A stretch of DNA of 44,550 nt from Prevotella sp. (GTDB taxonomy: Bacteria > Bacteroidota > Bacteroidia > Bacteroidales > Bacteroidaceae): the NCBI GenBank assembly GCA_017471245.1, contig JAFUVB010000024.1:1-44550 (forward strand), given 5' to 3'. Below, piece after piece: positions 1 through 44,550 of this stretch (position 1 is its first letter; each line of letters opens with the position of its first letter). The notes beneath the pieces are model-generated. The model ran no database searches, was not told the origin of the DNA, and saw nothing but the letters and a program-made list of their open reading frames with translations. The position numbers were made by a program, and so were the translations under genes.

Positions 1-645
1 GTTCACGTCGGTCTTTGCCTTGAAAGCCTCCATCTTGTCGTTGCCCTGTGCCAGATAGTCGATGCTCACCACACGGTATTGGGCTTTCGGGTCGATTTCC
101 TGGCCGTGGAGCAGGGCAGACTTCAGTTTCTTGTCCTTGCTGAACACCAGTTTCACGCCGCTGCTTACTGCCTCGCCGCCCGTGGTTGCCATTTCGCCGA
201 ACAACTGCAACACCTTCTCGCCCGTCATCGTGAAGAAGCAAATCTTGTTCTCAAACGGGGCCACTTCCAGCACGTCGCCATAGGTAACCTTCCCTTTGGC
301 GAATGCCGCGCGGATGCCGCCCATGTTATACACACCGAACACAGGCTTCTCGCCGTAGGCCTTTCCGCCCCACACCAGGATGTCAGCCAGCAGGTTCGAC
401 AGTTCGCTCTCCGGGCGCTGCGCCGCCATGTAGCGCGCAATCTCGCCCACCACAGGCGACATCACGCTGTCTACTCTCTGCTTGAACGGAGCGAGAAACG
501 CTTCTGCTTCAGCGTCGGCCTTGTATCGCTTGTCAACGAGAATCCTGCTTCGCTCTATGCCGTTCATCTCGTAGTGGGAGCGGCACGATGCAACCATCAT
601 GGCTGTTCCCATGAATGCTGCCAGAATCAAACTCTTGTTATTCAT
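1..645 (-). CDS. 5'-nucleotidase C-terminal domain lipoprotein (3' end outside window)
   Basis: The minus-strand reading frame from ATG at 645 is open to the window edge (215 codons, C-terminus missing). It begins with a lipoprotein signal peptide ending at Cys21 (LAAFMGTAMMVASC). The rest matches the 5_nucleotid_C domain, with ESELSNLLADI, YNMGGIRA and YGDVLEVAPFEN in the usual order. In Bacteroidetes this domain is often encoded apart from its metallophosphatase partner as a neighbouring gene, which would lie off the window. The likely role is hydrolysis of nucleotides or UDP-sugars at the cell envelope; the substrate cannot be read from the sequence. The start is fixed by the signal peptide and by a full promoter whose -7 box ends four bases before the ATG. 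Confidence 0.85.
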   Translation of the reverse strand, partial: MNNKSLILAAFMGTAMMVASCRSHYEMNGIERSRILVDKRYKADAEAEAFLAPFKQRVDSVMSPVVGEIARYMAAQRPESELSNLLADILVWGGKAYGEKPVFGVYNMGGIRAAFAKGKVTYGDVLEVAPFENKICFFTMTGEKVLQLFGEMATTGGEAVSSGVKLVFSKDKKLKSALLHGQEIDPKAQYRVVSIDYLAQGNDKMEAFKAKTDVN

Positions 646-649
646 ACCG

Positions 650-680
650 CAAAAATACAAAAAAAATGGTTTACGGGCAA
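650..680 (-). promoter_or_regulatory. Promoter of the 5'-nucleotidase lipoprotein gene, apparently leaderless
   Basis: On the minus strand TTTG (677-680) is followed after exactly 19 bases by TATTTTTG (650-657), matching the Bacteroidetes -33/-7 consensus. The -7 box ends at 650 and the ATG starts at 645, so the expected transcription start falls on or next to the start codon. Confidence 0.65.
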
Positions 681-732
681 ATAAAAACATCATTTTCATT
701 TAAAAAAGCACAAGCCGCGCACCCGTAGATCA

Positions 733-815
733 TTATATGGTGCAAAGATACTCTTTATTCTTGTTACCACCAAATATTCTTTATAAAAATGAGTCAAAGA
801 ACCGTCCCTGTGATT
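733..815 (-). repeat. 83-bp direct repeat, copy A (solo RAYT-element end)
   Basis: These 83 bases recur at 1784-1866 with four mismatches and no gaps. The segment holds a left-pointing promoter (TTTG 771-774, 20 bases, TATCTTTG 743-750) and ends with the motif AAAGAACCGTCCC. Copy B lies directly upstream of a decayed RAYT-type transposase, so copy A is best read as a solitary copy of that element's promoter end. Its promoter points to the 5'-nucleotidase gene at 1-645 and could act as a second promoter for it. Confidence 0.75.
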
Positions 816-826
816 CGATGTCCTTC

Positions 827-1294
827 TTATAACAGTTTGATCTCTTTAACGATATAATTTTTTAAGTGATTTGTCATTTTCTGGTCTGTATCGTATATAT
901 TATTAGTATACGAATCTGCTTCATTATAAGGAGGTTCAAAGAGAATACCAAGATCAAGAATCTTCTTAATATCATTATCAACGTGATACCACCCTTCTTC
1001 TTCCGTAAACCATGAAATACTTATTCCTTTTATATATTTAGTGGCATCTTTGGGATTTTCCCATGGAGTTGTCGTTGTCGTTACAGAACATTTTAATGGT
1101 AAATCTTGAAGATATATCTCCAAAACCTTCGAGAATGGCTTCCCGACGAAGTATGCCTTTTGGTCAATGAAGTTCTTCTGTAGATACTGAACGGTATCAC
1201 CATTCACTTCATCCAATCTATAATGCTTGAAACTTTGTGCATTTATGCTGATAGTCAGTAAAATTGCTGCTAATGTAAATAATATTTTTTTCAT
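827..1294 (-). CDS. Small secreted protein of unknown function, possible accessory immunity protein
   Basis: 155 residues from the ATG at 1294, which directly opens a signal peptide (MKKILFTLAAILLTISINAQ); an in-frame upstream ATG at 1315 would add seven residues and spoil it. The mature part has no catalytic motif that I recognise. It contains a GKPFSKVLEIYLQDLPLKC segment and ends NYIVKEIKLL. It lies between two copies of an 83-bp repeat and is close to the RHS toxin cluster, on the same strand and with the same AT-rich base use. Small exported proteins in this position are often orphan immunity genes; that role is inference from context only. Confidence 0.6.
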   Translation of the reverse strand: MKKILFTLAAILLTISINAQSFKHYRLDEVNGDTVQYLQKNFIDQKAYFVGKPFSKVLEIYLQDLPLKCSVTTTTTPWENPKDATKYIKGISISWFTEEEGWYHVDNDIKKILDLGILFEPPYNEADSYTNNIYDTDQKMTNHLKNYIVKEIKLL

Positions 1295-1392
1295 AATAAT
1301 AATATAGTTCTCCACATCTGAAATATTGAAGTTTTTTTCCTTTATCAGGCTTAAGAGTCTTTACAGAAGAGATACTATTTTGCTCACCATTG

Positions 1393-1458
1393 GGGATCAC
1401 GGGGGCGGTTCTTTGATTCATTCTAGGGATCACGGGGACGGTTCTTTGGTTTATTCTA
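1393..1458 (-). repeat. Two tandem 33-bp REP-like units
   Basis: Two head-to-tail copies (1393-1425 and 1426-1458, 30 of 33 bases identical) each carry GGATCACGGGG and CGGTTCTTTG. This is the reverse complement of the AAAGAACCGTCCC motif in the 83-bp repeats on the other side of the transposase remnant. Inverted terminal motifs around a Y1-type transposase are typical of REP/RAYT elements. The second copy contains the stop codon of the transposase remnant. Confidence 0.7.
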
Positions 1459-1767
1459 TATCCGTTGAATGATACCATAAGAGACACCTGTAATTCTGGA
1501 GAGTTGCCGTACCCCACCACCAAATTCCTTCAATGCTTGCAAAAGATCATTCCGCTGCTCCTTTGGGAGTGCCTGAATGTCGAGAGGGTTGGTCATTCCA
1601 TATCTTTCGAAAAGAAACTGGCAATTTGACCGTTTTGTCTGCTGCCGAAGAAAATCAAGCATGCGCAAGTAGTCTTCATCTTCTTCAAAGATGTCCTGCC
1701 GGTTGATACCACGGAGCATCACGTGATAGATGCCAGTGCCGCTTTTCTCTCTCTTTTGTCGGGGCAT
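1456..1767 (-). pseudogene. RAYT (IS200-like Y1) transposase, internally deleted
   Basis: The 103-codon frame begins with the typical RAYT N-terminus (MPRQKREKSGTGIYHVMLRG, then NRQDIFEEDEDYLRMLDFL). Near residue 50 it jumps to a C-terminal segment with a helix-turn-helix (GGGVRQLSRITGVSYGIIQRI). Full-length family members are about 230-300 residues. The missing middle would hold the HUH metal-binding motif and the catalytic tyrosine, so the product cannot transpose. A promoter inside the adjacent 83-bp repeat (1794-1825) points into the gene. Flanking repeats with opposite orientation of the AACCGTCCC motif support a REP/RAYT origin. Confidence 0.8.
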
Positions 1768-1783
1768 AGAATGCTTGTTTACG

Positions 1784-1866
1784 TTATATAGCGCAAAGAT
1801 ACTCTTTATTCTTGTTACCACCAAATATTCTTTATAAGAATGAGTCAAAGAAACGTCCCTGTGATT
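1784..1866 (-). repeat. 83-bp direct repeat, copy B with left-pointing promoter
   Basis: Second copy of the 733-815 repeat. It holds TTTG at 1822-1825 and TATCTTTG at 1794-1801 on the minus strand, separated by 20 bases, just upstream of the RAYT remnant. The right end carries AAAGAAACGTCCC, one base different from copy A. Confidence 0.75.
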
Positions 1867-1897
1867 GACTGTGATTGACAAAATTAGAGTCCCCTGT

Positions 1898-2584
1898 TCA
1901 CCTTGATTCTTCAATGCTTATCTTGATGGGGATTGCAAGAATCTTTTGAGGTATGTTTTTACCAGACGCCAAGTGGGTGGACAAATATAAATCTTTGTTC
2001 ATATAAATACCTTTTGCTTCTACATCTAATGTTATTGACCTTACTCGCATATTATACTCTGCTAATATTGCCGTCAAGTCTGTTGCTAACGTTGTTGTAT
2101 TTATGACTTTTTCTATCTGTGACATGTTATTACATTTAATTTCAGGTAAGTCTCGTGAAACAGCAACAGCGATGTCGCTGAAATCTGATAGATTGCAATG
2201 AAGGCAATTCAGACATTTGCCCTTATAGTTACTTAAAATAACTCTTATACATGTTTTCAGTTCTTGTAGGGTTTTCCTGTATTCTCTCTGCTTTTTGGCA
2301 ATTGGAACATCTGCCAGGTTCTTAGCCTTTTTCTTGATGTCATCAACAAAATAATTAGTACTATACGGCATTGTTATATTAATGCAATCACTATCTACTG
2401 CCACGGCATAACACTTATATGAAAGTGAATCTGCATCCTGAATGAAGCAAATACTTTCAGATTCTGTCAGAGTAAGCATATAAACTTCGGATTGTCTATT
2501 GTCAATCTGGGCACAAGAAGAAAGTAATACCAGAGTAATAAAAAAAGTCGCATATGTCCTATAAAATCTCATCATGTAAATCAT
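1898..2584 (-). CDS. Exported lipoprotein, candidate immunity protein of the RHS toxin
   Basis: About 228 residues with a lipoprotein signal peptide (RTYATFFITLVLLSSC). The mature part has a CLNCLHC cysteine cluster near the middle and no recognised enzyme motif. I chose the ATG at 2584 because it overlaps the RHS stop codon as ATGA, a sign of translational coupling; ATGs at 2575 or 2572 are also possible and still give a signal peptide. It directly follows a toxin whose tip looks like a peptidoglycan amidase. Known immunity proteins against such enzymes act in the periplasm, so an exported lipoprotein fits. The gene is AT-rich like the toxin tip and unlike the RHS core. The immunity role is inferred from position and export, not from homology. 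Confidence 0.7.
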   Translation of the reverse strand: MIYMMRFYRTYATFFITLVLLSSCAQIDNRQSEVYMLTLTESESICFIQDADSLSYKCYAVAVDSDCINITMPYSTNYFVDDIKKKAKNLADVPIAKKQREYRKTLQELKTCIRVILSNYKGKCLNCLHCNLSDFSDIAVAVSRDLPEIKCNNMSQIEKVINTTTLATDLTAILAEYNMRVRSITLDVEAKGIYMNKDLYLSTHLASGKNIPQKILAIPIKISIEESR

Positions 2585-5500
2585 CTTCCCCTTTTCCATA
2601 ATTCTGTTTTTATTCCTTGATTGTAATAATCACGAGCACCAGCCCCATTTAAACCCTTATAATGCCCGTCTAACCCTAAATAAAAATATTCCACATGTCC
2701 AGTGACTCCACCAGAGAAACCGCTTTGATAGACAACACCATTCTTTGGAGTGTATTTGTTTGGATTTGTATAAGTTCTTGGCTGTCCCCATACTTGACGA
2801 AACCAATTTCCCATATCTTCAGCAAACATGAAGTAGTTTCTTCCGTCGTTTCCTTTCCGTGTCTGGCCTGAGATAAACGGTATTTCTATACCAGCCAGAT
2901 TTAACGCATAACTTAATCTCGCAGCACAAGCATAGTTATATTCAGGAAGTCCGATAGAACGGTAAAAATCTTGCGGGGTCTTGTATTTTTTGAGAGATTG
3001 GGTATATATATCATGTATCTTTTCTAGTTGTTTTTGGGTTGGTCCACCATGCATGGCTTCATTAAAAATATAATTAAATGCACCCGTTATTGCCCCATTT
3101 GCAAACTTTCCTCCCCCTATCTCATCAATAGTTCCACTTAGTACAGCATTACCGACAATCTTACCAACATACCCCATCTCAGTTTTTTTTAGGACAAATG
3201 CATTAATACTAGACATGCTCCCCATCATGAAACCGTGGAATACATTTCCACCTTGCACACCTTCAAGCCAACCTTGTGAGAACGTGTGTTTAAACAGTTG
3301 TTCCCATATAGTACCATCACCTGAGGCGAAATTTAAGAAGCCACTTGCGCCACCGACCAATGCTCCTGTAAAGGTACTCTTCGCAATTTGTCCAATATTC
3401 GCTCCGTTAAGTAAGGCACCTGTCAAAGCACCTGCAGCACCTCCTGCAGCCCCAGCAATTATAGCAATGCCAAGGCCACTACCAGAACCTGCAGTAACAA
3501 CAGATACGGCGATACCTACAATAGAGGCTGTGATTGATTTCCAGTTCTTACTGAACCAACTATATCCTGTGGGGTCGATGAGCGACAGGGGATTGTTCAG
3601 ACAATAGGCGTAGCGGTTGAGGCTTTGGGTGAAGTCGGGAGCCTGAATAATCGGGTCGGGCGAGAGGAATCGGCCGATAACGGGGTCGTACATCCGACCG
3701 TCCATGTTCACCAACTCGAACAGGTCGATATGCTCATGCCCCGTAAATCCGTAGGGATTGAGCGCATCGGCATCGGCAATCTCATCGTAATAGTTCCATG
3801 TGTCGGGATTCCGGCGACGGCCCCAGGCATCGTAACTCAGTTCCTGCACGATATTGCCAGATGCATCGGATATGGCGATGACCGAGCCGAGGTGGTCGTG
3901 ATGCAGGTAACGGATTGTGCTGCTGCTGCCCGTCCTCTCCATGACGGCCACAGTCTGACCGCCTGCGAAGATATAGAAAATCTTCGTGGTGATGCCGCTT
4001 TTCTGTTTCTCCTCAAAGAGATTATCCACGTACAGCCGGGTCTCGGCCACACCGCCGACACTCTGAACGGCCTTAATGCGCTGGCCGTGCGCGCCGTAAG
4101 TGATGTCGAGCGCACGGCCTCCCTTTGCGATGTGGGTGATTTTGTTGTATGAGTTGTACGAAATGTCGTCCCATTCCACGGGCTGGTATGAAGAGGCGGA
4201 GAACGATTGCAGGCGGTTGCCACTGGATGCATAGGTGAAACTGCCACCTACATCTGATTTTGAGAGAATGTTGCCGGCTGCATCATAGGTCATCTCCTGC
4301 GTTGTCATCCCGTTTTTCTTCACCGTGGTGAGGCGGTCGAGTGTGTCGTAGGCAAAGGACTCCGTGAGATCGCGCAGGATGTCGGTTCGGCTTGTCAGGT
4401 TGCCCACGGCATTGAAGCCGTATGCCCAACTCAGTTTTCCCGGCGTGGTGATGCTCTCCACGTAGCCCTTCTGTGCGTTGTACACCTTATTTATATATAA
4501 ACCGTTGCCGAGATGCTGCTGCTTCACCTGTCCGCGGGCGGTCAGCGAATCTATCTGCCACAGCATGGTTCCGGGTCCCAGCCATTTCACACCGGTCAGT
4601 ATTCCGTTCTCGCTGTAGATGTTCTCCACGGCTAATCCGTTTGGGTATGCCACTGTGCTCACCTTGCCCATGGCATTGTAGGGGGTGGCTACGGTATAAG
4701 TGTTGCCGTCGATGGTTTCCTTCCGGACTACCTGCCTTCCGTAGTTGTCGTAGGTGTATTCTATCTTGTGGCCGTTTGTGGCCTCCACCTTGGTTACCTT
4801 TCCGGGCACCTTGGTATCGTAGGTGGTGGTGATAGTGATGTCGGGGCGAGTCTCCTTTGTTACGCGACCGCCGCAGTCGTATTCGTATTCCACCACCACA
4901 TTGCCCGGCAGGGTGGACGACGTGAGTTGTCCGAAAGCATCGTATGTGTATGTCGTGGTGCCGGTGTCGGCATCGGTCTGAGATGTCTTGTTCCCGAAGA
5001 CATCGTAAGCCATCGTGAGTGTTGTCTGGGGAGCACAGACCGTTGTACAGTTGCCATCTGCATCGTAAGTGTAGATGATGGTGTTGCCGTCGGCATCGGT
5101 ACTGTTTATAAGATGACCACTCTGATTGGTTTTCTTTATGGTGGAATGACCTAATGGGTCAGTGGTTGTAGTAGTCAGACCATTGTAACTCATGGTGTAA
5201 GAATTCCCGTCAGGTGAGGTCTGGCAGATAATACGTCCCATGTCATCATATTCATTCACATTCCAGTAGACGGCATCGCCTGGGAAATAAGGCTCGGATG
5301 TGCGCCACACCTGTCCTTTTTCATTATATTCGGTGTCTATGTATATCTTCTGCCCGTACAATCCCCCGGTGACTTTTCGCAAAGAGCGTCCAAGACAATC
5401 GAAGAACTCAAATACGTATGGATTGCCCGTGCTCTTAGTGTACTGATAAAAAAGAGCGTGCTGTGGTGCGTCGGTCATGTTCCTGCTCCATCCCGTCGAA

Positions 5501-8500
5501 TATAGCGTAGTGTCAATGGGAGTGGAAGACTGTAACAATTCGCCAAAACTGTTGTAGGAATTGGTTGTGGTGATACCGTCTGGTTCTGTTGATGTCAAAG
5601 GAACTCCTAAGATCTCGTCTACTGTATAGGATGTAGTAAATCCCAGCGTATTGGTCGTCGTGGTGATGAACCTGCCTTTTTCATCATATGTCGACTGCTG
5701 GATGCGCTCTTCTCCGCCAGAAAGAGATTGAAGGGTACTTTGGGTGATGTTGCCAAATTGATCATGCGTATAGGTCTTCTTGGTAGCACCATATGGTTTA
5801 TAAGGTTCAATATATTCAGCAGAAAGTATGCCTGTGTCTTGATTGTATTCAAATTTCGAAGTGTGATAAACCTGTCCGTCTTCGTTTCCTTTCGAAACGG
5901 AAGATTCTGTTAGTCTTCCTAAATACCAGTGGTCTTCATCATTGGTATAGGTGCTGTTTGTAATAGTGGTAAGTCCATCGCCATTTACAGTACTTATATA
6001 TGTGACATTGCCAAAGTCATCGAAGGATGTATGTGTTTTTGTATAGGAGGTTTCCGTTTCACTTTGATAATCAAACGTGTATTCTTCTGTTTGTAAAGTT
6101 TGGTAACTATAAGTGCAGTTTCCTGATGGATGTGAGAAGGTTTTCAGACTTTGATATGAGTCCTTTTCTGCTGTTTTCCGTAGACCGAGATAGGTCTCGG
6201 AGTGTTTCGTGGCAGTAAGATATTGATTGTCGTCTATATCTGTCTCAACAATCTCTTTTGTTCCTGTCGTGTTGTCACGTATGGTCAGTCTCTCGAATCC
6301 CAACACTCCTCTGCCTCGTCTGTGTATCAAGGCATTGTCATAAAAATATGTTTTGGTGTTTTGTCCTCCGATACCATTTGGCGTGGCAACACCATATACT
6401 ACAGGCCATGGCGAAGAGAAAGACGTAAGAGGATATCTGCATACCGTTCCACGATAGTGAACGTTACGGTCAGAAAGATATTTGTAAGTAATTTCTGTCG
6501 TGTTGTCCCAGCCATCGGTAATGCTTTCCAGCAGATTCCCATACTCAGTGGGCATGCGATACATTTTGTATCCCATCCAGTTGGTGCTGCTCCAGTTGGC
6601 TGTGCATAGGAAATCTGCCTTGCCGTCGCCATTGAAGTCGCCAACATAATAATTGCATTTGTCCATGGGAGGCAGAACCTGACTGCCTGATTGAGCCTCG
6701 AAGTCGGCTGATGCTTTGTTTATATATGCGGTTGGGATGTAGGAGGCATTAGTTGTTTTCTTTATTGCAAACAAATCGTCAAGTCCGTCGCCATTTATAT
6801 CCATCACAAAGATTTGCATCTCTAAGGGATCAAATTTACGGTAGACGTGTTTGATTTCAAAATATCCATCACCTTTTGACAATTCTATATTCCACTGTGT
6901 CCATGCTTGGGAACCTGGGGTGTCGGAAGTTCCAGTTACAAGCATGTCTGTCTTGCCGTCTCCATTGAAATCACCAAAGTTTATGAAGTTCATTTTGTTA
7001 AGATTCGTCTTCAAGATGCCCTCGGTGAAATGCCCTTGTCCATCTGATGTCAGTAACCTATATCCATTGCTCGTGAGATTCATGATTTCAGTCAGTCCAT
7101 CTCCGTCAAAGTCAACATATTCAACTCTGTCCCACTTCTCGCTCACCGTTCCTGTAACGGTGGTATAGAGCCTTAAGGCATACAAAGATGTTGATGATGA
7201 CAATACAAATGCATAATCTTTAGAGTTCTCGTATTTGACAAACAAGTCGGCGGCTCCGTCACCATTCACTTCTACAGTATGTATGGAATATCTTTTCCGA
7301 CTAAGGAATGCCACTTCCTTGTTGCCGAAGGTCATATTGGTGGATGTAGGAGTGGACTTATATACGTAAGTGATGTATTGGCCATTGGATTTCCTTACAA
7401 GAACAGCAAGGTCGTCGACACCATTTCCATAGAAATTGCCGCTTACGGCTTGTATCACCACATCATTGTCATTTTCTGTAATAATCTCTGTTCTTACTAA
7501 TGTTTGTCCGCTGGTAAGCACATTATACTGCCTCGTATTACTTCCACTCAGTAAGTCCATTACTTTTGCAGTGTCAGGTGTTACTATGTGAACTCTTTCC
7601 TGAGTTGACAAGTCCTGTATATTTGTGGGTATGCTGTCAAGATTCTCTGTTTGTGCAGAAAAAGATGCCGATGTCAAATTATACGAACTTGTATATGGCA
7701 TGGTGATGACATCTGTTCGCCCGTCTCCATTGTAATCGCCCGTTATGAGTATTGATTTGTTGATGGCATTGTCTCCAGTTTCGTCTTGCATGTCATCTTC
7801 GGAGATGTCAAATTTGTACGGCCTGTTCCATGTGAATGTCGTGGGACGTTTAGCCGTTCCATCTGCTGTGGATTCACTTATTCCTGTTAGCAAGGATCTG
7901 CCCAAATAGGAGTAATAATTCATCGTATACCTACGTGCTAACGTATTGCCATAATAGTTGTCGATGGTTTTTATTAAATGGGCGTACTTGACAGGTTTAC
8001 CGCATACATAGGTGGTAACAGCATTGGTGTCTTCGATATATGTGAACCTTACCGACGCGTATGGAACAAGATTAGCCGATGAATTGTATGTGTAGTCTAT
8101 TCGCGTTGGGTAAAATTCATTGTTTGCAGAGTTGGATGAATATGAAACAGAAAAACTATTGCCCACAGAGTCTGTTACCCTGGATACAAGCCAAAACATA
8201 GAGGGGGCTGTTGAATTTGTGCCAACTGTTAGGCTACTGGAGGTATATTCAAATGTAAGTCCGTCTTTTGTCTGTACCTTGAATCGGGAAGGATTGCACT
8301 CGCTGCCATAAGCAGTTATCTTTGCGTAGGTTTCGTTCAGGGTACGGTACTCTCTTGTGGTTTCGTTCACTTTATTCGACAAGACGAGTCGGTTACCGTC
8401 AAGTAAAAAAATACTGTCATTTAATGATGCAGTTCCTGTTCGGCCATCGTCTTGTAGGTTCGGGGTTCCCCTGCTGATGATAGACAAGCCAGCCAGGTCG

Positions 8501-8739
8501 AAACCGTAACCTAACAGTCCGTATTTTGTAGAACTGTTGTAAGTGACTGACAATTTGGGCGTCATACCTCCAGTTCCTGTTATCACGGGCAATGGTATGC
8601 TGTATGACACCTGGCCGTTGGGTAAAACAGCAAATTCGTCATCAAGTCTACTTATGACGGCATTATTGGGCAGCATCTGACCATTAACTTGTATTATACA
8701 ATATAGCAGTAGAATCACAGACGTTATATGTCTTTTCAT
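2581..8739 (-). CDS. SpvB/VCBS/RHS polymorphic toxin with Tae4-like amidase C-terminus
   Basis: 2052 residues from the ATG at 8739, which overlaps the upstream stop as ATGA and opens a signal peptide (MKRHITSVILLLYCIIQVNG). Domain order: SpvB-like N-domain (about 20-330; LPNGQVSYSIPLPVITGTGG); FG-GAP/VCBS repeats (about 330-770; DYNGDGRTDV, DFNGDGKTDM, DINGDGLDDL, DFNGDGKADF); YD/RHS repeats (about 780-1720) ending with YLHHDHLGS, GRFLSPDP and NRYAYCLNNPLSLIDPTGY; a Gly/Ala-rich hydrophobic linker (about 1737-1810); and a tip (about 1895-2052) resembling Tae4 amidases. The tip has YACAARLSYALN (Cys about 1938) and VTGHVEYFY (His about 2015), the expected Cys/His pair. The sequence turns AT-rich after the DPTG motif near 3570, as in modular toxins whose tips are exchanged. 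The likely target is peptide cross-bridges of competitor peptidoglycan; the export route is unknown. Confidence 0.88.
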   Translation of the reverse strand: MKRHITSVILLLYCIIQVNGQMLPNNAVISRLDDEFAVLPNGQVSYSIPLPVITGTGGMTPKLSVTYNSSTKYGLLGYGFDLAGLSIISRGTPNLQDDGRTGTASLNDSIFLLDGNRLVLSNKVNETTREYRTLNETYAKITAYGSECNPSRFKVQTKDGLTFEYTSSSLTVGTNSTAPSMFWLVSRVTDSVGNSFSVSYSSNSANNEFYPTRIDYTYNSSANLVPYASVRFTYIEDTNAVTTYVCGKPVKYAHLIKTIDNYYGNTLARRYTMNYYSYLGRSLLTGISESTADGTAKRPTTFTWNRPYKFDISEDDMQDETGDNAINKSILITGDYNGDGRTDVITMPYTSSYNLTSASFSAQTENLDSIPTNIQDLSTQERVHIVTPDTAKVMDLLSGSNTRQYNVLTSGQTLVRTEIITENDNDVVIQAVSGNFYGNGVDDLAVLVRKSNGQYITYVYKSTPTSTNMTFGNKEVAFLSRKRYSIHTVEVNGDGAADLFVKYENSKDYAFVLSSSTSLYALRLYTTVTGTVSEKWDRVEYVDFDGDGLTEIMNLTSNGYRLLTSDGQGHFTEGILKTNLNKMNFINFGDFNGDGKTDMLVTGTSDTPGSQAWTQWNIELSKGDGYFEIKHVYRKFDPLEMQIFVMDINGDGLDDLFAIKKTTNASYIPTAYINKASADFEAQSGSQVLPPMDKCNYYVGDFNGDGKADFLCTANWSSTNWMGYKMYRMPTEYGNLLESITDGWDNTTEITYKYLSDRNVHYRGTVCRYPLTSFSSPWPVVYGVATPNGIGGQNTKTYFYDNALIHRRGRGVLGFERLTIRDNTTGTKEIVETDIDDNQYLTATKHSETYLGLRKTAEKDSYQSLKTFSHPSGNCTYSYQTLQTEEYTFDYQSETETSYTKTHTSFDDFGNVTYISTVNGDGLTTITNSTYTNDEDHWYLGRLTESSVSKGNEDGQVYHTSKFEYNQDTGILSAEYIEPYKPYGATKKTYTHDQFGNITQSTLQSLSGGEERIQQSTYDEKGRFITTTTNTLGFTTSYTVDEILGVPLTSTEPDGITTTNSYNSFGELLQSSTPIDTTLYSTGWSRNMTDAPQHALFYQYTKSTGNPYVFEFFDCLGRSLRKVTGGLYGQKIYIDTEYNEKGQVWRTSEPYFPGDAVYWNVNEYDDMGRIICQTSPDGNSYTMSYNGLTTTTTDPLGHSTIKKTNQSGHLINSTDADGNTIIYTYDADGNCTTVCAPQTTLTMAYDVFGNKTSQTDADTGTTTYTYDAFGQLTSSTLPGNVVVEYEYDCGGRVTKETRPDITITTTYDTKVPGKVTKVEATNGHKIEYTYDNYGRQVVRKETIDGNTYTVATPYNAMGKVSTVAYPNGLAVENIYSENGILTGVKWLGPGTMLWQIDSLTARGQVKQQHLGNGLYINKVYNAQKGYVESITTPGKLSWAYGFNAVGNLTSRTDILRDLTESFAYDTLDRLTTVKKNGMTTQEMTYDAAGNILSKSDVGGSFTYASSGNRLQSFSASSYQPVEWDDISYNSYNKITHIAKGGRALDITYGAHGQRIKAVQSVGGVAETRLYVDNLFEEKQKSGITTKIFYIFAGGQTVAVMERTGSSSTIRYLHHDHLGSVIAISDASGNIVQELSYDAWGRRRNPDTWNYYDEIADADALNPYGFTGHEHIDLFELVNMDGRMYDPVIGRFLSPDPIIQAPDFTQSLNRYAYCLNNPLSLIDPTGYSWFSKNWKSITASIVGIAVSVVTAGSGSGLGIAIIAGAAGGAAGALTGALLNGANIGQIAKSTFTGALVGGASGFLNFASGDGTIWEQLFKHTFSQGWLEGVQGGNVFHGFMMGSMSSINAFVLKKTEMGYVGKIVGNAVLSGTIDEIGGGKFANGAITGAFNYIFNEAMHGGPTQKQLEKIHDIYTQSLKKYKTPQDFYRSIGLPEYNYACAARLSYALNLAGIEIPFISGQTRKGNDGRNYFMFAEDMGNWFRQVWGQPRTYTNPNKYTPKNGVVYQSGFSGGVTGHVEYFYLGLDGHYKGLNGAGARDYYNQGIKTELWKRGR

Positions 8740-9164
8740 CGCTTCATTATTTTTATGGTGGTTTGTTTTTCTTTTCCGTCGTGAAGTTGGATTAAGTAAA
8801 TTCCTGAGTGCCAATCTGCGATGTCTATAGTAATTGGTCGCCCTGTGCTTTTTGATTCAAAAAGCCGCTGGCCTCCTTCATTGTAAATCTGACAGGAGAA
8901 TTCTTGTTCAGATCCATCTTTTCTGTGGATGGTTAATGCCCCATTTGTCAAGTTTGATGACACAACAAATTCATTTGTCAGATATTTCTTAGAGATTGGT
9001 TCATTTCTCTTTATGAATTTCTGGGACCTGATTGTATTTCTTGTACGCTTCACGACATTCCCCCTGCTGTCATATTGGTAGGTGTATGTTTGTGCTGAAA
9101 CATTTGATGCCAACGCGATAGTTGACAGAGTAGTTAGGATAATGAACCTTGTTCTTATTTTCAT
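8736..9164 (-). CDS. Small secreted protein with T9SS-like tail, coupled to the RHS toxin
   Basis: 142 residues: signal peptide (MKIRTRFIILTTLSTIALASNVSA), one YD-like motif (TYTYQYDSRGNVVKRTRN), a linker, and an 80-residue C-terminus of the T9SS type A kind (LTIHRKDG ... GIYLIQLHDGKEKQTTIKIMKR). Its stop overlaps the RHS start by four bases (ATGA), so the two are translated together. The single YD motif suggests it is an N-terminal relic or a dedicated partner of the RHS protein, perhaps helping its surface placement. It is the first gene of the cluster and has a -7 box upstream. The sorting tail is seen; the partner role is inferred. Confidence 0.75.
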   Translation of the reverse strand: MKIRTRFIILTTLSTIALASNVSAQTYTYQYDSRGNVVKRTRNTIRSQKFIKRNEPISKKYLTNEFVVSSNLTNGALTIHRKDGSEQEFSCQIYNEGGQRLFESKSTGRPITIDIADWHSGIYLIQLHDGKEKQTTIKIMKR

Positions 9165-9230
9165 GGTTTCACAATCTGCTTTAATGGTTTTTAATAAATC
9201 CGAATAAATTGTCGTTATCTAATACATTTG

Positions 9231-9238
9231 CAAAATTA
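9231..9238 (-). promoter_or_regulatory. -7 box of the RHS toxin cluster
   Basis: TAATTTTG on the minus strand, 67 bases before the start of the small T9SS-tail gene. No clear TTTG is seen 19 bases further upstream, so this rests on the -7 motif alone. Confidence 0.4.
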
Positions 9239-9517
9239 CACATTATTCTTTTAATAAGGAAACTTATCCGTATTTTTTTTGAAAGACTTCTTTGACGATC
9301 TTTCATTGAAGATTTCATGGGGTGGCGTAGTGGAAAAGTGATTGGGGGAGTTGTTCCGATGTGGTTTTTCGGCTCCAAAAGAGGGCTGAATAATTGGATA
9401 AATTGTGACAAAACTATGTCGGCGATTTTGTTCAAAATAGAAATGGATTTTTGAAAAAATGGGCGTTGGAAACACAAAAATGTAAGGATTGATTACCACG
9501 GGGCACATTCAGCCGCG

Positions 9518-9648
9518 CAAAACCTATGGTTTCATGCTTCAAAAACATAGGTTTCACTGCCCAAGAACTATGGTTTCGCACCTCAAAACCTATGTTCTTG
9601 CAACCCAAAACCTATGCTTTTGTCAACAGGTATCTGGTTTCTGCGCTT
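9518..9648. repeat. 22-bp-pitch array, ACCTATG word, locus 1
   Basis: Five units of exactly 22 bp start at 9518, 9540, 9562, 9584 and 9606, followed by a degenerate sixth to 9648. Each has a 15-bp word close to CAAAACCTATGGTTT and a 7-bp spacer that differs in every unit. The word is quasi-palindromic (AAACC...GGTTT). Unit 2 carries it in the opposite orientation (ACATAGGTTT). Confidence 0.85.
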
Positions 9649-10010
9649 AAGAAAAAGTGGCTTTTGTTGTAATTGTTTACTAATCAATAAATTACAAAAC
9701 ACTCTTCAAAACTCGCGTATTTCGCGCCCGATTGATTGTTTGTGAATAATCTCGCCCGTATTTGAGCCAAAGAATCGGATTTTCCATGACAATTTCATAC
9801 ACAAGTATTGCTCGGTTCCCGCAGACTTCATCGTGTATGACCTGCAGCCTGAAGGGCCCTCAATGAATAATGAGAACACTGACAAAAGTAAACTCATTGC
9901 ATAATTCCAGAATCGAACTCACGCTAATTTTCTTTTGCGTAACAGTCGTATGAATCCTCCACAGCATTCGTTTCCGTCATCTGTTCCTATGCTCTGAAAT
10001 CAGTTTCCGG

Positions 10011-10086
10011 CATTCGGCTTCTTTTCTTATTTTCATGGAAACGGATATGACGCATCCGTCAATGCAGACTACAGTTTAGCCGAATG
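10011..10086. repeat. Nested inverted repeat upstream of rplS promoter
   Basis: CATTCGGCT (10011-10019) pairs with AGCCGAATG (10078-10086). Between them ACGGAT...ATCCGT forms a smaller hairpin (10041-10059). Both lie upstream of the rplS promoter, so they are not in its leader. Function unknown. Confidence 0.4.
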
Positions 10087-10138
10087 GCTTCTTTTTTAGG
10101 TGATTTTGGTGTAAAAAACACAAATAAAAGGCGAAATC

Positions 10139-10170
10139 TTTTGTCGGTTGAGGAAAATGTTGTACCTTTG
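10139..10170 (+). promoter_or_regulatory. rplS promoter
   Basis: TTTTG (10139-10143) is followed after 19 bases by TACCTTTG (10163-10170), matching the Bacteroidetes consensus. It would give a leader of roughly 85 bases before the rplS ATG. Confidence 0.65.
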
Positions 10171-10259
10171 CATCCGCTTTTTCGACGTAACCGATGGAAG
10201 GAAGAAGAGTTGCCTGTCTATGTTGCGCGAAACTAAATCATTCATTAAACAATAAAACA

Positions 10260-10625
10260 ATGGATTTAATTAAAGTTGCTGAAGAAGCATTTGCAACAGG
10301 CAAAAAGCATCCCAGTTTCAAGGCTGGCGACACTATCACTGTTGCTTACAAGATCATCGAGGGTTCAAAAGAGCGTATCCAGCTCTACCGTGGTGTGGTT
10401 ATCAAGATTTGCGGACATGGTGAAAAGAAACGTTTCACGGTGCGCAAGATGTCAGGAACAGTAGGTGTGGAGCGTATTTTCCCGTTAGAAAGCCCGAACA
10501 TTGAGAGCATTGAGGTGAACAAGATCGGTAAGGTGCGTCGCGCCAAGCTGTATTATCTGCGCAAGCTTACTGGTAAGAAGGCTCGCATTGCAGAGAAGAG
10601 AACACCCGTTGCCACAGCTAAGTAA
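10260..10625 (+). CDS. rplS: 50S ribosomal protein L19
   Basis: 121 residues. L19 sits at the interface of the two ribosomal subunits. The family is clear from [49 protein letters not shown] and the basic C-terminus [19 protein letters not shown]. The ATG at 10260 gives the normal length; an in-frame extension to 10194 would add a non-conserved stretch. A short alanine-rich tail (RTPVATAK) extends past the usual end. The gene is alone, with its own promoter (10139-10170) and a strong terminator at 10651. Confidence 0.98.
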
Positions 10626-10650
10626 GACAAACTCTCATGGCATGAGGAAT

Positions 10651-10688
10651 AAAAAGAGGTTCCGCCGCAAGGCGAGAACCTCTTTTTT
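10651..10688 (+). terminator. rho-independent terminator after rplS, probably bidirectional
   Basis: AAAAGAGGTTC pairs with GAACCTCTTTT around a CGCCGCAAGGCGA loop that can itself pair (CGCC/GGCG), followed by a T run. The A run on the left side could also serve the converging CapA-like gene ending at 10707. Confidence 0.85.
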
Positions 10689-10706
10689 GTTTTCCTACAC
10701 CAATAT

Positions 10707-11774
10707 TTATCTGCGCTTCATCCTGATGTTTCCCTGATGGTCGATGGCGGCGCTGCTTGCGGGAACATCCGCTTCGCTCAGCATTTTCATCTGTCGTGCC
10801 GCGCCTTTGTTCTTATCCCAGCGCGGACCGAGCCCTCTGCGCTGCACGAAAGAGTGGATTCTGCCGCTCAAAAATTGCCCTTCGCCATTGATCTTGATCT
10901 CCACCACAGGTGCCTGACCTGATATTCCCTTCAGGCTGATGCCGTATGGCGTGCAGAAATTACCAAGGCTGTAGGCGATGAAACGTCCCTTGTAGACCTC
11001 CACGCAGCGCACCACGTGAGGACCATGACCATAGACCACGTCGGCTCCGAGGTCGATGCAATAGTGTGCCAGCTCCCTCAGCGAGCCGCGGTTTTCCTTG
11101 AAAAACTCCTCCTTACCGTAGGGCAGGTGGCTCCGTGTGCGCCCTTCTGCTCCTCCGTGGAACGAAACCACGATGATGTCAGCCCGGTTTTGCAGCGCCA
11201 GGATCACCCTTTTCACCGTCTGCAGGTCGGTATGCCGCAGCGTATAGGGGTTATGGCCGAAGGCGCAGATGCCTATTCGCTTTCCCTTTCGCTTGATCAC
11301 GGCAGCCTCGAAGCGCCCTTTCACACCGGCATACTTGATTCCCTGTCCGTGGAGAGCCTGCTCTGTTGATAAAATACCTTCCTCCCCGAAGTCGTTGGCA
11401 TGGTTGTTTGCCATGCTCAGAAAGTCGAAACCGGCATCGCGGAGCAGCGGTGCGAAGCTTGTGGGAGTGCGGAATGCGTAGTTGTTGAGCGTGTCTTTCT
11501 TCGTGCTTTTGCCACCGTCGCACAGCGGTCCTTCGAGGTTTCCGAGTGCGATATCGGCTCTCCTGAGCACCTGTTTTGTGTCGCGAAACAGGAACGCGCC
11601 GTCTTTATAGGGCAGCAGGGTGTCAGGATAGGTGGTTCCCATCATGATGTCGCCCACCATCGCAAGTGTGATGGTGTCGCCCGCGGCCTCTGTCGGCGGC
11701 ATGCCGTATATATGAGAAAAGCAGGCCGAAAGCCAGCCTGCCACTATTGTTATTAAGAGATGGATGCGTTTCAT
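10707..11774 (-). CDS. CapA-family (poly-gamma-glutamate synthesis-like) metallophosphatase-fold protein
   Basis: 355 residues with an N-terminal hydrophobic export segment. It carries the CapA family signature: VGDIMMGTTYPD near residue 40, ALGNLEGPLCD, SMANNHANDFGEEG, VVSFHGGAEGR, and GADVVYGHGPHVVR then YSLGNF near the end. The fold is that of calcineurin-like phosphoesterases, with Asp, Asn and His residues placed to bind metal. In Bacillus CapA takes part in poly-gamma-glutamate export. There are no capB/C partners here, so its substrate is unknown. It starts three bases after the NlpC/P60 stop, so the two likely form one operon of envelope enzymes. Confidence 0.85.
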   Translation of the reverse strand: MKRIHLLITIVAGWLSACFSHIYGMPPTEAAGDTITLAMVGDIMMGTTYPDTLLPYKDGAFLFRDTKQVLRRADIALGNLEGPLCDGGKSTKKDTLNNYAFRTPTSFAPLLRDAGFDFLSMANNHANDFGEEGILSTEQALHGQGIKYAGVKGRFEAAVIKRKGKRIGICAFGHNPYTLRHTDLQTVKRVILALQNRADIIVVSFHGGAEGRTRSHLPYGKEEFFKENRGSLRELAHYCIDLGADVVYGHGPHVVRCVEVYKGRFIAYSLGNFCTPYGISLKGISGQAPVVEIKINGEGQFLSGRIHSFVQRRGLGPRWDKNKGAARQMKMLSEADVPASSAAIDHQGNIRMKRR

Positions 11775-11777
11775 GGG

Positions 11778-12350
11778 CTACATCACGCGCCGTGCACCAA
11801 TATATCGGCGAGCGTAATAGCCGTCGGTGGAATTGCTTACCTTCACTCCCTCTTTCGAACTGGCATGAATGAAGGTGAATGTCTTTGTTTCCGGATCCAC
11901 GTCGACCACGATTCCCACATGTCCCACGCCACGTCCGCTGCTCGGACTGGTAAAGAACACCAGGTCGCCGCGCTGCATTTCGCTGTTCTTGATAGGCACA
12001 TTCTTGGCGTATTGGTCGCGCGATGAGCATCCAATCTGTTTGTTCATCTGCCCGTAGACATAGCTTGTGAAGCCCGAACAGTCGAAGGCATACGGTCCTT
12101 TACTGCCGCTGCGGTAGCGTGCTCCGATATGCGAGAAAGCCTCGTCCATCAGGTTGTTCACCGCCATAGCGTCGTAGGAATTATACTCTGCCTCACCTCC
12201 GTTGTAGAGAAAGTCGAAATTGTCGATTTCGATATATCGCTCTTCAGTCTTCTGAACCTTGCGCACCGGCTTCTTCTTCCGCTTCGCATCCGTTGTGGAA
12301 AGGGAAGATATAAATATCAACAATGCACAAAGTATTATTTTTTTACTCAT
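11778..12350 (-). CDS. NlpC/P60 family cell-wall endopeptidase
   Basis: 190 residues from the ATG at 12350, which opens a signal peptide (MSKKIILCALLIFISSLSTTDA); an in-frame TTG at 12359 is less likely. A basic linker is followed by the NlpC/P60 catalytic domain (about 70-190). The nucleophile Cys lies in YAFDCSGFTSYVY, the catalytic His in VGHVGIVVDV, and a third polar residue in FIHASS. These enzymes cut D-gamma-glutamyl-diamino acid bonds in peptidoglycan stem peptides outside the cytoplasm. It is probably co-transcribed with the CapA-like gene downstream. Confidence 0.9.
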   Translation of the reverse strand: MSKKIILCALLIFISSLSTTDAKRKKKPVRKVQKTEERYIEIDNFDFLYNGGEAEYNSYDAMAVNNLMDEAFSHIGARYRSGSKGPYAFDCSGFTSYVYGQMNKQIGCSSRDQYAKNVPIKNSEMQRGDLVFFTSPSSGRGVGHVGIVVDVDPETKTFTFIHASSKEGVKVSNSTDGYYARRYIGARRVM

Positions 12351-12458
12351 TTTCTTCAAGTTAGTATCTTAAAAATTTGTTGGTTCGAGATACCCACTCA
12401 AACCGTTTGTAATACAAAGAGCGGACAAGAAAAACCACTCCTCTTCGTGATTACATTG

Positions 12459-12466
12459 CAAAGATA
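12459..12466 (-). promoter_or_regulatory. -7 box upstream of the NlpC/P60 gene
   Basis: TATCTTTG on the minus strand, about 109 bases before the ATG at 12350. No good -33 TTTG at the usual distance. Confidence 0.4.
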
Positions 12467-12666
12467 CGAAAAAAAATGCAGCCGGAAAAGCGGGTTTACA
12501 TCTTTTTGGATATGCAGAAAAGGCGGATTTCTTGTCCTTTACTTCCCCTTACGGGCTATGATACAATCGTTTACGGCAAATGTCGATAAGGAAAAGTTTA
12601 ACCTTTTCTGTTCACTTTTTTTAATAAAAATCGTTCTTTTTCATGCGGGCGATAGCTTTGATTTTT

Positions 12667-12798
12667 CAAAACCTATGGTTTCAGCCTTCAAAAACATAGG
12701 TTTTGAGCTTCAAAAGCATAGGTTTTGACCCCCAAAAGCATAGGTTTTGCGCCCCGAAACCATAGTTTTTCGACCTCGAAAGCATAGGTTTTGTAAAC
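12667..12798. repeat. 22-bp-pitch array, ACCTATG word, locus 2
   Basis: Six consecutive units of exactly 22 bp (132 bp, no indel) start at 12667, 12689, 12711, 12733, 12755 and 12777. Unit 1 has the forward word CAAAACCTATGGTTT; units 2, 3, 4 and 6 carry the reverse-complement type (CATAGGTTTT), and unit 5 reads ACCATAGTTTT. Spacers of 7 bp differ between units. It lies between the NlpC/P60 promoter and the terminator of the DUF4831 gene. Confidence 0.88.
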
Positions 12799-12807
12799 CG
12801 ATAGCAA

Positions 12808-12835
12808 TAAAAAAGGTGAAGATTATTTCTTCACC
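12808..12835 (-). terminator. Terminator overlapping the end of the DUF4831 gene
   Basis: On the minus strand GGTGAAGA (from 12835) pairs with TCTTCACC (to 12815) and is followed by TTTTTT. The stop codon (12823-12825) lies in the hairpin loop, so the last codons double as the terminator arm. Confidence 0.8.
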
Positions 12836-13887
12836 ATTTCCGTTTTTATTGTGTCCACGTTGCCCGTCACGGGGTTATATATCAGGCTGGTGAACAGCTT
12901 TTTGCCGAAGAGTTCGTTGTCGAGCGGCAGCGTTTTGCCGAATTGTGCGGCGTAAAACTCCTTTGAACCCAGTTCCTGATCGATCTTATAGAGCGTTATT
13001 TTGATCTTTCCAGGCAGGTTGGCATAGATGTTTGCATCGTCGCGACCTTTCTTGGCGCCCTCCACGGTGGCAGTGTTGCTCACCGTTTTGTGCAGGTCTT
13101 CCACCTTAATATAATAAGGTGCGCCCGCGAGATCGTCGGTATCGGTGAGTCCGAACTTAGAAGAGAACCTGAAGAGCAGCTGTTCCTCGGTGGCTTTTTC
13201 AGGCACGATGGTGATCACCGTCTCCACTGTGTCCTTCACCGTTGTGCCTTCGAAGAGTTGCAGCAGTGCCGTTTCCTGCGTGTTCAGGTTGTTAAGCATG
13301 ATGCGCAATTGCTCTCCGTCTTTGGGCATAAAGTCGGCCTGACCTTTGTTCAGCTGACTTTTGCTCTCGCGGATGTCATAGATTTCCTGCGCCGTAAGTT
13401 CTGCCATCTTCGCCATGCTGCCCGCTGAGAGGATGTCTTGAGTGAGGTAGTCGCGCGCATTGAGTGGCATTGGCTTGGGCGCCGCCACAAATCCTGCTGC
13501 CGGTTCTGGCGGTGTAACCTCTGCGTTCACGCCCATGATGATGCCCTGTTCGTCAACTTTCACGCTGGTGATGGAGTGCTTCGTGTCAATGGCAGGTGTG
13601 AACACCTTTGCCGTGTCGGGCACTCCGCGGCTGCTCATCTTAATGCCCAGGATGCGATATGTGGTCTCCGGCTCGGTTGCCACGTCTTTTTTCTTGAGGA
13701 ATCTCTCTGCATACATGCATAAGTCGCCCGGTTCCTTTGCCGTTTTTTCTATCAGGATGCTGAAGTCTACTGCCGTTTTCGGCAGGTAATAGGATGCTCC
13801 CTCGGTCACGTTCTGTGCCGTTGTGCCTACTGAAAACAAAGAGGATAGGGCGAAAACAAGAATACTCTTGTTGCGATAGCTTTTCAT
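12823..13887 (-). CDS. DUF4831 family exported protein
   Basis: 354 residues from the ATG at 13887 (an ATG at 13905 would add six). A signal peptide (MKSYRNKSILVFALSSLFSVGTTAQ) precedes a mature part typical of the Bacteroidetes family DUF4831: YYLPKTAVDFSI, then CMYAERFLKKKDV, DARDYLTQDIL-like and AQEIYDIRESKSQL segments, and a C-terminal domain with NDELFGKK-like and YNPVTGNVDTI motifs. Function is unknown in the family; it is likely periplasmic or outer-membrane associated. It follows the nnr gene with a 45-base gap and may be co-transcribed. Confidence 0.8.
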   Translation of the reverse strand: MKSYRNKSILVFALSSLFSVGTTAQNVTEGASYYLPKTAVDFSILIEKTAKEPGDLCMYAERFLKKKDVATEPETTYRILGIKMSSRGVPDTAKVFTPAIDTKHSITSVKVDEQGIIMGVNAEVTPPEPAAGFVAAPKPMPLNARDYLTQDILSAGSMAKMAELTAQEIYDIRESKSQLNKGQADFMPKDGEQLRIMLNNLNTQETALLQLFEGTTVKDTVETVITIVPEKATEEQLLFRFSSKFGLTDTDDLAGAPYYIKVEDLHKTVSNTATVEGAKKGRDDANIYANLPGKIKITLYKIDQELGSKEFYAAQFGKTLPLDNELFGKKLFTSLIYNPVTGNVDTIKTEMVKK

Positions 13888-13932
13888 AAATGATATTGTT
13901 TGCATTTTCTTGAATACTGGATAAATCGTTTC

Positions 13933-15450
13933 TTAGTCGTTGATTCGGCGGAAAGCCTTCGGCAGGTATCTGATGATGTCGCCGGCAATCATGCTCTCCA
14001 TGCCCAGTTCCTTGGCTGCCAGGTCGCCGGCAAGGCCGTGCAGGTACATGCCCACTATGCAGGCGTCGCCGTGTTCATAGCCTCTTGCCAGCAGAGCGGT
14101 GATGATTCCCGACAGCACATCGCCGCTTCCAGCCGTTGCCATGCCCGCATTGCCGGTGCTGTTGAACACCACATGGCCGTTGGGCATGCACAAAGCGGAG
14201 TAGTGACCCTTCAGTATGATGTAGGCATTCAGGTGTTCCGCCAGGTCTCTTGCGCGGGTAAGCCTTTCGAAACTGTCGGCACAGCTGGCGCCGTTCAGGC
14301 GGTCGAACTCCTTGGGATGTGGTGTCATGATGATGTTTTTGGGCAGTTGCTGCAGCCATGCCCTGTGGTTGGAGAGGATGTTCAGTGCGTCGGCATCCAG
14401 CACGATGGGGCATTGCGACCGCCTCACCTGTGATATCAGGGCGATGGCAGTGTTCTCCTGCTGTCGCAGTCCCGGCCCCATGCACACGGCATCAATATCT
14501 TCTGCGTCGATGGTTTCTGAGAAATACTTCTCGTCGTGGTCGATGCTCATCACGGCTTCCGGCACACTGATCTGCAGAATGTCGTTGTTTCGGCGGGGTG
14601 TATGCACAATTACCTTGCCCACACCCGAGCGCAGACAGGCCTTCGTGGCAAGCACCGCGGCTCCCGCCATGCCGTAACTGCCGGCTATGATCAGTGCTGT
14701 TCCCATGTTTCCCTTATGGGCAAACTCGTTGCGATGGCGCAATTTGCTGCGAATGTCGTTCTCGTCGGTAACGGTATACAGGGCATCTATCTTCTTGATA
14801 CCTTCCTCGCTGAGCCTGATGTCGAGCACTTTCAGCTTGCCGATGAACTGCTGGTTCTCCGGGAAAAGGAACGAAAGCTTCTTCTGTTGCAGGGTGAGCG
14901 TCATGTCGGCCTTGATGATGTTGGCTCGCACATTGTAGGTATTGTCCTCGGTCATCAGCCCCGACGGGATGTCGATGCTCACGATATACGACGGCGACTG
15001 GTTGATATATTTCACCAAAGAGGCGAAACCGCCCGACAACGGCTTGTTAAGTCCGGAGCCGAAGAGCCCGTCAACGACCAGCATATTGGCTTCGAGCACG
15101 GGCGGATCGAACTCGTCGCGCACCTCGATGAAGTCTTTTATCTTGCGGCTGTCCAAGATTCGCTGCGCGTTTTTGGCGCAGTCTTCCGACAGTTTCCCGT
15201 TGATGTTGAACAGATAGACGCTCACTTTGTAGCCCTGATCTGCCAGCATGCGTGCCACTGCCAGTGCATCGCCACCGTTGTTTCCCGGTCCGGCGAACAC
15301 CACAACTGGGGTGTTGTTGGTCCAGGAGTCAGTTATGGCGCGCGTCAACACCTTGGCTGCGCGCTCCATCAGGTCGATAGAGCGTATCGGTTCATGCTCC
15401 ATCGTGTAGTGGTCGAGCTCATGTATCTGAGCACTTGTGAATATCTTCAT
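13933..15450 (-). CDS. nnr: Bifunctional NAD(P)H-hydrate epimerase / ADP-dependent hydrate dehydratase
   Basis: 505 residues. This is the repair enzyme for damaged (hydrated) NADH and NADPH. The N-terminal epimerase domain (about 1-215) shows FAGPGNNGGDALAVARML and VVDGLFGSGLNKPL. The C-terminal dehydratase domain (about 225-505) shows GTALIIAGSYGMAGAAVLAT, ACLRSGVGKVIVHTP, VLDADALN, TPHPKEFDRL and NAGMATAGSGDVLSGIITALLA, the ADP/ATP-binding segment. The ATG at 15450 gives MKIFTSAQIHELD, the normal family start; the frame runs open further upstream but only through A/T-rich promoter DNA. A -7 box ends six bases before this ATG. Confidence 0.95.
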   Translation of the reverse strand: MKIFTSAQIHELDHYTMEHEPIRSIDLMERAAKVLTRAITDSWTNNTPVVVFAGPGNNGGDALAVARMLADQGYKVSVYLFNINGKLSEDCAKNAQRILDSRKIKDFIEVRDEFDPPVLEANMLVVDGLFGSGLNKPLSGGFASLVKYINQSPSYIVSIDIPSGLMTEDNTYNVRANIIKADMTLTLQQKKLSFLFPENQQFIGKLKVLDIRLSEEGIKKIDALYTVTDENDIRSKLRHRNEFAHKGNMGTALIIAGSYGMAGAAVLATKACLRSGVGKVIVHTPRRNNDILQISVPEAVMSIDHDEKYFSETIDAEDIDAVCMGPGLRQQENTAIALISQVRRSQCPIVLDADALNILSNHRAWLQQLPKNIIMTPHPKEFDRLNGASCADSFERLTRARDLAEHLNAYIILKGHYSALCMPNGHVVFNSTGNAGMATAGSGDVLSGIITALLARGYEHGDACIVGMYLHGLAGDLAAKELGMESMIAGDIIRYLPKAFRRIND

Positions 15451-15455
15451 CCGTG

Positions 15456-15463
15456 CAAAAATA
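15456..15463 (-). promoter_or_regulatory. -7 box next to the nnr start codon
   Basis: TATTTTTG on the minus strand ends at 15456, five bases before the nnr ATG at 15450. A second identical box (15464-15471) lies just upstream. The -33 element is weak. Confidence 0.45.
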
Positions 15464-15557
15464 CAAAAATAATATAAAAAGAGGGCATTCTCAACGCATA
15501 TTTTTATTAATTTTGTTGTAATTTCTCGTTTTCTGTGCTTATTTGGCAGATTTTGCC

Positions 15558-15565
15558 TAAATTTG
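15558..15565 (+). promoter_or_regulatory. -7 box of the patatin gene
   Basis: TAAATTTG, 18 bases before the ATG at 15584. A TTTG at 15542-15545 is too close for a normal -33 box. Confidence 0.4.
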
Positions 15566-15583
15566 CAGCGCAATTTTTGAAGT

Positions 15584-16576
15584 ATGCAGAAGATGAAACG
15601 AAAAGCATTTTGGTTGTGTGCCGTGCTGGCATTGCTGATGTGTTCCACAGCGAAAGCACAGCAGACCGCTGCCCAAAGGCCGCGCGTGGGGCTGGTGTTG
15701 GGCGGAGGCGGAGCCAAGGGAGCTGCCGAGGTGGGCGCGCTGAAGGTGATTGAAGAGGCGGGAATCCCCATCGACTACATCGCAGGAACCAGCATCGGCT
15801 CGATTGTCGGCGGACTTTATGCCGTGGGATGGCGCGCTGCCGCGCTCGATTCCATGTTCCGTTCTCAGGAGTGGCTGTCGCTTTTGGGCGACCGCGACAA
15901 GGACGAAGGCGACAAAATGATATCACATAAAGACGGTGTCACTTATGTTTTCGGCTTCCCCGTGTCACGGCGCGGCAGCAAGAATGCTGACGTTTTGGTG
16001 GGCGCGCTCAATGGTGATCATGTGGTGGAGCTGCTTCAGCAGATGACCGGATGCCCCGATTCGGTGAGCTTCGATTCACTTCCCATCCCGTTTCGCTGTG
16101 TGGCAACCGATGTGAATCGGCCTGAAGAGGTGGTCATTGGCAGCGGTAACCTGCCGCATGCCATGCGTGCCAGCATGGCAATACCAGGTGCCTTCAAGCC
16201 CGTGAGGAGCGGAAAACGGCTGCTGATCGACGGTGGGGCGATGAACAACCTGCCCGTTGACGTGGTCAAACAGATGGGAGCCGACATCGTTATCGCCATC
16301 GACCTGTCGCAAGAAGAGAAGAAACCGCGCGACTTCTCGCTGAAAGACTCCTTCGGCATCGGCGGTTGGATGGACTGGCTCTTCTCGCGTCCCGACATCG
16401 AAAAGTATGAGCACAACCGCAAGAGTGCCGATATCTGCATCAATCCGCGCCTTGGCAGCTATGGCGTAACGAGCTTCAACAAAGATGCCGTATGCGCTAT
16501 GATCTGCTTGGGAGAGCATGCTGCAAGGCAGCATTGGGACGAACTGATAGCGCTGAAAGAGCGGCTGAAACGGTAG
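15584..16576 (+). CDS. Patatin-like phospholipase, exported
   Basis: 330 residues with a signal peptide (KAFWLCAVLALLMCSTAKAQ). The patatin domain (about 30-240) has the oxyanion loop GLVLGGGGAKG, the nucleophile serine in GTSIGS, and the catalytic Asp in LLIDGGAMNNLPVD. This is the Ser-Asp dyad of lipid acyl hydrolases. The AMRASMAIPGAFKPV segment is typical of the RssA/NTE group. In many Bacteroidetes such enzymes also have a C-terminal barrel domain; this one ends soon after the catalytic domain. Its substrate in the periplasm is not evident. Confidence 0.9.
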   Translation: MQKMKRKAFWLCAVLALLMCSTAKAQQTAAQRPRVGLVLGGGGAKGAAEVGALKVIEEAGIPIDYIAGTSIGSIVGGLYAVGWRAAALDSMFRSQEWLSLLGDRDKDEGDKMISHKDGVTYVFGFPVSRRGSKNADVLVGALNGDHVVELLQQMTGCPDSVSFDSLPIPFRCVATDVNRPEEVVIGSGNLPHAMRASMAIPGAFKPVRSGKRLLIDGGAMNNLPVDVVKQMGADIVIAIDLSQEEKKPRDFSLKDSFGIGGWMDWLFSRPDIEKYEHNRKSADICINPRLGSYGVTSFNKDAVCAMICLGEHAARQHWDELIALKERLKR

Positions 16577-16646
16577 GTTATAACGAAAAAAAGGCGACGC
16601 AGTCATTTTTCTGCTCCCCTGATAGCGGATTCCCAAATATTTTTAC

Positions 16647-16654
16647 TATCTTTG
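16647..16654 (+). promoter_or_regulatory. -7 box of the hpt-adk-obgE-pgeF run
   Basis: TATCTTTG, 27 bases before the hpt ATG. No good -33 partner. Confidence 0.45.
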
Positions 16655-16681
16655 TGGCAAATTATAAGAGTTATTCGAATC

Positions 16682-17218
16682 ATGAGTATCATACAGATTA
16701 AAGACAAGAAGTTCAAGCCTTTCATCCCGGAGGCACAGATCAGGGAGAGCATCAAGGCGGTTGCCGACCGCATCAACCGCGATATGGAAGGGAAGAACCC
16801 GCTGTTCATTTCCGTATTAAACGGGGCGTTTGTGTTCACTGCCGACCTGATGAGAATGATAACCATACCTTGCGAAGTGTCGTTTGTGAAGCTTGCATCC
16901 TATCAAGGCACCACCTCCACCGGCACCATCAAGGAAGTGATGGGTATCAACGAAGATCTCACCGGTCGACATGTCATCATTGTGGAAGACATTGTTGACA
17001 CGGGGCTCACCATGAAGCGCATGATTGAGAGCCTCGGCACGCGCAATCCCGCATCCGTTCATGTGTGTTCGCTGTTGGTGAAGCCCGACAAGCTGAAAGT
17101 GGATCTCAACATTGAGTATGCGGCCATGCAGATTCCCAACGACTTCATCGTGGGATATGGCCTTGATTATGACCAGCAGGGGCGCAATCTGCCCGACATC
17201 TATTCTGTTGTTGAGTAA
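16682..17218 (+). CDS. hpt: Hypoxanthine phosphoribosyltransferase
   Basis: 178 residues, cytoplasmic purine salvage: joins hypoxanthine or guanine to PRPP to give IMP or GMP. The PRPP loop HVIIVEDIVDTGLTMKRMIE (about 99-118) is complete, and FISVLNGAFVFTADL and YGLDYDQQGRNLPDIY are typical of the family. I chose the ATG at 16682; the frame extends upstream to a TTG at 16652 that lies in the promoter. It heads a run of same-strand genes with adk, obgE and pgeF. Confidence 0.95.
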   Translation: MSIIQIKDKKFKPFIPEAQIRESIKAVADRINRDMEGKNPLFISVLNGAFVFTADLMRMITIPCEVSFVKLASYQGTTSTGTIKEVMGINEDLTGRHVIIVEDIVDTGLTMKRMIESLGTRNPASVHVCSLLVKPDKLKVDLNIEYAAMQIPNDFIVGYGLDYDQQGRNLPDIYSVVE

Positions 17219-17223
17219 GGAAA

Positions 17224-17313
17224 GCATGCTGCGCTTGTAAGATAATGCACGCGATTTTTGCAAAAAATGCACGCGATGCTTGCAAAAAGAGGCATGCCGG
17301 GCTTGCCAAAAAG
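17224..17313. repeat. 22-23-bp-pitch array, GC-rich word, between hpt and adk
   Basis: Four units start at 17224, 17247, 17269 and 17292 (steps 23, 22, 23). Words are GCATGCTGCGCTTGT, GCACGCGATTTTTGC, GCACGCGATGCTTGC and GCATGCCGGGCTTGC, each followed by an A-rich spacer. The last is nearly a perfect 15-bp palindrome. Same design as the ACCTATG arrays but with another word. Confidence 0.7.
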
Positions 17314-17340
17314 CGTAGGATAACATATAATTATAAAGAG

Positions 17341-17913
17341 ATGAAGAATATTGTAATTTTCGGTGCACCTGGCTCCGGCAAGGGCACACAGAGCGATCTG
17401 ATGATCGAGAAGTATGGTCTGGAGCATATCTCCACAGGCGACGTGCTTCGCGCAGAGATCAAAAAGGGGACTGATTTGGGCATGACTGCCGCCTCGTTTA
17501 TCGACAAAGGGCAGCTCATTCCCGATGAGTTGATGATCAACATCCTGGCAAGTGTATACGATGCCTTTGGAAAAGAGCATGCCGGAGTGATCTTCGACGG
17601 CTTCCCCCGTACCATTCCGCAGGCTGAAGCCTTAAAGAAGATGCTCGGCGAGCGCGGACATCAGGTGGCTGCAATGATAGAACTCGACGTTCCCGAGGCA
17701 GAACTGATGCAGCGACTGATCAAGCGCGGCAAGGAAAGTGGGCGCTCCGACGACAACGAAGAGACCATCAAGAAGCGTCTCGACGTGTATCATCACCAGA
17801 CACAACCGCTGATTCTCTGGTATGAAAAGGAAGGTATTCGCCATCATATCAACGGGCTTGGTGCGCTCGACCGTATCTTTGGTGATATTTGTGAGGTTAT
17901 TGACAAACTGTAA
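17341..17913 (+). CDS. adk: Adenylate kinase
   Basis: 190 residues; interconverts AMP+ATP and 2 ADP. The P-loop [12 protein letters not shown] is at residues 8-19, followed by the AMP-binding [13 protein letters not shown] and [11 protein letters not shown]. The LID region ([20 protein letters not shown]) is the short form without a zinc knuckle, which accounts for the length. The start at 17341 is set by [11 protein letters not shown]; the frame upstream to 17245 only reads through the 22-bp array. Its stop overlaps the obgE start (TAATG). Confidence 0.96.
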
Positions 17914-19103
17914 TGGCAGAAAGTAATTTTGTAGACTATGTGAGAATCTATTGCCGCTCGGGTAAGGGCGGCAAGGGAAGCATGCACCTGCGGCATGTGA
18001 AATATAATCCAAACGGAGGTCCCGACGGTGGTGACGGCGGCGACGGAGGCAGCATCATCCTGCGCGGTAACCATAATTTCTGGACGCTGCTCCACCTGAA
18101 ATACCAGCGGCATGTGTTTGCTGAGCATGGCGGAAACGGCGGAAAGGACAAATGCCACGGCACAAACGGCAAGCACCAGTATATCGACGTGCCTTGCGGA
18201 ACGGTGGTTTACAACGCCGAAACGGGGAAATACATCTGCGACGTGACCGACGACGGACAGGAAATTGTGCTGCTCAAGGGCGGCAGAGGCGGGCTTGGCA
18301 ACTTCCAGTTCCGCAGTGCCACCAACCAGGCACCGCGCTTTGCACAGCCCGGAGAGCCCATGCAGGAGATGACCATCATCCTGGAACTCAAGCTGTTGGC
18401 AGATGTGGGACTCGTGGGATTCCCCAATGCCGGCAAGTCAACGCTGCTCTCGGCGCTCTCTTCGGCGCGACCCAAGATTGCCAACTATCCTTTCACCACG
18501 CTCGAACCCAGCTTGGGCATCGTGAGCTATCACGACCGCCAGTCGTTTGTCATGGCCGACATACCGGGAATCATCGAGGGTGCAAGCGAGGGAAAGGGAC
18601 TCGGACTGCGCTTCCTCCGACATATCGAGCGCAACTCACTGCTGCTTTTCATGGTGCCGGGCGACACCGACGACATCGTTCACGAATATGAGGTGCTGCT
18701 CAACGAACTGAGAAACTTCAATCCGGATATGCTCGACAAGCACCGCGTGCTGGCTGTCACCAAGTGCGACCTGCTCGACGATGAACTCATTGATATGCTT
18801 TCTGAGCAGGTGCACCGCGATTTGCAGGAACAAGGACTTGGTGATATCCCCGTGGTTTTCATCTCGGCCGTGGCCAACAAGAACCTCGGACTGTTGAAAG
18901 ATGTGCTGTGGAAGGAACTCAACAGTGAGAGCAACAAGCTGCAGAGCATCACCGCCGAAGACCGCATCGTGCATCGCGACAAGGACATGGCAAGGTTCAG
19001 TGCCGAATTGGAGGCTGAGGGCGAAGACGATATCATCTTCATCGACGACGAGGAGATAGAGGATCTGGAAGATTACGAAATAGAAGAGCTGGATGAAGAG
19101 TAA
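17913..19103 (+). CDS. obgE: GTPase Obg
   Basis: 396 residues. An N-terminal glycine-rich Obg fold (1-158; [22 protein letters not shown]) is followed by the G domain (about 160-330) with G1 [10 protein letters not shown]3 DIPG and G4 TKCD, then an acidic C-terminal tail ([25 protein letters not shown]). Obg acts in late 50S subunit assembly and growth control. It starts within the adk stop codon, so the two genes are coupled, and its end overlaps pgeF by 11 bases. Confidence 0.97.
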
Positions 19104-19917
19104 TCCCATCATACACGAATATCTGGTCGATCCCCGCGTTACGGCATTCAGCACCACGCGCCTTGGTGGCTGCAGCACGGGCAATTATGCAAGTTTCAAC
19201 ATCAATCATTATTGTGGTGATGATGAAACTTGCATCGCCCGCAACCGCGAACAGCTCTGCCGATGCCTCGAAATCAGCAACAACCGCCTCTTTCTGCCGC
19301 ATCAGGTGCACCATACCGATGCAATCGCCATCACGAAAACCACTCTCGAACTTTCATCCGACATTGTTCTTCAGGCTTTGCTCGAAGACAAGGATGCCAT
19401 CACAACCAATGTTCCCGGCTGTTGCATCGGTGTGTCGACAGCCGACTGCATACCCATCCTGCTCTATGATACCGACAACCATGCCGCCGCTGCCATACAT
19501 GCCGGGTGGAGAGGCACGCTGAATCACATCGTCAGCGAGACCATTGCCCACATGAAGAGCTATTATCACACCAATCCCCGCTATCTGAAAGCCGTAATCG
19601 GTCCGGGCATCTCGCTCGAAAGCTTCGAAGTGGGCGACGAGGTATACGATGCCTTCGCCAAGGCAGGATTCCCCATGGAGCAGATGGCAAGGCGCTTTCC
19701 GCCCATGCGCCCCGATGACTCCGAAAAAGAGAAATGGCACATCGACTTGCCTTTGTGCAACCTTCAGCAGCTCATCTCAGCAGGAGTGCCGCCCTCGCAA
19801 ATCCATTCTTCCGGCATCTGCACCTATCGCTATAGCGATGATTTCTTCTCTGCCCGCCGTCTCGGCATCCGTTCCGGTCGCATCTTCACGGGCATCGTGC
19901 TCAGGCAACCGCGCTGA
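19093..19917 (+). CDS. pgeF: Peptidoglycan editing factor / purine nucleoside phosphorylase, YfiH (laccase-domain) family
   Basis: 274 residues. The zinc-binding Cys/His residues of the YfiH family are visible in order: [25 protein letters not shown] and [15 protein letters not shown]-terminal [18 protein letters not shown] is also characteristic. E. coli YfiH removes wrongly incorporated L-Ser in peptidoglycan precursors, and family members have purine nucleoside phosphorylase/deaminase activity; lying after hpt and adk it could serve purine salvage. The start overlaps the obgE end by 11 bases. Confidence 0.92.
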
Positions 19918-20021
19918 AAGCATCCCCAATTATTCAGCCGCACTTCTATAGCTACTTCTCCTTGAAGGGTTAAAAAATATAAAAAACAGAAATTTTCACG
20001 CAAGATTTCTTGTTTCCTGTG

Positions 20022-20029
20022 TTATATTT
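20022..20029 (+). promoter_or_regulatory. -7 box of the 20069 lipoprotein gene
   Basis: TATATTTG, 39 bases before the ATG at 20069. -33 not clear. Confidence 0.4.
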
Positions 20030-20068
20030 GTAGAATGTAAATATGGATTTTTCATGTTGTAAAACTAA

Positions 20069-20632
20069 ATGATGATGAAAAGAATCTATCAAATCATGGG
20101 CGTGCTGCTCGCTCTGTCGGCAGCAACCAGCCTATTTGCGGCATGCTCTGCCGATGAAGACGAAGAGAACACCGTATCGCGCACGGCACTTTATGCCATT
20201 CTCAAGCCTGATGAAGGGCAGAATGCGGATGCTGCTGCCGCAGATTATGTGCTGACGCTCGACAATATCATAGCCGTAAATCCCAAAACTCTCTTCTTCA
20301 AAATGCAAGACGTGCAGCGCATTGACGAAAAGGCATTCCCTACACCCACACAGCATTCTCTCTTGTTTTACAGCAAAGGCGAGTTCTTGTTTGAAGCAAA
20401 ACTCAACAGCATGTTGTCGAGTATGATGACAAGCGGCCTCACTTTCTATTATTATTGGGGAGACAAAAAGGGCGGCATTTCTCACTATAAACTTGAAGCG
20501 ATACGATTTATTGAATTGGACGGAACCATAGACGGAGAGTTAACCGACAAACAAAAGCAAGGTATTTCTCGAATGTTTGAAATACTGAAGAAGGCTGGTA
20601 AAACAACAGACAAAGAAATATTCGACCTCTAA
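20069..20632 (+). CDS. Lipoprotein of unknown function
   Basis: 187 residues starting with three ATG codons in a row (20069, 20072, 20075), so the exact start is open. The signal peptide ends at the lipobox LFAAC followed by SADEDEENT, an acidic +2 region that in Bacteroidetes often marks surface export. The mature part has alternating hydrophobic segments (YVLTLDNIIAVNPKTLFFKM, LLFYSKGEFLFEAKLN, GLTFYYYWGDKKGG) consistent with beta structure. I recognise no family. It stands alone with its own -7 box. Confidence 0.75.
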   Translation: MMMKRIYQIMGVLLALSAATSLFAACSADEDEENTVSRTALYAILKPDEGQNADAAAADYVLTLDNIIAVNPKTLFFKMQDVQRIDEKAFPTPTQHSLLFYSKGEFLFEAKLNSMLSSMMTSGLTFYYYWGDKKGGISHYKLEAIRFIELDGTIDGELTDKQKQGISRMFEILKKAGKTTDKEIFDL

Positions 20633-20824
20633 TCCAATAATAATTCATCCAATAAACAATGACAATTAAACGATTAATCCCCATTTTCTATCATCGATGC
20701 CCGCACCGGCCGCATACTTCTAACATGGTCTAATTACATCACATAACGCTATCTCCACAATCTAAAAAATGAAATTTACCCGCACCTGTGCACAAACCAT
20801 TGACAATCAGTTGTTTAAGCAAAA

Positions 20825-20891
20825 TTATCCGACACCCGCTGCGACACCTGCTGCGGGTGTCGCAGCGGGTGTCGCAGCGGGTGCCGGATAA
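20825..20891. repeat. GC-rich 67-nt hairpin built from 12-bp units
   Basis: Arms 20825-20848 and 20868-20891 match at 23 of 24 positions, and the 19-base loop pairs again (GCTGC/GCAGC). The sequence is 12-bp units: GACACCCGCTGC and GACACCTGCTGC in one direction, then GGGTGTCGCAGC twice and a partial copy in the other. No T run follows, so it is not a standard terminator. It stands out sharply from the AT-rich surroundings. Confidence 0.85.
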
Positions 20892-21017
20892 ATTCGCCCA
20901 AGTAATTGACAATGAGGCAGATATGCTCAGGTGCTTCATTTTTCCATTTTTTACACCAAGTAGTGTGTTGTTCGGTAGTTAAGTGGTAGGTTGACTTGAA
21001 GGCGAATATACCGGTGC

Positions 21018-21127
21018 AGAAACCTATGGTTTTGATAGCCAAAAACGTATTTCTTACCGCTTGAAACCTATGCTTTTGATGAATGAAACATACGCTTTTG
21101 ATTGTCAATACCTATGCTTTTCCAATG
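21018..21127. repeat. 22-bp-pitch array, ACCTATG word, locus 3
   Basis: Five units of exactly 22 bp at 21018, 21040, 21062, 21084 and 21106. Words include AGAAACCTATGGTTT, TGAAACCTATGCTTT and CAATACCTATGCTTT; unit 2 is degenerate. The 7-bp spacer of the last unit is also the first unit of the 7-bp tandem repeat that follows. Confidence 0.82.
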
Positions 21128-21211
21128 CCCAATGTTCAACGGTCAATGCTCAATGTTCAATGCTCAATGCTCAATGTTCAATTTTCAACGGTCAATGGTC
21201 AACGGTCAATG
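21121..21211. repeat. Thirteen 7-bp tandem units, consensus NTCAATG
   Basis: The 91 bases divide into 13 units of 7 bp with no indel. The first base varies (C, T or G) while TCAATG or TCAACG is kept in most units. It continues in phase from the last spacer of the neighbouring 22-bp array. Confidence 0.85.
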
Positions 21212-21284
21212 GTAAAAGCTTTTTCCCTCTATTTGTCATTGAGGACCCCACAAGACTTGTAACGCACATTTTCTTCCATAATTA

Positions 21285-21316
21285 TTTGGAAGATTGGATA
21301 CTTTTTAGTAATTTTG
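21285..21316 (+). promoter_or_regulatory. Promoter of lipoprotein gene 21354 (copied cassette)
   Basis: TTTG (21285-21288), 20 bases, TAATTTTG (21309-21316). The region is repeated nearly unchanged before the lipoprotein gene at 22311. Confidence 0.6.
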
Positions 21317-21353
21317 CATCATACAACTAGTATATAAATAAAACATTACAACG

Positions 21354-21743
21354 ATGAAAAAGAAAAGGATTCTATTAATTCCCATGCTGCTGTTTGCGGC
21401 AGTACTGACCACGGGGTGCAGCTGCAGTGATGATGAAAATGACAATTTCATAAGCTATATCGCTGCGAAAGATATTAAGTTGTATGGAGACATACGGCAG
21501 CTTTACAGAATGAACCTTGTTGAAAAGAAGGACTTACCGCAGTGGGTACAAAACCGTTTGGATGAGGTAGCCAACTTTCCTGAAGCCTACGTAATTAAGG
21601 CAAAGAGTGAAGGTAAAACAATATATATTATACCCAGCCTTTCGTCTTTAGATCCATGGAACTTCTTTACGGAGGACGGCAGCAGGTGGAATTACTCCGA
21701 CCAAGACTACTTATCCGACATCACAATCATATATTTTGTTTGA
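21354..21743 (+). CDS. Small lipoprotein, cassette paralogue 1
   Basis: 129 residues. The signal peptide MKKKRILLIPMLLFAAVLTT ends at the lipobox GC, followed by SCSDDENDN. The start region, signal peptide and promoter are nearly identical to those of the gene at 22311, but the mature part (YGDIRQLYRMNLVEKKDLPQ, then AYVIKAKSEGKTIYIIPSL) is unrelated to it. The mature segment has a mixed alpha/beta look and no recognisable domain; small inhibitor- or immunity-like lipoproteins have this size. Function unknown. Confidence 0.7.
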   Translation: MKKKRILLIPMLLFAAVLTTGCSCSDDENDNFISYIAAKDIKLYGDIRQLYRMNLVEKKDLPQWVQNRLDEVANFPEAYVIKAKSEGKTIYIIPSLSSLDPWNFFTEDGSRWNYSDQDYLSDITIIYFV

Positions 21744-21809
21744 TATAGTATCGGTCAAAATACACATTTAAACAATAGGATGAAAAATCTAATTAACACC
21801 ATTACAACT

Positions 21810-22160
21810 ATGAAAATGAAAAGAATTCTATTAATTCCCATACTGCTGTTTGCGGCAGTGCTGAATGTTGGTTGCAGCAGCGACAAAGAACTTAGGGAAA
21901 TTGGTTGCTTTGAAGGATGTATAAGTAGGATAAACGACGAATCAGTTCTATTAACTATCATTGAATCACCCGAAAACAGCAAAGACTTCTCTCCAACGTG
22001 GATAATCTGTAAGAGATCCGATCTATCCGGAAGAAAGATTCAGTTGAATGATGTCATTTCATTCTCTATTATCAAATATAAAGCTATCACCCGGCAGTCA
22101 ACAATTACGACAGGATGGGAAGTCCCAGAATATGAATGTAGCGTAAAACCATGTGAATAG
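21810..22160 (+). CDS. Small lipoprotein, cassette paralogue 2
   Basis: 116 residues from the ATG at 21810, chosen because the bases before and after it match the start regions of its two neighbours (ACATTACAAC-type leader, then MKMKRILLIPILLFAAVLNVGC). An ATG at 21780 is in frame but lies in the unshared leader. The mature part (CFEGCISRINDESVLLTIIESPENS, then ISFSIIKYKAITR) looks like a small beta barrel of OB type, a guess from the pattern. No separate promoter is seen; probably co-transcribed with gene 21354. Confidence 0.65.
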   Translation: MKMKRILLIPILLFAAVLNVGCSSDKELREIGCFEGCISRINDESVLLTIIESPENSKDFSPTWIICKRSDLSGRKIQLNDVISFSIIKYKAITRQSTITTGWEVPEYECSVKPCE

Positions 22161-22240
22161 TGTAAGGTTGATAGCAGGGCTATGATTTGGAGTAGTTTCT
22201 GGAGAAGTTTATTACACCAAAACATCTTCTTGCATAATTA

Positions 22241-22272
22241 TCTGGAAGATTGGATACCTTTTAGTAATTTTG
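22241..22272 (+). promoter_or_regulatory. Promoter of the 22311-25253 genes (copied cassette)
   Basis: TCTG (22241-22244), 20 bases, TAATTTTG (22265-22272), in the same surroundings as the promoter at 21285-21316. Confidence 0.55.
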
Positions 22273-22310
22273 CCATTGTAAAACTAACGTATAAATAAAA
22301 CATTACAACG

Positions 22311-22811
22311 ATGAAAAAGAAAAGGATTCTATTAATTCCCATGCTGCTGTTGTCGGCAATGATGAATGTTGGTTGCAGCAGCGATGAAGAACCCAACGGC
22401 TCATTACGAACAAGAAGTATCGAGAACTCAGGGTGCAAGCAAGGTAACAATGCAAAAGTGCAAAGCCGTGCATCTGACAGACCTGATTTATTTACTGAGA
22501 CCATTACGCTTACTGCCCAAAAGGGCGGATGGCTACGGGTGGAGCATAAGGATGCCTTGTTCCCTTGTTGCATAGATAATATTGCTGTACAAGTGTCAAT
22601 GGAAGACAATCTGATCACAGCTCAGGAGAATATGATTGGCTCGGATGCCTGCAACTGTATCTGCCCTTATGACGTAAACTTTGAAGTTGGAAAACTAACA
22701 GAAGGAAACTACACGCTGATTGTTGAGACAGAATCGTTTGTAAGGTTAAAAAAGGAAATACACTATAGCAATAACTATAATGAAACAATTGTAATCAGAC
22801 ACATAAAATGA
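22311..22811 (+). CDS. Small lipoprotein, cassette paralogue 3, coupled to C13 peptidase
   Basis: 166 residues with the shared signal peptide (MKKKRILLIPMLLLSAMMNVGC), then SSDEEPNG. The mature part has beta-strand-like segments (TITLTAQKGGWLRVEHK, NYTLIVETESFVRLKKEIHY) and a cysteine-rich patch (DACNCICPYD); an immunoglobulin-like fold is plausible. Its stop overlaps the start of the C13 peptidase gene by four bases (ATGA). Secreted cysteine proteases of Bacteroidales are often encoded beside lipoprotein inhibitors, so an inhibitor role is a reasonable guess but nothing in the sequence proves it. Confidence 0.7.
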   Translation: MKKKRILLIPMLLLSAMMNVGCSSDEEPNGSLRTRSIENSGCKQGNNAKVQSRASDRPDLFTETITLTAQKGGWLRVEHKDALFPCCIDNIAVQVSMEDNLITAQENMIGSDACNCICPYDVNFEVGKLTEGNYTLIVETESFVRLKKEIHYSNNYNETIVIRHIK

Positions 22812-23224
22812 AAAGAATATCTATAGTTTTATTGGTACTTATGATGTGGGGTATTGGCATGCATGCCCAACATTCAAATATCATATCAGTCGAGAATGCA
22901 TGGAATATTGTAAAAAATGAAATACTGAAAGAGAAAGGTGACAGTATATGTGTCTATGTTTCAAATGTAACCAAGCCACCTCAAGCAGAGATTAAAACAA
23001 TCAAGGGATCTGTAGCGACCCCATCTTTTGAGTCATGGTTCTTTTTTGTAGATGATATGCCTTATGCAAACTGGGAGCATTCATGCCGCTACATATATGT
23101 CAATGCTAAGACTGGAAGCTATGAGGTCCAATACATGAACAGACCGCCAAAAGACAATATGGACGTACTGGTTCAGTACAAACCGGCAAATAAAAGTAAC
23201 GTAAAAAAAATCCAATACCCCTAA
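22808..23224 (+). CDS. C13-family peptidase, N-terminal fragment (signal peptide and PepSY-like prodomain)
   Basis: 138 residues: signal peptide (MKRISIVLLVLMMWGIGMHA) and a domain with VENAWNIVKNEIL and ANWEHSCRYIYVNAKTGSYEV, like PepSY-type prodomains of secreted peptidases. The frame ends at 23224 because of one extra base in an A8 tract (23203-23210). If the tract had seven A, the frame would run through SNTPKKALRNISPELSEHKY into the catalytic part below, giving one protein of about 815 residues. Coupled to the upstream lipoprotein by an ATGA overlap. Confidence 0.75.
   Translation: MKRISIVLLVLMMWGIGMHAQHSNIISVENAWNIVKNEILKEKGDSICVYVSNVTKPPQAEIKTIKGSVATPSFESWFFFVDDMPYANWEHSCRYIYVNAKTGSYEVQYMNRPPKDNMDVLVQYKPANKSNVKKIQYP
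23203..23210 (+). other. A8 homopolymer that breaks the C13 peptidase frame
   Basis: Eight A residues at the exact place where the reading frame switches by one base. Removal of one A restores a continuous frame from 22808 to 25253. It may be a true mutation, a phase-variable or slippage site, or a sequencing error. Confidence 0.75.
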
Positions 23225-23297
23225 GAAGGCTCTACGGAATATTTCTCCCGAACTATCTGAACATAAATATGCTGTTATTATAAGTGGTGGCATAGAT

Positions 23298-25253
23298 ATG
23301 TTTTATAATAAAGAACGTTACTGGAATGATTGCTCTGAGATATACAAAACTCTTATAGATATTTACAATTATCCCAAGAATCATATTTATGTAATAATGT
23401 CTGATGGAACATCACCAAATATTGACAGATCATTACTTAATGGTAACCATGATTCATCTCCACTTGACTTAGATGGCGATGGGGAAAATGATATTCAATA
23501 TGCTGCTACTAAGGCAATTATCATGAATGTATTTACATCACTTGGTTCAACACTGAACAGTGATGATGCTTTATTTGTATATGTAACTGATCATGGCGGT
23601 TTAGAAAACGGACATTCTTATCTATATTTGTGGGATGATGAAATCATGTATGATAATGAGTTCGCAACAGAGCTTAACAAGGTGAATGCTGGAATTGTAA
23701 TAACATGTATGGCTCAATGCCATAGCGGGGGCTTTATTGACCACTTAGAGGCAAGCAAGCGGGTAATAGCTACTGCCTGTAAAAAGAATGAAGTGTCATT
23801 TCCTACAACAGATGAAGTCTATGACGAGTTTGCATATCATTGGACATCTGCAGTAAGGGGAATAACGCCTGATGGCGTTTCTGTTAACGCGGATACAAAT
23901 AACGATGGCATTGTGTCAATGCACGAAGCCTTCAACTATGCAACATCTCACGACACGAAAAGTGAGCACCCACAATACTCGTCTACTCCAAGTGCTTGGG
24001 GCGACTTTGTATCACTGTCTGAAAATATAATCACGGGTGACTCGATAATTGCAGCATATGGAGTGTACCAAGTAAAGCCAAGTACGAGCCTGACAACAGT
24101 TTGGAGTATTGATAACAATTCCTTTTCTCTAACCCCTTCAGGGCATAAGTGCACAGTTAGCTATGATCAAGGTAACCAATATGATACTGCAACAATGACA
24201 GCTACGGTCATGAAGGACGGAGTAGTGCTCAAGACACTTACAAAGCAGATTGAAAATGTTGGGAAGATTATGGGTGATGGGGTTCTGTGCAGTCCCAATT
24301 TGTATAGCCGAGCTGCTCTTCCCAGTGAATTCTCCGCCACTTGGTCTATCGACAACTCCGCATTCAGTATTACCCCCAGCGGAAACCAGTGCACGGTATC
24401 ATATAACAACTCTCCGCAATACGATGAGGCGACCCTTACGGCGACCATCAGCAAGAACGGAACAACAGTAGCCACACTGGACAAACGTATAGTGATGCAC
24501 GGCACGAACATGTATGTGGAGGGTGAGCAGTCGGGCATCTATGATGCAAACGGCGACATACCCGCAGTGGGGATGACATTCACCATACCCGCCAGCTCAG
24601 GAAACCGCAAGATGCGCAGGATCTCCGCTGCGGTCAGGCGCGACAGTGTGGAGATGAGACAGATGCCCGTGGTGTTCGAAAGAATGCAGACACGCTCGCT
24701 CAACGACAATCCGCAGTACGGCATCACCGAGATATATGGCGGCGCCGACATTACGCTCTATGGCTCGCGCTTCGACGGGATGAACATCAGCTTCAGCGGA
24801 GAGGAACAGCCCGACTATCTGATGCTGGGCGGTGACACCATCGTGCGGTTCCGCATGCCCGAGGTGTCGAGCATCACCTATCACGACGGCTACTATTACG
24901 TGGTGCTCCATGCCACGAGCGAAGGCGGCTGCCACGACTTCGACCTATGGTTCAAGGTAATCCCGGTTGACGGCGAGGCGATTGGCGACCCGGAGATATC
25001 GCTCTATTTCAGCGGAAACACGATGCGCGTTGACTTCGATGCCGTGGAATGGGAAGAGCTTCCGAGCGGCATGATCCAGGTAGTACCATGGTATCTGAGC
25101 ATCTACCGTATGGAAACGGGAACGCGCGTGCACTACAGCACCAACTATACCGGGAGCAAGGCGGTGGACACGAGCACCTGGTCGCCCGGCATCTATTCCA
25201 TCCGCATTGATACCAACGGCAACCGATACACCAAGAAATTCATCCTGCAGTAA
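23298..25253 (+). CDS. C13-family (legumain-like) cysteine peptidase, catalytic and C-terminal part
   Basis: 651 residues from the ATG at 23298, but homology of the frame clearly starts before it (KYAVIISGGIDMFYNKERYWND, from about 23265), so this is the downstream part of a gene beginning at 22808. The caspase-like fold shows the catalytic His in VYVTDHGGLENGH and the Cys in CMAQCHSGGFID, the C13 pair. A Ca-binding-like DLDGDGENDI and DTNNDGIVSMHEA follow. Then come two related Ig-like repeats (TTVWSIDNNSFSLTPSG and SATWSIDNSAFSITPSG) and a C-terminus of the T9SS type A kind (GIYSIRIDTNGNRYTKKFILQ). GC content rises strongly after about 24300. A secreted, surface-bound protease is likely. 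Confidence 0.85.
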   Translation: MFYNKERYWNDCSEIYKTLIDIYNYPKNHIYVIMSDGTSPNIDRSLLNGNHDSSPLDLDGDGENDIQYAATKAIIMNVFTSLGSTLNSDDALFVYVTDHGGLENGHSYLYLWDDEIMYDNEFATELNKVNAGIVITCMAQCHSGGFIDHLEASKRVIATACKKNEVSFPTTDEVYDEFAYHWTSAVRGITPDGVSVNADTNNDGIVSMHEAFNYATSHDTKSEHPQYSSTPSAWGDFVSLSENIITGDSIIAAYGVYQVKPSTSLTTVWSIDNNSFSLTPSGHKCTVSYDQGNQYDTATMTATVMKDGVVLKTLTKQIENVGKIMGDGVLCSPNLYSRAALPSEFSATWSIDNSAFSITPSGNQCTVSYNNSPQYDEATLTATISKNGTTVATLDKRIVMHGTNMYVEGEQSGIYDANGDIPAVGMTFTIPASSGNRKMRRISAAVRRDSVEMRQMPVVFERMQTRSLNDNPQYGITEIYGGADITLYGSRFDGMNISFSGEEQPDYLMLGGDTIVRFRMPEVSSITYHDGYYYVVLHATSEGGCHDFDLWFKVIPVDGEAIGDPEISLYFSGNTMRVDFDAVEWEELPSGMIQVVPWYLSIYRMETGTRVHYSTNYTGSKAVDTSTWSPGIYSIRIDTNGNRYTKKFILQ

Positions 25254-25273
25254 GAAATAGTATTTTCATACTT

Positions 25274-25314
25274 CCAAGGGCATAGGTTTTTTGAGCATGA
25301 ACCTATGCCCTTGG
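25274..25314. terminator. Perfect 15-bp hairpin after the peptidase gene
   Basis: CCAAGGGCATAGGTT (25274-25288) and AACCTATGCCCTTGG (25300-25314) are exact reverse complements around an 11-base loop. There is no long T run, so termination is only probable. The stem contains the ACCTATG/CATAGGT word of the 22-bp arrays, here as an inverted pair. Confidence 0.6.
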
Positions 25315-25478
25315 CGTATAAGGAGATGAACGCCCTTACAGCGATCAGCAATAAATGCCTGCCAAAAAACGAGTGCAGGGATGAAGAGAGAGAGGGCTGG
25401 CAGGTTGATTTACAATAATTAATAATGTGCGTGCGAAAAAAATAAGGGAAAATGTGCAAGACATTCGCGGAAGTTTTG

Positions 25479-25486
25479 TAATTTTG
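25479..25486 (+). promoter_or_regulatory. -7 box of the purH-mre cluster
   Basis: TAATTTTG, 31 bases before the ATG at 25518. -33 weak. Confidence 0.45.
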
Positions 25487-25517
25487 CAGTCCAATAGTAA
25501 AATGTACATTTTTCAAT

Positions 25518-26114
25518 ATGGCTGAAACAAAGAAAATAAAGACTGCCCTTGTGTCGGTATTCCACAAGGACGGTTTGGATGAATTACTCGCAAAACTGAA
25601 TGCCGAGGGTGTTAGATTCCTGTCTACCGGCGGTACGCAGAAGTTCATTGAGTCGCTTGGCTATGCCTGTCAGGCGGTGGAAGACGTGACCACCTATCCT
25701 TCGATTCTCGGCGGCAGGGTGAAGACATTGCATCCGAAGGTGTTCGGAGGCATCCTTGCGCGCCGCGACAACGAGGGCGACCAGGCTCAGATGGCGGAAT
25801 ATGCGATACCGGAGATTGATTTGGTGATTGTTGATCTGTATCCTTTCGAGCAGACTGTTGCCGATGTGTCGAGCAGCGAGCAGGATATCATCGAGAAGAT
25901 TGATATCGGCGGCATTTCGCTGATTCGCGCCGGAGCCAAGAATTTCAACGATGTGGTGATCGTTCCGAGCAAGGCCGAGTATGGCGTGCTGTTGGATATC
26001 TTGAACCGGCAGGGAGCGGAGACCACGATTGAGCAGCGCCGCATGCTGGCAGCAAGAGCCTTCGGTGTGAGCAGCCACTACGACACCGCCATTCACGGAT
26101 GGTTCGTGAAGTGA
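25518..26114 (+). CDS. purH: IMP cyclohydrolase, stand-alone N-terminal half of PurH
   Basis: 198 residues matching only the IMP cyclohydrolase (MGS-like) domain of bifunctional PurH: IKTALVSVFHKDGLDELLAKL, FLSTGGTQKFIE, ILGGRVKTLHPKVFGGILARR, VDLYPFEQTV, EKIDIGGISLIRAGAKNF. It closes the purine ring (FAICAR to IMP). The AICAR formyltransferase half of about 300 residues is absent, and mreB follows after 65 bases, so it has not simply been cut by a frameshift here. The formyltransferase must be supplied elsewhere. The end ARAFGVSSHYDTAIHGWFVK corresponds to the domain boundary of bifunctional enzymes. Confidence 0.9.
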   Translation: MAETKKIKTALVSVFHKDGLDELLAKLNAEGVRFLSTGGTQKFIESLGYACQAVEDVTTYPSILGGRVKTLHPKVFGGILARRDNEGDQAQMAEYAIPEIDLVIVDLYPFEQTVADVSSSEQDIIEKIDIGGISLIRAGAKNFNDVVIVPSKAEYGVLLDILNRQGAETTIEQRRMLAARAFGVSSHYDTAIHGWFVK

Positions 26115-26179
26115 GTCGCGAGCACAGTTTCCATCATCAGATTTCAAACGAATTATCAGTAAAGTAACAAACAAACAAT

Positions 26180-27202
26180 ATGGGATTTTTTTCATTTATC
26201 CAAGAGATTGCAATGGATCTTGGAACCGCCAACACCATTATCATCAGCGATGATAAGATTGTGGTGGACGAGCCTTCAGTGGTAGCTCTCGACCGCCGCA
26301 CCGACAAGATGATTGCAGTGGGCGGCAAAGCCAAGATGATGTATGAGAAGGAGCATCCGGGAATCCGCACCATCCGCCCGCTGCGCGACGGTGTGATTGC
26401 CGACTTCACTGCCTGCGAGCAGATGATGCGCGGACTTATCAAGATGGTGCACAGCAGCAGCCGTCTGTTCTCGCCGTCGCTCCGCATGGTGATTGGCGTG
26501 CCTTCGGGAAGCACCGAGGTGGAACTGCGCGCCGTGCGCGACAGTGCCGAGCATGCCGACGGTCGTGATGTCTATCTGATTTTCGAGCCGATGGCAGCCG
26601 CTATCGGTATCGGGCTCGATGTGGAGGCACCCGAAGGCAACATGATTGTAGACATCGGTGGCGGTACCACCGAGATTGCCGTGATCTCGTTGGGCGGTAT
26701 CGTAGCCAATACCAGCATCAAGGTGGCAGGCGATGACCTTACATCAGATATTCAGGAATATATGAGTCGCCAGCATAACGTGAGGGTGAGCGAGCGCATG
26801 GCAGAGCGCATCAAGATAAACGTGGGTTCAGCACTCACCGATCTCGGCGAAGAGGGACCGGAAGACTATGTGGTGCGCGGTCCGAACCGTATCACCGCAC
26901 TGCCCATGGAGGTGCCTGTGTGCTATCAGGAGATTGCACATTGTCTTGACAAGACCATCGCCCGTATCGAGACTGCCGTGCTCAACGCCTTGGAGAGCAC
27001 GCCGCCAGAACTTTATGCCGACATCGTGACCCACGGTATCTACCTGACCGGCGGCGGTGCGCTGCTTCGCGGTCTCGACAAGCGTCTCACCGACAAGATC
27101 AATATTCCGTTCATTGTGGCTGAAGACCCACTGCACTGTGTTGCCAAAGGTGCCGGCATTGCCCTGAAGAATGTTGACCGTTTCTCGTTCCTGATGCGAT
27201 AG
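26180..27202 (+). CDS. mreB: Rod-shape determining protein MreB
   Basis: 340 residues, bacterial actin that guides the elongasome. Actin-fold motifs are present: DLGTANTIIISDDKIVVDEPSVVAL (phosphate 1), IRPLRDGVIADF, GVPSGSTEVELRAVRDSAEHA, NMIVDIGGGTTEIAVISLGGIV (phosphate 2) and YLTGGGALLRGLDKRL (adenosine). The N-terminus MGFFSFIQEIAMDLG has the amphipathic membrane helix seen in MreB. It is the first of five elongation genes, spaced 14 bases from mreC. Confidence 0.98.
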   Translation: MGFFSFIQEIAMDLGTANTIIISDDKIVVDEPSVVALDRRTDKMIAVGGKAKMMYEKEHPGIRTIRPLRDGVIADFTACEQMMRGLIKMVHSSSRLFSPSLRMVIGVPSGSTEVELRAVRDSAEHADGRDVYLIFEPMAAAIGIGLDVEAPEGNMIVDIGGGTTEIAVISLGGIVANTSIKVAGDDLTSDIQEYMSRQHNVRVSERMAERIKINVGSALTDLGEEGPEDYVVRGPNRITALPMEVPVCYQEIAHCLDKTIARIETAVLNALESTPPELYADIVTHGIYLTGGGALLRGLDKRLTDKINIPFIVAEDPLHCVAKGAGIALKNVDRFSFLMR

Positions 27203-27216
27203 GGTAGCGAAGGCGC

Positions 27217-28080
27217 ATGCGTAACCTGCTGGCTTTCTTAGTGAAGTACAATCACTGGTTCCTCTTCGTTCTGTTGGAGGTGATCAGTATGGTGCTGTTG
27301 TTCCGATACAACAGCTATCAGAGCAGTGTGTATTTCTCATCTGCCAATGTGGTGACAGGAAAGCTGTATGAGTGGAATTCGGAGGTGGAAAACTTCTTCA
27401 GCCTCACGAAGATCAACGGGCAGCTTACGCAGCGCAATCTCTATCTGGAGCGCCAAGTGAATGAACTGGCGGCGAAGGTGACCGAACTGACTCACGACTC
27501 TTCGTATCTTTTCCACGACCAGTTGCGCCTGCTCGATGACTACAAGCTGGTGCCTGCAAAGGTGATTGCCAACTCCATCGACCGCAAGGATAACCTGATC
27601 ACGATTGACAAGGGAAGCGAAGATGGCATCCGAACCGACATGGGCGTGGCTTGCGGCAACGGACTGGTGGGCGTAGTCTATATGGTGTCGCCTCACTACA
27701 GCGTGGTGATTCCCGTGCTGAACTCCCATTCCAATGTGAGCGTGAAGATACAGAAGCGAGGCTATTTCGGCTATCTTCACTGGACAGGTGGGCGCAGCGA
27801 CCTTGCCTATGTGGATGATATACCGCGCCATGCGCATTTCCGCATCGGCGACAAGATAGTAACCAGCGGATTCTCTTCGATATTTCCAGAGGGAATCATG
27901 GTGGGAAAAGTCCTCCATGTGTTTAATTCCTCCGACGGTTTGTCATATCGCGTGCAGGTGCATCTGTCAACAGATTTCAGCAATTTGCGCGATGTGTGCG
28001 TCATCGACAACAGCAAGATGCAGGAAAAAGTGCAGATCATGCGTGCCGCCCAGGATTCCATCAAGCCGCATGGTCGCTAA
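27217..28080 (+). CDS. mreC: Rod-shape determining protein MreC
   Basis: 287 residues: a single N-terminal membrane helix (about 12-30), a coiled coil (about 60-105) and two beta domains (about 110-275), with VIANSIDRKDNLITIDKGSEDGIRTDMGVACGNGLVG and VTSGFSSIFPEGIMVGKVL typical of MreC. It links MreB in the cytoplasm to the penicillin-binding protein in the periplasm. Placed between mreB and mreD as in most rods. Confidence 0.95.
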   Translation: MRNLLAFLVKYNHWFLFVLLEVISMVLLFRYNSYQSSVYFSSANVVTGKLYEWNSEVENFFSLTKINGQLTQRNLYLERQVNELAAKVTELTHDSSYLFHDQLRLLDDYKLVPAKVIANSIDRKDNLITIDKGSEDGIRTDMGVACGNGLVGVVYMVSPHYSVVIPVLNSHSNVSVKIQKRGYFGYLHWTGGRSDLAYVDDIPRHAHFRIGDKIVTSGFSSIFPEGIMVGKVLHVFNSSDGLSYRVQVHLSTDFSNLRDVCVIDNSKMQEKVQIMRAAQDSIKPHGR

Positions 28081-28121
28081 AAGATGTGTAGAAAAAGAGT
28101 GATAACGAATAAGCGACAGGC

Positions 28122-28643
28122 ATGAATGCAGGTTTTTTCAGACGGCTCGGGGCGTTTGCCCTGTTGTTTGTGGTGCAGATGCTGGTGTTGAACAACATCC
28201 ATCTGTTCGGCTGCGCCACGCCGTTGCTCTATGTTATGTTCGTGCTGTCGTTCAACCGCAACTATCCCAAGTGGGCGATATTGCTGTGGTGCTTCGCACT
28301 CGGGCTGTGCGTGGACATATCGTCCAACACTCCGGGAGTGGCAGCCGCCTCAATGACTCTGATAGGTGTGCTGCAGCCATATATCCTTATTCCATTCATT
28401 CCTCGCGACAGCGCAGATGATTTCCAGCCCACCATACGCACGCTGGGCTTGCTGAAATTTATCTATTATACCATCATCTGCGTGCTGATTTATTGCCTGT
28501 GTTTCTTCTCGCTCGAGGTGTTCCACTTCTTCAACTGGCAGCAATGGCTGCTGAACGTTGCGGGCAGCTGGGTGCTGACCGTGCTGCTTATTGTTGTAAT
28601 CGAGAATGTGATAAGAAATGAAAGGCGAGAACAACAATCTTGA
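28122..28643 (+). CDS. mreD: Rod-shape determining protein MreD
   Basis: 173 residues, almost entirely hydrophobic, with about five or six membrane helices (LFVVQMLVLNNIHLFG, ILLWCFALGLCVDI, FIYYTIICVLIYCLCFF, WVLTVLLIVVIENVI). Identity rests mainly on position between mreC and mrdA plus helix pattern, as MreD is poorly conserved. The end overlaps mrdA by 26 bases, implying coupled translation. Confidence 0.9.
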   Translation: MNAGFFRRLGAFALLFVVQMLVLNNIHLFGCATPLLYVMFVLSFNRNYPKWAILLWCFALGLCVDISSNTPGVAAASMTLIGVLQPYILIPFIPRDSADDFQPTIRTLGLLKFIYYTIICVLIYCLCFFSLEVFHFFNWQQWLLNVAGSWVLTVLLIVVIENVIRNERREQQS

Positions 28644-30477
28644 AAACAGAAAGTATGTCATCGGAGGGGTCGCTATTGTCATTATAGTGATCTATCTGAT
28701 CCGTCTGTTCACCCTGCAGATTCTCAGCGACGACTATAAAAAGAATGCCGACAGTAACGCCTTTCTCAAGAAAGTGGAGTTTCCTGCCCGCGGCGTCATA
28801 CGCGACCGCAACAACGAACTGCTGGTATACAACCAGCATGCATACGATATCATGGTGGTGATGAACGAGGCAAGCGGGCGGCTCGACACCATGGAGTTCT
28901 GTAATGCCATCGGTATTACGAAGGATGAGTTCATCAAGCGCATGGACGACATCAAAGACCGATCGAAGAATCCAGGCTATTCGCGGTTCACGCAGCAGCT
29001 GTTCATCAGCCAGCTGTCGGAGTCTGACTTCAGCATCTTCCAGGAGAAGATGTACCGTTTCCCCGGTTTCTATGTGCAGCGTCGCAGCCTGCGACAGTAT
29101 GTCTATCCCTATGCCGCCCACGTGTTGGGTGATGTGGCGGAGGTGTCGCCCTCTGACATTGAAGATGATGACTACTATCAGCCCGGCGATTATATCGGCA
29201 AGCTGGGCGTGGAGCGTTCCTATGAAAAGGAACTGCGTGGCGAGAAGGGCGTACAGATTATGTTGCGCGATGCTCACGGGCGGGTGCAGGGCAGCTATCA
29301 GAACGGAGCCCTCGACCGTAAGCCCGTTGCAGGCAAGGATCTCACGCTGAGCATCGACGTGAAACTACAGGCACTGGGCGAGCGGCTGCTGCAAGGGAAG
29401 ATCGGGAGTATCGTTGCCATTGAGCCATCCACGGGTGAGGTGCTGTGCATGGTATCATCGCCTACGTATGATCCGCGCCTGATGATCGGCAGACAGCGCG
29501 GAAAGATGCACCGCATGCTGCAGAAAGACCAGTGGAAACCGCTGCTTAACCGTTCTATCATGGGTCAGTATCCGCCGGGTTCCACGTTCAAGACATCGCA
29601 GGGACTGACCTATATGACTGAAGGTATTATCAGTCCAACGCAAACAGCCTTCCCCTGTCACCGCGGATTCTATCATCGCGGACTGCATGTGGGATGCCAC
29701 GGTCACGCTTCTCCGCTGTCGCTCGTTCCTGCCATCAGCACATCGTGCAACGGCTATTTCTGTTGGGGTCTCTATTATATGATGTCGAACAGGAAGAAAT
29801 ACAAGACCGTGCAGGATGCCATGAACACGTGGCGCGACTATATGGTGAGCATGGGGTTCGGATATAAGTTGGGCGTAGACCTTCCCGGCGAGAAGCGCGG
29901 ACTGATTCCTAATGCCGAGTTCTATGACAATGCCTACAAGGGTTCGTGGAACGGACTTACCATTATCAGTATCTCCATCGGGCAGGGTGAGGTGAACCTC
30001 ACGCCGTTGCAGATTGCCAATCTTGGAGCGACCATAGCCAACCGCGGCTATTACTATACACCTCACGTGGTGAGGAAGGTGCAGGGAGAACCCTTGCGGA
30101 AAGAGTTCACAGAGCGCCACTATACAAAAGCCAACCGCCGGGCTTACGACTATGTGGTGCAGGGAATGCGAGCCTCGGTGCTTGGCGGTACGTGTAAGCA
30201 CCTGAACCGTGGCGACATTATTATCTGCGGAAAGACAGGTACGGCACAGAACCGCGGACAAGACCACTCCGTATTCATGGGTTTTGCGCCGATGGACAAT
30301 CCGAAAATTGCCATTGCCGTGTATGTGGAGAACGGTGGTTTCGGTGCCGACTACGGTGTGCCTATCGGCGGGTTGATGATTGAACAGTATATTCACGGGA
30401 AGCTGTCGGCTGCTTCAGAGAAGCGGGCGTCCGACTTCCAGCACAGAAGAATCGCTTATGGTAAGGCAAACAGATAG
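28618..30477 (+). CDS. mrdA: Penicillin-binding protein 2 (peptidoglycan transpeptidase)
   Basis: 619 residues. One N-terminal membrane helix (VIGGVAIVIIVIYLIRLF) and a dimerisation domain (FPARGVIRDRNNELLVYN) precede the transpeptidase domain. Active-site motifs are complete: SxxK in YPPGSTFKTSQG, SxN in ISTSCNGYF and KTG in IICGKTGTAQNRG. It cross-links new wall during elongation, with RodA as the glycan polymerase. It overlaps both mreD (26 bases) and rodA (20 bases), so the last three genes are translated as a unit. Confidence 0.97.
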   Translation: MKGENNNLENRKYVIGGVAIVIIVIYLIRLFTLQILSDDYKKNADSNAFLKKVEFPARGVIRDRNNELLVYNQHAYDIMVVMNEASGRLDTMEFCNAIGITKDEFIKRMDDIKDRSKNPGYSRFTQQLFISQLSESDFSIFQEKMYRFPGFYVQRRSLRQYVYPYAAHVLGDVAEVSPSDIEDDDYYQPGDYIGKLGVERSYEKELRGEKGVQIMLRDAHGRVQGSYQNGALDRKPVAGKDLTLSIDVKLQALGERLLQGKIGSIVAIEPSTGEVLCMVSSPTYDPRLMIGRQRGKMHRMLQKDQWKPLLNRSIMGQYPPGSTFKTSQGLTYMTEGIISPTQTAFPCHRGFYHRGLHVGCHGHASPLSLVPAISTSCNGYFCWGLYYMMSNRKKYKTVQDAMNTWRDYMVSMGFGYKLGVDLPGEKRGLIPNAEFYDNAYKGSWNGLTIISISIGQGEVNLTPLQIANLGATIANRGYYYTPHVVRKVQGEPLRKEFTERHYTKANRRAYDYVVQGMRASVLGGTCKHLNRGDIIICGKTGTAQNRGQDHSVFMGFAPMDNPKIAIAVYVENGGFGADYGVPIGGLMIEQYIHGKLSAASEKRASDFQHRRIAYGKANR

Positions 30478-31930
30478 GCAGTCAAATAATGTGTTGCGTT
30501 CACTCGACTGGTGGACCATCATCATCTATATTGCCCTCCTGGCTTTCGGGTGGGTGAGTGTCTGCGGTGCCAGCTATACCTATGGTGATACCGATATATT
30601 CAGCCTTGACACGCGTTCCGGCATGCAGATCGTGTGGATCGGCACGTCGATCGTCCTGGGTTTTGTCTTGCTGATGCTCGACGACCGCTTCTATGACTAT
30701 TTCTCCTATTTCCTCTATGGGGCGCTGGTATTATTGTTGATAGCCACCATCTTCAATCCGCATGAAATCAAAGGCTCGCGTTCCTGGTTAGTGCTGGGAC
30801 CGTTGAGGCTGCAACCGGCGGAGTTTGCGAAGTTCGCCACCGCCCTTGCCATCTCGAAACTGATGAGCACCTATGGCTTTTCCATACACAACTGGAAGCA
30901 CTTTGCGGCAGCATGCGGCGTGATATTCCTGCCGATGCTGTGTATCGTGATGCAGAAAGAAACGGGTTCCGCGCTTGTCTATTTGTCGTTCTTCCTGATG
31001 TTCTACCGCGAAGGCATGCCTGGCAGCATCCTGTTCACGGCAGTTGCCATGGTGATTTATTTCGTCGTGGGTATTCGTTTTGAGGAGGTAATGCTGTGGG
31101 AAACGCCCACGTCGATCGGTAAGTTCGTTGTGTTGCTGCTCATTCAGGTGTTTTCTGCATCAATGGTGTATATCTATTGTCGCGAAAAAAAAGCCACTTT
31201 CCGCATCCTCCTTGTGTCGGTGGGTGTCACGATAGCGGCTTTGCTCTTGTCGAAATACGTCTATTCTTTCGATGTGGTTTGGGTGCAGATAGCCATCACA
31301 GCCATCTTGATAGGGTATCTTGTCTACCAAGGTCTCAGTTCGAGAATCCGCAATTATTATTTCATTGCCCTGTTTGCGCTCGGTTCGGTGGTGTTTTTCA
31401 ATCTTGCCGACTATGTGTTGAACGACGTGATGCAGTCGCATCAGCGTGTGAGAATCAATGTGTTGCTGGGATTAGAGGAAGACTTGAAGGGTGCCGGATA
31501 TAATGTTCACCAGAGTGAGATAGCAATAGGTTCGGGCGGACTGGAAGGAAAGGGGTTCCTGAATGGTACGCAGACAAAACTGAAGTATGTTCCCGAGCAG
31601 GATACCGACTTCATATTCTGCACGGTGGGAGAGGAAGAAGGCTTCTTAGGATGTGCCGTCGTGCTCTTTTTGTTCTTGGCATTGATTCTCAGGCTCATCA
31701 AGATGGCTGAGCGGCAACCGTTCAAGTTCGGCCGTGTATATGGCTATTGCGTGCTGAGCATATTCCTTTTTCACGTGTTCATCAATGTGGGCATGGTGCT
31801 TGGTCTCACGCCTGTCATTGGCATACCGTTGCCATTCTTTAGCTATGGCGGTTCTTCGTTGTGGGGATTCACCTTCCTGCTGTTCATATTCTTGCGCATT
31901 GATGCCGGCAGGAACCTGATCAGGAGTTGA
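30458..31930 (+). CDS. rodA: Rod-shape determining protein RodA (SEDS glycosyltransferase)
   Basis: 490 residues from the ATG at 30458, inside the mrdA end; an in-frame upstream ATG at 30380 is antisense-like reading of mrdA and is not used. It is a polytopic SEDS protein with GSRSWLVLGPLRLQPAEFAK, the long loop EIAIGSGGLEGKGFLNGTQ, PEQDTDFIFCTVGEEEGFLG and the C-terminal GIPLPFFSYGGSS. The middle (about 190-320) is longer than in E. coli RodA (about 370 residues), with extra membrane segments, as known for Bacteroidetes RodA. It ends three bases from the convergent gldH stop. Confidence 0.96.
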   Translation: MVRQTDRQSNNVLRSLDWWTIIIYIALLAFGWVSVCGASYTYGDTDIFSLDTRSGMQIVWIGTSIVLGFVLLMLDDRFYDYFSYFLYGALVLLLIATIFNPHEIKGSRSWLVLGPLRLQPAEFAKFATALAISKLMSTYGFSIHNWKHFAAACGVIFLPMLCIVMQKETGSALVYLSFFLMFYREGMPGSILFTAVAMVIYFVVGIRFEEVMLWETPTSIGKFVVLLLIQVFSASMVYIYCREKKATFRILLVSVGVTIAALLLSKYVYSFDVVWVQIAITAILIGYLVYQGLSSRIRNYYFIALFALGSVVFFNLADYVLNDVMQSHQRVRINVLLGLEEDLKGAGYNVHQSEIAIGSGGLEGKGFLNGTQTKLKYVPEQDTDFIFCTVGEEEGFLGCAVVLFLFLALILRLIKMAERQPFKFGRVYGYCVLSIFLFHVFINVGMVLGLTPVIGIPLPFFSYGGSSLWGFTFLLFIFLRIDAGRNLIRS

Positions 31931-31933
31931 TAA

Positions 31934-32410
31934 TCATTCAAAAAGCTTGAATCCTACGTCGGAAATGCCGGGCAGCATTTCCCTCTTCATGGCATGCTGG
32001 ATGCTGATCTGTATGGAGTCGCCGCGCCTCAGATCGATGTCTTTCAATGGGAAATCATATTGATAGCAGCTCACTCCGTTGCTTGTCCGGTAGCCTCTCT
32101 CATCAGAGAACTGGCATTTGATGGTGTCAGTCTTTGACCTTTTCCCTGGGAAAATATCCTGCTTGATGACAAGAGTGATACTGGTGAAAGGATAGGCACT
32201 GTTGATTCTTAAGCCTACAGACTCCCGATAGCGACCGGGTTCTTTCAGTGGCGGAATGCTATACGACAGTGTGTCGTTCTTCTCCCATCCGGTGATTATT
32301 GTGTGATGATAGGAATGGAACACAGTTTTGTTATCACACGAAACCACAGCAGCTGCTCCGGCAGAAGCAGCTACTATTATAAATAAGGTGTAGATGTACT
32401 GTCTGATCAT
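31934..32410 (-). CDS. gldH: Gliding motility lipoprotein GldH
   Basis: 158 residues. The signal peptide ends at VVSC; the mature part has YHHTIITGWEKNDTLSYSIPPL, YPFTSITLVIKQD and the C-terminal RGDSIQISIQHAMKREMLPGISDVGFKL typical of GldH. In Flavobacterium it is needed for gliding; in Bacteroidales it persists without gliding, possibly in envelope assembly tied to T9SS. It starts inside the ricT stop (ATGA), the same gldH-PSP1 pairing seen across Bacteroidetes. Confidence 0.9.
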   Translation of the reverse strand: MIRQYIYTLFIIVAASAGAAAVVSCDNKTVFHSYHHTIITGWEKNDTLSYSIPPLKEPGRYRESVGLRINSAYPFTSITLVIKQDIFPGKRSKTDTIKCQFSDERGYRTSNGVSCYQYDFPLKDIDLRRGDSIQISIQHAMKREMLPGISDVGFKLFE

Positions 32411-33597
32411 TCTCCTCTTTGCTGGTTGCGTTGAGGTCTGCCTTCCCTGCGTGGCTGATTGTCGCGGGGTCTTGCTTCCTGTTGCGGTTTGGGTGCCCTG
32501 TTCTTGGGCTTTCTCTTCTTCTTGTTCTTGTCGAAGCGTGTGATGCTTTCACCGGCAAGCAGGTCGATGGAGTGGTTCTGCTGTTTCTGTGAGTTGTCGT
32601 CGGTCAGCGATAAAGGCTTTTCGCCATTTTTGTTCATCTCTATGATCTGAATTGCGCGGCGTGCCGTGATGGTCTCAAGGTTGGCTGCTACATTCTTGTC
32701 GGTGGAATAGGTCACCATGCCGGCAAGGATGTCCGTCTTGAAAACGTAGTAGTCGGCATCTTGTGTCTGCAGTACAATCTCCTTGCTTGGCATTTTTCGG
32801 CTGGCTTCGATATAGTCGTCTACCTCATAGTTGAGGCAACATTTCAGCTTGGCGCACATGCCTGCCAGTTTCTGAGGATTCAGCGAGATGTCTTGGAAGC
32901 GTGCTGCGTTGGTGCTTACACTGACAAAATTCTTCATCCATGTGGCGCAGCAGAGCTCCCTTCCGCAAGGTCCGGTTCCTCCGATGCGCCCTGCCTCCTG
33001 GCGTGCGCCTATCTGTTTCATCTCGATTCTTACGTGGAAAGTGGCAGCAAGGTCTTTGATGAGCTGGCGGAAGTCAACGCGTTCATCAGCGATATAATAG
33101 AAAATGGCTTTGTTGCCGTCGCCCTGATACTCCACATCACCTATCTTCATGTCTAAGCCGAGATTCTTCGCTATCTGTCGGCTTTGGATCATCGTATCAT
33201 GTTCCCTGCTTTTGGCTTCGTAATACTTGTCCATATCAGCTTGCTTGGCAATGCGATAGATGCGCTTGATATCGTCGGCACTCTTCAGGTTCGCTTTCTT
33301 CAGTTGCAGTTTTACAAGCCTTCCTGTGAGCGTCACAACACCGATGTCGTGGCCGGGGCTTGCTTCCACGGCTACCACGTCACCTTTTTTCAGGTCAAGG
33401 TTGTTCACATTGTGATAGTAACCTTTGCGAGTGTTCTTGAATTGTACTTCCACCAGGTCTGTACTCTCAGCATTTCCGGGTACGTCTGCCAGCCAGTCAT
33501 AGGTGTTCAGCTGGCGGTCTTGCCTTCCGCATGCGCATTTGCAGAGACCTCTGTCACAACCAGTGTTTGCTTTATATTTCAGATTCTTATAGTCCAT
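32407..33597 (-). CDS. ricT: PSP1 domain protein, RicT/YaaT-like
   Basis: 396 residues. The PSP1 core (about 45-290) has EVQFKNTRKGYY, GDVVAVEASPGHDIG, GRIGGTGPCGRELCCATWM and MCAKLKCCLNYEVDDY. An N-terminal cysteine cluster (CDRGLCKCACG) joins the CGRELCC and KLKCCLNYE cysteines, which in Bacillus RicT help carry an Fe-S cluster. The last 60 residues are a basic, low-complexity tail (KNKKKRKPKNRAPKP, RREGRPQRNQQRGE) that could bind RNA. Lies between holB and gldH. Confidence 0.88.
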   Translation of the reverse strand: MDYKNLKYKANTGCDRGLCKCACGRQDRQLNTYDWLADVPGNAESTDLVEVQFKNTRKGYYHNVNNLDLKKGDVVAVEASPGHDIGVVTLTGRLVKLQLKKANLKSADDIKRIYRIAKQADMDKYYEAKSREHDTMIQSRQIAKNLGLDMKIGDVEYQGDGNKAIFYYIADERVDFRQLIKDLAATFHVRIEMKQIGARQEAGRIGGTGPCGRELCCATWMKNFVSVSTNAARFQDISLNPQKLAGMCAKLKCCLNYEVDDYIEASRKMPSKEIVLQTQDADYYVFKTDILAGMVTYSTDKNVAANLETITARRAIQIIEMNKNGEKPLSLTDDNSQKQQNHSIDLLAGESITRFDKNKKKRKPKNRAPKPQQEARPRDNQPRREGRPQRNQQRGE

Positions 33598-33646
33598 TTT
33601 TCAAATATGGTTTTCGCTTATCTTGTTGATGATTTTTCTTTCTTTC

Positions 33647-34786
33647 TTATTTCTGTATCAGAAGCACGATAACCTTGAGCACCATGTTGAAGAATACAAT
33701 CTTCGGGTTGGCATTCTGTCCGATGTCGCGGATGGCTCTTGAATAGAGTTCCGATAGCTCAATGATATTAGCCTCATTGATGAACGGAGAGAAGTTCTTG
33801 GCGAAGTTCTCCTCATCTTGTGTCATGTACACCAGTTCCACATTGTGGAAATTATACATGAAGTTCTCGCGTGTCAGCCGGAGAAAGTAGGTGAGCATGC
33901 GCCTTTGCCTTTCCCTTCCGAATCCCGACACTTCATCGCTCCATTTCTTCAGTTCCTTGATGTTGCGCTTATATGCCAGTCGCATCATGGCGATGAACAG
34001 TTCGAGAAACATGTGGTTCTCATTACCGGTGTCCAGTTCTTCAAGTGCTTTCAGCCAAGAGCCGTTGGCAGCGCGTGCCAGTCGGTGGGCGTCAGGGCTG
34101 TCTATGCCTCGTTTGCTGATCAGAGCCTGCTCAATGTCTTCGGTTGCAATCATCTTGAAATCGATGCGCTGCGTGCGGCTTCTGATTGTTTCTAACAGTT
34201 TGTCAGGTTCTTCGCTCACCATAATGAACAGAGATTGCTGGGGCGGTTCCTCCAACAGCTTGAGCAGTTTGTTGGCACATTCGCCGTTCATCCTCTCTGG
34301 CAGCCAGATGATGCATATCTTATAGCCGCCCTGACTTGACTTGAGTGACATCTTGCGCAGCAGTTCATCGCTTTCGCTGGCATAGATGATTGCCTGTTGA
34401 TTGGCAGCTCCCATTTCTGCTAACCACTGGTCGATGCTGAAATAGGCGCTTTGCATCAGCATGGTGTTCCACTCTTTTGCAAAGTCATCGCTCACCATTT
34501 TGTGATCGCTGCTTGTTCCCGGAGGCTTGATGACGGGATAGGTGAAGTGCAAATCGGGATGCTGCCACTTGCGGAGCATGACGCATTGCTGGCATGTGCC
34601 GCAGGCTTCATCGGCATCTTTGCGGTTCGTGCAAAGCAGATACGATGCGAATGCCATTGCCATTGCCATCTTACCGCAGCCCACAGGTCCGCAGAACAAC
34701 ATCGCATGTGGCAGACGGTTCTCTCTCACCATCTGCAACAGCCGTTCTTTGGCATCTTGCTGTCCTATTACGTCACTGAACTTCAT
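33647..34786 (-). CDS. holB: DNA polymerase III clamp-loader subunit delta' (HolB-like AAA+ ATPase)
   Basis: 379 residues. The start MKFSDVIGQQDAKERLLQMV and Walker A GPVGCGKMAMAMAFA mark the clamp-loader family. A zinc knuckle (CTNRKDADEACGTCQQC) follows, then a sensor 1 region (KLLKLLEEPPQQSLFIMVSEEPDKLLETIRSRTQ). The length and short C-terminal domain fit delta' rather than the tau/gamma subunit. Next to ricT as in many genomes (holB-yaaT order). A -7 box on the same strand lies upstream. Confidence 0.9.
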   Translation of the reverse strand: MKFSDVIGQQDAKERLLQMVRENRLPHAMLFCGPVGCGKMAMAMAFASYLLCTNRKDADEACGTCQQCVMLRKWQHPDLHFTYPVIKPPGTSSDHKMVSDDFAKEWNTMLMQSAYFSIDQWLAEMGAANQQAIIYASESDELLRKMSLKSSQGGYKICIIWLPERMNGECANKLLKLLEEPPQQSLFIMVSEEPDKLLETIRSRTQRIDFKMIATEDIEQALISKRGIDSPDAHRLARAANGSWLKALEELDTGNENHMFLELFIAMMRLAYKRNIKELKKWSDEVSGFGRERQRRMLTYFLRLTRENFMYNFHNVELVYMTQDEENFAKNFSPFINEANIIELSELYSRAIRDIGQNANPKIVFFNMVLKVIVLLIQK

Positions 34787-34824
34787 AAATGGGTCGGCTG
34801 CACTATGCAGGCACTATATCGGTG

Positions 34825-34832
34825 CAAAATTA
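34825..34832 (-). promoter_or_regulatory. -7 box of the holB-ricT-gldH operon
   Basis: TAATTTTG on the minus strand, 38 bases before the ATG at 34786. -33 weak. Confidence 0.45.
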
Positions 34833-34963
34833 CAAAAAAAAGTGGAAACGAGAGAATTTTAATGGTTCATTCTTATTTTTACCCCTTGTTTTCCACAATA
34901 AATAATAGGGAAACGTGTTATATAATCGTATTTTATTCAGAATATCAGTTAAAACAAATCAAT

Positions 34964-36430
34964 ATGCAACAAAATCAAACAGGCTCGAAAGCCTATCTTA
35001 TTTCAATCGTGATGGTCGCCGTGCTCGGCGGCTTGCTCTTCGGCTACGACACAGCCGTTATCTCAGGTGCAGAAAAAGGTCTGCAGGCGTTTTTCATGGA
35101 GGCAAAGGACTTCTCCTATACGGATGGCTGGCATGGATTTACATCGGCTTCAGCCCTCATCGGCTGTATCATCGGTTCTGCTATTTCCGGACTTTTGGCC
35201 ACGCGTCTGGGTCGTAAGAAGTCGCTGATCATTGCCGGTTTGCTTTTCTTCATTTCCGCGCTCGGCAGCATGGAACCCGAATTCTTGTTCTTCGATCATG
35301 GCAATCCCACCTATTCGTTGTTGATCATGTTCAACATCTATCGTATTATCGGCGGTATCGGCGTTGGATTAGCTTCAGCCATCTGTCCGATGTATATCGG
35401 CGAAGTTGCTCCTTCCAATATTCGCGGTATGCTCGTTTCGTGGAACCAGTTTGCCATTATCTTTGGTCAGTTAGTGGTTTATTTCGTGAATTTCTTCATC
35501 CTTGGAGAGCATATCCAGCCGTTGGTTGAGGAGATGGGCAAGGGTATCGCAGCCATTAACCCCGCCGCACAGTGGACTGTCACCACAGGTTGGCGCTATA
35601 TGTTCGGTTCCGAGGCAATACCTGCAGGTCTGTTCGCCCTGCTCATCTGCTTCGTTCCCGAGACTCCTCGCTATCTCGTCAGCATTGGTCAGGATCAGAA
35701 AGCTTTGGGCATCTTGTCGAGAATCAACGGAGGTGAGAAGGCTTCGCAGATCCTTCAGGATATCAAGGACACCATGACCGTGAAGACCGAGAAGCTGATG
35801 ACTTACGGATTCATGTGCATTTTCATCGGCATCATGCTCAGTGTGTTCCAGCAGGCAGTAGGCATCAATGCCGTGCTCTATTATGCGCCGCGCATCTTCG
35901 GTGACATGGGCATGGAGAACCCAATGGTGGTTACGGTATTCATGGGTGTAATCAATATTCTCTTCACCCTTGTTGCCATCTTCACCGTGGAGAAACTCGG
36001 GCGCAAGCCATTGCTGATTTGGGGATCATTGGGCATGGCATTAGGAGCTTTTGGCGTAGCCGTCACCTTCGGACATGCAGGCTTGGAGATGGTAACCGCC
36101 ATCAGCATCATGGTTTATTCTGCCTCGTTCATGTTCTCATGGGGTCCCATCACGTGGGTGCTCATTGCAGAGATATTCCCCAACACCATCCGTGGCGCAG
36201 CCGTTGCCATTGCCGTGGCATTCCAGTGGATATTCAATTTCATCGTGAGCTCAACCTTCGTACCGATGTTCAACATGCATCTCACAGAAGGCGACGACTT
36301 CGGTCACTGGTTCACATACGGACTCTACGGAGTGATATGCGTAATTGCAGCCATCTTCGTTTGGAAACTCGTTCCAGAAACAAAGGGTAAGACTCTTGAA
36401 GATATGACCAAACTATGGAAGAAAGCATAG
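34964..36430 (+). CDS. xylE: MFS sugar:proton symporter, XylE-like
   Basis: 488 residues with 12 predicted membrane helices. Sugar-porter motifs: GGLLFGYDTAVISGAEKGLQ (helix 1), RLGRKKSL (loop 2-3), PETPRYLVS, QQAVGINAVLYYAPRIF (helix 7), EKLGRKPLLIWG and VPETKGKTLEDM. Closest in pattern to XylE-type xylose transporters, though glucose or arabinose cannot be excluded. The start is the ATG at 34964 (MQQNQTGSKAYLIS); the frame is open upstream, but that stretch is antisense to holB. The DeoR-type repressor converging on it could govern sugar use; this is inference. Confidence 0.9.
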   Translation: MQQNQTGSKAYLISIVMVAVLGGLLFGYDTAVISGAEKGLQAFFMEAKDFSYTDGWHGFTSASALIGCIIGSAISGLLATRLGRKKSLIIAGLLFFISALGSMEPEFLFFDHGNPTYSLLIMFNIYRIIGGIGVGLASAICPMYIGEVAPSNIRGMLVSWNQFAIIFGQLVVYFVNFFILGEHIQPLVEEMGKGIAAINPAAQWTVTTGWRYMFGSEAIPAGLFALLICFVPETPRYLVSIGQDQKALGILSRINGGEKASQILQDIKDTMTVKTEKLMTYGFMCIFIGIMLSVFQQAVGINAVLYYAPRIFGDMGMENPMVVTVFMGVINILFTLVAIFTVEKLGRKPLLIWGSLGMALGAFGVAVTFGHAGLEMVTAISIMVYSASFMFSWGPITWVLIAEIFPNTIRGAAVAIAVAFQWIFNFIVSSTFVPMFNMHLTEGDDFGHWFTYGLYGVICVIAAIFVWKLVPETKGKTLEDMTKLWKKA

Positions 36431-36450
36431 CATCATTGACATGCTTTCCA

Positions 36451-36497
36451 ACAAGAACATCCCCAAAACTCTTACCGGATTTTGGGGATGTTCTTGT
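36451..36497. terminator. Bidirectional terminator, perfect 18-bp stem
   Basis: 36451-36468 and 36480-36497 are exact reverse complements (core CATCCCCAAAA/TTTTGGGGATG) around an 11-base loop, placed between the ends of the convergent xylE and deoR-type genes. No long T run on either side. Confidence 0.75.
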
Positions 36498-36542
36498 ATA
36501 CCTTAATAGATATTCTATTTGTATATATATTCAATAGTGTGA

Positions 36543-37307
36543 TTATGCTTTCAGCACTTCCACGTCCATCCTCTCCAGCTTCTTCACTGCATCATCAGAG
36601 ATGTTGTCGTTGGTGATCAGATGCTGAACCATCGAAATAGGACCGAGCGTTGCAAAGGCACTGTTGCCCATCTTCGATGTGTCAGCTACGAGGAACACCT
36701 GATCTGCCGACTCAATCATGGTTTTCTTAACCACCAAGTCGCTCAGGCTGGGGTAGGTGAGGTTCATGTCGGCAGAGATTCCGGCAGTTGCAAGGAATAG
36801 TTTGTTGGCATGCAGATTCGAAATCGACTGAGCTGCCATGTCGCCCGTCAACGAAAGAGTGGGAGCCTTGAATTCTCCGCCTGTCACAATCAGGTTGATG
36901 CCCGGATTCTCACCAAGCATCAGCGCAATATTCAGGGCATTGGTAATCACCGTCAGTCGGTTGTATTTTAGCAGCAGCTTTGCGATTTCTGTCGTTGTAG
37001 AGCCAGAGTCGAGGATAATCACGTCGTCTTCATTAATATACGTGACGGCTTTCTGTGCAATTGCTACCTTCTCGTCATGACTTTGTTCCTGATTAACCAG
37101 CTTGCCCGTCTTGGCGAAAGTGCCTACATCCTTGAGGAAAGCGCCGCCATGCTCTCTCTGAATGTAACCCAGTTTCTCCAAAAACTCCAAGTCTTGTCGG
37201 ATGGTTACTTCTGTTACACTGAAAATTCTACTCAGTTCCTGTACCTTGGCATGACCGTCTTCACGAATCAGTTCAAGTATTTTGATGCGTCTTTGATTTA
37301 ATGCCAT
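36543..37307 (-). CDS. DeoR/GlpR-family transcriptional regulator
   Basis: 254 residues. The N-terminal helix-turn-helix (RRIKILELIREDGHAKVQEL, then VTEVTIRQDLEFLEKLGYIQREHGGAF) is typical of DeoR. The C-terminal sensor domain (about 75-240) has LDSGSTTTEIAKLL, LTVITNALNIALML and VADTSKMGNSAFATLGPI, which binds phosphorylated sugars in this family. Its target is unknown; the nearby sugar porter is a candidate. Confidence 0.92.
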   Translation of the reverse strand: MALNQRRIKILELIREDGHAKVQELSRIFSVTEVTIRQDLEFLEKLGYIQREHGGAFLKDVGTFAKTGKLVNQEQSHDEKVAIAQKAVTYINEDDVIILDSGSTTTEIAKLLLKYNRLTVITNALNIALMLGENPGINLIVTGGEFKAPTLSLTGDMAAQSISNLHANKLFLATAGISADMNLTYPSLSDLVVKKTMIESADQVFLVADTSKMGNSAFATLGPISMVQHLITNDNISDDAVKKLERMDVEVLKA

Positions 37308-37350
37308 AAATATAATTATTAATCAAAAAGGTGTTTCCTTATGTTTCGTG

Positions 37351-37358
37351 CAAAGATA
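37351..37358 (-). promoter_or_regulatory. -7 box of the DeoR-family gene
   Basis: TATCTTTG on the minus strand, 43 bases before the ATG. A CAAA at 37371 is too near for a normal -33 box. Confidence 0.45.
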
Positions 37359-37826
37359 AGCATTTATTATCAAATAAAAAAAAGAAAAACCAAAAAAAAT
37401 CGGAAATAAAAGAAAATCTGTACAAGTTGCAGGTGCTGGCATTGCTGATAGTGTATACCTACGATGTCTTATTTTTTTTATTTATTTGTTGTTTTTGGTT
37501 AGGTGAAATGTAAGCAGGAAAAGGTCAAGAAGTTGTTCTCCAAGTTAGCCGTAGGTCCCAATGGCGATAAAGCCTAATGTAAAAACTCTATTTGCTACCA
37601 TTCAGATAGTAATACAGATAGTAATAGTATATAGTTTTACTTAAAAATACAATCAATGATATGGCGAATCCATGAAGAATTAGTATATTTGCATTGCCAA
37701 ATGTATTCTACGGTTGTTTTAACCGTGGGAGACCGCACCTTTGTTTTTACTAACTGGGTGCAAAGATAAGTATTATTTGACAAATATAATTTAATATTTT
37801 AACATTATTTTATATCAAACACCCTT
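37359..37826. other. AT-rich intergenic region with a direct repeat and a small hairpin
   Basis: No convincing gene. CAGATAGTAATA is repeated in tandem near 37605-37630, a -7-like TATATTTG lies at 37684-37691, CGGTTGTTTTAACCG can form a small hairpin near 37713, and a second TATCTTTG on the minus strand lies near 37761. A 24-codon frame at 37503-37577 is too weak to call. Confidence 0.5.
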
Positions 37827-38171
37827 ATGATTATAGAAGAAAGAAAAAAAAGGATAGAAGATGCAATTAATCATCTAATGGCTATTGGATTAATTGATAG
37901 TCGAACACCTTCTATTAGCATAGCCCAAAAAATGAGACGTGGAAAAGAAAGCATTAGTGCCGCCATAAATGGTAATGAGCGTTACCTTACATGGAAATTT
38001 GTAAAAGCCTTCTGTGCGACATATTCAAACATTATTTCTGCCGACTATATTTGGAACGGAATCGGTGAAATGATAAATGAGAAAGAACCAGAAGACAAAG
38101 GCAATACATCCATATCTGATGAATCTCTGATGACACTTTCGAGAGAAGAACTTGTATTTCTTGTAAAGTAA
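37827..38171 (+). CDS. Helix-turn-helix repressor-like protein
   Basis: 114 residues. The pattern ISIAQKMRRGKESISAAINGNERYLTWKFVKAFCATYSNIISADYIWNGIGEMI matches the N-terminal XRE-like domain of phage/ICE repressors in Bacteroidetes (helix-turn-helix, then a loop ending in a GxGEM-like turn). A peptidase or sensor domain is missing. Followed by two tiny genes on the same strand, suggesting a small accessory operon, perhaps a relic of a mobile element. AT-rich. Confidence 0.7.
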   Translation: MIIEERKKRIEDAINHLMAIGLIDSRTPSISIAQKMRRGKESISAAINGNERYLTWKFVKAFCATYSNIISADYIWNGIGEMINEKEPEDKGNTSISDESLMTLSREELVFLVK

Positions 38172-38174
38172 CTC

Positions 38175-38306
38175 ATGGCTTTACACAGAGAACAAACAGA
38201 AATGTATCGACTTCTCATCAGGCAGAATGAAGAAATGATACGGAATGGTCAAGAGAGGTTCAACAACATCAATAATCTAATATACAAGAATGTAAGCAAT
38301 GGATGA
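38175..38306 (+). CDS. Very small protein, 43 residues
   Basis: The frame starts three bases after the repressor-like gene and reads MALHREQTEMYRLLIRQNEE, then MIRNGQERFNNINNLIYKNVSNG. It is a charged amphipathic helix, likely coiled coil. The end overlaps the next start by eight bases. Tight packing makes it a probable gene; function unknown. Confidence 0.5.
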   Translation: MALHREQTEMYRLLIRQNEEMIRNGQERFNNINNLIYKNVSNG

Positions 38307-38514
38307 AATGTATGCAGAACTTGCTCGTCAGGAGGCAACACAACGCATAGAAGAATGGAAAAAAGACAGGGAACAGCGAAAGGAGGCTATCGAAGCAAGA
38401 CGAAAACAACTTTATCGTCACTTCTACGGTAGCAACACGTCATACATGACATTCTGCATTCCGCATGATTCAAAACTCCGCAAAACAAGTAAATTACCAG
38501 ATGATAATCTATGA
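38299..38514 (+). CDS. Small basic coiled-coil protein, 71 residues
   Basis: MDEMYAELARQEATQRIEEW is followed by a long charged helix (KKDREQRKEAIEARRKQLYR) and a polar end. It overlaps the previous small gene by eight bases, third in the operon with the repressor-like gene. No family recognised. Confidence 0.55.
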   Translation: MDEMYAELARQEATQRIEEWKKDREQRKEAIEARRKQLYRHFYGSNTSYMTFCIPHDSKLRKTSKLPDDNL

Positions 38515-38540
38515 TTTCAAAAAAACATCCTTATTGTCAA

Positions 38541-38551
38541 GGGACGGTTCT
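38541..38551 (+). repeat. Isolated GGGACGGTTCT motif as in the RAYT element
   Basis: The same 11 bases occur in the REP-like units at 1393-1458. Here the motif stands alone between the small operon and the AlbA_2 gene, and may be a solo REP relic. An 11-base match in 44 kb is suggestive only. Confidence 0.3.
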
Positions 38552-38617
38552 CCTGATCTATGATTCCTCATTCAAACATTAGATGCAGTACATAGTTAAC
38601 AATTGGAATAAAATTTG

Positions 38618-38625
38618 TAACTTTG
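38618..38625 (+). promoter_or_regulatory. -7 box of the AlbA_2 gene
   Basis: TAACTTTG, 16 bases before the ATG at 38642. -33 weak. Confidence 0.45.
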
Positions 38626-38641
38626 CAAACAAAATAGGAAT

Positions 38642-40234
38642 ATGGCACTGGCAATAGACATAGAAGACCTGCTGAACAAGCAGAAAATAGAGTCCAATAG
38701 GATTGAGTTCAAGAAAGGTTGGAATCCTGCAAGCATATACCATAGCGTGTGTGCTTTCGCTAATGATTTCGACGATCTTGGAGGTGGGTATATATTGATT
38801 GGCGTGGATAGCGATGATGATACAGGTCTGGCTATCCGTCCTGTCGAAGGGGTACCGATAGAGAAGATTGACGGCATTCTTCAGGATATGGTGAGCTACA
38901 ACAACAAGATGTCACCGTATTATATGCCCAGAACGAGTGTTGAAGAGGTGGATGGAAAGCAGGTGCTGGTGATATGGTGTCCTGCTGGCATCAACAGGCC
39001 ATATTCTGTACCTGAGAATGTGACTGCAAAGAGCGGTAGCAAGGAATACTTCTATATCCGGAGCGGTACAAGTAGCATCATAGCCAAGGGCGAGGTACTG
39101 GACGAACTTCGTGAATTAGCCAGTCGTGTTCCGTTTGATGAACGAGGGAATCCAGATATTAAAGTAGAAGACATATCTACGCTATTGTTACGTGAGTATC
39201 TGGTTAAAGTGGGCAGCAAATTGGCTAACGAACTATACGAAAGGCCACTTAGCGAGATTCTTGAGCAGATGGATTTATTTGTTGGCCCATCAGAAAACCG
39301 TATGCTGAGGAATGTGGCAGCAATGATGTTCTGTGAGAATCCAAGTAAATTCTTCAAAAGGACACAGGTGGAAATCGTATTCTTCCCAGAAGGACGGTTG
39401 GTGAATCCTAACAATCTCTACGAGGCTCCTGTCATCACAGGTTCCGTTACACAGATTATTGAGCGGACGCTGGAGTATTTGAATCGCATGGTGGTGATGC
39501 AGACCATCATCAAGCCCAAGAATGACAACCACAGTATCAAGTTCTATACCTATCCCTACCAGGCATTAGAGGAAAGTATTACGAACTCGATATATCATCG
39601 CGACTATCGGGAATGGGAGCCTGTGGTAATAACGGTGGAGCCAAAGGGTATTACCATCCAGAACGTAGGTGGGCCGGATCGTAGCATCTCTGCTGCTGAC
39701 ATCAGTCGTGGCGAGTTGCTTATTTCCAAGCGTTACCGTAACCGTCGCTTGGGTGAATACTTGAAAGAATTGGAGATGACAGAAGGACGAAGCACTGGTA
39801 TTCCTACCATCCAGAATGTGCTGAAGGCTAATGGTTCGCCTCGCGCTATCGTCGTTACAGATGAAGAGCGCACCTTCTTCCGCATCACCATCCCCTGCCA
39901 TGAGGCTGCAGGCAATATTATAGCCGATATTGCGACAAGAGAAAAAGCACCAGATAGTTCTCAGGAAGAAGGCAAGATCGTCCCTGATGTCCTGAAGAAT
40001 GTCCTAAAAAATGTCCAGAAAGATGTCCTAAAAGAACTATCTGAAAGACAGATAGTTATACTTGAACTGATATGCAAATCACCAGAGGCGACTCTGATAG
40101 AAATGTCCGAAAAACTCCATGTTTCAGGCAAAACTATTCAACGTGAATTTGCTTCCATCAGGAAACTGGGAATAGACATTGTACGTAAAGGCGGTCGAAA
40201 AAAAGGTCGATGGGAAATCAAAAATAGTAAGTGA
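38642..40234 (+). CDS. AlbA_2-domain ATP-binding transcriptional regulator-like protein
   Basis: 530 residues. The N-terminal AlbA_2 (Schlafen-type) domain (about 10-140) has ESNRIEFKKGW and GGGYILIGVD. A middle HATPase_c_4-like domain (about 300-420) has YQALEESITNSIYHRDY and GRSTGIPTIQNVLKANGSP. A repetitive helix (DVLKNVLKNVQKDVLKEL, about 455-475) leads to a C-terminal winged helix (LHVSGKTIQREFASIRKLGIDIVRKGGRKKG). Such proteins are frequent in accessory DNA of Bacteroidetes; the role is uncertain (regulation or defence). It lies just before a tRNA gene, a common integration site. Confidence 0.8.
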   Translation: MALAIDIEDLLNKQKIESNRIEFKKGWNPASIYHSVCAFANDFDDLGGGYILIGVDSDDDTGLAIRPVEGVPIEKIDGILQDMVSYNNKMSPYYMPRTSVEEVDGKQVLVIWCPAGINRPYSVPENVTAKSGSKEYFYIRSGTSSIIAKGEVLDELRELASRVPFDERGNPDIKVEDISTLLLREYLVKVGSKLANELYERPLSEILEQMDLFVGPSENRMLRNVAAMMFCENPSKFFKRTQVEIVFFPEGRLVNPNNLYEAPVITGSVTQIIERTLEYLNRMVVMQTIIKPKNDNHSIKFYTYPYQALEESITNSIYHRDYREWEPVVITVEPKGITIQNVGGPDRSISAADISRGELLISKRYRNRRLGEYLKELEMTEGRSTGIPTIQNVLKANGSPRAIVVTDEERTFFRITIPCHEAAGNIIADIATREKAPDSSQEEGKIVPDVLKNVLKNVQKDVLKELSERQIVILELICKSPEATLIEMSEKLHVSGKTIQREFASIRKLGIDIVRKGGRKKGRWEIKNSK

Positions 40235-40381
40235 ATGATGTGCTGGCAGTGCCATCTACTAAAGCTACTTCTGAGAATACAACTGCAACTGTAAATGCAC
40301 CTGCAAAACTTAATAAAACGCAAATTTGATGAGTAGCAGACCATATTGAATGGTGCAAATGTGGTGCATTTAGAGAATGTA

Positions 40382-40422
40382 AAAATCCGCAAGCGGCTGA
40401 TATTCAGCTTCTTGCGGATTTT
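40382..40422 (-). terminator. Terminator of tRNA-Lys, probably bidirectional
   Basis: AAAATCCGCAAG (40382-40393) pairs with CTTGCGGATTTT (40411-40422), with an inner GCTGA/TCAGC stem. On the minus strand it ends in TTTTT, five bases after the tRNA 3' end begins the trailer. Confidence 0.85.
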
Positions 40423-40426
40423 CTTG

Positions 40427-40499
40427 TGATCCGTTTGGGGCTCGAACCCAAGACCCCAACATTAAAAGTGTTGTGCTCTACCTGCTGAGCTAACGGATC
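40427..40499 (-). tRNA. tRNA-Lys (anticodon TTT)
   Basis: 73 nt on the minus strand: acceptor GATCCGT/ACGGATC, D arm GCTC/GAGC, anticodon stem CAACA/TGTTG with loop CTTTTAA (anticodon TTT), T arm TTGGG-TTCGAGC-CCCAA, discriminator A. All four stems pair fully. CCA is not encoded. It has a consensus promoter at 40547-40577 and a terminator downstream. Confidence 0.96.
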
Positions 40500-40546
40500 A
40501 GTGATTATTCATCTGCCACTTTACGGTGGTGTTTGAAAATCGGCTG

Positions 40547-40577
40547 CAAAGTTACAATGTTTTTTTGAGATTGCAAA
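40547..40577 (-). promoter_or_regulatory. tRNA-Lys promoter
   Basis: TTTG (40574-40577), 19 bases, TAACTTTG (40547-40554) on the minus strand; an exact consensus match. The tRNA starts 47 bases downstream. Confidence 0.7.
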
Positions 40578-40615
40578 ATTTTTGGAATGTTTTTGCCAAT
40601 CTTTTTTTAATTCAA

Positions 40616-40743
40616 GCGCATTTTCTGTCGATTTCCCTCGCTTTTTTCTGCTCATTCCTGTGTTTTATGCAGTTCATTCCAGTTCTTAATGCAGCTATTC
40701 CAGTTCTTAATGTTGCAATACCTGCGCTTAATGCAGCTGTTCC
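40616..40743. repeat. 21-22-bp-pitch array reaching into the permease gene
   Basis: Six units start at 40616, 40638, 40659, 40681, 40702 and 40723 (lengths 22, 21, 22, 21, 21, 21). Consensus of the last three is close to GCGCTTAATGCAGCTATTCC. The array ends 16 bases inside the permease gene, supplying its stop codon and last residues. Poorer dyad symmetry than the other arrays. Confidence 0.7.
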
Positions 40744-41963
40744 TGTGCATTTTCCGCCATGTCTTCATGGGTAATGGCTTCCTGAGTCAGCGCTTCATCC
40801 TTGTTTTCTTCCTTCAAAGCACTTTGCGTGTCACCTTCAATGATGCTCATTCCCGTATTGTCGTTGCCTGAAAGGAATCCCTCATCTAACGGAATGTCTT
40901 CGTTCTCGCGCGTCACGTACCTTTGATAATAGGCAATGAGCAGCGTGGTGAGCGGCAGTGCAAGAATCAGTCCGATGAAACCCAGCAGGGCTCCCCATAC
41001 CGACAGCGAGAGCAGCAGGATGGCAGGGTTCAGTCCCATTGCCTTTCCCATAATCTTCGGCGTGATCACCATGTCGATGATAATCTGCACGATGATGAAG
41101 ATGGATACAGCCATTGCCAGTATCATCCAGAAGTTCTGTCCTGTATCCGCCGCTTTCAGCAGGGCGAGGAATGCGGTGGGAATCAGTGCGAAGGTGTGGA
41201 GATAGGGCACGAGATCCATGATGCCGATGAGTATACCCAAGCCGATTGCCATGGGGAAGTCGATGATGGTGAATCCGATGCAGAAGAGGATACCCATGCA
41301 GAGCGCCACCAGTCCTTGTCCGCGGATATAGGCATTGAGTGCTTTCTCCACGTCGCTCATCAGTTCCTGCCAGAAGGGGCGGGCTTTCTTCGGGAATATC
41401 TTGATCCAGTTGTTGGTGAGATACTCATAGTCGAGCAGGATGAAGAACATGTACATCAGGGTGATCAGCGATGCCACGATGCTGATAATAACGCTGGCGG
41501 TCTGTCCTAAGACATTGAACACCTGTGGCATGGCCGACCGTATGGTTTCCGCCACATCTTTCCGCTTGAAGAAGTCTTCGATGGTTTCGCGGTGATCGCG
41601 TATCCAGTCCTTGATCATTGCCGACAGGTCGTTAGTGTTCGTCTGCTGCTGAACATACTGCGTAACCAATTGTCCCAGCTTGCCGAATTGCTCAATCATG
41701 GGCGGTATGATGAGGTAGATCACTCCGGCTACGATGGCGATGACGAAGAGCAATGTCAGGATGATGCTCAGCGCACGTGATTTGACGTGCATCCTGTATT
41801 GAATGAACTTGACGATGGGGTAGACCAGATAAGCCAACAGCCATGCCACGAAGAACGGCAACAGTACGCTGCTGAGGTAGTTCACCGCATATAACACGAT
41901 GATCACGATGAGGCCGATGCCTGCCCATCTGATGAATTTGTCGAAAGTGATTTCCTTCTGCAT
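40728..41963 (-). CDS. AI-2E/PerM family membrane permease
   Basis: 411 residues with about eight membrane helices. Features of the family: FVAWLLAYLVYPIVKFIQ, LITLMYMFFILLDYEY, GQGLVALCMGILFCIGF, GLGILIGIMDLVPYLHTF and the C-terminal ALPLTTLLIAYYQRYV. The polar tail of about 60 residues (EDIPLDEGFLSGND ... AENAQEQLH) is not conserved, and its last five codons belong to the 21-bp array. Family members are linked to autoinducer or sodium/proton movement; the substrate is unknown. It follows tdk by 20 bases. Confidence 0.88.
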   Translation of the reverse strand: MQKEITFDKFIRWAGIGLIVIIVLYAVNYLSSVLLPFFVAWLLAYLVYPIVKFIQYRMHVKSRALSIILTLLFVIAIVAGVIYLIIPPMIEQFGKLGQLVTQYVQQQTNTNDLSAMIKDWIRDHRETIEDFFKRKDVAETIRSAMPQVFNVLGQTASVIISIVASLITLMYMFFILLDYEYLTNNWIKIFPKKARPFWQELMSDVEKALNAYIRGQGLVALCMGILFCIGFTIIDFPMAIGLGILIGIMDLVPYLHTFALIPTAFLALLKAADTGQNFWMILAMAVSIFIIVQIIIDMVITPKIMGKAMGLNPAILLLSLSVWGALLGFIGLILALPLTTLLIAYYQRYVTRENEDIPLDEGFLSGNDNTGMSIIEGDTQSALKEENKDEALTQEAITHEDMAENAQEQLH

Positions 41964-41983
41964 AGATTATGAAAACCTTCTTT

Positions 41984-42589
41984 TTACTTCTGTGGTTCCT
42001 GCTTGTCTTGCGCGTCGGCAGCCAGTGCCTTCTGGTAGCACTCCCTGCACAGCGGCTCGTATTCCTGTGTCTCGCCCAATAGCACGCGCTTGTCGTTTTT
42101 CACCAGTCGATGACTGACGTAAGCCAGCGAACCGCACTTCACGCAGATGGCATGCACCTTGGTCACTTCGTCGGCAATGGCGCACAAGCCGGGAATAGGT
42201 CCGAAGGGAACGCCTTGGAAATCCATGTCGAGACCCGCCACAATCACGCGAATGCCCCGGTATGCCAGTTCGTTGCACACCCTCACCAAGCCTTCGTCGA
42301 GAAACTGCGCTTCGTCGATGCCGATCACGTCGTTCTCTCCCGCCAGCAGTAGGATCGACGATGAGGAGTCGATGGGCGTGCTCGGTATGGTGTTCTGATC
42401 GTGGCTCACCACGTCGATGTCGCTGTATCGGGTATCAATCGACGGCTTGAAGATTTCCACCTTCTGGCGAGCAAACTTGGCACGTTTCAGTCTCCTGATC
42501 AGTTCCTCCGTTTTTCCGGAGAACATGGATCCGCACACCACTTCAATTCTTCCAGGGCGGTGTGATTCCCCAATCAAATTCTCTGTCAT
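41984..42589 (-). CDS. tdk: Thymidine kinase
   Basis: 201 residues, type II thymidine kinase (thymidine to dTMP, salvage). P-loop [15 protein letters not shown], catalytic Glu in [12 protein letters not shown], lasso region [15 protein letters not shown], and zinc ligands in CVKCGSLAY and CRECYQ. The start ATG at 42589 lies eight bases from a strong promoter -7 box, so the mRNA should be nearly leaderless. Confidence 0.96.
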
Positions 42590-42596
42590 TTGGCTA

Positions 42597-42628
42597 CAAA
42601 GTTACGAATCTGTTTTAAAAATTGCAAA
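42597..42628 (-). promoter_or_regulatory. tdk promoter, near-leaderless
   Basis: TTTG (42625-42628), 20 bases, TAACTTTG (42597-42604) on the minus strand; the -7 box ends seven bases before the ATG. Confidence 0.6.
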
Positions 42629-42678
42629 GAAATAGGTGATTTTTTTACTTTCAGAGAACAATTATTCAATATTTGCGT

Positions 42679-42686
42679 TATCTTTG
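42679..42686 (+). promoter_or_regulatory. rsmI -7 box, near-leaderless
   Basis: TATCTTTG ends nine bases before the rsmI ATG at 42696. No clear -33 TTTG. Confidence 0.5.
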
Positions 42687-42695
42687 CATCCGACT

Positions 42696-43394
42696 ATGGG
42701 AATATTATATGTAGTACCGACGCCTGTCGGCAACATGGAAGACATGACGCTGCGCGCCATACGTGTATTGAAAGAGGCCGATCTGATATTGGCAGAAGAC
42801 ACCCGCACGTCTGGAATCCTACTAAAGCATTTCGAGATCAAGAACCAGCTGATGTCGCACCATAAGTTCAATGAGCATGGAACGTCGGCAGGCATCGTGG
42901 AAAGGCTGAAGTCAGGTGCTACCATCGCCCTCATCAGCGATGCCGGAACGCCAGGTATCAGCGACCCCGGATTCTATCTGGTGCGCGAGGCAGTGGCTGC
43001 AGGCATTGAGGTGCAGTGCCTCCCGGGGGCAACGGCATTCGTGCCGGCATTGGTTTCCAGCGGACTGCCCGACGACCGTTTCTGCTTCGAGGGCTTCCTC
43101 CCGCAGAAGAAAGGGCGGCAGACCCGCTTGGAGAGCCTGAAGAATGAGACGCGCACCATGATCTTCTATGAGTCGCCATACCGCGTGCTCAAGACGCTAC
43201 AGCAGTTTGCCGAGTGCTATGGCGAAGACCGTCAGGTGAGCTGTTGCCGCGAAATCAGCAAGGTGCACGAGGAGAGCGTGCGCGGCACGTTGGCTGAGGT
43301 GATCGCCCATTTCAAGGAAACAGAACCAAGAGGCGAGTTCGTTATCGTGCTTGCCGGTAAGAATACGAAAGAATACAAACAAAAAACAGATTGA
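42696..43394 (+). CDS. rsmI: 16S rRNA 2'-O-methyltransferase RsmI
   Basis: 232 residues. It methylates the 2'-hydroxyl of C1402 of 16S rRNA with SAM. Tetrapyrrole-methylase fold motifs are clear: YVVPTPVGNMEDMTLRAI, AEDTRTSGILLKHF, ISDAGTPGISDPGF, CLPGATAFVPALVSSGLP, FEGFLPQKKGRQ and FYESPYRV. The start at 42696 (MGILYVVPTPVGN) is the family start; upstream codons lie in the promoter. Divergent from tdk; two bases before the downstream lipoprotein gene. Confidence 0.96.
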   Translation: MGILYVVPTPVGNMEDMTLRAIRVLKEADLILAEDTRTSGILLKHFEIKNQLMSHHKFNEHGTSAGIVERLKSGATIALISDAGTPGISDPGFYLVREAVAAGIEVQCLPGATAFVPALVSSGLPDDRFCFEGFLPQKKGRQTRLESLKNETRTMIFYESPYRVLKTLQQFAECYGEDRQVSCCREISKVHEESVRGTLAEVIAHFKETEPRGEFVIVLAGKNTKEYKQKTD

Positions 43395-43395
43395 T

Positions 43396-44244
43396 ATGAA
43401 GAAACTATTGTTTGTTGTGATCTGCGCCGCTGGCATGATCGCATGTACGAATGAGAAGCCCGCCCCCGTAATGCCGGACGGTGGACAGAACGACTCTCTG
43501 CAGAAGATTATCGAGCAGAAAGACAATGAGATTAACGACATCATGGGAACTCTCAACGAGATTCAGGAAGGTTTCCGTGAGATCAGTGAGGCTGAGGGGC
43601 GCGTCAGCGTTGCCAAGGGTGGCGAGCGTGCCGACAAGGCTCAGCAGATTCGTGAGAACATTCAGTTCATCTCTCAGCGCATGGCTCAGAACCGTGAGCT
43701 TATCAAGAAACTGCAGCAGCAGATGCGCGAAAGCACTGTGAAAGGCGAAGAGTTCCAGAAAACCATCGAGAGCATGCTGGCTCAGCTTGATGCCAAGGAC
43801 AAGGAGTTGCAGCAGCTGCGCGCCGACCTCGATGCAAAGGACATCCATATCTCCGAACTGGATGAGACTATCGCCAACCTGAACACCGATGTGAAGTCTT
43901 TGCAGAACGAAGGCGAGCAGAAGACACAGACCATCAACACGCAGGACAAGCAGCTGAACACCGCATGGTTTGTCTTCGGAACGAAGAAGGAACTCAAGGA
44001 GCAGGGCATTCTCGACGACGGAAAGGTGCTCCGCGGCAACTTCAACAAGAACTACTTCACGAAGATTGATATCCGCGTTGACAAGGAAATCAAGCTCTAT
44101 TCCAAGTCAGCAAGCCTGCTCACGCCGCATCCTTCGAGCAGCTACACGCTCACGCCGGATGCCAACAAACAGTATGTGCTGAAGATTACCAACCCGCAGA
44201 TATTCTGGAGCACCAGCAAATATCTTGTGATGCTGGTCAAATAA
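43396..44244 (+). CDS. Coiled-coil lipoprotein, Cbp1-like
   Basis: 282 residues. Signal peptide MKKLLFVVICAAGMIAC with lipobox, then a long coiled coil (about 35-195; EQKDNEINDIMGTLNEIQ, AQLDAKDKELQQLRADLDAK) and a C-terminal beta domain (TAWFVFGTKKELKEQGILDD, then FTKIDIRVDKEIKLYSKSA, ILLTPHPSSSYTLTPDANKQ-like). Pattern and size resemble the Cbp1 family of Bacteroidales surface lipoproteins named for collagen binding. NDSLQK contains a D(S/T)(hydrophobic) site, the O-glycosylation signal in Bacteroidetes. It follows rsmI by one base, so the two are co-transcribed. The adhesin role is only by family resemblance. Confidence 0.75.
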   Translation: MKKLLFVVICAAGMIACTNEKPAPVMPDGGQNDSLQKIIEQKDNEINDIMGTLNEIQEGFREISEAEGRVSVAKGGERADKAQQIRENIQFISQRMAQNRELIKKLQQQMRESTVKGEEFQKTIESMLAQLDAKDKELQQLRADLDAKDIHISELDETIANLNTDVKSLQNEGEQKTQTINTQDKQLNTAWFVFGTKKELKEQGILDDGKVLRGNFNKNYFTKIDIRVDKEIKLYSKSASLLTPHPSSSYTLTPDANKQYVLKITNPQIFWSTSKYLVMLVK

Positions 44245-44250
44245 AGCATT

Positions 44251-44290
44251 AAAAGTGGCACTTTTCATGAACGAGAGTGCCACTTTTTTT
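44251..44290 (+). terminator. Terminator of the rsmI-lipoprotein operon
   Basis: AAAAGTGGCACT (44251-44262) pairs with AGTGCCACTTTT (44276-44287), followed by further T residues. Confidence 0.85.
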
Positions 44291-44315
44291 GATTCATATC
44301 ATGGGTATGCTTCAG

Positions 44316-44403
44316 CAAATCAATTTAATTTACTCAGCAAATTAAATTGATTTACTTTTCAAATTAAATTGATTTGCAAGGTAAATTAAATTGATTTACT
44401 TTT
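44316..44403. repeat. 22-bp-pitch array, AAATTAAATTGATTT word
   Basis: Four units of exactly 22 bp at 44316, 44338, 44360 and 44382. Units 2-4 carry the 15-bp word AAATTAAATTGATTT; unit 1 carries its exact reverse complement (AAATCAATTTAATTT). The 7-bp remainder of each unit varies. Same design as the ACCTATG arrays, different word. Confidence 0.88.
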
Positions 44404-44550
44404 CCGTTGTGCCTTTTCCTGAATTGACTTGACAGTTTTCACCGTGTTAAACTGAATAGCTTGTCAACATAATTTACATCGTACTGAAAACCTTGTCAGT
44501 TGTTCTTTCATCTTCCTAAAAGGCTTGACGTATATGAAAATATCGGACAA
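44404..44550. other. Intergenic end of window
   Basis: No gene, promoter or repeat that I can support. Confidence 0.5.

Follow-up and report, generated by a model that had tools for sequence, protein, structure and literature searches.

What sort of element holds the length of its repeat unit exactly while letting the sequence of the unit change? The window, a stretch of 44,550 nucleotides from a Prevotella sp. genome (G000 below), raises this question at four places, where a preliminary description had noticed arrays of constant 22-bp pitch; all four lie at the positions first assigned to them, with five, six, five and four units of exactly 22 bp. The unit had been divided into a 15-bp word and a 7-bp spacer. 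Its dyad-like ends and its variable part stand, and the whole is better written as YAAAA-N7-TTTTR-N5 (an asymmetric 7-bp core, found in either orientation, between inverted arms, with a 5-bp spacer after the second arm). The arrays, together with a predicted terminator beside the second, are as follows.

9518..9627, no strand assigned: array 1, five 22-bp units with YAAAA/TTTTR-like arms; cores in order CCTATGG, ACATAGG, ACTATGG, CCTATGT, CCTATGC, in orientations + - + + +.
12667..12798, no strand assigned: array 2, six 22-bp units; cores in order CCTATGG, ACATAGG, GCATAGG, GCATAGG, CCATAGT, GCATAGG, in orientations + - - - - -.
12815..12835, minus strand: predicted intrinsic terminator of the minus-strand gene at 12823-13905, an 8-bp stem and then TTTTTTATTG.
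21018..21127, no strand assigned: array 3, five 22-bp units, more degenerate; cores in order CCTATGG, ACGTATT, CCTATGC, CATACGC, CCTATGC.
44316..44403, no strand assigned: array 4, four 22-bp units of a second word family with arms YAAAT/ATTTR; cores in order CAATTTA, TAAATTG, TAAATTG, TAAATTG, in orientations - + + +.

The ACCTATG word has 17 matches in the window at up to three mismatches (shuffled mean 1.19, maximum 4). Genome-wide, G000 contains two word families, with 443 and 321 near-matches where the reversed words gave 15 and 11; array 4, rightly described as carrying a different word, belongs to the second of these, AAATTAAATTGATTT. Over 444,550 bp of G000, the spacing between adjacent hits no more than 120 bp apart is exactly 22 bp in 66 of 83 cases, and these neighbors share their orientation in 51 of the 66 and oppose it in 15, so that the word does occur both ways around, as it does within arrays 1, 2 and 4. 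Two other repeats, at 17224 and 40616, had been mentioned along with the four arrays; they are indeed tandem repeats of 21-22 bp, but inverted arms around a 7-bp core were not seen in them, and they do not belong to the 22/7 class.

We then asked how far this geometry extends, using a word-agnostic scan for self-similarity in intergenic DNA. An excess at lag 22, which had been set beforehand as a refutation test, is present in G000 (25 intergenic places, as against 0-5 at the other lags from 14 to 34), and lag-22 places also number 44 in G083, 27 in G016 and 5 in G009, all genomes with arrays; the genomes lacking A4/T4 arrays gave 0 (G136), 1 (G101), 7 (G117), 0 (G191, in 100 kb) and 2 (G023). 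Across 80 pairings of a core length with a pitch, 58 of the 63 arrays in G000, G083 and G009 fell at core 7 and pitch 22, although the cores of the three genomes are mutually unrelated. G117 has arrays with other arms, TTGAA/TTCAA (213 genome-wide matches versus 0), and all three of those found in 100 kb share the same core length and pitch. In most array-bearing genomes examined the arms are YAAAA, in some preceded by TG; in P. histicola, G083 and G016 the spacer has the preferred letters C A (A/T) T G. Clear enrichment of the A4 pattern was counted by hand in 49 of 398 members of the genus, with matches outside it being isolated or AT-rich only; the constant pitch with changing words is a trait seen across Prevotella. 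Its distribution is patchy, requiring six changes on a PBP2 tree, at least four of them forced by starred branches (30 genomes searched; G016, G378 and G167 omitted because the gene was broken or split; labels reflect the A4 pattern only, so that G117 was entered as array-less). G191, which adjoins G000 on this tree, has no arrays by the A4 pattern either; this case and the patchy distribution together show the arrays to be dispensable.

Scores of intergenic 22-bp arrays per genome, with words particular to each species, are a hint that the spacing is read by some component of the cell. We tentatively favor, while holding it to fall somewhat short of probable, the explanation that the arrays are operator-like sites at which a putative dimeric DNA-binding protein acts, beyond the ends of genes. 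Each unit would present two inverted half-sites (mostly YAAAA) facing each other across the 7-bp core, the putative dimer would read each dyad, and sites set end to end every 22 bp, or about two helical turns, would place neighboring dimers on the same face of the helix and so may build a continuous nucleoprotein patch. Support comes from the 58 arrays at 7/22 in three genomes with unrelated cores and from the three in G117, and this equal geometry with species-specific arms and cores fits the early suggestion of protein arrays on one DNA face. In plasmid iterons and operator arrays, a spacing of about 22 bp likewise aligns protein sites along one face of the helix; the Prevotella arrays differ in occupying scores of chromosomal places, with several kinds of word per genome. 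We propose that the drift of arms and cores between clades reflects co-evolution of the protein with its sites. The many cores, and the presence of two or three families of words in each genome, are unusual for one regulator and weaken the operator reading, as do the patchy distribution and the dispensability noted above. So does the P. intermedia group, in which the arrays travel within a dispersed element of about 190-200 bp, present dozens of times, in the manner of mobile DNA.

The genomic location of the arrays bears on what such patches might do. Arrays occupy 30 of 66 convergent, 29 of 195 tandem and 5 of 81 divergent intergenic regions (Fisher p = 1.2e-8 for convergent versus the rest; 5.3e-4 for divergent depletion); array 1, flanked by divergent genes according to the gene calls, is the sole divergent array of the G000 set. 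The putative patches beyond gene ends, above all between convergent genes, could be architectural or insulating elements, acting as a roadblock to converging transcription, as a supercoil boundary or as a nucleoid boundary. If a protein does bind the arrays, they would represent a nucleoid or insulator system of plastic sequence in Prevotella, a genus abundant in people and ruminants. This evidence is two-sided, however, since selection against insertion elsewhere would also leave arrays at convergent ends.

Nearness to 3' ends, and inverted units that could pair, might also point to RNA elements in transcript 3' ends (terminators, stabilizing hairpins or RNA sponges), an explanation that we judge exceedingly improbable. 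Terminators are predicted at 21 of 73 array-side 3' ends and at 40 of 236 other ends; where found, they precede the array and none lies solely within one, and a terminator role was therefore dropped. Array 2 is an example: it lies 29 bp beyond the 3' end of the 12823-13905 gene, whose predicted terminator overlaps the gene end and comes before the array. In the window, Rfam at gathering thresholds gave tRNA and no other match, and RNA would need no exact pitch in DNA. We examined covariation in nine sets within units and nine across the spacer. Single pairs covary positively in single genomes (pair 1-17 in P. falsenii, z of 5.1 and 3.0, and in G083, 2.6 and 1.7; 6-12 in G038, 4.8 and 3.8; 7-11 in H. 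saccharolytica, 3.4 and 4.1; 17-23 in G083, 3.1), but the positive pairs vary by genome and others are significantly negative (P. histicola, 17-23 at -4.6 and 7-11 at -5.4; G000, 8-10 at -9.2). Pair 8-10 is anti-paired in P. histicola, P. pallens, G038, G000, H. saccharolytica and P. falsenii, which was not seen in P. disiens, G083 or G009. A core pairing in G083 that resembled RNA pairing is trivial when units 2 and 3 carry different words. With covariation inconsistent both within units and across the spacer, a hairpin or RNA function was dropped; the absence of consistent Watson-Crick covariation in nine genomes suits recognition of the duplex, as the operator reading would have it. Bacteroidetes promoter spacing was also considered and does not fit.

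Comparison of orthologous arrays between sister species (40 units in 10 pairs) separates the parts of the unit. Mismatches number 14 in 400 arm positions (1 in 240 for the inner ones), 28 in 200 spacer positions and 69 in 280 core positions; 14 of the 40 units have at least three core changes with the arms, and often the spacers, unchanged, indicating that cores are swapped as blocks while arms persist. The preliminary description had offered, as its other suggestion, a copying mechanism that keeps length and loses sequence, and this replacement is in keeping with it. Under the operator reading, cores would be homogenized and exchanged via short conversion among units or copies. A bolder form of this reading, which we consider unlikely, holds that genus-wide a fixed lattice (22-bp pitch, 7-bp core, inverted arms) is inherited and sequence is not, with arms changing by clade and cores rewritten in blocks by core-limited conversion, in step with a fast-evolving putative protein of boundary patches between convergent genes. 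Block-switching of cores preserves, in sister species, a natural record either of very short conversion or of co-evolution between sites and protein. The same replacement confined to the core, and the asymmetric 7-bp core found in both orientations between inverted arms (within the 6-8 bp of a strand-exchange overlap), would also be expected of tyrosine-recombinase-like core sites, at which strand exchange swaps or flips the core and alters the number of units. We regard this as improbable: the conserved arms are 5-7 bp, shorter than is usual for such sites, some replacements span just 4 of the 7 bp (CCTA versus SAGC), and short ectopic gene conversion would yield an equal pattern.

Intrinsic curvature would dispense with a specific protein: A4/T4 tracts that alternate at 11-bp intervals bend the helix, most of all under negative supercoiling, and could pin supercoils at gene ends. 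In a wedge-model calculation, arrays of three genomes have a median predicted bend of 84-91 degrees per 88 bp, compared with 31-37 for other intergenic DNA, and 5% untwisting raises the array value to 107-121 degrees. Array medians are above those of windows with matching A4/T4 tracts, but the 95th percentile of the matched windows exceeds the array median in the relaxed state in both G000 and G083, and in the untwisted state in G083. Curvature leaves the common cores unexplained, and in G117, with its 7/22 geometry and TTGAA/TTCAA arms, there is hardly any predicted bend, at 30 versus 24 degrees (66-bp windows, four arrays only). It fits the A4/T4 genomes and fails in G117, and was rejected as the sole or general rule; as an explanation of the arrays we find it very improbable.

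The main rival of the operator reading is a function-free mobile repeat, similar to REP or MITE sequences, in which machinery needing the 22/7 geometry copies units and elements, and copies survive where they harm least, between convergent genes. We consider it unlikely, though it would equally predict the location bias, and both the patchy distribution on the PBP2 tree and the presence in P. falsenii of dozens of copies at dispersed places (74-91% identity among the element matches) are in its favor. Arms better conserved between species than spacers are not expected of neutral debris, and in G000 cores are common to arrays while flanks and spacers, by eye, differ. Y1/RAYT transposases are not associated with arrays: of 53 genomes, PF01797 occurs in 10 of the 23 that are rich in arrays and in 13 of the 30 that lack them (11 of 24 and 12 of 29 with G117, of the other-arm type, moved to the array-rich), with no match in G083 or the one-contig G350, and a RAYT/REP origin was dropped. 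Like REP and BIME, they are made of short extragenic palindromes that occur in high copy and in either orientation, at regular spacing within composite arrays; they differ in their fixed 22/7 geometry, in words that vary by species and in this lack of association. REP sequences are defined by a terminal GTAG or CGTC tag and a 20-40-bp palindrome (PMC3733652), whereas the units here end in YAAAA/TTTTR, with GTAG found inside one G083 core. CRISPR, which combines identical repeats, unique spacers of about 30 bp and cas genes, was also rejected on the structure of the repeats, which here are varying 17-bp words with 5-bp spacers at many places.

Among known repeats, BrickBuilt of P. gingivalis and P. 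gulae, as described by Klein 2015 (PMC4596501), is similarly an intergenic minisatellite with conserved and variable positions and about two helical turns per unit; it has a 23-nt pitch, IS5-like terminal inverted repeats and direct repeats without a spacer, within an element having a leader and a tail. The same paper mentions tandem repeats of 22 and 23 nt that had previously been noticed in strain W83. The Prevotella arrays, at a pitch of 22, are set apart from BrickBuilt by this description and not by unit sequence. The initial view that no named class fits has to be amended. In P. falsenii (G016) and in G083, four 22-bp units form the middle of a dispersed, many-copy element of about 190-200 bp; the P. 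intermedia-group copies of the arrays are very probably PINSR, judging from length, copy number and species, which would make PINSR one clade's version. PINSR, the only named Prevotella repeat that we found in the open-access literature, is an intergenic dispersed repeat of 188 bp that occurs 177 and 184 times, respectively, in two strains of P. intermedia (Naito 2015, PMC4755523), PCR-positive in P. falsenii and P. disiens and described there as specific to the P. intermedia/nigrescens group and absent from other Prevotella clades. The main text of that paper does not use the term '22-bp', nor does its section 3.4 give 22-bp inner units, and its account of PINSR as having no terminal inverted repeats counts against the mobile repeat. 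MITEs are marked by terminal inverted repeats and target-site duplication; the element ends in G083, TGTAAA...TTTACA, are weakly inverted by eye. The lone array-less ortholog keeps the right end of the element and therefore looks like a loss and not an empty site.

The window's arrays are not PINSR, because the flanks of the element are, by eye, absent around them, and unlike the clade-specific PINSR the 22/7 module occurs, with different arms and cores, throughout the genus. Sequence is the usual basis for classifying extragenic repeats. What is conserved in these arrays is geometry, and a sequence search would therefore show unrelated, species-specific repeats such as PINSR and miss the class. 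Viral contigs in IMG/VR contain five such stretches, three of which are PINSR-like by eye.

The preliminary description had reported four arrays in the window with a pitch of exactly 22 bp, and all four were recovered at the same coordinates; of two further repeats grouped with them, the tandem arrangement at 21-22 bp stood, but neither has inverted arms. These features and others near the arrays or discussed below are as follows.

9518-9627: array 1
12667-12798: array 2, starting directly past a predicted intrinsic terminator
20830-20883: 12-bp repeats CGACACCCGCTG and GCGGGTGTCGCA, near-inverted mutually, immediately ahead of array 3
21018-21127: array 3
21123-21211: 7-bp (21-bp) repeat CAATGCT/CAATGTT, adjoining array 3
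21354-22811: three adjacent small ORFs (21354, 21780, 22311) with a near-identical lipoprotein-like N-terminal stretch, then divergent
44316-44403: array 4
17224-17290: tandem repeat
40616-40743: tandem repeat, adjoining the 3' end of a leftward ORF
1456-1914 (minus strand) and 1393-1458: ORF resembling, by eye, a decayed Y1/RAYT transposase, adjoined by two copies of a 33-bp repeat beginning GGGATCACGGGGACGGTTC

In register, the unit of the first three arrays is YAAAA, a 7-bp core, TTTTR and a 5-bp spacer, and the fourth array has arms YAAAT/ATTTR instead; the two arms form an inverted repeat, the core is found in both orientations and the spacer sequence varies. Allowing up to two mismatches, a search of G000, the 3.73-Mb genome to which the window belongs, found the first word 443 times and its reversal 15 times. 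Array 4's word had 321 matches there and the reversed control 11. Neighbouring matches no more than 120 bp apart lie at exactly 22 bp in 66 of 83 cases (444,550 bp of this genome). Its intergenic DNA also has an excess at lags 12, 14, 21 and 28 and contains GAAGCAAGA repeats; this excess, these repeats and CAATGCT/CAATGTT perhaps represent a separate 7-bp repeat class.

Arrays with arms YAAAA/TTTTR (A4/T4 arrays) and three or more units were sought at core lengths of 4-11 and ten pitches each, or 80 combinations. A core of 7 bp and a pitch of 22 bp, written (7,22), accounted for 58 of the 63 arrays in G000 and two compared genomes, G083 and G009: 16 arrays in G000 including the window (with 3 at (9,22)), 36 in G083 (with 1 at (10,22)) and 6 in G009 (with 1 at (8,22)). 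The same 80 combinations gave no array in the array-less genome G023. The main cores differ (CCTATGS in G000; CCTATTG, CCTACGC and SAGCCGC in G083; GATGACC in G009). In a word-agnostic lag check, the main peak was at lag 22 in G000, G083 and G016 (P. falsenii); the lag-22 peak in G009 was small (5 places).

The relative G117 has no A4/T4 arrays, yet it has seven intergenic lag-22 places in 100 kb, four of which read, by eye, CTTGAA, 7 bp, TTCAAG and 3 bp (22 bp in all). A geometry scan of G117 with arms TTGAA/TTCAA gave three arrays at (7,22) and none at the remaining 79 combinations. The two-unit pattern of these arms, run over 398 genus genomes, occurs 213 times in G117, where its control does not occur, and 1-5 times in 13 others; the control is non-zero in eight genomes (highest 17, in G172). 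The cores, which include CGATACC, GATGCCC and GGTGCCC, resemble those of A4/T4 species. It is thus the lattice that stays constant, with arms and cores both varying by clade. Some G117 arrays (L419 15096, L420 4372, L439 1501) have outer arms of A4/T4 type (AAAA, TTTTG) and inner TTGAA/TTCAA; 22-bp units such as TTGGAGGCTCCATTCAA, in stretches L434 (G227), L437 (G389) and L438 (G054), are perhaps a third arm type.

Long blocks of G016 align to G083, mostly at 90-93% identity and some at 86-87%, and within the sequence compared 11 of 53 G083 arrays were matched to P. falsenii orthologs through both flanks. At one of these loci the array has been lost in P. falsenii and the right end of the element retained. 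In the other ten pairs (40 units), spacers differ at 28 of 200 positions and cores at 69 of 280; one pairing (L241:16480) is uncertain, since P. falsenii has two arrays in that region and the better-matching one was taken. In the arms, 14 of 400 positions are changed (1 of 240 for the inner six), a figure biased somewhat towards conservation because units were selected in G083 only, although we judge this bias to be smaller than the difference observed. The number of core changes per unit has a bimodal distribution (none in 14 units, one in 11, two in 1, and three or more in 14), a typical swap being SAGCCGC versus CCTACGS with both arms, and often the spacers, identical. The unit 4 core is SAGCCGC in 40 of 51 G083 elements; among 20 P. 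falsenii elements it is CCTACGC or CCTACGG in 12 and still CAGCCGC in 6. For cores to switch as blocks in this way, either very short conversion, strand exchange or strong selection is required.

Genes were called with a simple codon-based caller, and intergenic regions of 100 bp or more were pooled from G000, G083 and G009: arrays occupy 30 of 66 regions between convergent genes, 29 of 195 between tandem genes and 5 of 81 between divergent ones. One array in 68 overlaps a called gene. A fixed lattice, half-sites that differ by clade, arms under constraint and a position at gene ends are most simply read as an array of operator-like sites for a putative dimeric protein, and the convergent bias suggests that the arrays would act in an architectural or insulating role. 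The main rival is a functionless mobile repeat whose own machinery would dictate the lattice, and the P. intermedia-group element, a dispersed element of about 190-200 bp in G083 and G016, does behave in part like one. This element is very probably PINSR (P. intermedia/nigrescens-group repeat), published (PMC4755523) as a 188-bp repeat that is specific to one clade, lacks terminal inverted repeats and has no known function. The window arrays have the inner lattice in common with PINSR but, by eye, lack its flanks, and hence are not PINSR; BrickBuilt (PMC4596501) is an analogue in another genus, with a 23-nt pitch and IS5-like ends.

Watson-Crick covariation across core or spacer gave positive and negative cases, inconsistent among genomes, which makes hairpins unlikely as the selected form. 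Predicted curvature of A4/T4 arrays is high and maximal at 3-5% untwisting; G117 arrays are predicted to be hardly bent (30 versus 24 degrees in 66-bp windows, for four arrays only, one of them from a locus chosen by pattern). Y1 transposases showed no link with the arrays. The ORF at 1456-1914 (minus strand) was likened to a decayed transposase on the basis of IYHVMLRGINRQDIF, which we take to be a Y1/RAYT-type motif, and a Pfam search of this ORF gave nothing above the cut-off. A tRNA was the sole Rfam match in the whole window at gathering thresholds.

The A4/T4 two-unit pattern, at one mismatch, has at least one match in 211 of the 398 genus genomes. By hand count, 62 genomes have at least 20 matches, and in 49 of these the reversed control is also exceeded threefold or more; because the control picks up certain arrays whose cores run C...G, a real case, G016, is among the 13 genomes thus excluded. 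Outside the genus, the top counts in an order sample (295 genomes) were 17 and 16, with 52 and 12 respectively in the control, the clearest excess was 7 versus 0 in very AT-rich sequence (G429), and every other genus in a family sample (199 genomes, 22 genera) had at most 4. With counts this low, the arrays occur en masse only within the genus in these samples; single ones turn up outside it too. When named species genomes were scanned for an exact three-unit pattern, at least 114 stretches with arrays were found, and among the matches listed all 114 belong to Prevotella sensu lato (Prevotella, Hoylesella, Segatella, Leyella, Xylanibacter and Prevotellaceae MAGs). In a 27-genome PBP2 tree, A4-pattern presence needs 6 changes, at least 4 of them forced by starred branches; shuffled labels averaged 9.2, and 13 of 500 shuffles were as low as observed, so that array presence is to some extent clustered on this tree as well. 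Isolated two- or three-unit arrays of the 22-bp lattice were seen in other family genera (G703, where the match is a CCTATTG pair, G719, G822, G728 and G831, the last AT-rich). Elements that look PINSR-like by eye also lie on contigs catalogued as viral (stretches L374, L376 and L377), where they are possibly host DNA within provirus calls.
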